Shown here: positions 1 through 64,000 of the stretch, piece after piece
How positions within the stretch are numbered: the stretch's first letter is position 1
Layout of the letters: every line of letters begins with the position of its first letter
From: Collimonas arenae
GTDB lineage: Bacteria; Pseudomonadota; Gammaproteobacteria; Burkholderiales; Burkholderiaceae_D
Direction of reading: 5' to 3'
DNA: 64,000 nucleotides
Assembly: GCF_001584165.1 (NCBI RefSeq)
Contig: NZ_CP013233.1
Coordinates: 1,054,001 to 1,118,000 of the forward strand
The notes under the pieces: generated by a model
What the model saw: only the letters and a program-made list of their open reading frames with translations
Databases searched by the model: none
What the model was told of the DNA's origin: nothing
Position numbers and translations under genes: made by a program

Positions 1-84
1 GATTTTGCCGCCAAGTGCCTGTTCATAGAACTTGAATGCGGCTTCGCATTGACCGTCGAAATTAAGATAGGGAATCAATTTCAT
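1..84 (-). CDS. VOC/PhnB-like protein, N-terminal part (runs off window)
   Basis: Reading the minus strand from the ATG at 84 gives 28 residues beginning MKLIPYLNFDGQCEAAFKFY, the usual start of PhnB-like glyoxalase/bleomycin-resistance (VOC) proteins: the first beta strand, then an EAAxFY helix. The rest lies outside the window. The next genes in the same direction are SRPBCC and YciI proteins, a common grouping of small enzyme-like proteins often linked to ECF sigma factors. The substrate cannot be told from this fragment. Confidence 0.75.
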   Translation of the reverse strand, partial: MKLIPYLNFDGQCEAAFKFYEQALGGKI

Positions 85-139
85 GATGCAATCCTTTAAT
101 GAGTGATTGAATATGCCGCTCGTATGGGAATCAGTGCAC

Positions 140-667
140 TTATTTTTCCGCGACGGCTTTCAGGTTGGCCAGACCGGCTTCAAAATCCTTGCCGATCATA
201 TGGTCCATATCAAAAAACAGGCCCATCACTTTCGAAATGAAAGGCGAAGGGCCATACATGGCCCAAGTGACAATGTTGCCGTCGCCTTGGGGTTCTACGG
301 TAAATTCGGCAGTGTTATGAGCTTCAAACGGCTTGAAGAAATCCAGTTTGATCGCGACTTTGGAGGAGGGGGATGCTTCCGTGATTTCCATGCGCCCGGA
401 ACCCACGTCACTCGAACCGTCCCATGCGTACACGGCACCCACGCCGTTGTCGGCGCCACTGTAGCTTCTCTTCATCGCCGGATCGCGTTTCTCATAAGGC
501 GACCATGCAGTCCAGTTGTGGAAATTGTCGATCTGGGCAATGATCTTTTCCGGTGCGGCCTTGATGGAGATGGTCCGTTGCACACGGAAAGTGTCGGGCT
601 TGGTGGCCGCATAGCCCAACACGGCGGCAAGTACGACGACGATGAGAATGGCGATGGTCTTGATCAT
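140..667 (-). CDS. SRPBCC family protein with N-terminal membrane anchor
   Basis: 175 residues. An N-terminal hydrophobic segment (about residues 3-20, IAILIVVVLAAVLGYAAT) can act as signal anchor. The remainder has the polyketide-cyclase/START-like pattern: a first strand around VQRTISIKAAPEKI, the NWTAWSPYEKRDP motif typical of the family, and a C-terminal helix ending in GLANLKAVAE. Such proteins bind hydrophobic ligands in a helix-grip fold, but the ligand is unknown. It lies 42 bp downstream of the yciI-like gene on the same strand, so the two are probably co-transcribed. The family call is firm; the function is not known. Confidence 0.85.
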   Translation of the reverse strand: MIKTIAILIVVVLAAVLGYAATKPDTFRVQRTISIKAAPEKIIAQIDNFHNWTAWSPYEKRDPAMKRSYSGADNGVGAVYAWDGSSDVGSGRMEITEASPSSKVAIKLDFFKPFEAHNTAEFTVEPQGDGNIVTWAMYGPSPFISKVMGLFFDMDHMIGKDFEAGLANLKAVAEK

Positions 668-709
668 GGTTTTCCTTGTTGGGGTGCTGGGATGAAGGGG
701 GAGTTGCGT

Positions 710-1135
710 TTATAGTTTTGCACTCGCAGCGCGCAAGCGTTCCTCTGTTTCCCTGAGTTCGGGGGTGAGCGCATCGCCGAAATCTTCCGCTTCGAATACC
801 TGGCGCAGCTCAAGTTCGACACCACCGTCGGCGTCGAGGGCAGGCCAGCGTTTGACCCAGGCAATCGCTTCTTCCTTCGATTTCACCTGGATCATCGTGA
901 AGCCGGCGATCAACTCCTTGGTTTCGGCAAACGGGCCATCGGTTACAGTTGGTTTGCCGCCTGTGAATTTGATGCGCGCTCCCTTGGAGCTAGGTTGCAG
1001 TCCTTCGCCGGCCTGCATGACGCCAGCCTGTATCATTTCTTCGTTGTACTTAATCATTGCTGCAAGCAATTCGCCACTGGGTAGTACGCCCGCTTCGGTC
1101 GCCTGGTCTGCCTTGCGTATGATCATGAATCGCAT
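710..1135 (-). CDS. YciI family protein (DGPF domain)
   Basis: 141 residues. It starts MRFMIIRKAD and carries the family's VTDGPFAETKELIAGF signature near residues 65-80, followed by a segment typical of PCPF/YciI proteins (EAIAWVKRWP). Proteins of this group are small alpha/beta barrels and often sit beside ECF sigma factors. Here the neighbours are an SRPBCC protein and a VOC protein on the same strand. No catalytic role can be assigned from sequence. Confidence 0.9.
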   Translation of the reverse strand: MRFMIIRKADQATEAGVLPSGELLAAMIKYNEEMIQAGVMQAGEGLQPSSKGARIKFTGGKPTVTDGPFAETKELIAGFTMIQVKSKEEAIAWVKRWPALDADGGVELELRQVFEAEDFGDALTPELRETEERLRAASAKL

Positions 1136-1619
1136 CTTAAATCTCCATTTGGTTTGAGGTGGTGGGCCGGTGCCACTTTAGTATGGCCGATAAATCCGGC
1201 CTTACTTGTCAGTCGAATTGGTAATCGTTGAATCGACATGTGGCCGACATTTTTTCATGAATATTTTTTCTAGCCTGCTTTTTATTGTTAAAAACAAAAC
1301 CATCTGATCTACGGAAGTGCGGGGGATCTGATGTGTTGGCGCCGGTCTATCGGGCCGTCTGAGTATTACAGATTAGGCAAGCTCAAAATGGATTGCAATT
1401 CAAATTGTGCTGCAGGGGGAGGAAGTTCGATTGAGTCGTGATGATGTAGCTTGGCCCGGCGTGTGTACGGGCCGCATGCAATGGGAGTGAGCGTACGCTC
1501 AAATAATTGAATGGCGATTGCGCGGCAACGTGCCGGTGCATCAGGACGGCATTCCCGGAGCAAACATTCAAAGCCAATATTGCCCAAATTGTAGGCATTG
1601 ACGATTAACGTAGCGTCAA
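1136..1619. other. intergenic stretch, no gene seen
   Basis: About 480 bp upstream of the yciI-like gene. Short open frames here have no recognisable protein character or ribosome site. The part around 1250-1300 is AT-rich and could hold the promoter for the leftward yciI cluster. The right end runs into a DnaA-box-like repeat. Confidence 0.5.
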
Positions 1620-1714
1620 CAATGTGCAGCTATAAAAAATTCATATAGATCAAGCACATAACAAAGTCGCAATGAGGTTATCAACAGGACTATCCACAGA
1701 TTCTGTGGGTAACT
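1620..1714 (+). repeat. DnaA-box/IHF-like dispersed repeat, copy 1
   Basis: Copy 1 of five related non-coding elements. It shows a TGTGCAG start, an AT-rich part with ATAGATCAAGCACATA (IHF-like WATCAA), then TTATCAACA, CTATCCACA and, inverted, TGTGGGTAA. The last three each differ from the E. coli DnaA box TTATCCACA by one base. It lies between the 3' end of a small membrane protein gene and the upstream region of the yciI cluster. The role is inferred only. Confidence 0.7.
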
Positions 1715-1746
1715 TTGGCCGGATTGAGAGTTCAATCCGGGAGCGG

Positions 1747-2040
1747 TCACTCAATCACTACAGCCATGAACACGGTCGACAGGCTGAGTAGTGTCAGTCC
1801 GAAAATGAAGGCAATGTCGGCATACTGCTCCAGGCGAATGCTTTGCGTGGAGCGCATTGCTGCGTAGGAAAGCATGCCGCTGCTCAGGAACACCAGGCTG
1901 TTGAGAGCCAGCAGGTGCCCGAGCCAGATTGCCAGTCCGCTGAATCTTGCGAGCTTGATGATCGACAGCGCAGTGATGCAGACACCGATCATCGTGGCGG
2001 AGGAGGGCAGGATGTGTTGCGACAGATTATTGAATTTCAT
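1747..2040 (-). CDS. small integral membrane protein, unknown function
   Basis: 97 residues with three clear hydrophobic segments (about 12-30, 38-58 and 75-95), so a small multi-pass inner membrane protein. The start MKFNNLSQHILPSS is followed by SATMIGVCITALSIIKLARF, a pattern seen in uncharacterised proteobacterial membrane proteins. It ends just before a DnaA-box-like repeat and starts 46 bp beyond the end of the degQ-like gene on the same strand, so it may be transcribed with it. Confidence 0.65.
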   Translation of the reverse strand: MKFNNLSQHILPSSATMIGVCITALSIIKLARFSGLAIWLGHLLALNSLVFLSSGMLSYAAMRSTQSIRLEQYADIAFIFGLTLLSLSTVFMAVVIE

Positions 2041-2085
2041 GCGCGGCTATCCTTTTTGTCATCCCGCCATCCCTCAATCGATCAT

Positions 2086-3579
2086 TCAACCCAAGGTCAG
2101 CGGTACAAAGATCTTGTCCTTGTCGCGTTGCACCAGTAGTGCCACATTCTTGCCGGCTTTGCCTACCAGCTGGCGCAACTGTTCGACGCTGCTGACTGGC
2201 GTGCCGTTGAGCGAAAGGATAACATCGCCGCGCTGGATACCGGCCACTGCGGACGGTCCGGAGGCATCTTCCACCACCAGGCCGCCGCGGGTGCCGATCT
2301 GTTGCTGCTCATTCGGACTGAGTTCGCGCAGCGCTAACCCCAGCCTGCCTTGCGAACCGGCGCCGTTGTCGTTGCGGGCCGACTTGGCAGTTTCTGCTTC
2401 GGTCAGTTTGACGACCAGCGTCTTTTCCTGGCCGTTGCGGATCACGTCGATCTTGCTGGACGTGCCGGGCACAGTGTCGGCCACCAGGCTTGGCAGATCA
2501 GCCGAGTGATTGATCGATTGGCCGTTGAAGCGCAAGATCACATCGCCGGTCTGCATGCCGCCCTTGTCAGCCGGGCTGCCTTTGTCAACTGAACTGACCA
2601 GCGCGCCTGTAGTATTTTTCAAACCGAACGATTCAGCCAGCGACTGATTAACTTCCTGCACGCTGACGCCGAGATGGCTACGGGTGACCTTGCCGCTTTT
2701 CACCAACTGTTGTTCGACCTTGGTGGCGACGTCGATCGGAATGGCAAACGATAAGCCCTGATAACCACCGGTCTGGCTGTAAATCTGCGAATTGATGCCG
2801 ATCACTTCGCCGCGGATGTTGAACAGCGGGCCACCCGAGTTGCCGGGATTGACGGCAACGTCGGTCTGGATGAACGGTACGTAGGTATCGTCTGGCAACG
2901 AGCGCGATTTGGCGCTGACGATGCCGGCGGTGGCGGTATTTTCAAAGCCGTATGGCGAGCCGATGGCCAATACCGGTTCGCCGACCTTGGTCAGCGTCGG
3001 ATTACCGATCTGCACCGTCGGCAGATTCTTGGCGTCGATACGGATCACCGCGATGTCGCTTTGCTTGTCGGAGCCGAGCACCTTGGCCCTGAATTCGCGG
3101 CGGTCGGTCAACTTGACGGTGACTTCCTGTGCGGCATCGACAACGTGGGCGTTGGTGAGTATCAAGCCGTCCGGGCTGATGATGAAGCCTGAGCCTTCAC
3201 CGCGCATGATTTGTGGATGGCGCGGGATTTGCAGCTGCGGGCCGAAGCGTTTGAAAAATTGCGAGAATGGGTCGTTAGGATCGAGGTCAGCAGAGTCTTC
3301 GTCCTGGTCTGAGACCGCGCTCTGCTTTGGTTTGCTGGTCACACTGATGTTGACCACGGCCGGTCCGAAACGGTCGACAATGCCGGAAAAATCGGTTGCT
3401 ACGGCTACCGCCGGCGCGGCATTCGCAACCGGCGCCACTGGTGCTGCACTGGCAACCTGCGTCGCTGCATTGGCGTCGGGGATGCCGATTTCTCCACCCT
3501 TGGAATGCAGGTAAGCGCCACCGGCGACAACCAGTACGGCGACGGCAATGGTGCTACGGGTAAAATTCAGGCGATTCAT
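2086..3579 (-). CDS. degQ: DegQ/MucD-type periplasmic serine protease (Do family)
   Basis: 497 residues from the ATG at 3579, chosen over an upstream ATG because AGGAG lies just before it. Order: signal/anchor segment (residues about 8-25), a low-complexity Ala/Val linker, the trypsin-like domain with TNAHVV (His), DIAVIRID (Asp) and GNSGGPL (Ser), then two PDZ domains (from about VSVQEVNQSL and from about LGLALRELSPNEQ). It degrades or refolds damaged envelope proteins in the periplasm. It is transcribed in the same direction as the adjacent QseBC-like two-component genes, and a response-regulator-type box lies in the gap before it. The degP/mucD/degQ choice within the Do family is uncertain. 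Confidence 0.93.
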   Translation of the reverse strand: MNRLNFTRSTIAVAVLVVAGGAYLHSKGGEIGIPDANAATQVASAAPVAPVANAAPAVAVATDFSGIVDRFGPAVVNISVTSKPKQSAVSDQDEDSADLDPNDPFSQFFKRFGPQLQIPRHPQIMRGEGSGFIISPDGLILTNAHVVDAAQEVTVKLTDRREFRAKVLGSDKQSDIAVIRIDAKNLPTVQIGNPTLTKVGEPVLAIGSPYGFENTATAGIVSAKSRSLPDDTYVPFIQTDVAVNPGNSGGPLFNIRGEVIGINSQIYSQTGGYQGLSFAIPIDVATKVEQQLVKSGKVTRSHLGVSVQEVNQSLAESFGLKNTTGALVSSVDKGSPADKGGMQTGDVILRFNGQSINHSADLPSLVADTVPGTSSKIDVIRNGQEKTLVVKLTEAETAKSARNDNGAGSQGRLGLALRELSPNEQQQIGTRGGLVVEDASGPSAVAGIQRGDVILSLNGTPVSSVEQLRQLVGKAGKNVALLVQRDKDKIFVPLTLG

Positions 3580-3709
3580 GCTGTGCTCCTTTGCAGATGG
3601 ATGAACCGATGTCGTTTCCAATCCGTTTCAGCACCCGAACGAAGCTGAAAATCTGAGCTTGAAATCAGAGACTAAAACGACTCGATAGCACACAGCATAA
3701 ATAGTGAAA

Positions 3710-3726
3710 ATTAAAACAAACTTAAA
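3710..3726. promoter_or_regulatory. candidate QseB/PmrA-type operator upstream of degQ
   Basis: ATTAAA, five bases, CTTAAA. This is the direct-repeat geometry of PmrA/QseB response regulators (consensus about CTTAA[G/T]-N5-CTTAA[G/T]). It lies 131 bp before the degQ start and just after the kinase gene. A similar box precedes the response regulator gene itself. Confidence 0.4.
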
Positions 3727-3762
3727 GGCCCGCAGATAAATTTCTTCAGCGTCGAGCTGCAA

Positions 3763-5067
3763 TCAATTTGAGAAATGGACACTTGCAAGGAGGCCGTGGC
3801 CAGTGTTGTGTAACGTCACAGCGGCGCCGTGTGCATCGGCAATCTGCTTGACGATGGCCAGTCCCAGGCCGCTGCCTGGTGTTTGCGACTGGCTACCGGC
3901 GGCACGATAAAAGCGGTCGAACACGCGCTGCAAATCCGCCTCTGGAATACCAGAGCCGTGATCTTCCACGGACACGGTGACGCCGCTTTCTTCGGATGCG
4001 ACGGCAATGTCGATGCTGCTGCCGGCCGGGCTGTGGCGCAATGCATTGTCGATCAGGTTGTTGAACAAGATGCGCAAGGCATCGGCATTGCCGACCACGG
4101 TAGCCGGTATTTCCTTGCTGATGCCGAGGTCGATTTGATGAGCATCCGCGGCGAGGGCGAAGTCGCTGATCACGCTATGCAGCAGCGCATTCAGGTCGAG
4201 TTCGGCATGGGCCTGTTCGAAAGCGCCCGGCTCCTGGCGCGCCAGCGTCAGCAGTTGCTGCAGCAAATGGGTGGCGCGCTCCAGGCCGTTCTTCAAGTCG
4301 CCAAACGCAGCCTGGCGTTCGCTGTCGTTGTTGGCGCGCTCGGCCAGTTGCACCTGCAGGCGCAACGCGGTCAACGGCGTACGCAATTCATGCGCGGCGT
4401 CGGCGACGAACGCGCGTTGCGCATTGATCGATTGCCCGAGCCGGCCCAGCAAGTCGTTCAGGGCTTGCGTCAACGGCTGGATTTCTTGCGGCAGCTTGGC
4501 ATCCGGTATCGGCGACAACGCATGCATGTCGCGCGCCTGGACCTCCGCCGCCGCGCGCTTGATCGGCGCCAGCCCGCGGCCGACCGCGATCCAGATCAAG
4601 ATGCCCAGCAACGGAAACAGCAGCAGCAACGGCGTGACAGTCTTGACGGCCATTTGCGCGGCAATCTGGTTGCGTGCGCTTTGCGGCTGCGCAATCTGCA
4701 CCACGGTGTTGCCGATCTGCGCACTGTAGACGCGCCACACACCGTTGCTTTGGCGGACATTGGTGAAGCCCAATTCTGCTTGCAGCGGCAGACTGGACTG
4801 ACCGTGAGAGTGGTATAGCACGACACCGGTGTTGTCCCAGATCTGGATCATGATGTCGTCCTCCAGTTCCGGCCCGCTGTCGGCTCTTGGATCGACCAGC
4901 GCAAATGCCTGGCGTGGCAGGGAGGCGGCGATCTGTTTCATCTGATAGTCGAATAGCTCGTTGGCTTCGCCGCGTGCCTGATAGTACAGAGCAATCCCGG
5001 CGAGCAAGATGGCGCCGCCCAGGCCGACTGCCAGCCACGACAGCAAACCGCGGCGTATCGACGTCAT
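3763..5067 (-). CDS. sensor histidine kinase, QseC/TctE-like
   Basis: 434 residues. A first membrane segment (about 8-28), a periplasmic domain of about 120 residues, a second membrane segment (LLLLFPLLGILIWIAVG), a HAMP-like linker, the dimerisation H-box AHELRTPLTALRLQ (phospho-His), and the ATPase domain with N-box LIDNALRHSP, G1 DHGSGIPEAD and G2 GSGLGLAI. Its ATG overlaps the stop of the upstream response regulator by ATGA, so the two are translationally coupled. With degQ downstream, the system probably senses envelope conditions; the signal is unknown. Confidence 0.93.
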   Translation of the reverse strand: MTSIRRGLLSWLAVGLGGAILLAGIALYYQARGEANELFDYQMKQIAASLPRQAFALVDPRADSGPELEDDIMIQIWDNTGVVLYHSHGQSSLPLQAELGFTNVRQSNGVWRVYSAQIGNTVVQIAQPQSARNQIAAQMAVKTVTPLLLLFPLLGILIWIAVGRGLAPIKRAAAEVQARDMHALSPIPDAKLPQEIQPLTQALNDLLGRLGQSINAQRAFVADAAHELRTPLTALRLQVQLAERANNDSERQAAFGDLKNGLERATHLLQQLLTLARQEPGAFEQAHAELDLNALLHSVISDFALAADAHQIDLGISKEIPATVVGNADALRILFNNLIDNALRHSPAGSSIDIAVASEESGVTVSVEDHGSGIPEADLQRVFDRFYRAAGSQSQTPGSGLGLAIVKQIADAHGAAVTLHNTGHGLLASVHFSN

Positions 5068-5719
5068 TTGGCCACCATATAGCCGATGCCGCGAACATTC
5101 TTGATGAAGCTGCTGCCAGCTTCTTGCGCAAGGCGTGGATATACACTTCTATCGCATTGCTTTCAATGCTGTCGTCCCAGCCGTACATTTTTTCTTCCAG
5201 TTGAGCGCGCGACAATACGGCGCCTGGGCGATCAAGGAACGCGCACAGTAATGCATATTCGCGGGCCGACAGGTTCACCTGCCGTCCTTGCAGCAAGACT
5301 TCATGCGTAGCTGGATTGAGAGTCAGCTCGCCGAGCGCAATCAACGGTTCGGCACGTCCCGACTGACGCCGCAGAAGGGCGCGGATGCGCGCTGCCAGTT
5401 CTTCCAGATCAAAGGGTTTGACCAGATAGTCGTCGGCACCGGCATCGAGTCCGGCGACGCGGTCAGATACTGCATCGCGCGCAGTCAGGATCAGTACTGG
5501 AATCTGCTTGCCGCTGCCACGCAGTGCCTTGAGTACTTCCAGCCCGCTCCTTTTCGGCAAGCCGAGATCCAGCAATATCAATTGATAGTCTTCCTGGACG
5601 GCCGCACTTTGCGCAGCGATGCCGTCCTGCACCCAGTCAATGACAAAACCGTCCTGCCGCAGTCCCTTGCGGACCGCTTCGCCCACCATCGGATCGTCTT
5701 CCACCAGCAACAAACGCAT
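5064..5719 (-). CDS. OmpR-family response regulator, QseB-like; one apparent frameshift
   Basis: Receiver domain from MRLLLVEDDPMVGEAV with the phospho-acceptor in LILLDLGLPKRSGLEV and the conserved Lys in YLVKPFDLEEL; C-terminal winged helix ending IEVYIHALRKKL. The frame then breaks near 5116. One extra G (CTGGGCAGC instead of CTGGCAGC) restores SSFIKNVRGIGYMVAK and a stop at 5064 that overlaps the kinase start. Without the correction the frame runs on into the kinase as a meaningless fusion. I judge the gene functional and the missing base a sequence error. It would regulate degQ and itself through the two ATTAAA-N5-CTTAAA boxes. Confidence 0.85.
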
Positions 5720-5779
5720 GAGCCCAGCTCCTTAGGCAACCGGCGATATGCCGGAAATGCTTCAGTTTAGCCGCATTGG

Positions 5780-5796
5780 ATTAAACGATTCTTAAA
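5780..5796. promoter_or_regulatory. candidate QseB/PmrA-type operator upstream of the response regulator
   Basis: ATTAAA-CGATT-CTTAAA, the same direct repeat with 5-bp spacing as before degQ, 61 bp upstream of the regulator start. Consistent with autoregulation. Confidence 0.4.
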
Positions 5797-5829
5797 CCAA
5801 TCCGGATGGCGCCCCGCCAACTTGTCGCG

Positions 5830-5928
5830 GCAACTGTGTGCAGTAGGAAAAAATCCATATAAATCAATCACATAGGAAAAGCGTTGGGCAGTTATCAACA
5901 GGACTGTCCACATTTTCTGTGGGTAAGT
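5830..5928 (+). repeat. DnaA-box/IHF-like dispersed repeat, copy 2
   Basis: Same element as at 1620: AAATCCATATAAATCAA, then TTATCAACA, CTGTCCACA and TGTGGGTAA (inverted). It sits between the divergent response regulator and lipase genes. Confidence 0.7.
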
Positions 5929-6163
5929 AGTGGACTGGAATTAGAGGAAAACATCTTTAGTGGTTTTACGTAACCATTAAGTAATTTCTTTGTGGCAATA
6001 TCGCCGTGGGCATCAACGATAACGTTTTGTCATTGAAAGATGTGGTGTTCTGGATTTGTCGATGCCGCTTTTATTCGTCGGCAGTTGATCCCGCTGTCTG
6101 GCTGCCGGCCCATTCCTGTCGTCCAACTTGCCGTTCGCAGTAACTACAATAAGGAAACCAGCA

Positions 6164-7529
6164 ATGAAAACACTCTTCGTACTTTGTACCCTGTGTTCCA
6201 GCATGGCTTTGGCACAAGTGTCTCCTGATGTAAAACCAGATGCCCGTTTCACTCATCAACTGTCTTCTTCCGGCCACTGTCCAAGGAGCAGTTGCTCAAA
6301 CAGCAATCTACGCAGTCGGCTAAAAAAACTGGCGCTACCAGCTTGCGCACGGAGGCCGTTGCCAGCACGGCCAGCACCAGTACCTACACTTACTTGCGCT
6401 GTTTCTACCGCACCAACAACAATCCGACCAAACCGACCACCACCTATGTCTGGGGGCTGGACCGTCCAGCGGCGATTACTACCGCATCAACGGCTACTGG
6501 TGGGCGGGTGGACTGTTGAACTGGCAAAACATGTTCTATAGCGATGTGACGCAAAACACATTGCAATCGGTTTGCCAGAGCACGCTCACCGCTAAAGGCA
6601 TCAGCCAGCCGGTAGCCATGGTCGCTGCAGCCGACAATGCGTTGTCGTTCAACTACACAGTCTGGACCACTGACAGCGTCGCCCAGAACGGCATCAACAA
6701 GATCGTCGCTTTCGGCGACAGCCTGTCCGATAATCAAAACATCTACAACGCATCGAACTGGACTCTGCCAAACTCCAATAGCTGGTTCCTGGGGCATTTC
6801 AGCAACGGTAATAACTGGGTGGAATACCTTGCCGGGAATCTGCAACTGCCGTTATATAACTGGGCCATCGGCGGCGCAGGTGTGACTACCCAGAATCTGG
6901 TGATTCCGGGCGTGATCCAGCAGGTGCAGTCGTACACGACGTACATGCAGAAGGCGCAGAACTACCAACCGCAGAACACCTTGTTTACGCTGCTGATCGG
7001 CGGCAACGATCTGGTCAATTACAACAGCACGGTCGATCAGGTCATCAGCGGCGAAACGCAGGCCTTGCAAAACCTGATCCAGTCGGGCGCCCGCAACATC
7101 CTGCTGCTCAAACTGCCCGACGTTTCGAAAGCGCCGGTGTTTACCATCAAAACCAATGGTGCAACGGTAGCGGCGCAGGTAACGGGCCTGAACAATCGCC
7201 TGGTTGCGCTGGTGGCTTCACTACGGGCACAGTACGGAAGCAGCCTGAATATCCAGTTGTATGATACCTACGCGCTGTTCAACGATCTGCTGACCAACCC
7301 AGCCAAGTATCAGGTCAGCAACACCACGCAGTCCTGCCTGAACATCAATACCGACTCCAGCACCAACTATCTGCAAACGCAGACAGCGCGTTCCCAGTGC
7401 AACAACCCCGATTCCTTCGTATTCTGGGATACGCTGCATCCGACCACGCATACACACAAGTTGTTGGCCGATGCAGTTACGGCCTTTGTCAGTGGCAGTT
7501 TTGCTAATTTGAGCAGCCCAGGCAAGTAG
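6164..7529 (+). CDS. secreted GDSL/SGNH lipase-acyltransferase (thermolabile haemolysin type); two apparent frameshifts
   Basis: ATG at 6164 with AAGGA upstream and signal peptide MKTLFVLCTLCSSMALAQ. The protein reads through only if one base is added near 6245-6270 and one C near 6461 (GACCCGTCC). The joined product of about 455 residues has TYTYLRCFYR and GYWWAGG typical of the N-terminal part of Aeromonas GCAT/Vibrio TLH-like enzymes. The SGNH catalytic blocks follow: block I FGDSLSDNQN (Ser), block II GGAG, block III GGND (Asn) and block V DTLHPTTHTH (Asp/His). It would hydrolyse or transfer acyl chains of phospholipids outside the cell. Both breaks shift the frame by the same single-base loss, so a sequence error is more likely than decay. 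Confidence 0.85.
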
Positions 7530-7538
7530 TGCCGGGTA

Positions 7539-7564
7539 GCTGCCGCCCGGCTCGGGGCGGCAGC
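7539..7564. terminator. strong hairpin after the lipase gene
   Basis: GCTGCCGCCC pairs perfectly with GGGCGGCAGC across a 6-base loop, starting 10 bp after the lipase stop. No U-run follows, so it may stop RNA decay or act with Rho instead of being an intrinsic terminator. Confidence 0.5.
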
Positions 7565-7601
7565 CGGCTTGCTGTGTGTGTGACAAGACCGGCCTTACGA
7601 T

Positions 7602-7958
7602 TCAGACGTAGAGATCCACGCTGCCGCCTGACGACAGCGTGGATTGTTTTTTGCGTGTTGCGTTCGTCGCCGCATCCTGAGTCGCTTCCTGCATGCTTTG
7701 CTGTGCGTCGCTTAGCGCAGGTGCTGCTGCCATTTGAGTTAGCCGGCTGATTTCGGATTCGATCGAGGTGATTTGCAATTGCAGCATCTTCACACGCATG
7801 TCGGTCAGTTTAGAGTCCGGTTCTGCTGCCGCATCCTTCAAAGTCGAAACAAGCTGCTTTTGCAGGCTGGAAAGTTGTTTTTGCAACGCGGTGATCTGCG
7901 ATGCAATACTCGCCGTGGAGCGATCCGCGCTTTGTACTGCACTGGTTTTTGAAATCAT
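7602..7958 (-). CDS. FlxA-like coiled-coil protein
   Basis: 118 residues, mostly helical. A heptad-rich core (ASIASQITALQKQLSSLQKQ; later MLQLQITSIESEISRLTQM) matches FlxA-like proteins. In E. coli, flxA is a FliA-dependent gene of unknown function. No membrane segment and no cysteine. It stands alone, convergent with the lipase. Role unknown. Confidence 0.75.
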   Translation of the reverse strand: MISKTSAVQSADRSTASIASQITALQKQLSSLQKQLVSTLKDAAAEPDSKLTDMRVKMLQLQITSIESEISRLTQMAAAPALSDAQQSMQEATQDAATNATRKKQSTLSSGGSVDLYV

Positions 7959-8110
7959 GACGTTCCTTTGAATATTGCTGTCATTCAGTTAACGACAAAT
8001 CTCGCGAAAACTGTAATTCTTTACTTAAGCCGGGGCAGTTTGCTAGCGCTAGCGCTCACAAGTGCGGGCCTAGCCGTAAAATGACAGCTTGAATGTTGAT
8101 CGAGAAGCGC

Positions 8111-8335
8111 ATGACACAAAACACACATCACCACCTGCATGGCGTCACCTTGGAAGCAATGCTGACCGAACTGGTGGAGCATTTTGGTTGGGAAGGCTTG
8201 GCGCAGCGTATCGATATCCGTTGTTTCAAGAGCGATCCAAGCATCAAGTCGAGCCTGACCTTCCTGCGCAAGACGCCTTGGGCGCGCGAGAAAGTCGAAG
8301 CGTTGTACGTCGGCATGCGGCGCGCACTCAAATAA
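8111..8335 (+). CDS. VF530 family DNA-binding protein (DUF2132)
   Basis: 74 residues from the ATG at 8111 (an in-frame ATG at 8093 is also possible). The pattern [39 protein letters not shown] and [11 protein letters not shown] is the VF530 family signature almost end to end. The family is a small SAP-like helical fold described as double-stranded DNA-binding. No operon partners. The cellular role is not established. Confidence 0.9.
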
Positions 8336-8477
8336 TTTTTTGTGGAATCAGGTAGAGTTTTGTCGCAAGCAGTTTAAGTATTGTTTGACCGCGCCATTAT
8401 TGGACGAAGCAGGCTGATTGCTATGGCGCCTGAGTGATCCGGATAGCTCTCTCAATAGCACTGAAGGAAGAATCGCC

Positions 8478-8870
8478 ATGCGCAATGTCATTTACAAGAC
8501 GGTAGTCTTGAAAGCCTCAGCCGAAGCCCTGTTCGACATGTATGTTGATCCGGTCATGCATCAGGCCATTACTGGCCAGCCGGTCATGGTCGCAGCGGAA
8601 GCAGGGGCCGAGTTCGAGGCTTTTGACGGCGCACTGAGCGGTGTCATGCTACAGGTGGTCAAGCCTCGGCTGATTGTGCAGACCTGGCGTTCGAGTGCAT
8701 TTGCCGAAGAAGACCCGGATTCGATACTGATCCTGTCGTTCCATACGCAAGGCGAGCAAGGGCGCATCGACCTGGTGCATCTCGATGTGCCCGACCAGGA
8801 TTACGAAAACGTCAAGATCGGCTGGCGAGAAAAATACTTCGAGCCTTGGCGAGAATTTTTGGCAAACTAA
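8478..8870 (+). CDS. SRPBCC/AHSA1-like domain protein
   Basis: 130 residues from the ATG at 8478, preceded by GAAGGAAGA. It shows the activator-of-Hsp90-ATPase-like pattern: an opening strand (VIYKTVVLKASAEALFDMY), a central glycine-rich turn (GAEFEAFDGALSGVML), a strand with IVQTWRSS, and an ending GWREKYFEPWREFL. These helix-grip proteins usually bind small ligands; the ligand here is unknown. No signal peptide, so cytoplasmic. Confidence 0.85.
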   Translation: MRNVIYKTVVLKASAEALFDMYVDPVMHQAITGQPVMVAAEAGAEFEAFDGALSGVMLQVVKPRLIVQTWRSSAFAEEDPDSILILSFHTQGEQGRIDLVHLDVPDQDYENVKIGWREKYFEPWREFLAN

Positions 8871-8949
8871 TCGTCGCTCATTTTCCTTGGCATTGCCGCC
8901 AGATTTTTATCGTAACTTGCGGCACCGGTCGATGCCGCAAGGATCTTCC

Positions 8950-10026
8950 TTATCGCTGCTCGAACAGCACAACCGTCGATTGCAGTCCCGCCATTTGCGC
9001 CGCATGATCGATTGCTGGCTTGAGTGCAGAAAATCCAAAAGTCTTCACGTCCACCGTATCCAGCGACAACAGACCGCTCCTGACTAGCGACAGCAGCGCC
9101 AGGTAGTCTTCCGGGGTGTACATGAAATGTCCAATCAATTCCCAGCTGTTGAGCAGCATGGCGCCATACGGCACCGGCAGCGGTACTTGCATGCTACCCA
9201 TCAGGATCAGGCGGCCACGGCGGCGCAAGCTGTTCAGCATTGCGAGTGTGCTGTTCGGATCAATGGCCTGGCCTACCATGTCGAATGCCAGGTCAATACC
9301 GCCGGCAGCAGCATCCCGAATGGCCGCAGTGTCGGCTGCGACCTCTCCCGATAGCACTATCGGCAGCACGCGTCCCTGGCCGAGTTCGACCAGGCGCTGC
9401 AGCGATGCCGCACGGCGTCCAAGCGCCAATACTTTGCCGGCGCCCATGGCCAACGCCGCCATGACGGCCGCCGAGCCGAAATAGCCACTGGCGCCATTGA
9501 TGGCGACGGTTTCGCCGGCAGCCAGCCGGCCACGGCGCAAGCCGCCGAACGGCACCACGAATTTAGCCAGTACCGCCAGGCGCTCGGCGGGCAGATGATC
9601 AAGCCCCTCCAATGGCAGCAGCGTCGAAGCCGGCATGTCGACGATTTCGCGCAGCGTGCCATGCGGGAACGCCGCCAGCATATTGCCACTGTCATGGCTG
9701 ATGCCGGTCAGGCCAATCAGGATTTGCGCCGGTTCCTGGACCGCTTCATCGGTAATCCAGTAGGGATTCAACGCAACCCGCTGTCCTGGGTGGAAATGCT
9801 GCACACCGTCGCCAACTGCGACGATGCGTCCTATGCCATTGGTGCCGGGGGTGAAAGGGCCAGGCGGGTAAGCATAGGGCAACTTGCCTTGCAGGTAATC
9901 GCCGGTGTAGCTCAGCAGCGGCGCTGCCTCCATCCGTATCAGCGTGGCGCCGGGGCGTAGCGCAGGTTGTGCAACTTCCCGCATTGCTAACGAAAGTTCT
10001 GCCTGATTAAACATCCATGCTTTCAT
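8950..10026 (-). CDS. medium-chain dehydrogenase/reductase (quinone oxidoreductase-like)
   Basis: 358 residues from the second ATG (10026); AGGAG abuts the first ATG and fits the second better. It has an N-terminal GroES-like domain (PGTNGIGRIVAVGDGV, HFHPGQRVALNP) and a Rossmann domain with GASGYFGSAAVMAALAMGA. The catalytic zinc ligands of true alcohol dehydrogenases are not obvious, which favours a quinone-oxidoreductase-like reductase using NAD(P)H. It is divergent from a LysR regulator with an AT-rich gap of about 90 bp between them, so the regulator probably controls it. Substrate unknown. Confidence 0.85.
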   Translation of the reverse strand: MKAWMFNQAELSLAMREVAQPALRPGATLIRMEAAPLLSYTGDYLQGKLPYAYPPGPFTPGTNGIGRIVAVGDGVQHFHPGQRVALNPYWITDEAVQEPAQILIGLTGISHDSGNMLAAFPHGTLREIVDMPASTLLPLEGLDHLPAERLAVLAKFVVPFGGLRRGRLAAGETVAINGASGYFGSAAVMAALAMGAGKVLALGRRAASLQRLVELGQGRVLPIVLSGEVAADTAAIRDAAAGGIDLAFDMVGQAIDPNSTLAMLNSLRRRGRLILMGSMQVPLPVPYGAMLLNSWELIGHFMYTPEDYLALLSLVRSGLLSLDTVDVKTFGFSALKPAIDHAAQMAGLQSTVVLFEQR

Positions 10027-10115
10027 GCTCATCTCCTGGTTGCGGTGTCGATGATTGAACTTTACGGCGCGGCCACGTATATTTGAAATTAATTAATAGC
10101 ATGGGACGTATCAAT

Positions 10116-11039
10116 ATGATTGATCTGCGTGGAGTCGATCTCAATTTGCTGGTATCGCTGGATGCATTGCTGGAGGAGTGCAACGTGACCAAGGCGGCAG
10201 CGCGTCTGCATCTGACGCAGCCGGCGGTGTCGACGCAACTGGCGCGCCTTCGCAAGATATTCGACGATCCATTGCTGATACCGGCCGACGGTGGGCGAGG
10301 CATGACCCCGAGCGCGCACGCGTTGGCGCTGGTCGAACCCTTGCACGCCGCATTACGCGACCTGGAGACCGTGATCAGGCAGCGTCCTGCATTCGACCCG
10401 TTTCGAGACAGCCGGCGTTTTGTCATCGCCGCTAATGATAATGCGACCGCAGTGCTCGGCTTGCGGTTGATGGAACAATTGCCGTCGCTGGCCGGGGAGG
10501 GGATCAGGATCGCCTTTGTAAATGCCGACCAACGCCAGGTCGCCACGCAGCTGGAAAGGGCCGAAATCGATCTGCTGATCGGATCGGAACGCATGGTGCC
10601 GCCATCGATGAAAGCGCGGAAACTGATGGACGAGCATTTTGTGATGGCGCAGCGCAAAGGGCATCCGCGCGGCCAAGGCGAGCTTGATCTGGAACAGTAT
10701 TGCGCGCTCAAGCATGTGCTGGTTTCAACCAGCGGCGGCAGTTTTCATGGTTTTATGGACGAACATCTGGAACAGATGGACCGCCGGCGCGACGTCATGC
10801 TGTCAGTGCAGAATTTCACGCTGGTGCCGGATTTGTTGTGCAACAGCGATTATGTGGCGACGCTGCCGAGCCGCCTTGTGCATCGCTACCAGGATCGGCT
10901 CGACGCATTCGCATTGCCGTTCCAGGCACGCGGTTTTTCGCTGTTTGCCGCCTGGCATCCGCGTAACCAGGGTGACCCGGGTTTGCTGTGGTTGCGCGAC
11001 ACGATAGCGGCGGTGGATGCTGGAACAGTAATCGGGTAG
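10116..11039 (+). CDS. LysR-type transcriptional regulator
   Basis: 307 residues from MIDLRGVDLNLLVSLDALL (10116). The N-terminal winged helix-turn-helix has the classic AAARLHLTQPAVSTQLARLR block; the remainder is a LysR substrate-binding domain with IDLLIGSERM and the late VATLPSRLV block seen in NodD/PcpR-like subgroups. In-frame upstream ATGs at 10083 and 10101 exist but would add an unusual N-terminus. The shared upstream region with the dehydrogenase holds the palindromic ATTAATTAAT. Inferred to regulate the divergent dehydrogenase. Confidence 0.9.
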   Translation: MIDLRGVDLNLLVSLDALLEECNVTKAAARLHLTQPAVSTQLARLRKIFDDPLLIPADGGRGMTPSAHALALVEPLHAALRDLETVIRQRPAFDPFRDSRRFVIAANDNATAVLGLRLMEQLPSLAGEGIRIAFVNADQRQVATQLERAEIDLLIGSERMVPPSMKARKLMDEHFVMAQRKGHPRGQGELDLEQYCALKHVLVSTSGGSFHGFMDEHLEQMDRRRDVMLSVQNFTLVPDLLCNSDYVATLPSRLVHRYQDRLDAFALPFQARGFSLFAAWHPRNQGDPGLLWLRDTIAAVDAGTVIG

Positions 11040-11184
11040 TTTGTGCCAGATTCCAAGAGCCATCCTCATCGAGAGGTTATCTGACTGATTTACTGTAATT
11101 TACCTGCATAATCTTGTCACATATATATTTTTCCACACTTTTATATCTGCGGACCTGTCAAAACTGACAGGTGTGGCTACCGCA

Positions 11185-11277
11185 AATTCTCAATAGAATG
11201 AAAACCGTCTATCGGAGCCTATCCTCTCCTATGTTGATATTTAGCCCGCTGCCGCAAGGTGGTGGGCTTTTTTTGAT
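11185..11277 (+). ncRNA. candidate small RNA ending in an intrinsic terminator (paralogue at 16.8 kb)
   Basis: There is no coding frame here, but a C/U-rich single-stranded-looking stretch (TCCTCTCCTATG) precedes a strong terminator hairpin at 11243-11277. A similar arrangement with similar loop and stem bases occurs at about 16,760-16,838. The CCUCUCC stretch could pair with ribosome-binding sites. The 5' end is a guess and no convincing promoter was fixed. Confidence 0.25.
11243..11277 (+). terminator. intrinsic terminator
   Basis: AGCCCGC pairs with GTGGGCT (one G-T pair) around a GCCGCAAGGTG loop, followed by seven T. It lies 200 bp after the LysR stop. Confidence 0.75.
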
Positions 11278-11306
11278 CTCCCTCCAGTGCTCCCCGGCAC
11301 CGGTTC

Positions 11307-11340
11307 GCCGCGATTCTTTGATGAAAGCGCGGCTTTTTTA
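11307..11340 (+). terminator. second intrinsic terminator in series
   Basis: GCCGCG pairs with CGCGGC around a 15-base loop, followed by six T. It is only 30 bp after the previous terminator, so the two act in series, or a very short transcript lies between them. Confidence 0.65.
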
Positions 11341-11548
11341 TGGCCGATACCAGCGTCGATAATGCGGCGATGGCGAGTAAAGGCGCGTTTCGTCCACAAG
11401 CGCGAAACCTGGTAGTCGTTTTCTTTCTGCAAATAAAAATATATAAAGAAAATGGCCGGTTTAAAATTGTGCCCGCTCAACATGTGAAAACATCGCTGCA
11501 ATCAAGAAACGGCGGGGCAGCGGCAATTGGCCGCCATAGGGAAGAACA

Positions 11549-12808
11549 ATGCAGAAAATCAAATCGGCCACATCCGTACTTTTACTCCTGGGGTGCATGC
11601 TCTTGCTGGCCGGTTGCGCCTCCTTGTCGACGTCGATCTCGCAATTCGAGAAGGGCGACTACGTCGCCAGCGTGAAGTCGACGCTCAGCTACCTCGATGA
11701 AAAATACAAGAAAACCGACTACGACGACAGCGATGACAGAAACGGTATCCGTGAACGCCTGCGCATCATTGTGGCCAGTTACGAAGCGACGATTCAGGGC
11801 GCCGGCGAGCGCGACTACGATCGCAAGATAGGCGCCTACCTGGCGTTGCTGGATATTCGCACGGCGCTCGCGGCGCGGAGTTATTACCCGAAGTACACCG
11901 ACTTGCCGTTGCGTTACACGGACGCCACCTTGCGCGACACGCTCGCCTCCGAGTATTACCAGAAGGCTAGCGCGGCAGCGGCCTACAAGGATGAACGCCA
12001 GGCGGCGATCAGCTTTGCCGCCGCGGCCGATATCTATCGGCCCTACGGCGACTACAGGGACGCTCGCAAACAGGCCGACAAACACCGCTACGCCGCCGAC
12101 AGCCTGGATGCAGCGGCCTATTACAAGCAGGGCACGGAACTGGCGGCGAATAATCCGCAGCGTCGGCGCTCGATATATCGCGATGCCGGCCAGGCGTTTT
12201 ACAATGCCTACAACGTCTACCAGGAACACGGTTCCTACAAGGATGCGCAAGCGCTTTCCGACAAATACCGTACGCTTGGCACGGTGGTGCTGCAGGTCAG
12301 CAGCAACGATCCGGACGGCGACATCACTCGCAGCGTGATGGGGCTGTTCAATCTCGGTTTCACCCGTTTCCAATACCAAGGCGGCAATGCCGACCTCGGC
12401 ATGTACATCAACACCTCCTATGTCTACTATCCGCCACGCGCCCGGGAGTACGTTGAAGCGCTGAGCGAGAATGTCGATACGAAAAATCCGGACGGCAGCA
12501 CGTCAACCAAGACCTATCGTTTCAACCGCAGGGTTTTGGTGGAAGAGAACTCGTTCCAGATCGTGCTCGACCTGTCGGTGACGCGCGTGCCGAACCTGGA
12601 TCTGCGCTATAACGAGGGCGCCGAAAGCCGCCGCACCACAATCAGCTATTTCGGCGACGTGCCGAGGAGCGGCAGATATGGGTATCGCACAGAAGGTTAC
12701 CTGATGGACCGCAATCAGCTGTGGCAAAGCGTGCAGGCGCAATTGATCAATCGCCTCGGCAATGACAACAGGATTCGCATGATCCAGGACGATATCCGCA
12801 ATTTCTGA
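11549..12808 (+). CDS. lipoprotein, unknown function, with repeat-like helical region
   Basis: 419 residues. A lipoprotein signal peptide ends at a lipobox LLAGC (Cys about residue 22) followed by ASL, so it is probably outer-membrane anchored. The N-terminal half is helix-rich, with TPR-like blocks carrying a recurring Y-x-D-A pattern (PYGDYRDARKQAD; NAYNVYQEHGSYKDAQALSD). The C-terminal half is beta-rich with an RRTTISYFGDVPRSG segment. This layout suggests an envelope assembly or protein-binding role, but I do not recognise the family. Confidence 0.75.
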   Translation: MQKIKSATSVLLLLGCMLLLAGCASLSTSISQFEKGDYVASVKSTLSYLDEKYKKTDYDDSDDRNGIRERLRIIVASYEATIQGAGERDYDRKIGAYLALLDIRTALAARSYYPKYTDLPLRYTDATLRDTLASEYYQKASAAAAYKDERQAAISFAAAADIYRPYGDYRDARKQADKHRYAADSLDAAAYYKQGTELAANNPQRRRSIYRDAGQAFYNAYNVYQEHGSYKDAQALSDKYRTLGTVVLQVSSNDPDGDITRSVMGLFNLGFTRFQYQGGNADLGMYINTSYVYYPPRAREYVEALSENVDTKNPDGSTSTKTYRFNRRVLVEENSFQIVLDLSVTRVPNLDLRYNEGAESRRTTISYFGDVPRSGRYGYRTEGYLMDRNQLWQSVQAQLINRLGNDNRIRMIQDDIRNF

Positions 12809-12959
12809 TGGCCGGATAGCGGCATCGGCGAGGAAAGGCAGGGCGCCAAAATTTCCCGGCACATCCTGCTAATATACTGGCTTTCCTGCCGGGTTACCGC
12901 TAGCGCACCGGCCGGTTCTCACTTGATTTTTCCTTCGATTTTTTCTTCGTTTTTTGTCC

Positions 12960-13907
12960 ATGACTTCGATTCGCGGCCCATCCTTCCAATTAGTCGACCA
13001 GATCGACGCCGAGCAACTCAAGCGCGACGGTGGTTTCGGTGAGCGAACCCGGCCATTGCTGGTGAAGGGCGCGCTGCGCAACTGGCCGGCGCAGCAGGGC
13101 TGGTCGTTTGAACAGATGGCCGCGCTGCGCTACAAGGACGGCTCCGAGCCGAAAGTGAAGTTCCAGAATGGCCTGGTCGAGCAGGGGCAGACCAGGCATC
13201 GTCCGGTGATGCCGGTCGGTCCTTATCTGCAGGAGCTGGCGGCGATCGCACGGCAGCCTCTGGCTGACGATATTGGATTGCTGCCTAACCAGCGTCGCCA
13301 TCAGTTGGCTGCGGGTGAACAGTTTTTCCTCGATTGGTCGTACATGCAATCGTTCCAGCCGGATCGCATGTACCTGGCGCAATGGAATATCCTCGATGAG
13401 TTTCCGGCGTTGCGCAACGATTTCTCGATCAAGGAATTGTGGCCTGGCTGGCGCTGGACCTGGGAGTATGTGTTCATGGGGCCGGCCCACACGGTAACCG
13501 GCCTGCATTACGATTTCCCGCACAACTGGTTTTGCCAGGTCCGCGGAACCAAGGAATTCATCCTGTTCCCGCCCGAGCAAACGCCGCACATGTGCATCTC
13601 GCAGAAGTACGACTGGGGAGCGATCCTGAGCGACATCAATATTTCTCGCCTCGATCAGCAGCCGGAGCAGTTGCGCGAATTTGAAAAAACGCAGGGGCTG
13701 TACGCACGGGTCGAACCCGGCGATGCGCTATTCATTCCCAAGCGCACCTGGCACGCCGTGGTATCGCTGGAGCCGTCGATTAGTCTCGGCGTGTTTGGCC
13801 TGACGGCGCCCGAAGTGCTGTTCGGCGGTGTGCCAAATGAGCTGAAAAACGTTTTCCACAAAATGCACCTGTACCGTTGGGGCAATTGCACCTGTCACAA
13901 ATACTGA
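12960..13907 (+). CDS. cupin-like JmjC-domain Fe(II)/2-oxoglutarate oxygenase
   Basis: 315 residues from the ATG at 12960. The JmjC/cupin_8 core is visible: HYD in TGLHYDFPHNWFCQV gives the first metal His and Asp, GTKEFILFPPEQ follows, and the distal His is in ALFIPKRTWHAVV. The family hydroxylates protein side chains or small molecules using iron and 2-oxoglutarate; the substrate is unknown. No signal peptide. An AraC regulator starts 62 bp downstream on the same strand. Confidence 0.88.
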   Translation: MTSIRGPSFQLVDQIDAEQLKRDGGFGERTRPLLVKGALRNWPAQQGWSFEQMAALRYKDGSEPKVKFQNGLVEQGQTRHRPVMPVGPYLQELAAIARQPLADDIGLLPNQRRHQLAAGEQFFLDWSYMQSFQPDRMYLAQWNILDEFPALRNDFSIKELWPGWRWTWEYVFMGPAHTVTGLHYDFPHNWFCQVRGTKEFILFPPEQTPHMCISQKYDWGAILSDINISRLDQQPEQLREFEKTQGLYARVEPGDALFIPKRTWHAVVSLEPSISLGVFGLTAPEVLFGGVPNELKNVFHKMHLYRWGNCTCHKY

Positions 13908-13968
13908 CGGCGTTGGCGCAACGGTCCGTGCCACGAATTTTTTCAAGCGTAGGCAAAGTAGGGAATTG

Positions 13969-14730
13969 ATGAATTCACAACGCTCTCATCTGTTTCTCTG
14001 GCGCGGCCGCGCGCTGGTGGTCGGTCCTGGTATCGATTCAAAATTCCATGCACATTTTGCGACGCAACTGACCTGGGGGCTGGATGCGCCATTCCAGGCG
14101 CGCCTGGCGCCGGACCAACCGTGGACTACCACACGCGCAGCAGTCTTTGCATCCAACCAGACCCATCAGATCCAGTGCGACGCGACACTGCTCGCGCATC
14201 TATTCATTGAGTTGCCGCAACGCTCACAGAGCATGCCGAGTGCGCTGCTGGCGGGCTTCGATCACGTTGTCGATTTTGCGCGGGTTCGCAACGCTCTCGA
14301 TCATGGCAGGAGCGGCAGCTTGGAACTTGAAGATGCGGAACAGGCAATGCGGGACTGGCTGTCCTGTGCGGCGCTGGGCGATGCCGCACAACAGCAGATT
14401 GACCCGCGCATCAGTCAAGCACTGGCGTGGATCGATCACCGTCCCGGCGCCGCGGTTAGCGGCGCGTCGCTAGCCGCAGACGCGCATCTCTCACCCAGTC
14501 GCTTTACCCATTTGTTTCGCCAGCAGACCGGCTTGTCGCTGTCGCGCTATCTGCTGTGGTCGCGCCTGCTGGACGGCGTTGAGGCGGTCGCGCGCGGCGA
14601 CAACATGACCAATGCCGCCCATCACGCCGGGTTTGCCGACCTGGCCCACATGAGCCGGACCTTTCGCCATACCTTCGGCGTAGTGCCATCGGAGCTGCAA
14701 AAGATGGCGATTGCGTTCAAGCGAGACTGA
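13969..14730 (+). CDS. AraC-family transcriptional regulator
   Basis: 253 residues from the ATG at 13969 (AGTAGGGA upstream). The C-terminal third holds the double helix-turn-helix: LAADAHLSPSRFTHLFRQQT and the second helix AHHAGFADLAHMSRTFRHTF, ending in VVPSEL. The N-terminal part (opening LFLWRGRALVVGPGID) is a cupin-like sensor domain. It lies between the JmjC oxygenase and an Mpo1-like gene. Target not evident. Confidence 0.9.
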   Translation: MNSQRSHLFLWRGRALVVGPGIDSKFHAHFATQLTWGLDAPFQARLAPDQPWTTTRAAVFASNQTHQIQCDATLLAHLFIELPQRSQSMPSALLAGFDHVVDFARVRNALDHGRSGSLELEDAEQAMRDWLSCAALGDAAQQQIDPRISQALAWIDHRPGAAVSGASLAADAHLSPSRFTHLFRQQTGLSLSRYLLWSRLLDGVEAVARGDNMTNAAHHAGFADLAHMSRTFRHTFGVVPSELQKMAIAFKRD

Positions 14731-14774
14731 AAACGATGGTCTAAGATGGTCTTATATTAAAAACGGAGACCGTC

Positions 14775-15230
14775 ATGAACACAGATTCGCAATCCCTGTC
14801 CGCGCGCGCCATCGATACCTTGCTCGCCAAGTATTCCGAAAGCCATCTCAATCCCGTCAATGAAATCATCCATTTCATTTGTGTGCCGGTGATCGTCTTT
14901 ACCTTGCTGGGTTTGCTGTGGACGATTCATCCGCTGGTGGCTGTGGCGGCGGCGCTGGCGTCGTTGCTGTATTACTTCTCGCTGTCGGTACCGCTGGCGA
15001 TCGGCATGCTGTTGATGTTCGGTTTCATGCTGGCGCTGCTGTATGTGCTGCCGCCACAGTGGATATTGCCGCTCTCGATCACGGTGTTCGTGCTGGCATG
15101 GATCGGTCAGTTCATCGGCCACAAGATCGAAGGCAAGAAACCATCGTTTTTCGACGACCTGCGTTTCCTGCTGATTGGCCCGCTGTTTGTGCTCGGCTTC
15201 CTGTACCGGCGTCTCAGCATTGCCTATTAA
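14775..15230 (+). CDS. Mpo1-like membrane protein (DUF962)
   Basis: 151 residues with the family opening YSESHLNPVNEIIHFICVP, whose His and Asn residues are conserved in DUF962/Mpo1 proteins, then four membrane segments and GQFIGHKIEGKKPSFFDDL near residue 118 with a second conserved His. Yeast Mpo1 is an Fe(II)-dependent dioxygenase of 2-hydroxy fatty acids; bacterial members are assumed similar but untested. GGAG lies just before the start. The next gene begins 17 bp downstream, so the two are probably one operon. Confidence 0.9.
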   Translation: MNTDSQSLSARAIDTLLAKYSESHLNPVNEIIHFICVPVIVFTLLGLLWTIHPLVAVAAALASLLYYFSLSVPLAIGMLLMFGFMLALLYVLPPQWILPLSITVFVLAWIGQFIGHKIEGKKPSFFDDLRFLLIGPLFVLGFLYRRLSIAY

Positions 15231-15246
15231 TCGTTCGCACGCCGCA

Positions 15247-16269
15247 ATGAAAATTGCCATCTTCGGCGCCGGATCGATCGGCGTCTACATCGGTGGATCG
15301 TTGCTGGCATCCGGCGCTGAGGTCGTGCTGGTAGGACGGGCGCGGATGCGTCAGCAGATTGCCCGCGAAGGCTTGTTGCTGACCGATCTGTCAGGACGCA
15401 GCATGCAGTTGGCAGCGGTTGACGTACCGTATGCTGAAACCGCTGCGGCACTGGCCGATGCCGACCTGATCCTGGTGACCGTAAAGAGCGCCGATACGCC
15501 AGCTGCAGCGACAGAAATTGCCGCGCACGCCAAACCGTCGGCGCTGATTGTCAGCCTGCAGAATGGCGTCGGCAATGCCGACACATTGCGGCAGGCCTTA
15601 CCTGGCTGGACGATATTGGGCGGCATGGTGCCGTTCAATGTCGCGCAAATGGCGGGCAGCCGATTTCATCGTGCCACCGGCGGGGAGCTGGTGATCGAAG
15701 CCAGTCCTGCACTGCGAGGCTGGGAGACGGTGTTTCGCGCCGCACATTTGCCGCTGCAGGAAAGCGATGAATTTCCGTCCATGCAGTGGGGCAAGCTGTT
15801 GCTGAACTTGAATAATTCTGTGAATGCGCTGTCCGATCTGCCGCTCAAGGCGGAGTTGTCGCAACGTGCATACCGGCGCTGCCTGGCCCTGCTGATCGAA
15901 GAAGCGTTGCCGTTACTGCGCGCGGCCGGAATCCGGCCGGCAAAAATTGCCAGGGTGGGACCGCAATTGCTGCCGACATTGCTGCGTCTGCCGGACGCAT
16001 TGTTCAAACGTCTGGCTGCGACCATGCTGCAAATCGATCCCGAGGCGCGTTCGTCGATGTGGGATGACTTGCACAACGGGCGTTTAAGCGAAGTCGATTA
16101 TCTGAACGGGGCGATTGTCCGCTTGGCCGAGTCGCTGGGACGCGAAGCTGCGGCCAATCGCCGCATTACCGCACTGATCCATGCAGCAGAGGGAACAACG
16201 CTGAGACCACTGTCGGGTGAGGTGCTATACAGCGCCCTTGCCGGAGCATCGCAAAAAGAAATGGTCTGA
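15247..16269 (+). CDS. 2-dehydropantoate 2-reductase family protein
   Basis: 340 residues from the ATG at 15247. The N-terminus MKIAIFGAGSIGVYIGG is the NADPH-binding fold of the ApbA/PanE family; SLQNGVGNAD and the catalytic Lys region WGKLLLNLNN follow, and the C-terminal helical domain includes SMWDDLHNGRLSEVDYLNG, a strong family marker. It would reduce ketopantoate to pantoate in coenzyme A synthesis. Many genomes carry several paralogues with other 2-oxo acid substrates, so the physiological role is not certain. Confidence 0.88.
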   Translation: MKIAIFGAGSIGVYIGGSLLASGAEVVLVGRARMRQQIAREGLLLTDLSGRSMQLAAVDVPYAETAAALADADLILVTVKSADTPAAATEIAAHAKPSALIVSLQNGVGNADTLRQALPGWTILGGMVPFNVAQMAGSRFHRATGGELVIEASPALRGWETVFRAAHLPLQESDEFPSMQWGKLLLNLNNSVNALSDLPLKAELSQRAYRRCLALLIEEALPLLRAAGIRPAKIARVGPQLLPTLLRLPDALFKRLAATMLQIDPEARSSMWDDLHNGRLSEVDYLNGAIVRLAESLGREAAANRRITALIHAAEGTTLRPLSGEVLYSALAGASQKEMV

Positions 16270-16375
16270 ATTGCACCGAGTATGGAACGTTAAACGCATG
16301 GACAGCTCGAAACAGAGTCATTGCATCAGATCGTCGTCATTCATCGTTGATCCATTGTGAAATGAAAGGCCGAAT

Positions 16376-16648
16376 ATGAAGAAACTGCCAAGAAAAGAAC
16401 TGCTGGGCGCGCTGGCTCTTGTGCTGGCGACCATCCCTTTTGCTTACGCTCAAAATGAGCCGATCCAGCCACGTGAGCCAGGCGCCGCCCTTGAAGGCCA
16501 TCCCGATGCACGCAACGATCGCAGTCCCGCATCTTTCTACGACGGTGCACATCGGATCAATACGCATAGTGTCATGCGTTGCAAGGACGGTACGTTGCAG
16601 AAAGCTCGTGCCGATGCTTGTCGCGGTCACGACGAAAAGCCGAAATGA
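16376..16648 (+). CDS. small secreted protein, unknown
   Basis: 90 residues. Signal peptide of about 25 residues (ALALVLATIPFAYA then QNEP). The mature part is hydrophilic with two cysteines (VMRCKDGTLQ and DACRGH) that could form a disulfide. The MRCKDGT...ARADACRGH ending occurs in small uncharacterised betaproteobacterial periplasmic proteins. AAAGG lies upstream of the start. Function unknown. Confidence 0.7.
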   Translation: MKKLPRKELLGALALVLATIPFAYAQNEPIQPREPGAALEGHPDARNDRSPASFYDGAHRINTHSVMRCKDGTLQKARADACRGHDEKPK

Positions 16649-16759
16649 TCATGGACGTTACCGCTCCGTGTTGCAGACATCAATTGCAATCATGCTGATA
16701 TATGAATGCGGAATATCTGTTATTGGTTAAATAAAGCAGACAAGCATGTTGCATCGCCA

Positions 16760-16838
16760 TATAGTTACACCTGTCTCCTCCAACACCTCCTAAGGTTTGG
16801 ATTCAGCCCGCAACCGCAAGGTGAGCGGGCTTTTTTTG
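16760..16838 (+). ncRNA. candidate small RNA, paralogue of the one at 11.2 kb
   Basis: CACCTCCTAAGGT (anti-Shine-Dalgarno-like) is followed by a terminator hairpin whose loop CAACCGCAAGGTGA closely resembles that at 11,243. No coding frame. A TATAGT at about 16,760 could be part of a promoter. Low confidence. Confidence 0.25.
16805..16838 (+). terminator. intrinsic terminator
   Basis: AGCCCGC pairs perfectly with GCGGGCT, followed by seven T. Confidence 0.8.
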
Positions 16839-16900
16839 TCCCCACGGCTTGCATCGCTGTTTTGCGCTGACGCCGATCAATGCAGCGCAAGTTTCCTGCC

Positions 16901-16998
16901 TTGTTGTGAGCAGAGCAAAAAAATCCATATGAATCAAATAGATAAGACGCCAGCTAAAAGGTTATCAACAGGCTTGCGCACAATTTTTGTGGGTAACT
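16901..16998 (+). repeat. DnaA-box/IHF-like repeat, copy 3 (first of a triple array)
   Basis: TTGTGAGCAG, AAATCCATATGAATCAAATA, then TTATCAACA and inverted TGTGGGTAA. Copies 3-5 lie in tandem at about 160-bp spacing. Confidence 0.75.
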
Positions 16999-17060
16999 TG
17001 CGAGGGGTGGCATCGCCGGATTCTTTGCCGAGAATATCGAAGCGCGGCAGAATTGCCCTG

Positions 17061-17160
17061 CATTGCTGCGAGCATGGTAAAAAAATCGATATAAATCAAA
17101 TAGATAGATTGCTAGTCAGAAGGTTATCAACAGGCTTGCTCACAATTTCTGTGGGTAACT
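17061..17160 (+). repeat. DnaA-box/IHF-like repeat, copy 4
   Basis: CTGCGAGCA, AAATCGATATAAATCAAATA, TTATCAACA, TGTGGGTAA. Its core GGTTATCAACAGGCTTGCTC is identical to that of copy 5. Confidence 0.75.
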
Positions 17161-17220
17161 CACTCGGTAATATCCGGCCTGATCCACTACGGATGATACG
17201 GATCGGCTATGAATGCCCAG

Positions 17221-17315
17221 TTGTGAGCAGCCCGATAAAGTCTATATGAATCAAGTAGATAGCATGCAGGCTAAAAGGTTATCAACAGGCTTGCTCACAA
17301 TTTCTGTGGGTAACT
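17221..17315 (+). repeat. DnaA-box/IHF-like repeat, copy 5
   Basis: TTGTGAGCAG, AGTCTATATGAATCAAGTA, TTATCAACA, TGTGGGTAA. Last of the triple array; 40 bp later a leftward terminator begins. Confidence 0.75.
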
Positions 17316-17350
17316 CGATTGAAGGTGGCAGCGTTGCATTTCTTTGGGTA

Positions 17351-17377
17351 ATAAAAAGCCCCGCAAGGTGCGAGGCT
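17351..17377 (-). terminator. intrinsic terminator for the small leftward gene
   Basis: On the minus strand AGCCTCGCA pairs with TGCGGGGCT, with one mismatch in the stem, and is followed by TTTTTAT. It lies 27 bp after the stop of the 60-residue gene, which supports that gene being real. Confidence 0.7.
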
Positions 17378-17403
17378 AGTGGATTCGATCAGCAAGCGCC
17401 CTA

Positions 17404-17586
17404 TTAGAAGCGCAGGAAAGAACCGCTCAGGCGCTTGTATGGGGCTGTCCAGACTGTCAGGATCTTTTCGATCCAGCTTGGGCGCGCATTAACGGCGCTG
17501 CCGATAGCATGGAAAGAGTTGTCAGAATGTGCTTGTGCCTGCATCGAACGTGTCGACAGCGGAAGCGGAGGAGAGATACTGGCCAT
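17404..17586 (-). CDS. small protein (60 aa), unknown
   Basis: ATG at 17586 preceded by GAAAGG at suitable distance. The product starts MASISPPLPLSTRSMQAQA and ends in a basic, aromatic tail (SWIEKILTVWTAPYKRLSGS) that could form an amphipathic helix. There is no signal peptide. A dedicated terminator follows on the same strand. It resembles short uncharacterised Oxalobacteraceae proteins in style, but I do not recognise it. Confidence 0.55.
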   Translation of the reverse strand: MASISPPLPLSTRSMQAQAHSDNSFHAIGSAVNARPSWIEKILTVWTAPYKRLSGSFLRF

Positions 17587-17978
17587 GATTTTGCCTTTCA
17601 ATTAGTCGTCTTTGTTGCAGTGCAGTATAGGCAATCTCAGATAACGAAGCCAATTTCGGTTTTAGATATTCGCCATATGATTTATGAATATCAAGCCGGC
17701 AGCGTATATTCTTGGAGGCATGTGCTTGCGCACAGGGCATTGATTGATTGTGTTGTACATGGCGCATGAGCATGAATATGCGTGTGTCAATCGCTAAATT
17801 GCTGCTTTTATGCCAGAAGCGCATAAGCATATAGCTAACATATTGGCAGCTGACAATTTTCGTGCTGTAATGCAGCAAGCCACAGCATGGCTATATGGAG
17901 TCGGGCGCGGCGATGGATAGTGTCGCCACCGTCATTCTTGAAAGATGTAACTTCACTGCGTTCGAAACGGAGAAAACC
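17587..17978. other. intergenic stretch, no gene seen
   Basis: 390 bp between the divergent 60-residue gene and the psiF-like gene. Open frames overlap on both strands without codon character. It probably holds both promoters. Confidence 0.5.
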
Positions 17979-18269
17979 ATGAAAAAACTCTCAGGCTTGG
18001 CCTTGCTTGCTTGCTGCTTTATTTTTAATCCAGCATTTGCGGCAAATGAGCAGCAAAATAAAATGGCATCGTGCAACAAAGACGCCACTGGTAAAACCGG
18101 GGACGACCGCAAGGCTTTCATGAAAGATTGCTTGAGCAGCAAGCCTGCCGCAGCCGCACCCATGACCCAGCAAGAGAAAATGAAGTCGTGCAATGTCGAC
18201 GCTACCGGCAAGAAGGGCGACGATCGCAAGGCGTTTATGAAGCAATGCTTGTCAAAACCAAAGGGCTAA
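17979..18269 (+). CDS. PsiF repeat protein (phosphate-starvation-inducible family)
   Basis: 96 residues. Signal peptide to about residue 22 (FNPAFA then ANEQ). Two PsiF repeats follow: MASCNKDATGKTGDDRKAFM and MKSCNVDATGKKGDDRKAFM, each ending KxCLS, joined by an Ala/Pro linker. E. coli psiF lies in the Pho regulon next to phoA; the molecular function is unknown. Periplasmic. It is followed by a strong terminator. Confidence 0.92.
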   Translation: MKKLSGLALLACCFIFNPAFAANEQQNKMASCNKDATGKTGDDRKAFMKDCLSSKPAAAAPMTQQEKMKSCNVDATGKKGDDRKAFMKQCLSKPKG

Positions 18270-18306
18270 GGCGTTTCGTCACAAGCGACGATTCAGTTGC
18301 AAGTAA

Positions 18307-18334
18307 AAGCCTCGCTCATGCGAGGCTTTTTTTT
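18307..18334 (+). terminator. intrinsic terminator after psiF-like gene
   Basis: AAGCCTCGC pairs with GCGAGGCTT with loop TCAT, then a run of T. Confidence 0.9.
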
Positions 18335-18430
18335 GATTTTCATTTTGTTACCAAAATGCCGTGTAGGCACGGGAATTAATGTTTATCATGCGAAGTCGAA
18401 ACAAAGCTCGTATTTTTTAAGGAAAACCAG

Positions 18431-18850
18431 ATGAAAAAATTAGCGCTCACCCTGACTCTCGGCCTGGCCTGCGTAGCGGCCCAAGCTGCCGACTGGCAAT
18501 CCGTTGGATCCAGCGATGCATCCGAGCTCAAGCTGGACCAAGCATCGATCAAGGAGAACAAGGGTATCCGCGAAGCCTGGTCAATGTGGAATTTCAAGGA
18601 TGCGCGTAAGAACGAAGGCGATCCAAAATTCCCTACCTTCCATTCTTATCAGGACTTCACACTGTACAACTGTAAGGCTAAGACATTGCGTCTGGCTGGC
18701 GAAGTTCTGTACGCTGAACTCGATGGTGCCGGCGCCAAGCTGGATCATAGCGATGCATTGAAGAATTCGCCGTTTACCAAACCGGCAGAAGGCTCCGTGG
18801 CCGAAGTCATGATGAATTTCGTCTGCGCGTTTCCTCTCGCAGGTAAATAA
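18431..18850 (+). CDS. surface-adhesin protein E-like secreted protein
   Basis: 139 residues. Signal peptide MKKLALTLTLGLACVAAQA then ADWQSVG. The mature part has WQSVGSSDASELKLDQASI, a central MWNFKDARKN strand and paired cysteines (LYNCKAKT, NFVCAFP), matching the adhesin-E-like domain common in betaproteobacterial periplasmic proteins. Despite the family name, adhesion is not shown for such homologues. Confidence 0.8.
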   Translation: MKKLALTLTLGLACVAAQAADWQSVGSSDASELKLDQASIKENKGIREAWSMWNFKDARKNEGDPKFPTFHSYQDFTLYNCKAKTLRLAGEVLYAELDGAGAKLDHSDALKNSPFTKPAEGSVAEVMMNFVCAFPLAGK

Positions 18851-19160
18851 TCAAGCTATCAAGTCGCAATATGCGTAGACCGACGTGGCCTGCGTGCCGC
18901 AACGCCGGGGAAGTGGCGAGTCGCCTGAACTCGCCGAAATAGCTTTGACAGGGCAGCCGTTGCACTTGCTATACGCTTGCCCAGATCGTCTGCTCTTCGC
19001 ATGCATGTTCCAGTTACAGCCGTAATTCACGGCGAGAAATGAAGTCGAAATTCCCGCATCGGCTGTATATCCAATCCTTTACCGTAGCGAATCTGCAGCA
19101 TTCGTATTCTGCTGTACCTGTATTCTCCAGAGATGTGCAAACTCGAAGGCAAACTCAATC
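18851..19160. other. intergenic stretch with candidate promoter and a degenerate duplicated segment
   Basis: No gene seen. TTGACA at about 18,955 and TATACG about 19 bp further form a possible promoter for the next small gene. The segment 18,970-19,050 (CTTGCTATACGCTTGCCCAG and later GTTCCAGT) resembles 19,545-19,660 left of the island, which suggests an old duplication. Confidence 0.35.
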
Positions 19161-19448
19161 ATGAAAAAACAATTCATCGCTGTATTCGCACTGTTGGCCG
19201 CAACAATGATTTCAACCGCATCGGCGCAAGAAGGGACACCGCGAGTATCGTTGGATAACGCAAAGCCTCCGGCATCCGAAGAGTGCCGGAGGCTGCAGGA
19301 CCGTATCGATGAACTCAACCGGATGGATGACGAGCGGCTTGCCCGCGGTGGCAAGAACGAGCGCCAACTCAGTCCGGTACAAACCAAGGAATGGATCAGC
19401 AAGGAACGCAAGGATGCACAGACCAAGATGTTTTTTGCCAAATGCTAA
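19161..19448 (+). CDS. small secreted protein, unknown
   Basis: 95 residues. Signal peptide to about residue 22 (TMISTASA then QEGTP). The mature part is highly charged and helical, with CRRLQDRIDELNRMDDERLA and a C-terminal cysteine (FFAKC), so a disulfide between the two Cys is possible. It resembles short uncharacterised periplasmic proteins of Burkholderiales. It is the last gene before the left island boundary. Confidence 0.65.
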   Translation: MKKQFIAVFALLAATMISTASAQEGTPRVSLDNAKPPASEECRRLQDRIDELNRMDDERLARGGKNERQLSPVQTKEWISKERKDAQTKMFFAKC

Positions 19449-19658
19449 TAGCGCCGACTTGGCATAGTTAGTTGCCATGTCCAAGGGCCTTGTTCGGACG
19501 GGTATGCTTGGCCAACGAAATCTGTCCCAGCATTCTTGCAGTCTTTGCTATACTCACGCCCAAGTCGTTGGGTACGTTAGTTCGACCTATCGAGTTTGAT
19601 ATGAAATGGTATGGGCGCTTGATGTGAAGTAAGCACTCTGCGCATTTCTGTTCCAGTC

Positions 19659-19673
19659 CTCGCCATAGTTCAA
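19659..19673 (+). repeat. attL: left direct repeat of the genomic island
   Basis: CTCGCCATAGTTCAA, identical over 15 bases to the 5' end of the tRNA-Arg gene at 62,432. A chance 15-base match within 64 kb is very unlikely. The sequence to the left is chromosomal in style; to the right it becomes AT-rich, and a satellite-like region begins. The flanking 19,449-19,866 has no gene. Confidence 0.75.
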
Positions 19674-19866
19674 GGGGATATTCTCCATGTAATTACTGGC
19701 TCTGCGACCCGCTCGTATCAATTCTGTATCAACCACTTCCCAACAGACCCTAAATCAACAGCACGAGCGCCTCTTAAAAGTATCGTGTGGCAGCAAAGGC
19801 AGATTTATATAATCGCCATATTGCATTTCATGAGCAATCAACCGTTAGGAAGCAGCATAATGGGAG

Positions 19867-20640
19867 TCAATCCGTGATGCCCATTATTTTGCCGTAACCG
19901 CAAGCCTTAAGAATTGCAACGGAATAGCCATGGAAGGTGTAGTCATTTCCAGAAAAAGCATAAAAATCGTTTCGTGGCTCAGGGCGCAAAAGAGTGGCGA
20001 ACAGATTCACGCAAAGATACAAATTTTGTAGCCTGGACTCAGCGAACGTCTTTTTATTGTCTTTTAGCTTAAGGTTACACAAAAGCTTATTGTGTCCAAT
20101 GTTGGACTCTTTATTGCCATCGACAACGTGATTTTTGATGCATTCATTTACTGCTCCAGTTCCAAGCTGCATATCGAACAGTATTCCGTAGATTTCTCCA
20201 GAATCGGCAAACCTTTGTTTTATGTTTGGAGAGTCAACAATCAGTCTCTCACTCCATTTTTCATCTGCTAAATCGAACTCGGCTTGCGCTGTCGCAAGGG
20301 CTTCTGGTGATGCATTCGTTTTCATCAAATCGATGAGCTTATAAGCTTTGGACGAATAATGACTAAACGCGGTGGATAAATCATCAATCGAAGCCCTGAG
20401 ATCATCCATGTTTTTCACAATGGCATCACGTTCCCGAAGCCTTACTTCATGGAGGTACGTAAGCCATCCACCGACAATGCCGGAAAGTGCAAAGCCAATG
20501 ATGATCAGCGCCGCCGGATGCCGCACAAAGTGGTCCACATTATTCCAAAAACCTAGTTGCCCCTTCGGATTTTTTACAATAATGAAGCCCTTCAAGGTTA
20601 ACCGGGGCGCGCTAAACGAAATTAATCTCTTTTTCACCAT
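19867..20640 (-). CDS. membrane-anchored protein, unknown; first gene inside the island
   Basis: 257 residues. One or two hydrophobic segments near residues 42-64 (AALIIIGFALSGIVGGWLTY) are followed by a helical, probably coiled-coil stretch (RDAIVKNMDDLRASIDDLST) and a hydrophilic C-terminal domain with several cysteines (NECIKNH, LLCNLKL, KACGYG). Topology suggests a single anchor with a large soluble domain. Low GC and a position between attL and the iteron/cos module mark it as cargo of a satellite-like element. No recognised family; a defence or exclusion role is only a guess from position. Confidence 0.7.
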   Translation of the reverse strand: MVKKRLISFSAPRLTLKGFIIVKNPKGQLGFWNNVDHFVRHPAALIIIGFALSGIVGGWLTYLHEVRLRERDAIVKNMDDLRASIDDLSTAFSHYSSKAYKLIDLMKTNASPEALATAQAEFDLADEKWSERLIVDSPNIKQRFADSGEIYGILFDMQLGTGAVNECIKNHVVDGNKESNIGHNKLLCNLKLKDNKKTFAESRLQNLYLCVNLFATLLRPEPRNDFYAFSGNDYTFHGYSVAILKACGYGKIMGITD

Positions 20641-20786
20641 ACGATCCTTAAGAAATTGCCTTAGAAGTATTTGTTGATGCTATCACCCATCACATTTGTT
20701 AAGGATCGACTGAACAACTCGTTCGGATTGCATGTAAATACCGAAATAATTTTAGCTTGCTAAAATAAAGTGCCCCTCGGGAAAAC

Positions 20787-21060
20787 GGTAACATTGGTAA
20801 CCTTTTTTGGAAATCGACTGCAAAGCCTTGTAGCATAAGACTTTGCGGATTTCGACAAAAGGTAACTTCGGGGTAACCTTGGGGTAACATGGTTACCCTA
20901 GTAGAAGGTAATATAGCTAAAAATAATAGTTATATATATCAAAGGCTTAGAGGGAAGTTACCTTTGAGGTTACTAAAGATTACCTTTCAAAGGTAACCAC
21001 ATGAACCTATATAAATCAGGTACTTACAAAGGGAAAATAGTGCAGGTTACCAATGTTACC
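20787..21060. repeat. field of about 12 GGTAACC-type iterons
   Basis: GGTAAC(C) or GTTACC occurs at about 20787, 20796, 20861, 20872, 20883, 20891, 20957, 20968, 20992, 21045 and 21055, plus weaker GGTAAT/ATTACC at 20907 and 20979. They occur on both strands in an AT-rich background. This density is typical of a replication origin or a regulator-binding control region. P4 satellites use clustered iterons (ori, crr) bound by the alpha primase-helicase; that parallel is inference. No coding frame across the region. Confidence 0.65.
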
Positions 21061-21130
21061 TTTTCCCCGAGGTCAAACCTAAAATCAGCTTTTCATTGCT
21101 TACACCAGAGCTCAGTTTTACCCCTCCAGG

Positions 21131-21270
21131 TGCGTCATTTCGCGTCATTTTTTTTCGACATATTCTGGCCCTCAGACGGCAGGTTTCCCCTATGTGCGTC
21201 ATTCCTGAAAATTTGAGTCGAAAGCGACCTATTTAGCGGGCAGGCGTGGTGGGGGGATGACTGCGCGCGC
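21131..21270 (+). other. cos-like module 1 (P2/P4 type)
   Basis: TGCGTCATTTCGCGTCATT at 21131, then 112 bp later GGCGTGGTGGGGGGATGAC (21243-21261) followed by TGCGCGCGC. From memory the P2/P4 cohesive end is GGCGAGGCGGGGAAAGCAC followed by TGCGCGC; the match here is about 20 of 26 positions. The same layout recurs at 56,548-56,690. The identification depends on my recollection of the P2 sequence and on the second copy. Confidence 0.55.
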
Positions 21271-21514
21271 CAGGATAATTTTCGATGGATCGATAATCGA
21301 CACAACAATTTGCGATCAGGTCGTGGCTGCCTACTATCAAACCGACAACCGATTGCATCATGTATTGGCCGACGCTCGCGCCCATCGACGCGGCTGGCTT
21401 GCTTGGACGGATACCCAGAACAAAGGCTGACGTTTTTATGAATACCGCGTGAATAATGTACGGGAAACTGTTCAAATATTTAGTATCCAACCACATTAAA
21501 GTTGGAGGCAGACC

Positions 21515-22045
21515 ATGTCTAAAACAGCCATCGTTTCATTTGCGATCTTTGCTTTTTCTGGAAGTATTCATGCTCAAACCATGGATCACTCCAAGATGGA
21601 TCATGCTACCCACACGGCAGCGATGGCTGACGCGCAGCGTCAAGCTGAGGTGGCCCGGCGTGGCAAAGACGTTATGCCTTTTAGTTTGCCAGCTACGACG
21701 CATGTTTTTACTAAAAATGCCGAAGGTGGTGTGCAAAGAGTGATTGCCAAGAATTCGGCAGATGCCGGCCAAGTCAGTTTGGTGCGGCAACATTTGAAAG
21801 AGATCCGTAGGCAGTTTCTGAAAGGAGATTTCTCAGGGCCATCCCATATTCACGGTCAGGATATGCCTGGTCTGGGTGATCTCAAGGCTGCACAGCCTGG
21901 ACAGATTGTTATTACGTATAAAAATGTGACAGGCGGTGCGGAGCTGACTTACCAAACCTCGGATGCTATATTAGTTGCTGCCTTGCACAAGTGGTTTGAC
22001 GCACAGCTTTCTGACCATGGTAAGGATGCAATGAGCGGTCATTAA
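21515..22045 (+). CDS. histidine/methionine-rich periplasmic protein, possibly metal-binding
   Basis: 176 residues. Signal peptide to about residue 20 (GSIHA then QTMDH). A metal-binding-like start MDHSKMDHATHTAAM and a C-terminal DHGKDAMSGH frame a conserved-looking core (FTKNAEGGVQRVIAKNSADA; HLKEIRRQFLKGDFSGPSHI). Homologues occur in copper and heavy-metal islands, sometimes misnamed aspartate carbamoyltransferase. GGAGG lies upstream of the ATG. Likely periplasmic metal handling; inference. Confidence 0.7.
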   Translation: MSKTAIVSFAIFAFSGSIHAQTMDHSKMDHATHTAAMADAQRQAEVARRGKDVMPFSLPATTHVFTKNAEGGVQRVIAKNSADAGQVSLVRQHLKEIRRQFLKGDFSGPSHIHGQDMPGLGDLKAAQPGQIVITYKNVTGGAELTYQTSDAILVAALHKWFDAQLSDHGKDAMSGH

Positions 22046-22217
22046 ATAAGGGCCGCAATATAGTCCCATCACCACGCGGCTCACGATTTCATTGCTTGGA
22101 TTTTTCGTTGTATATTGAATTTATCTTACATCATGAACCGTGATGAATAAACACATCAATCCTGCCGGCAGGTCTCATTGCTTTTTTGTGTGTGAGTGCA
22201 GAGTGCGACTCCGATAA

Positions 22218-22258
22218 CTCACCGCCAGCCCAAGCTTATGATTTTTTTTGGCGGTGAG
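22218..22258. terminator. long inverted repeat between convergent genes
   Basis: CTCACCGCCA pairs perfectly with TGGCGGTGAG over a 21-base loop that contains a run of eight T. It sits between two converging genes and could stop transcription from both sides. Confidence 0.4.
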
Positions 22259-22300
22259 CACGTGGATACGCGGGTATCGATTTTCTCCCTGATGCGAACG

Positions 22301-22648
22301 CTACTCTGAGAACTCTTCAAATGCTTTCAACGCATGGGTGGCATACATCATGGAGGGACCTCCTCCCATATATACGGCCGTTCCCAACACTTCTTCTATC
22401 TCTGCTCGTGTTGCCCCTAATTTGACCAGAGTCTGCATGTGAAAGCCGATGCAGTCATCGCAACGGCAGGCTACTGCAATGCCTAACGCCACCAATTCCC
22501 GCGTCTTCTTGCTCAGGGCTCCCTCTTGAGTGCCAGCTGCAGCTAGCTGGCTAAATGCCGCCATCAAGTCTGGCTGTGATTGCCGCAAGCCGCGCATCTT
22601 GGCTGCGACCTCTTTGGTCAGCTCTTTGTAGACTGGAATACCGCTCAT
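22301..22648 (-). CDS. AhpD-like carboxymuconolactone decarboxylase family protein
   Basis: 115 residues from the ATG at 22648, which has AAGGAG at proper distance; a longer frame upstream lacks this. The core ALSKKTRELVALGIAVACRC, then CDDCIGFHMQTLVKLGATRAE, gives the AhpD-type CxxC (C-D-D-C) with the following His, so a peroxidase/disulfide-type activity is plausible. It ends the leftward bigR operon. A redox role with reactive sulfur species is inferred from context. Confidence 0.88.
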   Translation of the reverse strand: MSGIPVYKELTKEVAAKMRGLRQSQPDLMAAFSQLAAAGTQEGALSKKTRELVALGIAVACRCDDCIGFHMQTLVKLGATRAEIEEVLGTAVYMGGGPSMMYATHALKAFEEFSE

Positions 22649-22763
22649 GCCAGCTCCTTTGGTTGGTAAGTCAAAAATAGACGCCTGTTTGGATTGCACC
22701 CCTCGAGCTGGAGTCAGGTGTTTCATTTTCCTCTTTGAGGAAGTGTATTCCGTTTTTACCTGT

Positions 22764-23582
22764 CTATGCAGCAAGCACGACTTTCGCAGCCATGCCGACA
22801 GCAATGAGGGCGGCGACCAGGGCAAAGCCCTGTTGCAGCCTTGGTCCACTTAATCGGCTGGCGACAAGTCGTCCGCCCAGCATACCCATTACAGCGCCTG
22901 CGGCGAATGGCATGCCCACTTGCCAGTTCATGCGTCCCGCAATGGCGGTCGACATGACGCCGGAAGCCGACACCAGCGTAATCACCGCCAAGGATGTCGC
23001 CATGATGGCGTGGACAGGTGCGTTGGTTGCCCGTCTGAGTGCCGGCACAATGACAAAGCCGCCGCCAACGCCCAGCAGGCCCGAGAGAAAGCCGGCGCCG
23101 ATACCTGAAAGTGCAAGCGCTCGAGTGCAGGAAGCGGTCCAGACAAAGCGCCCAGTGCCCGCGTCCAGCTGACATGGCGGCAATTGCTGGATTGGTTCAG
23201 CCTGGAGAGGTTTCGACGGGGTCGTTTGCTTGAACATTCGTAGCGCCACAAACGCCAGTACAGCAGAGAATAGCAAGGTCAGAAGACCATTTGGCATGCG
23301 ATGAGCGAGCCATAGGCCTACGGGCGAGAACAACGTACCGGTCACGGCCATCAATGCGGCGGCCCGGTAACGCACGATACCCGCGCGTAATCCGATGACG
23401 GCACCGACAGCAGCGGACAGGCCAACTGCGAGCAGGGCAACAGGCGCAGCCTCTGCCACACTCAGATGCAAAATGAAGAGCAGCAAGGGGACGGCGAGGA
23501 TGGCGCCACCGGCGCCGGTCAGCGCCAGGATCAGGCCGACCACGGCTCCAAGGGCTGCGCTACCAGAAGTTAAGCTTTCCAT
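22764..23582 (-). CDS. TauE/SafE family sulfite/organosulfur exporter
   Basis: 272 residues, about eight hydrophobic segments, with the two internally repeated family motifs GAVVGLILALTGAGGAILAV and GAGFLSGLLGVGGGFVIVP. It is an inner membrane permease expected to export sulfite, thiosulfate or a related anion. It lies in the BigR-type cluster, where such a transporter usually removes the sulfite made by the persulfide dioxygenase. Confidence 0.93.
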   Translation of the reverse strand: MESLTSGSAALGAVVGLILALTGAGGAILAVPLLLFILHLSVAEAAPVALLAVGLSAAVGAVIGLRAGIVRYRAAALMAVTGTLFSPVGLWLAHRMPNGLLTLLFSAVLAFVALRMFKQTTPSKPLQAEPIQQLPPCQLDAGTGRFVWTASCTRALALSGIGAGFLSGLLGVGGGFVIVPALRRATNAPVHAIMATSLAVITLVSASGVMSTAIAGRMNWQVGMPFAAGAVMGMLGGRLVASRLSGPRLQQGFALVAALIAVGMAAKVVLAA

Positions 23583-23666
23583 TTATTCACCATATACATG
23601 GACTCGCCAGTGACAAGTTTTCCAATGTGCCTTGCTCGGCGAGTTAAACCTGCTGCAGACTCGATT

Positions 23667-24074
23667 TCACCCGCTCAAGCAACTCGAATACAACCATGCG
23701 GCCACCATGGCGGCCACAAAGCCCCACGCCTTCGGATAACCCGCGCCCAAGGCAACTAGCGCAGGACCCGGACAGAAGCCTGCAAGGCCCCAGCCGATGC
23801 CGAATACGGCGCTTCCCAAAACCAGTCTCAGCGTTACCTTCGCATTGGCTGGTAGCTGCACGGGCAATCCCAGGAACGAGCGCTTGCGGCGTTTGGCAAT
23901 GAAGAACGCGAGCGAACCGACGGCTATCGCACCGAGCATCACGAAGGCCAGCGACGGGTCCCAGCGTCCCGCTAGGTCTAGGAAGCCCAGGACTTTTGCC
24001 GGGTTGGCCATACCGGAAATCATCAGGCCGATGCCGAAGAGCAGGCCAGCCAGTAATGCAGTGACTGCGGTCAT
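23667..24074 (-). CDS. YeeE/YedE (DUF6691) membrane protein, second half-transporter
   Basis: 136 residues from the ATG at 24074 (GGAGGC upstream). Four hydrophobic segments, with [20 protein letters not shown] and [11 protein letters not shown], the latter carrying the conserved Cys of thiosulfate-transport YeeE proteins. It pairs with the preceding gene; together they form the two halves of a full-length YeeE. Proposed to move thiosulfate or related sulfur species. Confidence 0.9.
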
Positions 24075-24075
24075 T

Positions 24076-24510
24076 TCAGCCTCCAATCAGATGTCGTTGC
24101 ACGAAGACGGTCGCGAAGCCTGTCGCCATGAAGGTCGCCGTCGCGATCAGCGACCGAGTGGCGCCACGAGAGATGCCGCAGACGCCATGGCCGCTCGTAC
24201 AGCCGCCGGCATAGCGGGTGCCGAGACCAACCACAAAGCCGGCGATGAGGATTTCACCCCAGCCGGCCTGAATGTCGGGAGTCGCCGGATTGCCGAACGC
24301 ACTCGCGAGGATTGGAGCGCCGACCAGGCCCGTCAGGAAAGTTATACGCCATGCCATGTCATTGCGCGGCAAACTTAGCAATCCTCCGAGGATGCCGCTA
24401 ATTCCGGCGATACGGCCATTGAAGAGAACGAGGACGGCTGCCGCCGCGCCAATAATCAATCCCCCAGCCAGCGATAAGCCGGGCGTGAAGTTTTCTAGAT
24501 CCATCAACAT
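24076..24510 (-). CDS. YeeE/YedE membrane protein, first half-transporter
   Basis: 144 residues from the ATG at 24510, preceded by CAGGAG. Four hydrophobic segments and the family motif [20 protein letters not shown] with two cysteines. It is separated from the second half by one base and overlaps the end of the repressor gene, so the three are tightly coupled. Confidence 0.92.
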
Positions 24511-24842
24511 GTTGTCTCCTGTTTGACATTGGCGCAAAACTGCTCGTATAGAACCCCCATCACGGCAAGCGCCTCCTCGCTTGCAATGGAATAGAAGATG
24601 CTCCTGCCGTCCCGCCGCGTTGCGACCAGGCCGTTTTCACGCAGCACGCCGAGTTGCTGGGAAAGAGTCGGCTGCCGTATGCCGAGTCGCTCATCCAGTT
24701 CATTCACGCATAGCTCGCCCTGAGATAACTGGCACATCAGCAGCAACCGGTCTGGATTTGCCAGCACCTTGAGCAGCGCGCAGGCTCGCGCCGCAGCGGC
24801 CTGCATGGTCCCAGGGTCAATGGGAGAAGGAATATTGTTCAT
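24504..24842 (-). CDS. bigR: ArsR-family persulfide-sensing repressor, BigR/SqrR-like
   Basis: 112 residues. Winged helix with LLKVLANPDRLLLMCQLSQG and the recognition region IRQPTLSQQLGVLRENGLV. Two cysteines in positions typical of BigR/SqrR are visible (GELCVNEL and EQFCANVK), which form a di- or tetrasulfide link when persulfides rise; the gene order fits this. It should repress both its own operon and the divergent dioxygenase through the palindrome in the shared gap. Confidence 0.85.
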   Translation of the reverse strand: MNNIPSPIDPGTMQAAAARACALLKVLANPDRLLLMCQLSQGELCVNELDERLGIRQPTLSQQLGVLRENGLVATRRDGRSIFYSIASEEALAVMGVLYEQFCANVKQETTC

Positions 24843-24869
24843 ATAGCTAGGGAATAATTAATTTGAATA

Positions 24870-24891
24870 TATTATATACTTTGATATAATA
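24870..24891. promoter_or_regulatory. BigR-type operator in the divergent promoter region
   Basis: TATTATAT, six bases, ATATAATA: an 8-bp perfect inverted repeat in the 86-bp gap between bigR and the dioxygenase gene. AT-rich dyads of this sort are the known BigR binding sites. Confidence 0.6.
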
Positions 24892-24928
24892 ATTGCGAGT
24901 AGTTTTTTTACCTTCACGGAGTCCTCTG

Positions 24929-25788
24929 ATGCCAACCACCATACAATCGTTCTTCGATCCCGCGACTTGGACCGTGACCTACGTGGTTTACCAGGAAGGG
25001 CAGACGGAGTGCGCCATCATTGACTCTGTGCTGGACTACGATCCTAAAGCGGGACGGACCTCGACGGCGAGTGCCGACAAGGTCATCGCATTTGTACGTG
25101 AGCACAAATTGCGGGTGGAGTGGATACTGGAGACGCATGCCCACGCTGACCACTTGTCGGCTGCGCCTTATCTCCGAACCCATCTGGGTGGCAGGATTGC
25201 CATCGGGCAGAATATCCGCAGCGTGCAGGGCGTCTTCAAGAAGCTGTTTAACCTGGAGCCGGAATTCCGGCCCTACGGCTCACAGTTCGACCATTTGTTT
25301 GAAGAAAACGAAGAATTTGCCATTGGCGGCCTGAGCGCCAGAGCACTCCATGTGCCTGGCCATACGCCTGCCGATATGGCCTACCAGATTGGGGATACGG
25401 TCTTTGTCGGCGATACGCTCTTCATGCCCGACGTCGGCTCGGCCCGTTGCGACTTTCCGGCGGCGATGCGCACGCGTTGTATCGCTCCATTCGCAAACTG
25501 TTGGACCTGCCTGCCGCGACCAGGCTTTTTATGTGCCACGATTATCCACCTGCGGGCCGCGAGCCCGGGTGGGAAACCACCGTATATGCTCAGCGGAAAT
25601 ACAACATCCACGTGCACGACGGCGTAAGCGAAGAACAGTTTGTCGCCATGCGCCAGGCGCGCGATGCGACGCTGGAAATGCCGAACCTGATTTTGCCGTC
25701 GGTACAAGTCAATATCCGGGCCGGAGAATTGCCGCCCGCCGATTCGAACGGCGTTCGCTATCTCAAAATCCCGCTCAACGCTATTTGA
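24929..25788 (+). CDS. blh: ETHE1/Blh-like persulfide dioxygenase (MBL fold); one apparent frameshift
   Basis: About 286 residues when one G is restored near 25459 (CCGGGCGGCGAT). ATG at 24929 with GGAG upstream. Metal ligands: ETHAHADHLSAA (H-x-H-x-D-H), the later His in HVPGHTPADM, the Asp in VGDTLFMPDVGSARCDF, and the last His in MCHDY, which follows the correction. The iron enzyme oxidises glutathione persulfide to sulfite. In this context it detoxifies sulfide, with TauE exporting the product. The break matches the homopolymer-loss pattern, so I treat the gene as intact. Confidence 0.88.
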
Positions 25789-25939
25789 ATGTAATCGACC
25801 AGATTAAATTTGCTATTCTTGCCTCCAACTACCGATATGCCAATCGTTAGCTTTTCGCCCACGGCTTTCCAGCTGGCCTCATACGCATCACTGAACCATG
25901 CGCTGCAACAGCCGACTCCTCACGCAATGTGTTGCGCGC

Positions 25940-26332
25940 CTATGTTGCGGCCATCACTCGCGCCAGTCGCTCCCGCACCTCACTTGCGAGCTCGGCGACT
26001 TCCGGCCTATCGACCAATTGGAGCACTGCATCGGTGTTCATGAACTCGACCTGTATGTGGCCGGCCTCATCTTGACGCACCACCACGTTACAAGGAAGCA
26101 GCAATCCAATTGATGGCTCCATCGCGATGGCGCGGTCAGCCAATGCAGGATTGCATGCACCAAGGATGCGGTAGGGGGGAATGTCTTTGTTGAGTTTCTT
26201 CTTTAACGCTGCGGCAACGTCAATGTCACTCAAAATACCAAAGCCCTCCAGTTGCAGCGCTTGCGTAACACGGTCGATTGCATCTGAGAAAGGAACATTG
26301 ACGGTTTTCCCGAAGCCGTATTTGATGGTCAT
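25940..26332 (-). CDS. DUF302 domain protein
   Basis: 130 residues from the ATG at 26332 (GGAG upstream). DUF302 pattern: GKTVNVPFSDAIDRVTQALQ, then GFGILSDIDVAAALKKKLN, and PYRILGACNPALADRAI with its Cys; the C-terminal part contains LPCNVVVRQ. DUF302 proteins often accompany sulfur- and metal-stress clusters in proteobacteria; their biochemical role is unclear. No signal peptide is apparent. Confidence 0.9.
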   Translation of the reverse strand: MTIKYGFGKTVNVPFSDAIDRVTQALQLEGFGILSDIDVAAALKKKLNKDIPPYRILGACNPALADRAIAMEPSIGLLLPCNVVVRQDEAGHIQVEFMNTDAVLQLVDRPEVAELASEVRERLARVMAAT

Positions 26333-26477
26333 GGCAGGTTCTCCATAGTGAAGTGTGTTGAGCAATGAAATTCAGGACGTCGCTTACAAGGTTGTGATTT
26401 GCTGTCTCTCGCATCATTTTTAGCGTAATCACTATGCGCAATTTATACAATTCTCGCGCTGAAAATTATGCGTTGAA

Positions 26478-27440
26478 TCAAGACTTTATGATCAGAACAG
26501 GACGGTCCGAGATGCGCAGATACTGCTCAGCGACGCTACCTAGTGCAAATCTCAGGGCGCCATGCAGTCCGTGCGAGCCCATTACCACCAAACCAGCATC
26601 CCATTGCGCAGCGGCACTCTTGATAATTTCCGCGATTCTTGTTTCCCGTTCTTTGAGTTCAATTACTTGCATATCCCCCGCGACACCGGCGACATTGAAG
26701 ATATGGATCGCCGCTTGCCTGATGTTTGCTGTTTGTTTGGCCGCCGCCTTAAGTATTTGGTCATGATGAAAATACTTAGCGCTAAGCATAAATAAATCGA
26801 TGAACGGATCCACATTCACATACAAAGCACGAATTTCGCAGCCTTTTTCTTTGGCCAATTCTATCGCCTGGCGCAGGGCACTATTTGCGAGTTCACTGCC
26901 ATCTATCGCTACCAAGATGCGTTGAGCCGGGACGTGATCGTTTTTCCGAGATAGTCCGGAAATCCGGCTATTTTGCTGTCTTGCGGGCGAATCGGAATGT
27001 ACCAGCAGAATGGGGCGCTCTGAAATGCGTACAAAGTGTTCAGCCACACTTCCCAACATCAAGCGTCGCACCCCGCCTCGTCCGTGTGTTCCTAGCACTG
27101 TCAGGTCGATGTCGTGCTTGTCACCTTCGGCTTTGATTGCCTCCGGGATGCCACCCTCAAGATCACGCAATTCCAGCAAACTTGTCTGCACGTTAAAGCC
27201 TTGCAGCCGCAATTTAGATTCTGCTTCTGACAGCATTTCTTTGCTGTCAGAAAGAATCGCCTTGCGCATTGACTCAATGTACGAAAAGTCTCCGTCAATC
27301 GATGGGTAGTTTACGAGCCAGTCTTCGATGACATGGACAATGTGTATCGTTGAACCCGGCACAGAAAAATTGGTAATTTCCGTTAATGCTCTGTCGGACG
27401 TTTCGCTACCATCAATGCCGAACAGGATATTCTTGTACAT
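26478..27440 (-). CDS. tandem universal stress protein (two UspA domains)
   Basis: 320 residues. Domain 1 (about 1-150) starts MYKNILFGIDGSETSDRAL and ends with the ATP-binding loop GTHGRGGVRRLMLGSVAEH. Domain 2 (about 170-320) starts RILVAIDGSELANSAL and ends with GSHGLHGALRFALGSVAEQ. Both show G-x2-G-x(9)-G-S/T, so both probably bind ATP. Cytoplasmic stress protein; it lies between DUF302 and the P-type ATPase on the same strand. Confidence 0.95.
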   Translation of the reverse strand: MYKNILFGIDGSETSDRALTEITNFSVPGSTIHIVHVIEDWLVNYPSIDGDFSYIESMRKAILSDSKEMLSEAESKLRLQGFNVQTSLLELRDLEGGIPEAIKAEGDKHDIDLTVLGTHGRGGVRRLMLGSVAEHFVRISERPILLVHSDSPARQQNSRISGLSRKNDHVPAQRILVAIDGSELANSALRQAIELAKEKGCEIRALYVNVDPFIDLFMLSAKYFHHDQILKAAAKQTANIRQAAIHIFNVAGVAGDMQVIELKERETRIAEIIKSAAAQWDAGLVVMGSHGLHGALRFALGSVAEQYLRISDRPVLIIKS

Positions 27441-27516
27441 AGCAATGGTGTCCTCTAAAAAAGAACATATATCTGACCATCAATCGAACATGATCGCTCC
27501 GGCCGTTCGATATTCA

Positions 27517-30070
27517 TCAACGGGCCAAGGATCTACGTCGGCCAAAAGGGTGTTTCACGGCTTCGAACCATAACAAATTCATTGCGGCCACACCGACACC
27601 ACCCAATAGCATCGAAGGCGTCGGCAGGACAAACGCGAATAACCGGCTGATGGCAGGAATCCCTAGTGTGGCGCCCAGCAAGACGAGTGTAGTCAGGGCA
27701 ATCCATCCGAAGTAACGATTGGAGCTCCCGGAACGGCGCCAGGAGGCTTGCCTCCACGAGCGATTTGCATGGATTAATCCAAGATTAGATATCACCAGCA
27801 CGGTGAAGGTCATGGCACGAGCCATACCGTCAGAGTTCGACATGAAACGAGTGCCTGCATACACAACGAGTAAGGTTATAAGCAATCCGCCTCCCTGCCA
27901 TAAGCCGCGTATAAGTACCTGCTTGTCGAACAGATGTGCTTCCGGACGACGCGGCTTGGCTAGCATGGCTCCTGCCTCAAGCGGTTCAGCCTCAAAAACG
28001 ATGGAACATGCGGGATCAATGATCAATTGCAAAAAAAGAATATGAACCGGCAACAGCAGAATTGGCCAGCCCAGCAGGACGGGTATGATCGACAGGCCGA
28101 CAATAGGCACATGCACCGCTACCACAAAGACAATTGCTTTACGCAGGTTGGCAAATACCCGACGACCGTAGCGCACTGCAACGACGAGTGACGAAAAATC
28201 GTCATTTAATAGTACGAGTGCGGCGGCTTCGCGAGCAACATCGGTACCTCTCGCTCCCATGGCCACGCCGATACTGGCTGCTTTCAGCGCTGGCGCGTCA
28301 TTGACGCCATCTCCGGTCATCGCCACAACATCCCCCCTCGCGCGGAAAGCCTGCACGATTCGCAGTTTCTGTTCCGGTCGAATGCGACTGAAAATGTGGG
28401 TGTTTGCGAGTCGCGTGCGCAACTCGTCATCGCTCAAATTAGTCAGTTCAGCACCAGTGATGACAGCGTCGTCTGCAGGAATCCCTGCCTGTCTGGCAAT
28501 TGAAACTGCGGTTGCAGAATGATCACCGGTGATCATTACCACGCGAATTCCTGCCATATGACACTCTGCAATCGCTTGTGGAACATCGGATCGTACTGGA
28601 TCCTCCAATGCTATTAATCCCAGAAATTCGAACTCGAAGTCATGTTGATTGCCAGGCAGAGTTTCGGCAGCGAAAATAGCGCGCGCAACGCCCAACACCC
28701 GCAATCCGTCAGCCGCCATGAGCCGCACCTGCTCGGCAACCACAGCGCAGCGCGTGGTGTCGAGATGGCATAGATCAACGATTGCTTCCGGCGCACCTTT
28801 AGCGGCAATCACCCGTTCGCGCTGATTAGGAGATTGCCAGACACGTGACATGGCCAGCATTTCGCGTGACAGAGGGTAGTCTTCTATTAAGGTCCAGTCG
28901 CCATGAAGGTGCTCGGTATTTGCTAGTAAGTGTTTCCCCGCCTCACCGATAGCTGACTCCATCGGGTCAAAAGCGCGGCGATGACTAGCCAATACCGCGA
29001 ATTCCAAAATGCCGTGCAATTCCTCCGGGAGCGGAGCGGATCCAGCCACTGTCGTGTCGTAGATAGCTGAATCAATCCATAACCGTCTGACCGCCATTCG
29101 ATTCGAGGTCAAAGTTCCTGTTTTGTCGACACAAAGTACGGTGGTCGCCCCAATAGCTCAATGGCTGGAATGCTTCTCGCCAATACTTGTTCACGCGCTA
29201 ACCGCCAGGCGCCAAGGCCCAAAAAGAGCGTCAGCACGACCGGCAGTTCCTCCGGCAATATCGCCATCGCCAGTGTCAGCCCGTAAGCAAGCCGTTGATC
29301 CAATCTCCACGTGTCAACCAGTAGGTAACTGCAAGTCCACCCGCCAAGAGCAAACCGACGGTTGCTACATGTTTCACGACGCGCCGTGTTTCAAGTTGAA
29401 TGGGGGTACTCTGTCCACCTAAGCCCGCCAGAGATTTTCCGATATGCCCAAGTGCGCTGCGTTCGCCGGTAGCAATGACACGACCACGTGCCGTGCCTTG
29501 CGTGACGAGAGTTCCAGAGAACAGTTGCACAGCATCGCTCACATCCGATGCGATAGCAGCGAGATTTGAAATAAGACCTGTTTCCTTAGCCACCGGGACA
29601 GACTCTCCCGTCAACATGGATTCGTCGACTGCAAGGTTTGATGAATCTACGATATATATATCAGCGGGAACGCGGTCACCTTCGGCCAACAATACAATGT
29701 CGCCGCGAACGAGGTCACTCCCCGCTATCTTGCGTGTCAGTCCGTCGCGTATGACTAGTGTTTGCGGGCTAGAGAGGTCGCGCAACGCCTCCAGTGAACG
29801 TTCTGTACGGCGCTGCTGGAAAAATGTGATCCCCATAACGACGAAGACAAAGCCCAGTAGCATCAACGCCTCGTTTCGATCGCCAAGGAACATATAGATA
29901 GCGCCACAAGCTACCAACAGCAAGAACATCGGTTCAGAGACAATCTCACGTAGCAAGCGCAATATGCCGCGTCGACTAGAGACCGGAAGCTCGTTCGGGC
30001 CGTCTTGAATGAGGCGCTCGCGCGCTTCTTTTTCGCTCAAGTCATCATCATGGGTGAAGGATGCTGACAT
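27517..30070 (-). CDS. cation-transporting P-type ATPase (P2/PacL-like); two apparent frameshifts
   Basis: About 851 residues if one G is restored near 29281 and one near 29149. Order: N-terminal cation-ATPase domain (LSEKEARERLIQDGPNEL), actuator with TGES in ESMLTGESVPVAKE, membrane helix with PEELPVVLT (equivalent of the PEGLP ion-binding motif), phosphorylation site DKTGTLT just after the second break, and the hinge MTGDGVNDAPALKAASIG, ending with six C-terminal membrane segments. Without correction three frames cover one protein. The ion is probably Ca2+, Mg2+, Mn2+ or H+; I cannot tell. Directly followed on the left by UspA and preceded by a CDF exporter gene. Confidence 0.88.
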
Positions 30071-30094
30071 TGATGACTCCCCCAGCGATATCGG

Positions 30095-31042
30095 TTATGT
30101 TTCGATGGTTTTATGATCTAGATCGGGACGCCGCCAAGGATCCACGTGCGTCATCAGATTTAGCACGCGATGACGCTGTAGCACCCGCTGTCGTGCTGCA
30201 ACCGCTATGTCATGACCAGCCTCTACGCTAATTGCGGCATCAACCTCTATGTGGGCATCAACAACGATCATATCCCCCATCTTGCGTGTACGTACGTCGT
30301 GGACACCATTAACGCCGGGTGTTTCAATTAGTGTGCGGCGGATAGCCTGAACTTCTTGCTCATTGACGGAACGGTCCATGAGGTCATGGAGTGCATCCCA
30401 GCCAAAACTCCAACCCATCTTGGCGACCATGAATCCCACGATCAGCGCTGCGATGGGATCCAGTATAGGGTATCCAGCCAGATTGCCGATGATACCGACA
30501 CCCACAACCAGCGAAGATGCCGCGTCGGAGCGCGCATGCCAAGCATTTGCTACCAACATACTGGATTTGACACGTTTGGCTACCGAAAGCATGTAGCGAA
30601 ACAGCGTTTCTTTTGCAATGAGGGCGCCACCTGCAACCCAGAGGGCAACAATGTGCACCTTTTGCACCGTATCGGGATCTTCCAGTTTGCGAAAGGCGGA
30701 CCACAACATACCAATACCGACGGCTAACAGCAGCAAGCCTAAAACTAGCGAGGCTGCAGTCTCGAAGCGCTGGTGACCATATGGATGGTCTTCGTCAGCA
30801 TCCTTTTTTCCGTGATAGCTGGCAAACAGCACAACGAAGTCCGCAACAAGGTCTGATAGCGAGTGGATCCCATCGGCAACGAGACCTTGGGATTTGGCGA
30901 AAACACCTACAACCACCTGTGTAACGGTCAGTAGAAGATTGACACCGACGCTTACCCAGGTGCTCCGAGACGCAGCTGCCGCGCGCTCTTCTGGGCTGTG
31001 TCGGGTGTCTTCCGGATCATCGGCAATTTCGTCAAAATTCAT
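30095..31042 (-). CDS. cation diffusion facilitator (CDF) metal exporter
   Basis: 315 residues, six membrane segments. Metal sites: the first in DGIHSLSDLVADFVV and the second in WHARSDAASSLVVGVG; a DEDHPYGHQRFE loop is typical of FieF/MamM-type CDFs. The C-terminal cytoplasmic ferredoxin-like domain contains HDVRTRKMGD and VDAHIEVD. Exports divalent ions (Zn, Cd, Fe, Mn) by proton antiport. It lies 24 bp upstream of the P-type ATPase start, so probably one operon. Confidence 0.94.
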   Translation of the reverse strand: MNFDEIADDPEDTRHSPEERAAAASRSTWVSVGVNLLLTVTQVVVGVFAKSQGLVADGIHSLSDLVADFVVLFASYHGKKDADEDHPYGHQRFETAASLVLGLLLLAVGIGMLWSAFRKLEDPDTVQKVHIVALWVAGGALIAKETLFRYMLSVAKRVKSSMLVANAWHARSDAASSLVVGVGIIGNLAGYPILDPIAALIVGFMVAKMGWSFGWDALHDLMDRSVNEQEVQAIRRTLIETPGVNGVHDVRTRKMGDMIVVDAHIEVDAAISVEAGHDIAVAARQRVLQRHRVLNLMTHVDPWRRPDLDHKTIET

Positions 31043-31273
31043 GGAAAGGTAGTCCTATGTAAACATGCGCCGGGGATAGCATCGAGGCTACCACGCGATG
31101 ATAATCCTTGATTACATGCATATCTGGATTGATTCAGGTCAAATTCATCGACAGTTTATAACTAGGTGCAGATCTATTATGGCACCCTCGTCGAGGAGCG
31201 TTCCATCCTGAGCAACTGGGTGATATCTGCGCGAAAGGCGCAAGACGAATGCGACGTATTGTCATACGCAAAT

Positions 31274-31438
31274 TCAAGTCAAATGGAAGTTCGTTGTCGC
31301 AGCAATGTTGCGGGCTTCTCCGGGATGACCGGCCAAGTTTAGCGGTATGGAAAGGAACGTCACCGCAACAACAGGTAACAGCGTGGCGAATACGACGCCA
31401 AGATACTGGCGAATGAATAACTGTAGGGCAGGATGCAT
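31274..31438 (-). CDS. small membrane protein (54 aa)
   Basis: ATG at 31438 with AAGGA upstream. MHPALQLFIRQYLGVVFATL, one long hydrophobic helix (residues about 12-34), then NLAGHPGEARN. Similar short proteins sit next to DUF1924/diheme cytochrome clusters in Ralstonia-like bacteria. It is divergent from that cluster and shares the regulator boxes. Function unknown. Confidence 0.65.
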   Translation of the reverse strand: MHPALQLFIRQYLGVVFATLLPVVAVTFLSIPLNLAGHPGEARNIAATTNFHLT

Positions 31439-31488
31439 GGCAGATTTCCTTGATTGAAATGATTGATGCTGAATGCTAGCCGCCACAC

Positions 31489-31532
31489 CTTAAGGAATGC
31501 TTAAGGCAAAGGCATGCTAAGAAAACCTTAAG
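31489..31532. promoter_or_regulatory. two PmrA/QseB-type response-regulator boxes
   Basis: CTTAAG-GAATG-CTTAAG (31489-31505) and GCTAAG-AAAAC-CTTAAG (31516-31532). Both have the direct-repeat, 5-bp spacing of PmrA/QseB binding sites. They lie in the divergent gap between the 54-residue membrane protein and the cytochrome operon that ends in a matching response regulator, so autoregulation is very likely. Confidence 0.7.
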
Positions 31533-31587
31533 AAAACAGCCTCATCATGAATTCCAGGAAATAACCATCAACCCGGAAGGTATTGCC

Positions 31588-32013
31588 ATGAAGCTATCGC
31601 CGTTTGCGAAGTCCTTGATTCAATCCGTTGTGCTCTTGCTCATAGTGGCTGCTCTTGCGCTCACGTCCGTTGCCGTCCACGCAGCCACTCCGGCAGAACT
31701 CCTCTCGAATTATTCTGCACAAGCGGGATCGCCTGCCGTACCTGCCCGTGGGCAGCAACTTTTTATCACGCGCCACGGCCGCGAATGGAGTTGCGCCTCT
31801 TGTCACGGCGCCGTACCCACTCAGGCCGGTAAGCATGCATCAACAGGTAAGCCTATCAATGCGATGGCGCCTGCCTTTAATCCTGAGCGCTTCACCGACG
31901 CAGCCAAGAGCGAGAAATGGTTTCGTCGCAACTGCAACGACGTCGTCGGCCGTGAATGCACTGCTGCTGAGAAGGCGGATGTATTGAGCTGGCTACTGAC
32001 ACTCAAGCCTTGA
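31588..32013 (+). CDS. DUF1924 c-type cytochrome (SHP-like)
   Basis: 141 residues. Signal peptide to about residue 32 (VAVHA then ATPAEL). One heme site CASCH near residue 71; a Met ligand may come from INAMAPAFNPERFTD; the family ending CTAAEKADVLSWLLTLKP is clear. SHP-type cytochromes are periplasmic, bind O2 or NO at the heme, and usually occur with a diheme cytochrome c and a membrane cytochrome b, as here. Confidence 0.93.
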   Translation: MKLSPFAKSLIQSVVLLLIVAALALTSVAVHAATPAELLSNYSAQAGSPAVPARGQQLFITRHGREWSCASCHGAVPTQAGKHASTGKPINAMAPAFNPERFTDAAKSEKWFRRNCNDVVGRECTAAEKADVLSWLLTLKP

Positions 32014-32049
32014 TCGCGACAATCCCTTAACGCTCGATGAGAATAAAAT

Positions 32050-32538
32050 ATGAAATCTCTCTTTTGTTCGAACGTCACTCGACTCATATTCAGTTTAATC
32101 GCTGCTATCGGAATGGCTGCCCCAGTCATGGCCGACAATGACAGACGCTCTCAGCAGGTTCCAATGTTGTCTAAGTACCAGCAGGAATGCGCCGCCTGTC
32201 ACGTCGCCTATCCGCCCGGCATGCTTCCGGCTGCATCCTGGCAGCGGCTACTGAATAATCTGCCGCACCATTACGGCACGGATGCCTCACTGGATCCGGC
32301 AACGGTGAAGCAACTTGCGACCTGGCTCACGAATTATGCTGGCACCTATACGCGAGCTAATGAGACGCCGCCCGAAGATCGCATCACCCGCTCGCCATGG
32401 TTCATACGCCAGCACGATGAAGTATCTGCGGCTACCTGGAAATTGCCTGCAGTGAAGAGTGCAGCCAACTGTATTGCCTGCCACACCCAATCCGACAAAG
32501 GAGATTTCAATGAACGCCATATCCGAATCCCCCGTTAA
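32050..32538 (+). CDS. diheme cytochrome c (DHC)
   Basis: 162 residues. Signal peptide to about residue 28 (APVMA then DNDRR). Heme sites CAACH (near residue 47) and CIACH (near residue 146), with SWQRLLNNLPHHYGTDASLD between them, which is the DHC family signature. It carries electrons from the membrane cytochrome b to the SHP-like cytochrome. Its last 29 bases overlap the start of the cytochrome b gene. Confidence 0.93.
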   Translation: MKSLFCSNVTRLIFSLIAAIGMAAPVMADNDRRSQQVPMLSKYQQECAACHVAYPPGMLPAASWQRLLNNLPHHYGTDASLDPATVKQLATWLTNYAGTYTRANETPPEDRITRSPWFIRQHDEVSAATWKLPAVKSAANCIACHTQSDKGDFNERHIRIPR

Positions 32539-33243
32539 GTCGCCAGCGTCCGATACGAACACGCGGAAAATCCTTGTCTGGGATATTCCCACTCGGGTCT
32601 TTCACTGGCTGTTAGTTCTGAGTTTTGGCGGGGCTTATCTCACCGCCGAAAGCGAAAGCTGGCGGCTACTGCATGTGACGCTCGGTTACACGATGGCCGC
32701 CTGGTAGGCTTTCGCCTCATGTGGGGATTAATAGGTACGCGATATGCGCGTTTCTCGACGTTTGTACGCGGCCCCAAGGCCGTTGCACGCTATCTCGGCG
32801 CATTGCTGCGCGGGCGTCCTGAACACTATACCGGACATAACCCGGCAGGCGCGTTAGCTATTGTGGCTTTGCTCACGCTGGCGTTAGCAGTCAGCGCATC
32901 AGGTTGGGCCACATATAACGATATCGCGGGTGATCGGGTTCAGGATATTCACGAAGCGGTGGCCAACGTAATGCTGGCCATCGTCGGCATCCATATTGCC
33001 GGCGTACTGGTAGCCAGCTGGCTGCATCGCGAGAACCTGGTCGGCGCGATGTTCACCGGACGTAAGTTGGGCAGACCGGAAGACGGCATTCGGAGCGCAT
33101 GGCGCAGCGTGGGGGCACTGTTGCTGGTGGCGGTCCTGGCGATTTGGTGGACGCAATGGCAAAGTGCGCCAACGCCAGGTCATCTCGCTGACCGACCCAT
33201 TGCATCGACCAAGGCTGGCGATCATGATCGTGATGGCGACTGA
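32510..33243 (+). CDS. cytochrome b561-type membrane protein; one apparent frameshift
   Basis: About 244 residues if one C is restored near 32701 (GCCGCCCTGGTAGGC). ATG at 32510 has AAAGGAG upstream. It starts with a cytosolic tail, then VWDIPTRVFHWLLVLSFGGA with a heme His, a second His in LLHVTLGYTM, and after the break GFRLMWGLIGTRYARF; the later VQDIHEAVANVMLAIVGIHI supplies two more His. Four membrane helices, two b hemes expected. It probably feeds electrons from quinol to DHC. The break fits the homopolymer-loss pattern. Confidence 0.88.
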
Positions 33244-33270
33244 GGGCGCCTTCGTGCGACAATCCAACCC

Positions 33271-33942
33271 ATGCACATCCTGCTTGTTGAAGATGACCTC
33301 CTACTAGGCGACGGCTTGAGAGCCGGATTGCGGCAGCTTGGCTTTCAGGTTGACTGGGTGCGGGATGGTCAGGCGGCGGAAAATGAGTTGCGCACGCAGC
33401 CTTATGCCGCTGCGGTACTCGATCTCGGCCTGCCGCTGAAAGATGGCATTGATGTGTTGACGGCCATTCGTCGTGCAGGCGTCTCGGTGCCAGTGCTGGT
33501 ATTGACTGCGCGTGACGCTGTGCCTGACCGTATCAAGGGGCTCGACATTGGCGCTGATGATTATGTAATCAAGCCGGTCGACCTGCATGAACTGGCCGCA
33601 CGGTTGCGCGCGCTTGTTCGGCGCGCGCACGGTCAGCCGCAGGAATGCCTCGCCGCGCAAGACGTCATACTTGATCCTGCTGCACATTCGGTGTTACAAA
33701 AAGGGGAAAACGTCATTCTGTCGACCCGAGAATTCGATCTGCTCCACGCGTTCATGCTTAACGTGGATCGCGTGCTATCACGTGAGCAGCTTGAACAGCA
33801 TCTCTACAGTTGGGGGCAGGAGGTGGAAAGCAACGCCATCGAAGTACATATCCACAATCTACGCCGCAAGCTAGGAAACGCATTGATCCATACAGTGCGC
33901 GGCGTTGGCTATATTTTGTTGCGAGAATCACAGAAGCCATGA
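33271..33942 (+). CDS. OmpR-family response regulator, PmrA/QseB-like
   Basis: 223 residues, intact. MHILLVEDDLLLGDGLRAGL, phospho-Asp in AAVLDLGLPLKDGIDV, conserved Lys in DYVIKPVDLHEL; winged helix with ILSTREFDLLHAF and NAIEVHIHNLRRKLG, ending VRGVGYIL. It is a paralogue of the broken regulator at 5.1 kb. The stop overlaps the kinase start (ATGA). Expected to bind the CTTAAG-N5-CTTAAG boxes before the operon. Confidence 0.95.
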   Translation: MHILLVEDDLLLGDGLRAGLRQLGFQVDWVRDGQAAENELRTQPYAAAVLDLGLPLKDGIDVLTAIRRAGVSVPVLVLTARDAVPDRIKGLDIGADDYVIKPVDLHELAARLRALVRRAHGQPQECLAAQDVILDPAAHSVLQKGENVILSTREFDLLHAFMLNVDRVLSREQLEQHLYSWGQEVESNAIEVHIHNLRRKLGNALIHTVRGVGYILLRESQKP

Positions 33943-35305
33943 TCAAACTACCCCGTTCATTGCAAGTGCGGCTGCTCCTATTGGTATTGGCGATGGTAAC
34001 GGGTGTCTGGTTGATCTCAGCAACACTAATCTGGTTCGACGCACGCCGCGAACTGGATGAACTCCTGGATAGCCATCTGGCGCAAGCAGCAGCGTTGTTA
34101 GTGGTGCAGCAAGGGCAAGAGGCCGACGCCGACGACCGCAGCATTGACGCGCCTATATTGCATCGCTACGCCCCAAAAGTTGCTTTCCAAGTCTTCCACG
34201 ATGGCCGCTTGACACTGCGTTCGGCCAATGCGCCGCTCCAGCCGATGGTCGAACCTGGCCAACGTCATGAAAATGGCTTCGAGACGGCGCAGATCAACGG
34301 CGTCATGTGGCGTGTTTTCAACGCCAATGGCGCCGAAAAAGACGTGCAAGTATATGTAGGTGAACAAACAGATTCAAGAGCTTTGATCATGTGGGCGATG
34401 CTACGCACCACGCTATGGCCGACAGTTGCCGCATTGCCTTTATTAGCATTGGCGATCTGGTGGGCGGTGTACCGGGGCGTCGCCCCTATGCGTAGACTCG
34501 GATGGGCTCTCGCTTCGCGGCAACCGCAAGCATTGCATCCAGTGGAAATACCCGATGCAAGCTCGGAAATGGAGCCAATGATCAATGCACTGAACGGACT
34601 ATTCGAACGCATAGGGGGGCTATTGGAAGCAGAACGCCGCTTTACTGCAGATGCGGCCCATGAATTACGCACTCCGATTGCTGCAATTCGCGCTCAGGCT
34701 CAAGTGGCGCTAGGCGAAGCCGACGACACATTACGAAAACACGCGCTAGAAAATACACTGGCGGGCTGCGATCGCGCTACACGCCTGGCGGAACAATTAT
34801 TAACTCTATCCAGACTGGAAGCCATCGCAGCACCGGCTATGGCTGACGTCGATTTGGTGACTTTGACAAAAAGGGTATTGGCTGAGCTAGCACCGAAAGC
34901 TGTCGGAAAAAACAAGTACTGGAATTTGAAGCAATAGGGTCGTATTCAATTCAAGGTGAAGAGACATTATTGGCAGTTTTGGTGCGCAATTTGGTGGACA
35001 ATGCGGTGAGATACAGTCCGCCGTCGGGCCGGGTGGAAGTAAGAATAAAACGAGAGGGTGGTCGTGTTGTGCTAAGCGTGGACGATAGCGGCCCGGGCCT
35101 GTCCGAGACCGACATCGCTCGACTTGGCGAGCGATTCTTCAGGGTGCCGGGCAGTATTGAAAGCGGTAGTGGACTTGGCTGGTCAATCGTACAGCGCATC
35201 GCAACTGTGCATCGGCTAGAGCTAAAAGTTGAGCGATCGCATGAACTTGGAGGGCTCGTGGTTCGAGTCATCGGAGAGATGAGTGGTCCAAAAGTGCCTA
35301 GCTAG
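33939..35305 (+). CDS. sensor histidine kinase partner; one apparent frameshift
   Basis: About 456 residues if one A is restored in the A-run at 34907-34912 (seven A instead of six). Two membrane segments (about 9-30 and 150-172) enclose a periplasmic sensor; H-box AAHELRTPIAAIRAQ; after the break EFEAIGSYSIQGEETLL, N-box LVDNAVRYSPP, G-boxes DDSGPGLSETD and GSGLGWSIV. Overlaps the response regulator by ATGA. The signal could be redox or NO state, given the cytochrome operon; inference. Confidence 0.88.
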
Positions 35306-35430
35306 AGATATTTATGTCCTTAGATGACTATTCCAGTGCCTTCATGCTGCAGTGCATCTTTATGCTGCTCAGTTGCCTTTTATTGCGCTAAATCAAAGAC
35401 GTCCGCCAATTGCCCGTTATTGTGAGCAAC

Positions 35431-36492
35431 ATGGACCCTAGATCGTTCACTCCATGGCTACAACACATACTGCCAGCCGTATTAGTTAGCGGTTTATTTG
35501 CGCTTGTTTATCTAGTGCTGGCGCCATTTCTGGCCTCTGTCGCGTGGGCGGGAGTGCTGGCGTATATCACCTGGCCTATATATCTGCGGATTCACGTTTG
35601 GATGGGTGGTCGACGCTCCTTCAGCGCGCTATTGGCGACGATATGCATGGGAGTTTCGTTGGTATTACCGCTGCTATGGCTGATTGTGATGGTTGAAAAG
35701 GATTTGGTTGTCGAGTACAACACTTTCCAGGCCTATTTAAAGCAAAGCGAGCATCCTATTCCAGGCGCCATTACCTATTTCCCATGGATCGGAGAATACC
35801 TGCAGAATTGGTTGGAAAAACATCTTGCCGATCCGGTGCAATTAGAGCAGTACCTGGCGCAATGGCTAGCACAAGGAGCACACCAATTGCTTATTCTGTT
35901 TGGAGGGATTGGACGAAACATTGCGAAGCTTGCATTTGCCATGATGACGCTATTTTTTTTCTATCGTGATGGCGAAACGGTCTTACATCAGATCCGAGGT
36001 GTTTTGCGAAGCTTAGTGGGCGAACGAGTCGATGCTTACATGAGTGCTGCTGGTCATATGTCTAGGGCCATTCTCTTGAGTGTGATTGTTGCCGCAATAG
36101 TACAAGGCGTCATTGCGGCGATCGGATATTGGGTGGTTGGTATTGAGGCGGCTGCCTTACTCGGTATTGCGACGGCGCTTGCTTCCGTTATTCCGCTCTT
36201 TGGAACGGCTTTGATCTGGATTCCACTCAGTATTGGATTATTGTTGAATGGCCACCTTTGGCCGGGACTCGGGTTAATCGCATGGGGTATCCTGCTGATC
36301 CATCCGGCCGATAATCTGATTCGTCCTCTGCTGATCAGCAACGCAACAAAAATTCCGATCTTATTCGTTATGTTCGGTGTTCTTGGCGGACTTGCAGCTT
36401 TTGGATTAGTCGGGTTATTTTTAGGACCAGTGATTTTAGCCGTCGCAATTGCAGTCTGGGGCGAGTGGATTAAATCAATTGATCCTGCCTGA
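35431..36492 (+). CDS. AI-2E/PerM family permease
   Basis: 353 residues from the ATG at 35431 (an earlier TTG is possible). About eight hydrophobic segments: paired N-terminal helices, a central soluble-amphipathic part (FPWIGEYLQNWLEKHLADPV), and the conserved C-terminal ASVIPLFGTALIWIPLSIGL and GVLGGLAAFGLVGLFLGPVI. The family includes TqsA/YdiK/PerM; substrates range from AI-2 to Na+ or unknown. Here there is no quorum-sensing context. It lies between the two-component system and the ATPase remnant. Confidence 0.92.
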   Translation: MDPRSFTPWLQHILPAVLVSGLFALVYLVLAPFLASVAWAGVLAYITWPIYLRIHVWMGGRRSFSALLATICMGVSLVLPLLWLIVMVEKDLVVEYNTFQAYLKQSEHPIPGAITYFPWIGEYLQNWLEKHLADPVQLEQYLAQWLAQGAHQLLILFGGIGRNIAKLAFAMMTLFFFYRDGETVLHQIRGVLRSLVGERVDAYMSAAGHMSRAILLSVIVAAIVQGVIAAIGYWVVGIEAAALLGIATALASVIPLFGTALIWIPLSIGLLLNGHLWPGLGLIAWGILLIHPADNLIRPLLISNATKIPILFVMFGVLGGLAAFGLVGLFLGPVILAVAIAVWGEWIKSIDPA

Positions 36493-36523
36493 CCGCAGAA
36501 AGACAAAAAATGATTGCTACTAG

Positions 36524-37150
36524 CTAGTAATATGTGCTTTCCGCCGAAGTAGCCCCAGCCAAATATTCGAATGGAGTCCCTGCGTTGATTGTTCCGCGCA
36601 GTATCCTGTCACCTGCATGGCGCTCGACAAGCGCCGCTTCACCGGTCAATGCGGATGCGTCGAGCAAAGCAGTTGCTGACGCGATGGTGCCGTCGACCGG
36701 GATCACCTCGCCGCTGCGTACAGCCAGCCGGTCACCCGGTCTAATAGCGTGAATAGATATTCGAACCAGTTGCCCTTGTTCAATGCGATAGGCAAATTTT
36801 GGTGCGCATGGCAGTATTGTAGACCGTTCCTTGCGGGCGCGCCGCTGCGCATATGACTCTAAGGTCCGGGCACTTGCGAGCATGATACCCATCACGATAG
36901 CGATCAGAAATTGTCTCGCAGCAAGCGCACCAACTATCGAAAAAAGCGCCAATGCATTGATGCCCAGTTTCCCCCACGAAAAACCGCGTCGCATGCTCCG
37001 AATCAGGATTAACAAAGCGGGTACGGTACCAGCAGCCCATAGCAAATTTGCCAGATCGGACCTGTCACCCAAGCGAATGGCAAAACCGATCGCCAAGAAG
37101 ATGGCGGAAGTAAGTAAAGCCATGAAATTGGGTGAGCAAAGAGCGTTCAT
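36524..37150 (-). pseudogene. truncated heavy-metal P1B-type ATPase (N-terminal part only)
   Basis: About 208 residues from the ATG at 37150. It has two or three membrane segments, then the actuator with IRPGDRLAVRSGEVIPVDGT and a TGEA in DASALTGEAALVERHAGDRI, and stops just after FEYLAGATSAESTYY. A full enzyme needs about 400 further residues (CPx, DKTGT, hinge), none of which is present. The end abuts the AI-2E permease gene, so the loss looks like a real deletion at an island junction. It probably no longer transports metal. Confidence 0.8.
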
Positions 37151-37381
37151 ATACAAAGCTTCAAATTTATTGGAATGCCTTCCGGTCGGCAATGTGCTAA
37201 GTTTCGGCTAAGTACGACCGGCCATGATGGTTGTCGCAAAGACCTGCGCAGGCAACGACGTAAGAATGGGGGATATTTTAAATATAATCAAACGTTTGCT
37301 ATCTGATGTTCCAACAAAAAAATCTTCGTCCAGACGCTGTTTCAATCCAACAACAAGGACCCGCATCTTCGGCAAAGAAAA

Positions 37382-37924
37382 ATGCAAACAATAACCGTTC
37401 CCAAATACTCTGCACCAGCGAAGTTTTTTCATTGGCTGACCGTACTTCTACTTGTGATTCAGTACGCCATCGGATGGCTGATGCCTGATATTGGGCGCGG
37501 TACGCAGCCAGTCGGATTGATTAGCTGGCACCTGTCCATCGGCGCGTTGATCGTATTGCTCGTGATAATAAGGTTGCTATGGCGCTGGACGCACCGTCCG
37601 CCGCCGGAACCACAAATAGTGTCGCCGTTGTTGAGTCGCATTGCGCAAGGCACCCACTGGCTACTTTATTTGCTGTTGATAGCTTTCCCGCTAATGGGCT
37701 GGGCCAACGCTTCGTCGCGCGGCTGGCCGGTATCGCTGTTCGGCGTGCTTCCCCTGCCAGCGCTATCATCCAAGGGCTCACAACTAGGCCATACGCTTGG
37801 CGACATGCACCAGTTGTTCGTCTGGGTACTTATCGCCGTCATCGGATTGCATGTTGCGGCTGCGCTGTACCACCATTTCATCGTCAAAGATGACACGTTG
37901 CGGCATATGTTGCCGAATCGTTAG
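37382..37924 (+). CDS. cytochrome b561 (CybB family)
   Basis: 180 residues, four membrane segments. Heme ligands: YSAPAKFFHWLTVLLLVIQY (His), WHLSIGALIVLL (His), GTHWLLYLLLIAFPLMGW (His) and LHVAAALYHHFIVKDDTL (His). SRGWPVSLFG is typical of this family. It is a quinol-linked inner membrane electron carrier. A putative outer membrane protein gene follows 57 bp later. Confidence 0.93.
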   Translation: MQTITVPKYSAPAKFFHWLTVLLLVIQYAIGWLMPDIGRGTQPVGLISWHLSIGALIVLLVIIRLLWRWTHRPPPEPQIVSPLLSRIAQGTHWLLYLLLIAFPLMGWANASSRGWPVSLFGVLPLPALSSKGSQLGHTLGDMHQLFVWVLIAVIGLHVAAALYHHFIVKDDTLRHMLPNR

Positions 37925-37981
37925 CGATTCGCAGAGACGCACTCGTTGCGTCCAATCGGGCATTTTCACCAAGGGGAAATG

Positions 37982-38779
37982 ATGAGTCAGACAATGAAGT
38001 TTTTCCGCACATTGAGCATGGGACGGACAGCAGCTTTCCTGATGCTTGCTGGAGGCGCTGGGGGCGCTGCTGCCGCGCCCGAAGAAATTCAAGTCTATAT
38101 GGATGAAATGAACAAACCTGGTGAATTTGGTTTGGACATTCACAATAACTACGTGCTTTCCGGCTCGCGCGAGCCTGATCACAGCGGCGGCTTGGTGTCG
38201 CGCCATACATTCCGTGTCACACCCGAATTCTCATATGGACTGAGCAAAAGCTTCGAACTGGGGGCTTATGTCCTGAGTGCGCGAGGTCCAGATGGCGAAA
38301 CAAGAATCGATGGCGAGAAACTCCGCGTGAAATTCATTGCACCAAAAGCTGAAGAGAACCCTTTCTTTTATGGCGCGAATCTAGAAATCGGACGCGTTGA
38401 TCATCGGTTGGATGAAAATCCGTGGAATGGCGAGTTGAAAGGAATCTTTGGTTATAAGGGGGGCCGTTGGACCGCAGCCATGAACGCCAATATCGATTTC
38501 AAGATTTCAGGTCCGGCGGCAAATCCTACTAGCCTGGAAATTGATACCAAACTTGCATATAAAACCAATTGCGGTTATCAACTGGGCGTGGAAAGCTATA
38601 ACGCGCTGGGACCATTCCGGCAGCTCGGTGCCCTCGGCCAGCAAAGTCAGACTTTGTATGCCGTAATCGACACGTCTATCCACGGCTGGGATCTCAATTT
38701 TGGGATAGGTCGAGGCTATGCTGGGGCAACCGACAGGTGGGTCCTGAAAGCGATAGTTGGGGTGCCATTTGGAACTTGA
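37982..38779 (+). CDS. putative outer membrane beta-barrel protein
   Basis: 265 residues from the ATG at 37982 (AAGGGGA just upstream; an adjacent ATG at 37979 is equal). Signal peptide ends near GGAAAA. The mature part alternates polar and hydrophobic residues in strands (FGLDIHNNYVLSGSREPDHS, TPEFSYGLSKSFELGAYVLS, WDLNFGIGRGY) and ends in an amphipathic strand, as in porin-like or transporter-like uncharacterised barrels. It follows cytochrome b561, a pairing seen in several betaproteobacteria. Function unknown. Confidence 0.75.
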   Translation: MSQTMKFFRTLSMGRTAAFLMLAGGAGGAAAAPEEIQVYMDEMNKPGEFGLDIHNNYVLSGSREPDHSGGLVSRHTFRVTPEFSYGLSKSFELGAYVLSARGPDGETRIDGEKLRVKFIAPKAEENPFFYGANLEIGRVDHRLDENPWNGELKGIFGYKGGRWTAAMNANIDFKISGPAANPTSLEIDTKLAYKTNCGYQLGVESYNALGPFRQLGALGQQSQTLYAVIDTSIHGWDLNFGIGRGYAGATDRWVLKAIVGVPFGT

Positions 38780-39055
38780 CGATATTTTTGCCCCGCTTTG
38801 ACTACGTCACCTACCAGCACTAGAAACTAGCACACAGTTGTGTCGACGAAGTATCTGATCTTGCTCCTCTGGCTCAGTAGTTTTCTGCTTTATATGACTG
38901 CCACTTCCAACGCGTCAAAATGCAATTTATCTTCTTTGAGCAATGACATTAAATCAGCAACCGCGTTTTCGATATCGCAAATTAGGTCAGTGTTCTTTGA
39001 CAAACGCTCGATATTGCTTAGGTGACTAAAATGATGAAGCACCTTCAAAATTCTC

Positions 39056-39565
39056 TTGGCCTTCAAAGTGCCGAATAGAATTTCAGAGCGCATATCGACT
39101 GTGATATCAACATTAGATGGAAAGCTCAACGACGGACGGGTCATTGTCGTTGAACAAAAGAAGCGCGCCGACCGTGGAATCGCGCGAGAGGTTTGGCTGA
39201 CGATCAATCTCCCTGAATTTAGTTCTCAGCCAATTGTATGGCACGAACACCTAGATCCTCTGGTAGTTAATATTCACGCGGGAAGGCTCTATGTTGTAGG
39301 TATGCCACCCACTCAGCGCGAGTTTGAGCTGCTTGGGAGACCTCAACCTTCATACCTTGCTTATATTTGGGAAAACGGTACTTGGAGACGAATACCGTTT
39401 TCGGAAATCCCGGAAGCAATTTTCGATGCCAATATGTTCTTGGAAGGGCTCCCGCTTGCGAATGAAAAACTTGTGACTTTGGCGCAAAAGGATCCTAGTT
39501 TATTGAACGAATATCCGAGGTGGTTGAGGCGAATTGACCCAAAATTTATAGGACCGTTCTACTAA
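39056..39565 (+). CDS. hypothetical protein, immunity-like; start uncertain
   Basis: About 169 residues if read from the TTG at 39056. The frame is closed by a stop at 39035 and the 5' end may be damaged. Readable content: NDGRVIVVEQKKRADRGIAR, EHLDPLVVNIHAGRLYVVG, SYLAYIWENGTWRRIPFSEI. The Tyr/Trp-rich acidic style fits immunity or toxin-associated proteins of polymorphic toxin loci. It opens a run of similar orphan genes with low GC. No family recognised. Confidence 0.5.
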   Translation: MAFKVPNRISERISTVISTLDGKLNDGRVIVVEQKKRADRGIAREVWLTINLPEFSSQPIVWHEHLDPLVVNIHAGRLYVVGMPPTQREFELLGRPQPSYLAYIWENGTWRRIPFSEIPEAIFDANMFLEGLPLANEKLVTLAQKDPSLLNEYPRWLRRIDPKFIGPFY

Positions 39566-39805
39566 ATTTTTTAACGCAATGAGTTAGGTTTGAATCCTTG
39601 GGCGTGCGCACCTCATTGTAGTGCCCTATACGAATAGCGACTGTCCACAATGTAGAAACTCGAAAGGCCACTTCGGGGCGAAATCGGGCTACCGCAATCG
39701 GCTCAAAACGGCCAGTTGCGGACAGTCGAATGTGCTTACCGCACTGGACGACGTACTGCAATCATTAAAACTCGCTCGGCATTTCAATCAAGTTAATATA
39801 TGACT

Positions 39806-40297
39806 ATGAAAATACTTCGAATTCTCTTTTCTGCTTCGGTTTTTTTTGTTGCGGGTTCCGTCTTGGCTGGAGAAAGTGGAAGCCCATCCTTTGTCTCGGA
39901 CAAAAATATTCAAAAAATAGCGGAGACATACGCACTGGATGCAATCCAGCTCGCGAAAACTCAATTGGGAATTAGTCTTGACTGGACCGACGATAGTATC
40001 GGCGAGGTAGAAAAGGCGATGACAAGTATTCACACCTCTTACATGACGACATCACCACGGCCAACGGATGAGCAGGTTATGTTGTTCGCAACGCGCTACG
40101 GGAGCTATGTAGGTGAAGTTTATCGTCGTAATCATGGAGCCGAATGGGGCATGGTCACACTCGGTGGTCAAAAATTTCCAGGGCTTCAAACCAAGTCCGG
40201 AATAAATTTTTGGCCGTGGGCACGAATATCGAATCGCATCGTAGATGGCGCTGAAAATAACGTTCTCGACTATTACAAGGTGCTGTTGAAAAAGTAG
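39806..40297 (+). CDS. periplasmic hypothetical protein, immunity-like
   Basis: 163 residues from the ATG at 39806. Signal peptide to about residue 20 (FFVAGSVLA then GESGSP). The mature domain has TYALDAIQLAKTQLGISLDW, TDEQVMLFATRYGSYVGEVY and a conserved-looking HGAEWGMVTLGGQ, resembling DUF3806-type or toxin-immunity proteins. No partner toxin adjacent. Stands in the orphan-gene run. Confidence 0.6.
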   Translation: MKILRILFSASVFFVAGSVLAGESGSPSFVSDKNIQKIAETYALDAIQLAKTQLGISLDWTDDSIGEVEKAMTSIHTSYMTTSPRPTDEQVMLFATRYGSYVGEVYRRNHGAEWGMVTLGGQKFPGLQTKSGINFWPWARISNRIVDGAENNVLDYYKVLLKK

Positions 40298-40298
40298 G

Positions 40299-40514
40299 TA
40301 CGCTTATGTCAGTGCGTGGGATGGGGAATGGTTCCACCACTTCTATGGACACCACGAAGAGGATGAGTGGGTTGAGATTTCCGTGACATCCGCGGCCCAG
40401 CGTGAAGCTGTTCTGCGAGTGCTCCGCTCAGTGCATGTGCCTGGCGTCACGACAGAGACAGGATTCAAAATCTTCGGCTACGTGCCCCTTGGTATGCATG
40501 TCGAATATCTATAA
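40299..40514 (+). pseudogene. 5'-truncated gene fragment (C-terminal 71 residues)
   Basis: An open frame without a start codon codes for a coherent, protein-like end: YAYVSAWDGEWFHHFYG, then HHEEDEWVEISVTSAAQREA, VLRSVHVPGVTTETG and a natural stop. It begins 1-2 bp after the previous gene stops. The style resembles immunity proteins. It is probably the remains of an orphan immunity gene whose 5' half was lost by recombination. Confidence 0.55.
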
Positions 40515-40647
40515 CCCACCATGGCACTCACCTATGATCGGCCGATAAAATTGGCCGCTATTCAACAACAATGATCACTTGGTGAATTGCTGCACATTTA
40601 CCTTCATCTATGTGACATTATCTCTATTGGACAATATATAGAAAAAT

Positions 40648-41022
40648 ATGGACTGGGAACCAATTTCCGAAGCATCACTATTGGATAAAATCAGCGCGGC
40701 TGAGATTCGCATGAATCCTCAGCAAGCCAGGTTGTGGGAAGCTATACGTATCGTGCCACATAAGTGGGAAGAAAAATCCTACGGAAAGCTTGGCAACGGG
40801 TTCTGGATAGTCGCTATTATCGGCGCTACGGTGATTTGGTACAACGATATTGAAGACGGGTTCAATCGTTCTCATTACACCAGTTTTGGCACGATGGATG
40901 AATATTGGTGCAACCAAGATGAACTTGAGATGGCGCTGCAGCACGTACTTAATTTCGTCGAAACTGGCCAAGAAACGAGGACAACGATAGGCCCCTCAAT
41001 GCCCGGCAAATGGTCGCGCTAA
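40648..41022 (+). CDS. hypothetical protein, immunity-like
   Basis: 124 residues. MDWEPISEASLLDKISAAEI, then a WEAIRIVPHKWEEKSYG strand and a GFWIVAIIGATVIWYNDIED core, then DEYWCNQDELEMALQHVLNF. Soluble and acidic, typical in size and composition for cytoplasmic immunity proteins. No toxin gene adjacent. AT-rich compared with the chromosomal part. Confidence 0.6.
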   Translation: MDWEPISEASLLDKISAAEIRMNPQQARLWEAIRIVPHKWEEKSYGKLGNGFWIVAIIGATVIWYNDIEDGFNRSHYTSFGTMDEYWCNQDELEMALQHVLNFVETGQETRTTIGPSMPGKWSR

Positions 41023-41120
41023 TTAAGGCCGCAATCAGCCAGTAGTTATTGTTCGTTCTTTGTTTGGTCATTTATCGGGTATGACATTTTTGAATATGCC
41101 ACCACGTTGAGAATGCATCG

Positions 41121-41540
41121 ATGCTAAGAATTGAATTTGAGGAGCCGACTGAGTCAGTCTGTAATTGCTGCCAAAATACGACAGTCAGACTGACACGATT
41201 TGTATACAAAGGTGACGATGCGTTCGCCGTCTACTACGCACAATATACGCATGGGCACAGCGAGAAGCGTCTCAGCGGCATTATCAGCTTAGGCGAGTGG
41301 GGCTGCGACGAGGTCGGCCCTGAAGCCAGGTTGGCGTTCCCATTCCAGATTTGGGTGAATGGTGACAATTTCCAAGTTGGTTTGGTTGATGCGGTAGACT
41401 CCCCCTGGAGCCACGTGACCTTCTTAGGCCGGATACTTGACCGCAAAGAGGCGCTGGCACATGAGTGGATTAATGACGTATTCCACATCACTGACCACAT
41501 GGTTCAGGATGATAAAGAAATCGTGGAGTACCTCAGTTAA
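41121..41540 (+). CDS. hypothetical protein with Cys motif, immunity-like
   Basis: 139 residues. An N-terminal CNCCQNTTVRLTRFVY segment with three cysteines could bind zinc. Further blocks: AVYYAQYTHGHSEKRLSGII, RLAFPFQIWVNGDNFQVGLV and ILDRKEALAHEWINDVFHIT. It is similar in style to proteins found as orphan immunity genes next to Rhs or CDI loci. No family assigned. Confidence 0.6.
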   Translation: MLRIEFEEPTESVCNCCQNTTVRLTRFVYKGDDAFAVYYAQYTHGHSEKRLSGIISLGEWGCDEVGPEARLAFPFQIWVNGDNFQVGLVDAVDSPWSHVTFLGRILDRKEALAHEWINDVFHITDHMVQDDKEIVEYLS

Positions 41541-41777
41541 TATTGGCCAATTTTGGTCGTTATGAAGGCGACGCCGACTTGCTTGCTCGTAGAGCGTTGG
41601 ATGTGAACCCGAGCTATGCGGCCGAATTCGGCCACAAACGGTCATTGAAGATGCTTCGCTCGTACGGTCCACGGTGGTCGTCCGGCCGTATGAATTACTG
41701 TCAACCAGCATAATAGGTCGGTAGTCTGTCCAATTAGGCAGCATTTTTTCTTACTCTAATTCAAATTAATCGCCTAT

Positions 41778-42212
41778 ATGCATTCTTTCTCTCTCGGCGG
41801 CTCTAGTCGCGAAAAGGTCATAGTCACAGTTCATGGATACGAACGTCCTCCCATTGGGGACTACCACGATGACAACTGGCTTGCCGTCGTTGTTCAGGTA
41901 AATGCCGGCGCGTTTTCGGGGAAATTTGACGCAGCTTTTCTTACCGAGGACTTCGTCAGCTTTTTTGCACAATTGCGTGACCTCTATGATTCTCTGAAGG
42001 GTGAGGCGATTTTTTCTACTCTCGAAGAGCAGCTGACTATTCGTGTTGCCAGTGATGGTCGCGGTGGTGTTTCTGTCGCGGGTGAAGCATTAGATCAGCC
42101 TGGTATCGGAAACAAACTTGTGTTTAAGCTCGCCATGGACCAAACAAACCTATTGCCAGCATTGAGAGAGCTAGACGAAATTGTTTCGCGGTTTCCGGTT
42201 CGCGGCGCTTAA
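41778..42212 (+). CDS. WapI-like immunity protein
   Basis: 144 residues. The pattern VHGYERPPIGDYHDDNWLAV, then QVNAGAFSGKFDAAFLTEDF and FFAQLRDLYDSLKGEAIFS, matches WapI-type immunity proteins that protect Bacillus from WapA nuclease tips and that also occur as orphans in Gram-negative bacteria. The C-terminal GNKLVFKLAMDQTNLLPALR fits too. No toxin tip is nearby, so it would be an orphan. Confidence 0.65.
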   Translation: MHSFSLGGSSREKVIVTVHGYERPPIGDYHDDNWLAVVVQVNAGAFSGKFDAAFLTEDFVSFFAQLRDLYDSLKGEAIFSTLEEQLTIRVASDGRGGVSVAGEALDQPGIGNKLVFKLAMDQTNLLPALRELDEIVSRFPVRGA

Positions 42213-42448
42213 CATGACAGTAGATTGTGACGCCGCGATAATGTTCGTTCTTTGGACTGGCTAGGTCTAGTGGCGCGCATCACTTTTGCGTTTGAGTGTC
42301 TGCTTTCGCAAAGCACGGGTGACCGTTTAGGGTCGTTTACTGCCTGTCGCAACACATATCAGTTGGTCATGACGTGTCTCGTATCCTGATATAGTGTCAG
42401 GATGGAATATGGCTGTAACCCGCATGGATATTAGGTCTACGAAGAATA

Positions 42449-42522
42449 TGTCTAATATCTATGCGGAATACGTTGATTTGTTTTCGGGGCATAGCGTTTT
42501 ATCATCAAACGAATATTAGACA
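42449..42522. repeat. inverted repeat in the gap before the next orphan gene
   Basis: TGTCTAATAT (42449-42458) and its exact complement ATATTAGACA (42513-42522), with a third, weaker ATATTAGGTC at 42428. The remaining part of the 380-bp gap 42213-42594 shows no gene. It could be a regulator site or the footprint of a lost small element. Confidence 0.4.
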
Positions 42523-42594
42523 CTTTTTCGTCAAAATTTTATTCTGAGAGTAACCTTTTTAAGGATCTCAATGTGATAAATACAACCGGAGCAC

Positions 42595-42972
42595 ATGTTG
42601 CGCGAATCTGATCAGGAATCGCCTCGTAACGGAGTGGACTTGAATTCGACAATTGAAACCCGGGAGGACGCCATTCAATGGTTCTGCGAAAAGGGATTTT
42701 CTGCGTTCAGGCGCGATTGGAACTACGGAGAGACTGTGTGCGTTTGTGCGTGTCAAGATGTAGCGGCTATGCGTGAAGTACCCGTATTCCAAGGCGTAAT
42801 TTGTATTCACCCCTACCGTGGAGAATGGGCCTACTCCGATTTATCAAGTCCCGAAGCGATCATCTTATGTGGAACATTGCACAATGCCTCGCACAAAGCA
42901 GCGGAACTTTTGATTCAAAAATTGGCGAATGATGCTAAGGTGTCTCGTGATTCCAATTGGCGGAGCAAGTGA
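42595..42972 (+). CDS. hypothetical protein, immunity-like
   Basis: 125 residues. TREDAIQWFCEKGFSAFRRD, TVCVCACQDVAAMREVPVFQ and GVICIHPYRGEWAYSDLSSP. Cys-rich and soluble; no signal peptide. It is the last of the orphan run. The ATG at 42595 lacks a clear ribosome site. Function unknown. Confidence 0.55.
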   Translation: MLRESDQESPRNGVDLNSTIETREDAIQWFCEKGFSAFRRDWNYGETVCVCACQDVAAMREVPVFQGVICIHPYRGEWAYSDLSSPEAIILCGTLHNASHKAAELLIQKLANDAKVSRDSNWRSK

Positions 42973-43320
42973 AGGCGACGGACCATAACAAGTCGCTCGA
43001 AAGCTTCCCAAGCTAATTAAGTTTTCCATATTTAGCGCGGCTTCGCGGCCGATTTCCGCTTCGCAAATATCTGATTTCTGCCACCTCGCATCCCAATAAA
43101 CTGGCGGGACTATACATTTTTGCGGGGCGTTTTCTATGGGGACTTTCCCTCTAAAAAAATTGGGCTATTTGTGCGCGGATTCGTGATTGTTTCTGGACTT
43201 CTGCTGGTCCCACATTTCCAGTTGTAGATGGCTGACTTCTTGCAATATTCGTCTCAAACTAATTGCCATAGAAAATTCTCAGTATTACGCTTCTCGATAT
43301 CTCCTTACTGGTGAAGCACC
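42973..43320. other. intergenic stretch, no clear gene
   Basis: About 350 bp, low GC. A GGCTTCGCGGCC palindrome-like part lies near 43,040. Short frames around 43,130-43,230 look faintly like a decayed membrane segment but break in every frame. Confidence 0.35.
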
Positions 43321-44220
43321 ATGAGCGTTTTGTCCACAATCCTTAAATTTTCTGTCGTCATAGTCCTGCTGGCTTCAATCGTCGAAGCAATCGTACTATC
43401 GATTACGCTAGGGAAAGATGCTTATGACTGGAAGGCGGCTTGCGTATCAGTGGTCGACTTCCTAATCCGCGAATATCCATTGCACTGGTTGCTCCCATTG
43501 TTGTTTTGGATCGATTTGATGGATTGGTTCTGGCGACATCGGCTATGGACGTTGCCAATGTTCCATTGGAGTGGCTGGCTTGCATGCTTTGTCGGGCAAG
43601 AGTTCTTCTATTATTGGTATCACCGCATGGCGCACCGCGTGCGATGGTTCTGGTGTACCCACGCTGTTCACCATTCACCCAATCAGCTCAATTTGTCGGC
43701 AGCATACCGTTTTGGATGGACCGGGCGTCTTACGGGCTCGTTACTATTCTTCATGCTAGCCCCGTTTCTCGGCATGCCACCGCGTATTGTCTTGATGTTG
43801 TTGTCGCTGAATCTCTTATATCAGTTCTGGATTCACGCAACCTGGATTCCACGCCTTGGACCGTTGGAGTGGCTGCTGAACACACCATCGGCTCATCGCG
43901 TGCACCATGCGTCGAATCCAGAATATCTAGACGGAAATTACGGCGGAGTACTGATTATCTTTGACCGCCTCTTTGGCACGTACATCAGCGAGAGAGCCGA
44001 TGTGCCATGTCGCTTCGGATTAGTAACGCCTGTCAAAACTTACAATCTGCTCGTCATCGAATTCGACGAGTGGAAAAAGCTAGCTCATGATCTGAAAATG
44101 GCGCGAACAGCGCGAGAAGCTCTGACCTACTTACTGAAGCCACCGGGTTGGCGACATGATGGAAATGGGGAAACAACCGAAGACCTTAAGCGGAGGTCTG
44201 TATTGAGAAATACGCTATAG
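43321..44220 (+). CDS. fatty acid hydroxylase/sterol desaturase family membrane protein
   Basis: 299 residues. Four membrane segments and the eight-histidine diiron pattern: HRMAH (HxxxH), HAVHH (HxxHH), a lone His in FWIHATWIPRLGP, and HRVHH (HxxHH) in SAHRVHHASNPEYLDGNYGG. Enzymes of this family hydroxylate or desaturate lipid chains at the membrane. In bacteria many are uncharacterised; the substrate here is unknown. It lies just before the ssrA fragment. Confidence 0.92.
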   Translation: MSVLSTILKFSVVIVLLASIVEAIVLSITLGKDAYDWKAACVSVVDFLIREYPLHWLLPLLFWIDLMDWFWRHRLWTLPMFHWSGWLACFVGQEFFYYWYHRMAHRVRWFWCTHAVHHSPNQLNLSAAYRFGWTGRLTGSLLFFMLAPFLGMPPRIVLMLLSLNLLYQFWIHATWIPRLGPLEWLLNTPSAHRVHHASNPEYLDGNYGGVLIIFDRLFGTYISERADVPCRFGLVTPVKTYNLLVIEFDEWKKLAHDLKMARTAREALTYLLKPPGWRHDGNGETTEDLKRRSVLRNTL

Positions 44221-44280
44221 AGTGAACATCGTTTGGCCGTAGACGCATGTTCGATTCGCACTCCCAACAAATCAGCTTGC

Positions 44281-44312
44281 GGACGCGGGTTCGATTCCCG
44301 CCGCCTCCACCA
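44281..44312 (+). ncRNA. ssrA: 3' end fragment of tmRNA (ssrA), att-type remnant
   Basis: GGACGCGGGTTCGATTCCCG followed by CCGCCTCCACCA. This is the T-arm, acceptor strand and CCA of a betaproteobacterial tmRNA. No tag-peptide region or 5' domain was seen in the window. tmRNA 3' ends are common integration sites, and an element leaves a 3' copy at its far end, so this marks the boundary of an ssrA-targeting element captured in the island. A tRNA fragment is less likely, because GGACGCGGGTTCGATTCCCG is the tmRNA form. Confidence 0.7.
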
Positions 44313-44598
44313 TCACACACCGCCCCAAACCTCGCCAGACCGCGTAAATGCTAGATGTTACAAAAGCTACTCGGTCTGGCGTGGTCTGGAAAGGTCTACG
44401 TTTTCGCCCAAATTCCGCCCACGTTTTAACGCTAGATGAAAAACGGGTGCGGAACAAATGATAAAAAATCTACATCATCTCTGGGGAACGCAATTGTTCA
44501 AGCTGATTCAATTCTCGCGCCTTGACTTACCTAGGGCAAGGTATCTCTGAGTATGCCGCTCACACCTGACTAAATGACAATACAAAACTCATCATTTC
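44313..44598. other. non-coding stretch after the ssrA fragment
   Basis: CCAGACC at 44338 and GGTCTGG twice near 44,374-44,391 form inverted repeats that could be integrase arm sites of the lost element. No gene is supported. Confidence 0.35.
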
Positions 44599-44790
44599 TC
44601 ATTTCTCCATTTTCTTATTGTTAATATTATTAGTAATAGGGAAAAAGAACTGACCACAGAACACATACATAAAACACATATTTAATTTTTCTGGCGATGC
44701 TTCGTAACCAAAATACTTCGACAGTCTCACTATCAAATACAGAAGCCACGGTGCGGCAATCGCTTGCAAATTTGCAAATAAAATTTTCAT
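44599..44790 (-). CDS. cdiI: CdiI-type immunity protein, small membrane protein
   Basis: 63 residues. ATG at 44790 overlaps the cdiA stop by ATGA, the standard arrangement for a CDI immunity gene. Two hydrophobic stretches: IAAPWLLYLIVRLSKYF (about 12-28) and MCFMYVFCGQFFFPI (about 38-52). A membrane-located immunity protein is expected when the toxin tip forms pores or dissipates ion gradients. The gene is AT-rich, as toxin/immunity ends usually are. The pairing is inferred from position and topology. Confidence 0.65.
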   Translation of the reverse strand: MKILFANLQAIAAPWLLYLIVRLSKYFGYEASPEKLNMCFMYVFCGQFFFPITNNINNKKMEK

Positions 44791-47700
44791 TTTTTACTCA
44801 TTTCAACCGGCATCGATGGGACAAACGATCCGCCGCCCTGCACAACATTTCCAGCCGTAACACCACCAATAGCAGGAATAGGATTTATGCTCTGGAGAAG
44901 CGCGGGTAGCCCGGGCTTAAAAATCGGGAAATAATTCGATAGAGAATTTTGTACTTTTAAACCAGCAAATGCACCCGCGGCACCAGCAGCCCCACCTACC
45001 ACCCCACTCCACACCAAACTATTATTGTCTCCATAAAAAAGATTCTGAAATAGCCCATTGGTTGATCCATTCATAATACCAAGAACACCATTTCCAAGAA
45101 GTCCCGTATTCATGCCAAGCGGCGTTAAAAGTGCTCCCGTCAATCCGGCCACCATACTTTGCCCTATTCTAATTTGCCCATTATTTTGCTTATACTGGCC
45201 TGCGGCGTCCGCTATCGTACTTAACCCGCCACCAATACCAGAAGCAATTGCACATGACCCAGGATTTATCATGCAATAGTTGATGGTATTAGTCGTAACC
45301 CCAGGGGCTGCTCCCACCACCCCTGGTAAGAGAACCAGTGTCCCCGCCGCAGCCGCCGCGTTAAGTGTTTGATTTAGCACTTGCAAACGCGCAGCTTGAT
45401 CGCTATTAATACTGCTCCCAATACTCTGCCCTGAAGGCCAATTTTCAGTACCCTGCAATCCATAAATGGGCGAATACGCATACATATCAGGATTGGCCTT
45501 CTGAGCCGGCGTCGCATAGAACATGTAACCTGGGCCACTATTACCTTCGGCTGCCAACAAGCCATGTGCCTGACTTAAAAATGCTCGGGCATTCGGATCT
45601 TCAGCACCCGGCGAACCATTCTGGACTTGACGGTCTGCCTGTGCGGTCAATGCCTGCTGCGCCTGATCAAGAGAAATGCCTTGCTGCGATGCGTAACGTG
45701 CGGCGTTCGATTTGATCCACGCTTTCTCATCTTGGTGCAACTGCCGGTTATTTTGATCTGCAATCAACGCAGCGTTCGCGCCGGTCGTCGCGCCCTGGAT
45801 TCCACCTCCAGCCAATGCGCCCGACGCAGCCCCGACCAAAGTCGCCCCCAGATTCATCATGTCATTAAAAGCTCGCGTCCCTGGCGTATAGCCTTGACTG
45901 ACCAGATAGTCGCTCATAACCGGCACCATCGCTTCATGCGTCATACCCGCAACAGCACCAGCAGCAGCACTACCCCCTCCGATCTTGGCCTCGATCAATC
46001 CGACGATGCCGTGCAAAACGATCTTTTCCTGGGAGCCATCAGCCCAATTATTTTTAGTGCGATATCGCCAACCATACCGCTCAACGCTGCACCGGCCAGG
46101 TCTGCAGCACGCTGATTCTCTTGTGCTTTCTGCTGCTGCGCCTGCAAATCCTGCGCTTGTTGCAACGTCAATGTATTAGTCAGCGACTGATTCGCCGTGG
46201 CCGCATTACGACCGGTCAGGGTCGTTGCATTGGCCTGGCTTTGCGCATCCTTCGCGGCGTCACCAGTGCCAGTGATAGTGACATTGGCCGGACTGATCAC
46301 GCTGTTAGTGTTACTGGTCTGATCGCCGCTTTTCGGCATACCGACACTGCCGTTCAGATTGCCCAAAACATTTGCGGTCAGATTACTAGCGACACTACCG
46401 GTCGAAGCGCTGGCGCTGACGCTCTGCGAATCGGTATGTTGCGTATTGGTCAGATCGCTATAAGTCAAACTAGCCGTCTGCAGACTGTTTTGATCAGGCG
46501 TGGCAGCACTGGTAATCGCCGCGCCTCTCAGGTCGGTGTTGCCCTTGACGTTGATATCGAATCCGCCGCTGCCGGCAGCAATGCCGCTTTGGCCGACCGC
46601 ACTTTGATAGTTGTGGTCAACGGTTTGCTTGGCGTAGCTGACACTACCGCTAACCATCTGGCCAGTGCAAATCGGCGGAACGCAGATACTCAAACTAAAG
46701 CCGCCGCTTTCCTGCTTGCTGTCAAAATTGCTGGTGTTTTGCAAGGTCCAGATATTGAGATCCCCGCCTACATCGGCAATGACCTTATTGCCGGCCAGCT
46801 GCGCACCCTTCATATTCAGATCGCCACCGCTCTTGACACTGAGCTGATTGGTGGCACTGATCTGCGTATTGTCGTAGGTCACCTCGGAGCCGTTGGCATG
46901 CCCCTTGGACACCGATGCGCCGATCTGGAAACTTAAACCGGTCTGCTGCCCGTTGGAGCCAAGGGTCGCGCCGATACCTGCGCTGCTACCGCTGTTCGAG
47001 GATTGCAGATTCGTCGTGCTTTGGGCCGCACTCAGATTGATATTTTTGGCGGCATCCAGACTGATATCCTGTGCCTGCAACTTGGCGCCTTCCATGCTGA
47101 TATCACCTTCCCGGCTGGTGATGGCAATCGAACTCGCTTGCGCAGTAGTGCCGCGCGCCTGGGTTGCGCTGTTGTTGCTGTCCTGCTTACTTTGGCTAGT
47201 ACCGAGATTCACGCTAATGCCGAAGCCAGCACCACCAGTACTAGGAGGCGCATCCGAATTCGGTCCGGCCAGGGCATTCTGTGTAGCCGATATACTGCCC
47301 TTGGCTGCATCTACAGCGCCAGGCAAATCACTCCCAAGCTTGTAGGCATCGTATCCAGCCTTGAGCGCCAGCGCGCCCTTCAAGCGATCATTGCTGGTGT
47401 TTTGGCTTTCGGTAGCCATGTCACCGATCTTGGTGAGCGCGCCGCCGATAGCCCCGGTCAAGCTGCTGCCCAAGGTCACGCTGTGGGTCTCAGCATGGAA
47501 CTGGCTACTGCTACTGTCCTGGATGGCCTGCAAATCGACCGCATTGCCGCCGATGCTCATCTGGTTATTGGCCAGCAATTCCGCGCCCTGCGTGGTGACG
47601 TTGCCATGACCGGTTCCCTTGTACTGATTATCCAGGCCCGCCTGCATACTCAAATTTCCGCCATTGGCTGAGATCAAGCTGGTACTTTGCACGGCACTGG

Positions 47701-50700
47701 TGCCAGTGCCGTTCTGCTCCGCGCTGGTCTGGCTGTAATTGGTGAAACGGAAATTGAGACCACCCATCACACCGATGCTAGTGCCGCTGCTGTGGCTATC
47801 GCTCTGTGAGGTTTGTGTATTTGCTGCGGCCAGTACATTGATGTCACGCCCGGCGTTAATGCCGATGTTCTGATCGGCGGTCACGGCACTGGCGGTAATC
47901 GTGGTATCGCGTCCGCTACTGGTGTTCACGTTGGCGCCGCTGATGTCACTACCGATCTGGTTGACGCTAGTACCGTTCTGATGCTGATCCTGCGCACTAT
48001 GCCCGAAGCTGACGCCAGTCAAGACACTACCCGAGAACCCGGATTTCGTTTCCTCAGCAGAGAAACTGTCCTTGCTCGTTTGCTGCGCGCTGACGATATT
48101 TAAATCGCGTCCAGCATTGATATTCAGATCACCTTGCGCAATCACCTGGCTACCCTGCACGTTGGTGTCACGACCTGACTGCAGAGCGATCCCAGCACCA
48201 CCGTTTAAGCTGCTGCCGATGGCGTCCGTCGTGTTCTGATTCATCTGGGAACGGCTGGTCGATGATGACAGCATGCCGTGCGACGTGGTGTAAATGGCCT
48301 GATCGACGCTGCCAGTTTGCTGCGCCGTTCCAATATTGATGTCGCGACCAGCTACCGCTGTGAGTTGTCCGCCGGCATTGGCCGTCGCCGCTGCAGTGTT
48401 GATATCCTGCCCAGCGACGAGCGTCAACTTTCCGCCCGTATTGATCGCCGTACCGTTGGCCTGCGTCTGATTCTCATACAGGTGATTGTCAGCGTTGTAG
48501 GTGACGTTATAGGTGTTTTGCGTATTGACCGCCGTCAGGTTCACATCGCGCCCTGCCGACAGCGCCGCGTCCCCCGTGGTATTGACGTTCACCGCCGCCA
48601 GATTGATATCGCGTCCGGCCTGAATCGACAATTGATCGGCATTGACACTGGCAACCGGTCCCAGCACCGTGTTCGTCCCTTGCACACTGGTCGCTGAGAT
48701 CGCGTCGGTGCTCATTGTCACGTCACGCCCGGCCAGAATACCGACACGGTGACCGGAAATACTGCCGCCATTGTTCAACACGTCATTCTGTGCGACCAGA
48801 ATGGTCGCACCATTGGCCCCGGTACTACGGATATCGCCGGTATTGGCAATGTCCGTTGCCTGGATGATCATGTTGTTCGATGCTTGCAGCGTACCGCCAT
48901 TTTGCAACGTACCGTTCACCTTCAGATCGATATCTTTACCCGATATCAGTGCCCCAGTCGGCGAAATGTCGCTGGCGTCTGCTCGGGTCAGATACACCAC
49001 CGGCGCCAGCACTTGCGTATGCGTGCCATCCGGTAACGTCACATCGGTCGACACCATCCAGACGATGTCAGAGGTCAATGCCGCCATCTGCGCATCGGTC
49101 AGCGCAATGCCGGGCGTGAGCTGAAACTGTTTTGCCGTTGCCACGCCAGAGTCCATCAGCGCCTTATATTCATCCTCATTGCTGGCATGGCCGTCCAGAA
49201 AGCGCTTACCGGTCAATTGGGCGATCTGGTTGGTAACGGTTTGTGCCTCATAGAAACCGTCGCCCAATCGCTTTTCTGTGGAGGCCGGATTAACGCCCAA
49301 GAGACCCAGCATGTAGTTGCTGGAGAGGAAATTGCCGTAATTGGTAAACTTCGGATCGGTCTCAATCAGATAGGGCTGATTCGGTTGCGTATGTATGGTG
49401 TAGAGCTGGTTATTCGGCAAGACCAGATTCGGCAACGGTGCTTGAGGTGTCCCGAGGGTCTGGTGACTGCCGGTCGTACTGGTGACTTTGCCGGCGCTGC
49501 CACTGGCGGTGCCAACCGTATTGGCATTGGCAGCCCCCGTTGTCAGACCTGACTGATTAGCGCCCAATTGGAGAGCACCCACACTCGGCAAGGCGCTGCC
49601 GCCCACGCCATTGCCGACCGCCTGGTTCGGGCCGGTCACCGGTTGCGTGTTCTGCTGCACGGTCCAGACCTGCAGGGCCAATGGGGTCGACGGCAGATTC
49701 ACATCATAAGCCGCGCCGTTATTGTCATACGTGTAGTAATTCTGATGCGGATGGCCGCTCACCCAATGGTAGTAATTCTCGCCGGCGGTCATGTGGTCGA
49801 CCGTATCGATGGAACCGGTCGCACCAATATTATTGATGCTACCCACCATGCCGCCCAAAGTCCCGCCGGCAATGATTGTGCTCTTGTCGTTGGTCACATT
49901 GCCCGACAAGGTCATGTTACCGGCTGAGCTGATCTGGCCGGGATCGCTGCTGGTGACCACAGTTTTAGAAACCGTCTGCGTATAGTCCTTCTTGTAGAAT
50001 TTCTCGAAGCGGTTGCCATCCGGTATCACCAGCACAATCCCACCATCACCGCTGTCGCTCCAGGTGACTTGACTCGGCGTGTACCAGGTCGTGGGCGCGG
50101 CCCACTGCGCATATTCGGTCACGTGCGTGGTTTGGGTCGGGTCGACCTGCTGGATTGTCGTGAAGTGATTATTTTGATTCAACAGCGACGCCGTCTGCAG
50201 CGTCAACGCGCCACCGGAATTAATGGTCGCCGAACTGTTTACAATACTGGCGGCACTGCCGGTCACATTGTTGTTGGCGTCGAGCGCGCCACCCATGGCC
50301 ATATCGCTCAGGCTCTCAATCAACGCATGTTCGCGGTTGGTGATCTGCTGCGCACCGATTTGCAGCGTATTGCGCGAAGCGATCACGCCGGCCTGATTGG
50401 TCGTCGTATCGACATCGTTGGTCAGCGTCTGCGCACCCAACGCAATATCGTTGCCGTAGATGCGGCCTGTGTTGATGATCGCATTGGACGAATGAATGAC
50501 CGTCTCACCATTACCGGCATTCATTAAGCCACTGCTTTGATTATCGACATTGGCTGCATTTAAGGTCAGATTGCGCACTGCCTCCAGATTGCCGGTATTG
50601 GTCAGATTACCTGTGGTCGACAACGTCAGATCACGGTTGGCGGTAAGTAAGTTGCCGGCGGTGTTGGCATAATCTCCCTGCAGGCTGATGACGGCATCCT

Positions 50701-53700
50701 GTTGGGCCACAACTTGACCATTGCCGACCAGCGTCGGCGCCGTCAGCGTCAAATTATGAGCGCTGGCAATGGTCCCCGCTGTGTTATCGAGATTGCCGCT
50801 GGTGGCCAGCGCAATATCGCCGCCGGCATTGGTGGCAAGCAGACCAAAGATATTCGAGAAGCTGGCGACACTCACATTGACAGGGCCGCCGGCAGTGATA
50901 CGACCGCCAACATTGGTCACTGCCGCGCCCGCTTGATTCAGTTGCAGGCTCTGGCCTGCGTACAGGTTACCGGCATTGTTGTTGACGTTGTTGCTGGTAT
51001 TTAAGGTTAAATTTCCGGCGGCGATGACCTGCCCGTTGCTACTATTGTCCAGATTCGTACTGGTCAGCGTCAGGTCGCCATTGCCGCCGATGGTGCCCAT
51101 ATTGGGTGTATTGGCCGCATTGGTATTGGTGATCTGACTACCGCCGTTGATTTGCGTTAAACCTGTGCCGCTATTGGCAATCCGGCCCGACGTGTTATCC
51201 ACACTGGCGCCAGAGACTGTCATCGTCGCCGTGCTGCCATTGGCCTCAATACGACCGTTGGCGTTGTCTACGGCCCCCGTAGCAATGGCCGATAGGTCTG
51301 TGCCGCTTTGGATCACGCCATAGGAATTGGTCAGCTGACCATTCGACTGCAGAGATAACGCATCTTTTGCGTACAATGTCCCGCCGGTGTTATCGACCGG
51401 GCCAGCGTTGATCGTTGCAGAACCGGCGCTACCGATAAAGCCACCGACACCATTGGCGATACCGTTGCTGATGCCTTGCGCTGCCGTAATCGAGAGCGGT
51501 GCGCCGCCCAGGCTTTGCACGGTTCCTGCGGCATTGGAGAGGCTGTTCGCGTTGACCATGAGGCCGGATTGCGTGCCTTCGATTTTACCGGCGGTATTGT
51601 TGACGACCCCTGCCGCATTCACAGTCAACTGACTGCCGCCCAGATAGCCGCCGGCGCTGTTGTCGATGTCGCCCTGGGTAGCTGCAATGGTCGTGGCCTT
51701 CTGACCGAACATGCTGCCGCCCTGATTATCTATAGATAACGCCTTAACATTGGTCACACCGTTGCCACCGATGCTACCTTGCTGATTCTGTAGCACGCCG
51801 CTACTAGCGCTAACCGTCAACGTTCCACTGCCTGCCAAGGCAATTTGCCCGCCGGCGTTGTTCAGCGTCTGCGGGGTCAAGGTCAGATCGGCGCTATTGG
51901 TCTGAATCACACCGCCGTTGCTGTTGTCGAGCGCATTGGCAACAGCAATGATGTTGGTGCCTGTACCGAATTGAGCGATTTGGCCCGCTTCATTGGTCAA
52001 GTCGGTAGCGTGGATCGTCAACTGATCCGCAGTGATTTTACCGTGCGAGTTATCGAGCTGCGGCACCGTCAATGCAACGGTCGACGCATTGATTATCCCG
52101 GCAGTGTTCCTGACACTGGCCGCATTGACTTGCAACGCCTGTCCTGCTGCCAGGTTACCGCCGCTGTTATCTAACGCGCCGCTGACGGTTGTTGTGAGAT
52201 TGTTGCCGGCGCTGATCTGGCCGCTGTTGGACATGCTGGCAGCCGTCACAGAAACATCGCCATTGCCGCCGATGACGCCGCCTGCAGCACCGCCCGCGGT
52301 CGTTCCCGCTGTATTGGTCAATTGGCCAGTAGTCGTCAGCGTCAAACCGCTTGTATCGAGCGAGGTGATCCGGCCCGCGCTGTTGTCGATGGCGCCGGCT
52401 TGCAAGTTCAACGCCGACCCGGCTTGCAGCACGCCCTGGTTGTTCGACACGGCACCACTTGCAGCGATGTGTTCTGTACCGGCTGCAATCACCTGGCCGC
52501 GCTGATTATTCAGGCTCGATGCAGTGAGGGCCAACTGGCCACCAGTCGCGACATTACCAGCGACGTTGCTCACAGCACCGGCATTCACGGTCAATGTCCC
52601 CGATCCGGTATGGCTCAAACGGCCCGCGTCATTGGAAATGCTCCCCGCCTGCAGATTGACGTTTTGTCCGGCGGTCGTGATGACACCCGAGCTGTTATCC
52701 AATAGGCCGCTGGTGGCGATACTGGTCTCACCAGTACCCGACTGATTCAACGTCCCACCATGATTCGACAGCGTTGCGGAACTGGAGGTCAACTGCGCTG
52801 CACCGATGACGCCCTGATCATTGATCACGGCGCCGCTGGCGCTGAGGGTTGCAGCGCCAGTGGCTTGCAGATTGCCGCCGGTATGGTCAATGTCGCCGCT
52901 GCGGGCCGTGACTGCGACCGTGCCGCCAGCGCTGGTCTGTGCATGCGACAGATCCACGCTGGCGCCGTTGATACCAATATTGGTGCCTGCCGTGTTCTGC
53001 CCTGTCGAGCTCAGATTACCCGCCGCAATCAAGGATAGATTGCCGCTCTGTGTGGCTTTACCGCTGGCATCGATACCAGCGCCCAGCACGCCCGTGGAGG
53101 CAATACTGCCGGCATACAGTGTCAGGTAGCCTTGTGCGGCAACCGTGCCGGTATTGGCGATCTGATTGTCGCTCGATAACTGTGCTGTTTGTCCGCTGTA
53201 GACCGTGCCGCTATTGACGATGCCGTCATGGCTGTGTATCGTCACCTGACCCGTGGCGCTCACTGGACCGGCAAGCGTGATCTTGCCCTGGCTGTCCAGA
53301 TTCAGATCGCCCGCACTGGAGGCGATATTGCCCAGGCTTCTCACGCCCACACCACTCTCATTGGCTAACAGGTAGATCTTATTGGCATACATACCGCCAA
53401 GAGAGGCAATGTCCACCCCCAAGGCCGGTTTGTTGTTATCGCCTTGCAGAACCTTGACGCCCAAACCGTTGTAATTGACCTCGTTTGTTCCCACGACCGC
53501 ATTGAGCTGGTTAGCCCATACCGGACCGTTGACTGCAATACTGCGCGAAATGAGATCCAGGGTATCGGCACTGGCAGCGTTTAAACCGGCACTGCCGATC
53601 TGGATATCTCCGCCGGTCACGTGAAACGTGCTGAGGCTGCCATCGGCAGCCAACACCGGTGTGCCTGTCGTCAGAATGGCACGTGATACATTGATATAAC

Positions 53701-54271
53701 TCGCCGCTGTTCCCGCGCCACCTACCGTAATACCGTTGGGATCGGCAATCACCACCACGGCACGCTGACCAGCCACCTCAATTGTGCCGCCGATGACGGC
53801 ACGATTGGTGCTGGTGACCTCATTGAGAATTACCGATGCGCTGCCGTTCGTCAAATTCGGGTTGCCCGGCACATATCCTGCCAACTGTGAATTAACCACT
53901 GTCGGAGAATTTCCAAGCACCACGCCTTTCGAGTCAATCGCCAGTTGCGAAAATTGGTTGTGACTGAGGCCAGACGAATTAGGCTTAGTGATCTGAACGA
54001 GGGGCACCCCATTCGGCGCCGTTGTGACAGTGGGTCTGCGCGAACCGGCGTTCGGATCGGCGACGATCTGGGCTGAGACGATGCTGACACAATTAAAAAG
54101 CATCGCCACGGTCACCGCCATCTGTGCGAAGCGCAGCAGCGGTGTAGTCGCGGTCGTCGCAACGGCGCTACCGGCGCCCGATGCTTTGCCCTGACTGGAG
54201 ACGTTCTCCGCGACCGCCATCAACATGCCGCGGCTCTTATTGAAAATCACGCGGAAATTTTGGGTATTCAT
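44787..54271 (-). CDS. cdiA: CdiA contact-dependent growth inhibition exoprotein (about 3160 aa); one apparent frameshift
   Basis: Extended signal peptide MNTQNFRVIFNKSRGMLMAV then a hydrophobic core, the TPS secretion domain (VTTAPNGVPLVQITKPNSSG; VVIADPNGITVGG), a long run of filamentous-haemagglutinin repeats rich in Asn/Gly/Ser, and FHA2-type repeats with SGRDTTI, AGRDINL and similar blocks. One A restored in the run at 46051-46055 joins ALKNNWADGSQEKIVLHGIV to the C-terminal part, which holds the pre-toxin ADQNNRQLHQDEKAWIKSNA. The final 200 residues are hydrophobic and glycine-rich (GVVGGAAGAAGAFAGLKVQ), pointing to a membrane-active toxin, not a nuclease. Exported by the adjacent CdiB. 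Confidence 0.92.
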
Positions 54272-54523
54272 ATTCTGTCGTCCAGTTCAGGTGTATCGAT
54301 GGTGATAAATGTCGAACGTATTACTCAGCGCCTGCGCGTCTACGGCAAGTTAAACAAACGACCCCGTTCGGCAGAAACTGGCCGATGCTACGGATACGTC
54401 CGCACGGCCCAGCACAGCGTTGCATGGAATGATTAATCGGTGCTTTACTCGCCTGCGTGGCACGATGAAATGCCTCTGTTGCCCGTGGATGAGTATTCAT
54501 ATCTTCACATTCCCTTGCTCGAA

Positions 54524-56346
54524 CTAATATTGATAGGCCAAGTTGAAACCAACAGCCGGCATCGTCGTATTAAAACCTTGTGGCTTGTATAGCGCCCAGC
54601 TGGAAAACACGTCGTAGGTCAGCCCGAACAAACCACCGCGCAGACCGACAGTCGCACCGGCCAGCTTGTTGCCAAGGAGGTTTGCGACGCTGGGGCCATA
54701 CACCTGCCCATAGTCGAGGCCGACATACGCGGACTGGCCGCTGTTGGTGATCGGCAGATTCAATTCATTGCGCAGATAAAAGCCGCGCTCAGCAGCCAGC
54801 GTCAGCTCACCATCAAAGCCGCGCACGGTGTACCGATTGCCAATGCTGAATTGATCTGCCAGGTAGAGCGCGGAACGCGTCGTCTGGCCACGGAAGGTGC
54901 CGATATAGGTCAGCGGTTGACTGGCGATGTGGAAAGGCACGCTCAAGGTCGCATCGACCGTCTGCAGGCTGTAGTGGAGATTATTGGTGCTCGGATCTTC
55001 TTGCCCCGATAAATTGCGGGCATACGTCTGCCCATTGAGCCAGTTGACACCCCACTTCTGAGCGACCGTCAGATCGAGCTGAGCGTTACCGATGTAATGC
55101 GTATGTACCCAGGCCAGTTCGGCAAATGTGGTGTTACGTTCCTGCACCGCGATTTCGCTGTCCTCGATGTAGGCATGGTTCCAGCGTTTGCCGACGCGGA
55201 ACTGCCAGCTATTCTTTTGCGCCTGATCGCGCTGGAACAGCTGGGCGATTTTAAGTTCCAGATTGCGTGATTTCCCGCTCGACACAAAGGTCTGACTCGC
55301 CTGAGCCACCTCTTGGTGATAATCATAGGTGCTTCCCGATACCGCAAAATTCCAGTAACCAGCGGGCACAGCGTAATACACATTGTTGCCATTGGTGCCA
55401 CGCTGACCCGCCTTGCGCTGTGCATCGGTATTGATGCCGACGTTGAACAGATCGTTCAGCCCCAAAGGATTATCGACCGCCAGATTCAACCCTGCCTGCA
55501 GCTTGCCGGTTCCCTTGGCGCCACTATCATCAAACGTCCCGGTCAGCTTCCACGGCTTGCTGCGTTTGACCTGAATCACGACGTCACTCTCGCCCGGCAC
55601 GTCGCCGGCACGATCTGCATATCGACATCCTGGCTCGGCACGCGCTTCATCTGCTCCAATCCCTGCTCCAGGTCGCGCAAGTTGAGCAACTGCCCGGAAC
55701 CAGTTGGAAATGCACTGCGCCAGGTACCGTACAAGGTTGGATCAGAAAAACGAATCTCCCGGATTACGCCAGGAACCAATACCAGTTTCAACACGCCGCC
55801 GGTCAAGTCCTGTTCCGGTATGCCAATCCGTGTCGTGCTATAGCCGCGTTGCAGAATCAGATTGGTCAGGCGCTTGACGATCAGATTCAGGCCGCCTTTG
55901 CCAATACAGGCGCCATCGTATTGGCGTAGGTAGTCTTGGGCAAAGCGGAAGTTATCGAACGGAAGATCGCTTGCGCCAAGTGCATGAACCGCAGGCGATA
56001 ATTGAGAAGGAACGTCAAGGACAAACTGGTGGATCGTGAAGCAAGGGGATTCACTAGGAATACTCAAGCCTTCCAGCGCTTCAGCTGCGGCCTTGTCTTC
56101 CAGACTCACGTTAGGCGCTTGCAACTGCCGCTGACGTTCCTGCAGATCGGCCTGATTACGGCGCCGCTGCTCTTCGCTCGACGGCGTTTGCACACTGGGG
56201 TCACGACGCCGCAACTCTTCCAGATCCGGCAACGGCGCCGTCTGTGCACTGCTGCTGTGGGCGGTGCCAGCCAATAGCAAAGTCAGGCCAATGCGCTTGG
56301 CAAGGCCCGATGGATACTGCCGCTTACGTTGAACGAACTTCCCCAT
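54524..56346 (-). CDS. cdiB: CdiB two-partner secretion outer membrane transporter; one apparent frameshift
   Basis: About 608 residues if one G is restored near 55605 (CCGGGCGAC). Signal peptide MGKFVQRKRQYPSGLAKRIG..., an N-terminal plug-like helical part (LEELRRRDPS), then two POTRA domains (ESPCFTIHQFVLD; IREIRFSDPTLYG) and a 16-strand barrel ending GFNLAYQY, with the ShlB/FhaC motif RGFDGELTLAAERGFYLRNE. It transports CdiA across the outer membrane. Gene order B-A-I is the E. coli type. 250 bp without a gene separate it from cdiA. Confidence 0.9.
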
Positions 56347-56547
56347 GTCTACAGCTTTCTTTCTTTTTATTGCACTGGAAGAAAGAGTGTAGTGAGGAAT
56401 GATCTGTTAAATGTTGTTGATTTACCAAATTTTGCAATTGTTCACTATTTTGGACGGAAGAATAACGAAAATAGTTTCGATAAAACAACACCAACTAAGA
56501 AGAAACAGATAAAAGCAAGTTTATCGCACCCAAACCACCGCACAAAG

Positions 56548-56690
56548 TGCGTCATTTTGCGTCAACCCGTTGCAGCCGATTTCCCGGCGAACCCCGCGCA
56601 GCTTGGAGGGTTGGCGCTTTACCCGTTTGCGTTAAAAGCACACCATTTAACGGGGCGGGCAGGCGAGGGGGGAACTGCGCCGCGCAGGGT
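56548..56690 (+). other. cos-like module 2 (P2/P4 type)
   Basis: TGCGTCATTTTGCGTCA at 56548, then 114 bp later GGCGAGGGGGGAAC (56662-56675) followed by TGCGCCGCGC. The layout, orientation and ATTTAnCGGG...GGGCAGGCG lead-in match module 1 at 21,131-21,270. It sits directly before the satellite genes, where P4-like satellites carry cos. The rest of the gap 56347-56836 holds the cdiB promoter region and a leftward terminator. Confidence 0.55.
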
Positions 56691-56736
56691 ATGTCGTGTC
56701 ATTTTCTTGTCGCGGTAGGCGATTGATCTCAGATAC

Positions 56737-56761
56737 AAAAAAGCCGCTCACAGAGCGGCTT
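56737..56761 (-). terminator. intrinsic terminator after the satellite repressor gene
   Basis: On the minus strand AAGCCGCT pairs with AGCGGCTT, followed by a T-run. It ends leftward transcription from the repressor before cos and cdiB. Confidence 0.75.
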
Positions 56762-56836
56762 GGATTGATGCTGGCAGTACGTTAGTTGCCGACGGCATGT
56801 ATGTATGCGCCAGGCGCGTACTTGGCATACATACTC

Positions 56837-57207
56837 TTATCGAGAATTTGTGCGCCCGGACACCGGCTCTTTAATGAAGTTATATTGCATGCCACCGGGT
56901 TCGGCATTCATGCCGTTGATCATCCCAGTACCCCAGCTTTGCCGCGTTGATCCAGATTGCGATAGCCGGCCAGTAAATCCTTCTCAAATTGCGTTAATGC
57001 AGACGCTGCCTGTTCTCCTGTCAGGACGTACTGCACGTCCACTCCGATTGCCGCCAGCGCCCGTAAATACACGGCATCTGGCGAGCGTTCGTTTTGCTCA
57101 TAGAGCGTTTGCGCACGTCGCTTCAGGCCACCTACAGCCGCAAAATCGTCCTGATTCATTGCCAATCGTAACCGTTCTTCCTTGAGGATTTCGCCAATTG
57201 ATCTCAT
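56837..57207 (-). CDS. XRE-family repressor of the satellite; one apparent frameshift
   Basis: About 123 residues if one base is restored in the C-run at 56924-56926; the frame then continues MINGMNAEPGGMQYNFIKEP and stops at 56837. The N-terminal helix-turn-helix is LKEERLRLAMNQDDFAAVGG with LKRRAQTLYEQNERSPDAVY, followed by ALAAIGVDVQYVLTGE, the usual CI/XRE layout. It is divergent from the RHH gene across a gap with phased operator repeats, so it is the likely immunity repressor of the element. Confidence 0.82.
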
Positions 57208-57294
57208 TTGAACTCATTGCTGGTAATTTCGTGAGCGACCATTATGCGTCCATTCGCGTGAGATGTGTAGTAACTAAGGTTTCATAAGGTATCA

Positions 57295-57334
57295 CTTGTA
57301 GTTATTTGTACTCACTTGTAGTCGTTTGTAATCT
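57295..57334. promoter_or_regulatory. four 10-bp phased operator repeats
   Basis: CTTGTAGTTA, TTTGTACTCA, CTTGTAGTCG and TTTGTAATCT follow each other without gaps. A 10-bp period places every copy on the same face of the helix, as for RHH (Arc-like) or repressor arrays. They lie between the divergent repressor and RHH genes. Confidence 0.6.
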
Positions 57335-57405
57335 CTATATATTTAACATGATCTCAAATAAGAGCTATATAATTATGCAACTTAACAACCACACCGATTC
57401 TCCGT

Positions 57406-57690
57406 ATGAAAATTTGTTCTCCCCGCCGTTCCCCTGAAGATTGTCTACAGGCACCAATTAGCATGCGACTGAGTGCGAAGGAACTCGCCACCATCGAGGA
57501 ACTTGCCGATGCCATAGGGCGGTCACGCGCCTCATTTATCCGCCGCTTGATTGTTCGCGGACTGGAGGCTTATGAGCTTGATCCACGCCACACAGTTCTT
57601 GACCGGTTGTACATACGGGACATGGCTGAACAAAAGGCGGAGGCTGCTGCGTCAATTTCTGCCGCCATCGTGACGGATGGTAAAGGCTGA
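57406..57690 (+). CDS. ribbon-helix-helix (Arc-like) DNA-binding protein
   Basis: 94 residues. After a short leader, ISMRLSAKELATIEELADAI and GRSRASFIRRLIVRGLEAYE show the beta-strand and two helices of the RHH fold. The C-terminal part is helical and charged. First rightward gene of the satellite; a Cox- or AlpA-like control role is plausible. It may bind the phased 10-bp repeats just upstream. Confidence 0.75.
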   Translation: MKICSPRRSPEDCLQAPISMRLSAKELATIEELADAIGRSRASFIRRLIVRGLEAYELDPRHTVLDRLYIRDMAEQKAEAAASISAAIVTDGKG

Positions 57691-57813
57691 ACAGGATTTG
57701 CAGGCAGCGATGGCGATCAAAGCTACAGGATCGCGTCTGCTCGCGAAAATGGCGTCAACGATACGCAAGAGTTCTGTAATAACGGACATTCATCTTCAAA
57801 CAAAGAACATTCA

Positions 57814-58056
57814 ATGAGAAATATTGGTTTGCGCTGTCCCCATTGCTCGATCTTGCCGCGTGCCGTTAAAAGCCGTCCGATGTCGGCTTTGATGAAAGAA
57901 ATTACGTATATGTGCCAAAACCCGGAATGTGGTTTCTGCTTTGTCGCCAGACTGGAAATCGCCCGGACCTTGTCCTTGTCGTCTATCCCGAAACCTGGCG
58001 TCAACGTGCCGCTGTCGCAACATATCAATTGGTCGGCAATTCAACAACTGCCTTAG
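57814..58056 (+). CDS. Ogr/Delta-like zinc-finger transcription activator
   Basis: 80 residues. The pattern CPHC (residues 9-12), MCQNPECGFCFVARLEIART is the Ogr/Delta family signature: Cys-x2-Cys, then Cys-x4-Cys, with the typical xxRxLSxSSxP tail. P2 Ogr and P4 Delta turn on late genes of the helper phage. Its presence links this element to P2-like helper phages. Confidence 0.85.
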   Translation: MRNIGLRCPHCSILPRAVKSRPMSALMKEITYMCQNPECGFCFVARLEIARTLSLSSIPKPGVNVPLSQHINWSAIQQLP

Positions 58057-58199
58057 GTTCCAGGACGCCGATGATCCATCCCACCATCCTGGCGCCGCCG
58101 TAATCACAGCCTAAGCAATCCCACTAACGAGTAGTCATTTGTCATGCCTGTCAGCAGGCATGCCGGCTTCGCACATCCTGAATAAAACAAGTAACGTTT

Positions 58200-58385
58200 A
58201 TGCCGCACTATTTTATGTACACCATCCTCCACGTCATATGCCGTCTTTCCAGCTTCCCCGTCCTTGGCAAGACGTGGTTGTGGCGCCATGCAATTGAGTC
58301 GTTGATATCCCGTGTATCTGAACCCAGGACGGTCCGTGATGTGGTCATGTTCACGCCATCCGTGGCGAATGTCGACGTCGGGTGA
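58200..58385 (+). CDS. small protein upstream of and overlapping the primase start
   Basis: 61 residues: MPHYFMYTILHVICRLSSFP, GKTWLWRHAIESLISRVSEP. Its stop overlaps the GTG of the primase frame (GTGA), which suggests translational coupling. The competing frames on the other strand are no better. No family recognised; modest confidence that it is translated. Confidence 0.35.
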   Translation: MPHYFMYTILHVICRLSSFPVLGKTWLWRHAIESLISRVSEPRTVRDVVMFTPSVANVDVG

Positions 58386-61067
58386 TCGCCATGAACCCAT
58401 CCTTACATGCCGACATCCATGCCCGTCTGGCTGAATTCAATTTCAAGCCGGAAAAACAGGGCTATCTGCGCAGTGGAACTTGTCCACAGTGCCAGAAGAA
58501 AGAGTTATACATTCATGCCGACCATCCCTGGGTATTGCGCTGTGGCCGCCTGAATAACTGCGGTTGGGAGAGCCACGTCAAAGAGCGTTATCCAGAATTG
58601 TTTGACGATTGGAGTAAGCGCTATCAGACGCCGGAGACGAGCAATCCACTGGCAGCTGCCGACGCCTATATGCAACATGGCCGAGGTTTTACTCTGGCAC
58701 GGGTGCAAGGTTTATATAAGCAGGAGAGCTACTACGATCCAGAACTGAAGATTGGAAGCGCCACCGTGCGGTTCCCGGTCGCCGATGGCTATTGGGAGCG
58801 TTTGATCGACAAGCCGCAGCGCTTCGGCAAGAAGAAGGCCAGATTTAGCTTTGGTTCCCATTATCAGGGTAGATTCTGGTCGCATCCGTCGCACAGCCTA
58901 CAAGCTGTTAAAGAGCTCTGGATTGTAGAGGGCATCTTCGATGCCATCGCCCTGGAGCATCATGGGATAGCGGCGGTATCGATCATGAGCTGCAACAATT
59001 ATCCCGCCCAGTCGCTACAGGATCTGCGTGATGCACGTGGCAACCAGGGTTGTCGCCTGGTGTGGGCGCTCGATGGCGATGCCGCCGGCCGCAGCTTTAC
59101 GACCAAACACATTGAGCGTGCACGTGAGGCAGGGTGGGAGTGCACCGCTGCGCAGATCCCGCAGAACGATAAAGTCAAACTGGACTGGAACGATTTACAT
59201 CAGCGCGACAAATTGACCGCTAAGGATATCGAGAACTATCTGTATCACGGCGCCTTGCTGATTGCCGGCAGCGCCAGCGAAAAAGCCTTACTGATGTACG
59301 GCAGAGACAATAAGCTGGAATTTGACTTTAGTTTCCGCAATCGCCTGTTCTGGTTTGATCTGAATCTGGTCGAATACAACAAGGTCATGGAGCAATCGGA
59401 TAAGGATGGTGCCGACTGTCGCCTGTCGGAGGCTGCCAAGCGAGAAAAGGCGCTGTTCGCCAGCCATAGCATCCGACCTATTGCCAATTGTAATCCGACG
59501 CCACTGTATTACCAGAAGAACGAATTGACCGATGAAGCCTGGTATTACTTCCGGGTAGATTTCCCGCACGATGGCGCGTCGATCAAGAACACGTTTACTA
59601 GTGCCCAGATTTCCAGCTCGGCCGAATTCAAGAAGCGCCTGCTCGGGATTGCTCCTGGTGCGATGTTCAGTGGCACCAGCGCGATGCTGGATCGCATGAT
59701 GGAGCGTGACTTGTTTCACATCAAGCGGGTCGAAACCATCGACTATATTGGCTACAGCAAAGAATACGGCTGTTATGTGCTGGATGACGTCGCGATTAAG
59801 AATGGCGCGCTGCATGACATCAATGGCGAGGATTTTTACGACTTGGGGCGCATTTCCGTCAAATCGTTGAATCGCTCGGTGACCCTCAAAATCAATCGCG
59901 ATCCGGATGGTTACACTACTGAGTGGGTGGATCTGCTTTGGAAAGCCTTTGGTGCGAAGGGAATGGTTGCCCTGACGTTCTGGTTTGGGGCGTTGTTCGC
60001 TGAGCAGATCCGGCAACGCAAAGCTCCTATCCCTTCCTGGAAGTGGTTGGCAAGGCCGGTGCCGGCAAGTCGACCTTGATCGAATTCCTGTGGAAGCTGT
60101 TTGGTCGCATTGGTTATGAGGCTTCGATCCGAGTAAATCCAGTCTGGCTGCACGTGCGCGGAACTTCTCGCAGGTCTCTGGCTTACCTGTTGTACTGATC
60201 GAGTCTGATCGCGAGCGCATGGATGGCGAGAAGAGTCACGTCAAATCATTTGATTGGGATGAGTTGAAGACAGCATATAACGGCCGTTCCACGCGTGCGC
60301 GCGGCATGAATACCGGCGGCAATGAGACTTATGAACCGCCGTTTCGCGGCGCGATCGTGATTTCGCAGAACAACCCGGTCAATGCCTCAGAGGCGATTCT
60401 GTCGCGGATCGTTCATCTGTATTTCGATTTGACTACGCAGACACCGGAGTCCGGTGAGGCTGCCGATGCGCTGAAGTTCATGCCTGGCGAGAATGTGTCC
60501 GGCTTCATTCTGGCTGCGACCAGAAAAGAGAAGGAAATCATGGCGACCGTGGCCGAACGCACGGCAGTCTATTTGAAAGAACTGCGAATGCGTCCAGAGA
60601 TCAAGATGCCGCGCCTGGTGGAAACCCATGCGCAGATGCTGGCTTTGACGGATGCACTGGCTTTGGTGATCAAGCTGACATCGGAGCAACAGAAGGCTAT
60701 ACGGGAACAGATCATCATCATGGCTGGCGAACGGCAGCAGGTGATTAACGACGACCATGTGCTTGTGCAGGAATTCTGGGAGGCATTCGACTATCTGGAT
60801 AGCAATGACATGCATCGCTTAAATCATTCTCGCGATCCGCAATTGATTGCGGTGAACTTGAATCACTTTGTACAGATCGCCGCAGAGCGTCGACAACAGA
60901 TTCCTGTGATTGGCGATCTCAAGAAAGTGTTAAAAACTAGTCGCCGGCGCAAGTTCCTCGATGTGCGCGTGGTCAATAGCCAGATTCGCGCCAAAGAAAG
61001 CCTCAGAGCCAGCACAGCAATGAAGTGCTGGGTATTTCAGAACGATATTAGTAAGGGGCAGGTATGA
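58382..61067 (+). CDS. satellite primase-helicase (zinc finger, Toprim, AAA+ helicase); two apparent frameshifts
   Basis: About 895 residues if one C is restored near 60018 and one G near 60121. The start may be the GTG at 58382 or the ATG at 58391. Zinc finger CPQCQKKELYIHADHPWVLR...CG; Toprim ELWIVEGIFDAIALEHHG and RLVWALDGDAAGRSF; a helicase part with Walker A EVVGKAGAGKSTLIEF after the first correction and Walker B LPVVLIESDRE after the second. This fused layout serves replication initiation in P4-like satellites and related prophages. The last base pairs overlap the next gene by ATGA. Confidence 0.88.
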
Positions 61068-61281
61068 GTTTAATGACACAGGCGTTTATCGTTGAGCGTT
61101 TCGGCCTGCGTTTGAATATCGAACAGCTATCAGGATTGCTAGGAATAACTAAGGGCGCGCTTTATAACCAATTAAGTGCGGGGACTTGTCCTGTAAGAAC
61201 CTATATTGATGGCGGGAAGCGATGGCAGACTATCGAGATGTTGCTACACATCTCGACGAATGTCGCGAGTCGGCGGTTTAA
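61064..61281 (+). CDS. small HTH protein (excisionase/AlpA-like); one apparent frameshift
   Basis: About 72 residues if one G is restored near 61224 (CGATGGGCAGAC), ending RDVATHLDECRESAV at 61281, before the convergent integrase. Helix-turn-helix: RLNIEQLSGLLGITKGALYN then TYIDGGKRWADYRD. Uncorrected, the frame would run 100 bp into the integrase. Its place next to the integrase suggests a recombination directionality factor. Confidence 0.65.
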
Positions 61282-61306
61282 TGACGGCCGGGAAGGGCAG
61301 TATGAG

Positions 61307-62323
61307 TTACGAAAGTATTTCTGCTGCCTTTTCTGGTCTATGGAGGTCTTCAGGTTTCAAGTTTGTGTAGCGCCGCAAATGGCGCCAGTCCTTATGGCCG
61401 GTAACTAGCGACACTTGCTGTATTTCGTACCCCTCCTCAAATAGGCGCGATGTGCCTTCGTGCCGCAGATCATGAAAATGTAGATCCGGAATGCCGAGGG
61501 TGTCGCAGGCTTCTTTGAAATACTTCGACATCGTCTGTTCATGAACTGGGAAAATTCTGTCGTCATCACGAGATTGGCTTTGTACGATATCCCACGCCTC
61601 ACCCAGCAGCGGCACCCACTGATCATTGCCTTGCTTTTTTCGAGGATCTTTCCGATCGCGCACTAGCGCCAATTTTTTATCGGGATCCAGATCTGACCAT
61701 TGCAATTTAACTATTTCGCCACGCCGCATAGCCGTGGCAATAGCAAAGCGAACGATGTCGCTATATGGTTGTTTGAGTTGTTGAAGTAGGCCGGCAATCT
61801 CATCCTCCGTTGGTCGACGTTCTCGCTTACCACCCCCGCCAATTAAGCCTAAATGATTCAGAAGAGGTCGAGCTTGGCCTGTAACGTCTGGAAGTGCAAT
61901 TTTTAGGAATGAGCCGGTATAGCGCATAACGGTACCGAGCTTGCTAATTTCCATATTGATCGTATATGGGCCAGCCCCTTCTTCTTTGCGCATTTTGCAA
62001 TATGAGACCAGATCTTGGTTCGACAGTGCTCCCGCGCGCTTATCGCCCAGCCCCTCGGAGAGGCGGCGCAGCATGTAATGTTCGTTTGACGTGTCTGTTA
62101 CGGGGCGGGAGTGATCGCGAAGATCGCGGTACGACTGTATCACTTCATTCATACGTAGTATGCCCGGCTCTGCTACAATTTCGCCGCGGTCAATCTCGGC
62201 TTCGCGTTGTCGTGCCCAAGCTTCGGCTTGTGCTTTGGTCTGGAAGGTTTTACACAATCCTTTGTGGCCTTTGCGACGTATCAGTGCGCGCCAAGAAGTG
62301 CCGATTTTTACTATGCTTGCCAT
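61307..62323 (-). CDS. int: tyrosine recombinase (site-specific integrase)
   Basis: 338 residues. An N-terminal arm-binding domain (ASIVKIGTSWRALIRRKGHK; FQTKAQAEAWARQREAEI), SAM-like core-binding domain, and a catalytic domain with Arg in ATAMRRGEIVKLQWSDL, His-x-x-Arg in HDLRHEGTSRLFEEGY, and His plus Tyr in TGHKDWRHLRRYTNL. All catalytic residues are present. Its start is 109 bp left of the tRNA-Arg gene, whose first 15 bases recur at 19,659, so this enzyme probably inserted the 42.8-kb island at that site. Confidence 0.93.
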   Translation of the reverse strand: MASIVKIGTSWRALIRRKGHKGLCKTFQTKAQAEAWARQREAEIDRGEIVAEPGILRMNEVIQSYRDLRDHSRPVTDTSNEHYMLRRLSEGLGDKRAGALSNQDLVSYCKMRKEEGAGPYTINMEISKLGTVMRYTGSFLKIALPDVTGQARPLLNHLGLIGGGGKRERRPTEDEIAGLLQQLKQPYSDIVRFAIATAMRRGEIVKLQWSDLDPDKKLALVRDRKDPRKKQGNDQWVPLLGEAWDIVQSQSRDDDRIFPVHEQTMSKYFKEACDTLGIPDLHFHDLRHEGTSRLFEEGYEIQQVSLVTGHKDWRHLRRYTNLKPEDLHRPEKAAEILS

Positions 62324-62353
62324 GTATCACTCTCCGTATCACTTTGTATCACT
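62324..62353. repeat. three GTATCACT direct repeats before int
   Basis: Copies at 62324, 62336 and 62346, overlapping the int start region. Could be integrase arm-type sites or an operator for int. Confidence 0.45.
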
Positions 62354-62431
62354 GCTAATGTGAAGTGGGATTATATAGGATGAGCTCTTCATAGGAGAAG
62401 TCGGTTAGAAAGTGATGTAAATTTATCCAAT

Positions 62432-62446
62432 CTCGCCATAGTTCAA
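62432..62446 (+). repeat. attR: right direct repeat of the island
   Basis: CTCGCCATAGTTCAA, the 5' acceptor strand and D-stem start of the tRNA-Arg gene, identical to 19,659-19,673. Confidence 0.75.
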
Positions 62447-62506
62447 TGGATAGAACGAGTGCCTCCTAAGCGCTAGATACAGGTCCGATTCCTGTTGGCG
62501 GGACCA
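62432..62506 (+). tRNA. tRNA-Arg (anticodon CCT)
   Basis: Cloverleaf: acceptor CTCGCCA pairs with TGGCGGG (one T-G pair), D-stem GTTC/GAAC, anticodon stem AGTGC/GCGCT with loop CTCCTAA (anticodon CCT, reads AGG), T-stem ACAGG/CCTGT, discriminator A and encoded CCA. The T-loop reads TCCGATT where TTCGATT is almost universal, so position 55 is C, not T. This may be a sequencing error or a sign of decay. The island has replaced its natural upstream region. Confidence 0.85.
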
Positions 62507-62656
62507 AGTCCTCTTTTTCCAATCTCGGCTAATTGACCGTAAGCTACGTATGTAAAGGCTTTCCGGCGTTTATCTCCCTTTCCGCCAGCCCGCAAAAAAG
62601 TAATTCTCCACGTTTTACCGGCACCGTTTGCGAAAATTCTACGAACGAATTACGAA

Positions 62657-62942
62657 ATGGCATCATTCAAAAAAAAGATGGGAATGTCTAGCGCGTTCAG
62701 CTTTACGTCCAAGGACAACGAGATTCGGGTGCGTTCGTCACCAAGGCCCAGTCGACAGCTTGGGCGGCTAGACGCTTAATTGATGGCCTGACATTTCATG
62801 ACTCCGCCATGAAGCGATCACTCGATTTGCAAAAAAACGCGATGACCTGAAGTTGGCGAGAATAGTCGGATATCGTGATCTTCGTATATTGCAGATTTCT
62901 TACGACGAAACTGCTGCCGAACTGAGCGAACGCTTGGGCTGA
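62657..62942 (+). pseudogene. internally deleted tyrosine integrase remnant
   Basis: The N-terminal part reads MASFKKKDGNV, then (after a stop) RVQLYVQGQRDSGAFVTKAQ and STAWAARR. The next residues jump directly to the catalytic end FHDSRHEAITRFAKKRDD (one base restored), LARIVGYRDLRILQISY and a stop. The middle of the protein (about 220 residues, with the first catalytic Arg) is gone. It lies 150 bp after the tRNA 3' end in the same direction, the usual place of an integrase, so an earlier element once used this tRNA from the 3' side. Confidence 0.75.
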
Positions 62943-63053
62943 TCGCAAATGCAGGCGGACGGCAGCAAATGACCCCAAGGACACGGTCACGGATGTCCGC
63001 TTTCGGGAAGTGAAATTCGCAACCGGACCAGGCAAGGGCGGCGCCGTGACCTG

Positions 63054-63686
63054 TCAGGGCTTCACGAACCGATAGGCGAAGCGATCGGTCCTGCCCTTGA
63101 TCGACGGATCGAACGCCTTGATCGAGTGCAGATCGCCATTGTTCGCGAGCATGATGCTCTCCGCGTCCAGTACGAAACCGGCCGCCTCCACCTCCTCGCG
63201 AACGGATGCAGGCTCAATCCGATGCAGCGACTGGGCGTCGCTCGTGCCCGCCCCGAAGGCGGCAGCGTGGTCTACGATGACGTAGTATCCACCAGGCTTC
63301 AGCCGCTCGTAGACGGCTCGATTGAAGTGGGCCGCCGTTGCGCCCCGAGCCTGCATCAGTTCGGTGTGGAGATCGTGGTAGAACAGGTGCAACCATAGGA
63401 CGTCCGCTGGTTGCGTGGCCTTCGGCATCGCCACGAGGTCCGCGGAGACGGCTTCGACGTTCTCTCGGCCCGGCTCCTTCGCGAGCGTCCGCATGCGGCC
63501 TAGCGGATCGTTCTTGAAGTTGGCGACTTCGGTTGGCACGAAGCTGTAGACCCGTCCTCCGGGTCCCACGATGTCGGAGAAGAGACGTGTCCAGTCGCCG
63601 TCGCCTGGGTAAACATCGATGACGGTAGAACCCGCAGCAACTCTTGCGAACTGGATCAACTCAGATAGTTTGGATTGTTCGTACAT
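63054..63686 (-). CDS. class I SAM-dependent methyltransferase-like protein
   Basis: 210 residues. The Rossmann motif I is VIDVYPGDGDWTRLFSDIVG (a modified DxGxG), followed by GRVYSFVPTEV, and the late LKPGGYYVIVDHAAAFG, typical of predicted methyltransferases of this group. The higher GC differs from the neighbouring AT-rich part. No signal peptide. Substrate unknown. Confidence 0.85.
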   Translation of the reverse strand: MYEQSKLSELIQFARVAAGSTVIDVYPGDGDWTRLFSDIVGPGGRVYSFVPTEVANFKNDPLGRMRTLAKEPGRENVEAVSADLVAMPKATQPADVLWLHLFYHDLHTELMQARGATAAHFNRAVYERLKPGGYYVIVDHAAAFGAGTSDAQSLHRIEPASVREEVEAAGFVLDAESIMLANNGDLHSIKAFDPSIKGRTDRFAYRFVKP

Positions 63687-63698
63687 CGGGAATCTCCG

Positions 63699-63773
63699 TT
63701 ACGGTTGAGTATAGGTAAACGCCTTAGCAAAAGCCTGGCTGATATTGCCGATTGCTACAATTGCATAGCCCAT
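63699..63773 (-). CDS. 24-residue reading frame, possibly a remnant or leader
   Basis: ATG at 63773 with GGAGAAAC upstream. MGYAIVAIGNISQAFAKAFT resembles the nucleotide-binding start of Gfo/Idh/MocA oxidoreductases (YAIVGLGxIA) and then stops, 12 bp before the methyltransferase start. It could be a gene remnant fused by deletion, or chance. Confidence 0.25.
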   Translation of the reverse strand: MGYAIVAIGNISQAFAKAFTYTQP

Positions 63774-63802
63774 AATGTTTCTCCGACCTTATGTTCAAAC
63801 TA

Positions 63803-64000
<198 letters not shown>

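Follow-up and report, generated by a model that had tools for sequence, protein, structure and literature searches.

Two P2-type cos sites of different classes enclose the cargo of a Collimonas arenae island, most likely a stack of P2-like elements

Why should a genomic island carry two phage packaging sites, in the same orientation and 35.4 kb apart, with cargo between them? We addressed this question in a 64,000-nucleotide stretch of the Collimonas arenae genome (hereafter the window), for which a preliminary description had offered two readings: a satellite whose cargo a helper phage packages from cos to cos, or two elements in tandem with cargo between them. We consider with good confidence that at least two P2-like (Peduoviridae) elements, now without their structural genes, make up this composite island, and that the cargo lies between two cos sites most likely because the elements were stacked, not because the layout was designed.

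Two cos modules of different classes

The box TGCGTCATTTNGCGTCA occurs exactly twice in the window, at 21,131 and 56,548, both on the plus strand, and never in 100 shuffles, whereas GGGCAGGCGNGGNGGGG, allowing at most one mismatch, has two sites, at 21,238 (no mismatches) and 56,657 (one), against a mean of 0.01 in the shuffled controls. The box-to-cut distances are 112 and 114 bp, with the cut positions at both sites assigned by analogy with P2 cos. The pair of co-oriented modules reported earlier is therefore real. When the P2 cos core was slid along the window and scored at every third position of both strands (42,624 positions, with a mean of 4.05 and an s.d. of 2.16), the right module ranked first (score 23) and the left module was the second distinct site (score 19; ninth in the raw list, with eight overlapping positions of the right site above it), so that both resemble the P2 core above chance, as had been suggested. 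The left module, cosA (21,128-21,275, plus strand; 132 bits), has its 19-nt end-like stretch at 21,243-21,261, and that of the right module, cosB (56,545-56,690, plus strand; 116.5 bits), begins at 56,662; both modules are still full-length.

Compared with Peduoviridae DNA, cosA matches Pseudomonas phage Sirocco best (E 2e-7), a likeness to phage cos without which the preliminary description would have had to be given up. It also matches Burkholderia phage Mana at the cos predicted by PhageTerm, albeit weakly (E 3). For the right module, neither the phage collection (best E 7) nor the plasmids gave a significant match, as might be expected if such modules were chance GC-rich sequence or an unrelated repeat; that explanation is exceedingly improbable, as it is contradicted by the shuffle controls, the P2 sliding score and the conservation within each class, and is all but refuted by the position of cos before capsid and portal genes in prophages. 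Class B cos modules lie 4.2-4.4 kb before the capsid gene in seven of the nine capsid loci of P2-like Collimonas prophages, and 0.4 kb before the portal gene in all four of these seven prophages that were examined, while a class A module serves the prophage of Collimonas genome G003, 3.7 kb before its portal gene. Position beside portal and terminase genes in intact prophages thus agrees with sequence, and both modules of the window appear to be real P2-family cos sites. In IMG/VR, the class B pattern was found in one contig and the class A pattern in two.

The two modules do not share the 19-base core previously attributed to them: their end-like stretches are equal at only 10 of 19 positions and are therefore not one core. 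The two classes also differ in spacing and arms, and among the six prophages compared their terminase groups differ. Judged by these features, cosA and cosB represent two different classes rather than copies of one site, class A being the cos of Citexvirus-like phages and class B that of most Collimonas P2-like prophages.

Borders and gene content of the island

The island measures 42.8 kb and is bounded by a 15-bp direct repeat that corresponds to the 5' end of tRNA-Arg(CCT). The attL core, CTCGCCATAGTTCAA (19,659-19,673, plus strand), is repeated exactly at 62,432, where it forms the attR core as the first 15 nt of the tRNA gene (62,432-62,506, plus strand), and comparison of occupied and empty sites (L031, L034 and L035) supports the attL core. 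Inside attL lies an ORF of 257 aa (19,867-20,640, minus strand) without a Pfam or PHROGs match at E 0.01, followed by a GGTAAC-rich stretch (20,760-21,080, strand not assigned). Counting both strands, 10 of the window's 32 GGTAAC copies fall within 20,700-21,130, and a block of ~510 bp that includes cosA is 74-91% conserved in L011, L012/L160, L167, L173, L174, L175 and L177; from this clustering and conservation we infer that these iterons are probably a replication origin.

To the right of cosB are an XRE-type regulator (56,920-57,207, minus strand; HTH_3 below cut-off, phrog_8), a ribbon-helix-helix (RHH) regulator (57,406-57,690, plus strand; Pfam and PHROGs searches), an Ogr/Delta-like late activator (57,814-58,056, plus strand; PF04606, E 6.5e-15), a phage primase (58,382-61,067, plus strand) and a tyrosine integrase (61,307-62,323, minus strand; PF00589, phrog_1), which together make up a P2-like early module. 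The genes said to follow the right module are thus all present, but the primase, a single open frame of 893-907 aa in relatives, is here broken into two ORFs (58,382-60,079 and 60,219-61,067, both phrog_1139).

The island falls short of an intact P2-like prophage: no portal, terminase, capsid or tail gene was detected in it, 18 prophage proteins of the genus giving five matches at E 0.12-0.64 and none better, and the whole genome has no P2 capsid or scaffold gene. An integrase, a primase (here split), an Ogr/Delta-type gene and cos without structural genes are what P4-like satellites also have (PMC8628076). Unlike these, the island has a primase of the Citexvirus family (phrog_1139), and no match to P4 sid, psu or epsilon was found in the window among the tblastn matches listed at E 1e-6, which give one best match per place, so that a P4 Int or delta match could sit beneath a better one. 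We accordingly rejected a P4-like identity, and with it that part of the preliminary description.

Among the closest known systems is Citexvirus (Peduoviridae; Pseudomonas phages Dobby and Sirocco), whose cos region is matched by cosA, whose primase is 52% identical to the first primase ORF of the window, and whose gene order of XRE, primase and integrase is the same. Unlike Citexvirus, the island lacks structural genes and carries more than 30 kb of cargo, an ssrA core in its interior and an additional cos that belongs to another class. The cargo next to cosA (21,515-42,212; strand not assigned) encodes, by Pfam, a sulfite exporter of the TauE family, a metallo-hydrolase, a DUF302 protein, a universal stress protein, a P-type ATPase in two ORFs, cation efflux, cytochrome b561, a two-component pair, an AI-2E family protein and a WapI-like immunity protein. 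Next to cosB is a CdiA/haemagglutinin-like gene (44,787-54,271, minus strand) in two overlapping ORFs, the larger (45,995-54,271) with ESPR, TPS and Fil_haemagg_2 domains and the smaller (44,787-46,016) without a Pfam domain match, and a CdiB-like transporter (54,524-56,346, minus strand; ShlB, POTRA_2/POTRA_3), also in two ORFs.

An ssrA attachment core between the cos sites

Between the two cargo blocks lies a copy of the 3' end of ssrA (44,281-44,312, plus strand), identical to that of the true tmRNA gene elsewhere in the genome (G000:3,912,589-3,912,620; L290) and forming the attachment core of a second element; no tmRNA gene was found at the copy itself (L276). It is followed by an arm (44,313-44,429, plus strand) with 71-79% identity to the DNA beside other ssrA copies, matched in L277, L293, L295, L299 and L303 and in part in L302, that marks the left end of class B elements. 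To its left, 42,595-43,016 (plus strand) resembles the right end of an ssrA-integrated element, positions 42,614-43,016 being 92% identical to L178:10963-11365, a segment that ends just left of an ssrA core in Collimonas genome G005. The remnants expected of a tandem or composite are therefore present between the cos sites in the form of the ssrA core and the class B arm, but not as a third copy of the tRNA-Arg core, for which we found no site there with at most one mismatch and only three-mismatch look-alikes.

Of 18 extra ssrA copies in the genus, 11 are followed 4.1-13.8 kb downstream by a class B cos on the same strand, none has one upstream or on the opposite strand within 20 kb, and the other seven have none nearby; an extra copy precedes four of the seven class B prophages. 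Since the ssrA copy in the window is followed by a class B arm, the ssrA core, the CDI-like genes and cosB together read as the left end of a second element. Of the readings first offered, two elements in tandem with cargo between them fits best, because the cos classes differ and the left end of the second element is visible between them.

Element 1, of class A, would comprise the tRNA-Arg attachment ends, the iterons, cosA and the cargo to its right, and element 2, of class B, the ssrA-type left end at 44,281, the CDI-like cargo and cosB to the right of it, with the right-hand early module and integrase placed behind cosB. Cargo would come to be enclosed by two cos sites because class A keeps it to the right of cos and class B to the left. 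On this evidence, cosA and cosB derive from two different P2-like phages whose remains fused around metal-transport and toxin-delivery cargo, and each would depend for cutting on the terminase of its own phage class, whether after excision or in the course of a helper infection; we infer this function, as we do the order of events. Of 16 pairs of neighbouring cos matches less than 60 kb apart in the genus, 15 point the same way, as tandem insertion gives; G005 has a prophage followed, 34.6 kb on, by a second cos and portal gene; and the largest P4-like satellites are likewise described as often tandem, with decayed neighbours (PMC8628076). Against the tandem reading, the island retains a single ssrA core, which leaves the insertion of the second element unreadable as a clean event, the right-end gene of the ssrA element lies 1.3 kb from the core, whereas the two are adjacent in G005, and both cos modules are still full-length. 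The copy in the window probably represents an element in decay that lacks a helper.

A single ancestral class A phage could instead have gained cosB as a stray fragment with its CDI cargo, by one recombination and without tandem insertion of a whole element. Orphan cos sites beside cargo are common in the genus, where at least 43 near-full modules (16 class A, 27 class B) far outnumber both the capsid genes (at least nine) and the scaffold matches (10), and of 16 partial class B matches, 11 retain the left half, on the side of the cargo, and none the right half alone. This route is possible but somewhat doubtful: a tandem array is the more likely source, as the segment left of the ssrA core also looks like an end of such an ssrA-integrated element, and partial class A matches keep the right half in only four of nine cases, so that the pattern of halves is weak in that class.

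Packaging, related islands and known systems

Could the two sites nonetheless work together? A P2-like helper might package the 35.4 kb from cosA to cosB, or two helper classes might each use their own cos, in both cases spreading the cargo. Both cos sites are full-length, the island retains its integrase, Ogr/Delta and the two attachment cores, the 35.4 kb amount to 0.91 of the length of the 39.0-kb G003 prophage (1.10 for the 42.8-kb circle), and EcCICFT073 offers a precedent of two functional cos sites (PMC6092414). The layout also recurs in an island of G005 that has another tRNA as attachment site, another integrase and different cargo, with 36.4 kb from cosA to cosB. Packaging from A to B would, however, leave integrase and primase behind, the primase is split, the ends and the terminases of the two classes differ, and the genome lacks a P2 capsid or scaffold gene. 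In addition, a third A-to-B arrangement, in G006, spans ~18.4 kb with a partial B, B precedes A in four other neighbouring pairs, and the G005 island has two further cos sites inside its outer pair. We therefore regard a functional dual-cos satellite as very unlikely. The data do not call for a cassette built for packaging from cos to cos, and the broken primase, the unmatched ends and the missing helper speak against one.

We rejected a spacing tuned to the capsid, with whose capacity in P2 it had been said to agree: the ssrA core divides the 35.4 kb into parts of 23.0 and 12.4 kb that belong to two elements, the arrangement in G006 spans ~18.4 kb, and the cargo of the G005 island includes repeated ORFs that read as putative transposases. 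A broader idea is that capsid-less, cos-bearing cargo islands of Collimonas, with CDI-like genes, VgrG with a Tle1-like effector or YadA-like adhesins beside class A or class B cos, live on two helper classes, and that composites like the present island and that of G005 carry both cos types so that either helper can mobilise them, 42.8 kb being too long for one capsid after cutting at a single cos and 35.4 kb packageable from one cos to the other. It strikes us as unlikely.

In the G005 island, too, an ssrA core lies between cosA and cosB. Its early modules and cosB match those of the window at 84.6% and its iteron-cosA block at 88.6%, so a two-cos unit may have been inherited; the arm on the right of the G005 core differs in type, and the two islands therefore lack one simple shared history. 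Both observations count against the composite reading. Outside the genus, a search for dual cos with models R1 and R2 within at most 10 kb on each side of the primase at 44 loci with a phrog_1139-family primase gave only three weak matches, at Pectobacterium and Samsonia loci, and we found no description of the island in the literature.

Several known systems share parts of this architecture. The Ralstonia P2-like phages phiRSY1 and phiRSA1 are described with integrase and attachment site beside cos, 19-base ends, and accessory genes, including a Vgr-like gene, between cos and the portal gene (PMC5694545), features also seen in the island or its genus, but as complete phages with one cos. In P2 phages and P4 satellites, accessory cargo likewise adjoins cos, in hotspots reported to hold 1-5 kb of mostly anti-phage genes (PMC9122126), unlike the tens of kilobases of transport, stress and CDI-like genes and the two cos sites seen here. 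Two cos sites in one island are described for the small satellites EcCICFT073 and SaPIbov4; those of EcCICFT073 match the cosN of one helper (PMC6092414), whereas the sites of the island belong to two classes.

Looking for the attachment core of a second element between cos sites offers a simple way to tell, from sequence, a designed two-cos satellite from prophage remains that have been stacked, and whether orphan cos sites still mobilise cargo is now a question directly testable with single-cos plasmids. In Collimonas, P2-type cos modules often adjoin competition cargo.

Two classes of P2-type cos module

The window covers positions 1,054,001-1,118,000 of a single-contig genome of 4.72 Mb. 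Both cos-like modules claimed in the preliminary description are present at the positions proposed and on the same strand, the left at 21,128-21,275 and the right at 56,545-56,690; the presumed cut is 112 bp from the TGCGTCA box in the left module and 114 bp in the right, as had been stated. Shuffled controls (100) never gave the box pair and very rarely gave the core pair. When the P2 cos core was slid over both strands of the window in steps of 3, the right module ranked first among sites and the left module second; by analogy with P2's ends, the cuts would fall at 21,243 and 56,662. The resemblance of both cores to the P2 cos was borne out, but not a common end, as the two 19-nt end-like stretches agree at only 10 of 19 positions and the left and right ends are thus not the same.

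Pattern searches of 15 genomes of the genus Collimonas, together with an extraction script that yielded 28 distinct modules, divide the cos modules into two classes; box-pattern controls gave no occurrences in any of the 15. In class A, to which the left module belongs, box and TTTA are 101-103 bp apart, with the lead-in AAATTTGAGTCGAAA and, in addition, GGCGTGGNGGGGGGATGACTGCGCG. In class B, that of the right module, this distance is 98 bp in most and 102 in one, the lead-in is GCGTTAAAAGCAGTGCATTTAAC and the additional sequence GGCGTGGGGGGGACTGCG. Sequence models were trained on 15 class-A and 21 class-B modules, leaving out one reversed class-B row (from genome G002) and two partial class-A rows. 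Both models detected the cos of the Pseudomonas phage Dobby (Citexvirus), and the A model that of P2 (E 0.02). A census over 100 relatives found near-full modules in 11 of the genus's 15 genomes, at least 16 of class A and at least 27 of class B; these counts are lower bounds, as stricter filters were used and candidates were limited to 30 per genome. Outside the genus, matches came from three other genera for class A and one for class B. Of 16 partial class-B matches, 11 had kept the left half; of nine partial class-A matches, four had kept the right half and one the left. The class-B pattern also occurs in one IMG/VR contig and the class-A pattern in two (L305-L307).

Across the genus, cos modules far outnumber capsid genes (at least 43 near-full modules versus 9). 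The P2 capsid family has nine copies in 7 of the 15 genomes and the P2 scaffold family ten matches, likewise in seven; the same searches found neither in the window's genome. A class-B cos lies 4.2-4.4 kb upstream of the capsid gene in seven of the nine capsid loci, and in all four checked by tblastn this cos is 0.4 kb from the start of the portal gene. In the G003 prophage a class-A cos precedes the portal gene by 3.7 kb, and no cos was found on the short contig of the ninth locus, in G009. Terminase small subunits were compared in six prophages only. Their identity was 70-91% within a group of four class-B prophages and 55-58% when these were set against G003, which is class A; G003 and G009 shared 71%.

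Cargo and the internal ssrA core

Six loci (L167, L169, L170, L171, L175 and L179) carry a VgrG-family gene 0.1-3.5 kb to the right of their class-A cos, the assignment being confirmed by Pfam in two (L171, L175); in L175 this gene is followed by a Tle1-like effector gene. Class-B cargo lies left of cos, with VgrG in a G011 prophage (L176) and a YadA-like gene in G008.

Window positions 44,281-44,312 are an exact copy of the last 32 nt of ssrA. There is no tmRNA gene at this copy (L276); the true one of this genome is in the 3,912,589 region (L290). Allowing up to 3 mismatches, the ssrA 3'-end pattern occurs 33 times in the genus: each of the 15 genomes contributes its one tmRNA gene, which leaves 18 extra copies, 15 of them checked by ARAGORN and three counted as extra since the genome already has its tmRNA gene. 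In 11 of these 18 a class-B cos lies downstream, 4.1-13.8 kb away and in the same orientation (10 different cos sites in all), and none of the 18 has one upstream or on the opposite strand within 20 kb. An extra copy precedes the cos in this way in four of the seven class-B prophages. The DNA that follows the window's core shares 71-79% identity with the corresponding DNA of extra cores in G005, G008 and G004, and partially matches G006. Given the downstream cos of these 11 copies and the shared arm, class-B elements have, by sequence comparison, the order ssrA core, cargo, class-B cos as their standard left end. The stretch from 44.28 to 56.69 kb is a left end of this kind, with CDI-like genes as cargo (44,787-56,346), comprising a CdiB-like gene in two ORFs and a CdiA-like gene in two that overlap. 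To the left of the core, 42,614-43,016 matches at 92% a gene adjoining an ssrA core in G005, and a WapI-like immunity gene is found at 41,778-42,212.

Island borders and right end

Two copies of a 15-bp repeat, at 19,659 and 62,432, bound the island, whose attachment core is the 5' end of tRNA-Arg(CCT); in G002, G007 and G010 the site is undivided and lies directly between the DNA of the window's left flank and that of its right flank. Its right end carries, in order, XRE, RHH, Ogr/Delta, primase and integrase genes, an order shared by Dobby except for Ogr, with primases 52% identical. At the other end, a GGTAAC-rich block and the class-A cos form a conserved unit of ~510 bp present in seven other loci. 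No match in the island to 18 structural proteins of genus prophages was better than E 0.12, whereas a control prophage stretch matched 13 of the 18 at E below 1e-10; portal, large terminase and scaffold queries were not expected there because the stretch begins at the capsid gene. The primase occupies two ORFs, versus a single 893-907-aa frame in three relatives. Split primase, CdiB-like, CdiA-like and P-type ATPase genes, counted within the island only, suggest decay, although sequence errors could mimic such splits.

Left of the island, a Betaproteobacteria toxic small RNA (RF02278) matches at 16,772-16,838, with repeated 20-42-bp stretches at 16,953-17,316. Elsewhere in this genome, a P4-like integrase and a Vis/AlpA-like gene lie beside tRNA-Ser(CGA) (L182:5030-7828), with a decayed tRNA-Arg-type core ~2 kb beyond. 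Further tRNA-Arg-type cores stand in tandem in G013 and G006 (L170:4454 and 7810; L032), indicating stacked insertions at one site.

Origin of the two-cos layout

A 43.0-kb island of G005, between 17-bp repeats at tRNA-Thr(CGT), resembles the window's in the stretch from class-B cos to primase (84.6%) and in the iteron-cos block of class A (88.6%), and differs in its integrase. Its class-A cos and outer class-B cos are 36.4 kb apart, with two further cos sites inside; an ssrA core lies between the A and B sites, but with another arm type than in the window. G006 has a third A-then-B arrangement (~18.4 kb, B partial), and in four other neighbouring pairs B precedes A. Of 16 neighbouring pairs within 60 kb, those inside one island not being independent, 15 are co-oriented.

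Each cos would serve to package the P2-like phage class to which it belongs; class A keeps accessory genes right of cos and class B left of it. Remains of both lying side by side, their structural genes lost, would leave cargo enclosed by two cos. No special design for packaging is then needed: such juxtaposition most likely explains the geometry, orientation and spacing of the sites as well as the ssrA core between them.

Double cos and cargo beside cos both have precedents and are not new kinds of arrangement: P2-like Ralstonia phages (phiRSY1) have int/att next to cos, with a Vgr-like gene in the interval from cos to portal (PMC5694545), the PICI EcCICFT073 has two functional cos sites (PMC6092414), cos-proximal hotspots place cargo next to cos (PMC9122126) and large P4-like elements are often tandem (PMC8628076). 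The new instance is a two-class cos composite with an internal ssrA core. The window's genome has a second co-oriented pair (L184), at 1,710,541 and 1,720,178, both class B and 9.6 kb apart, with the same sequence immediately to the right of each cos.
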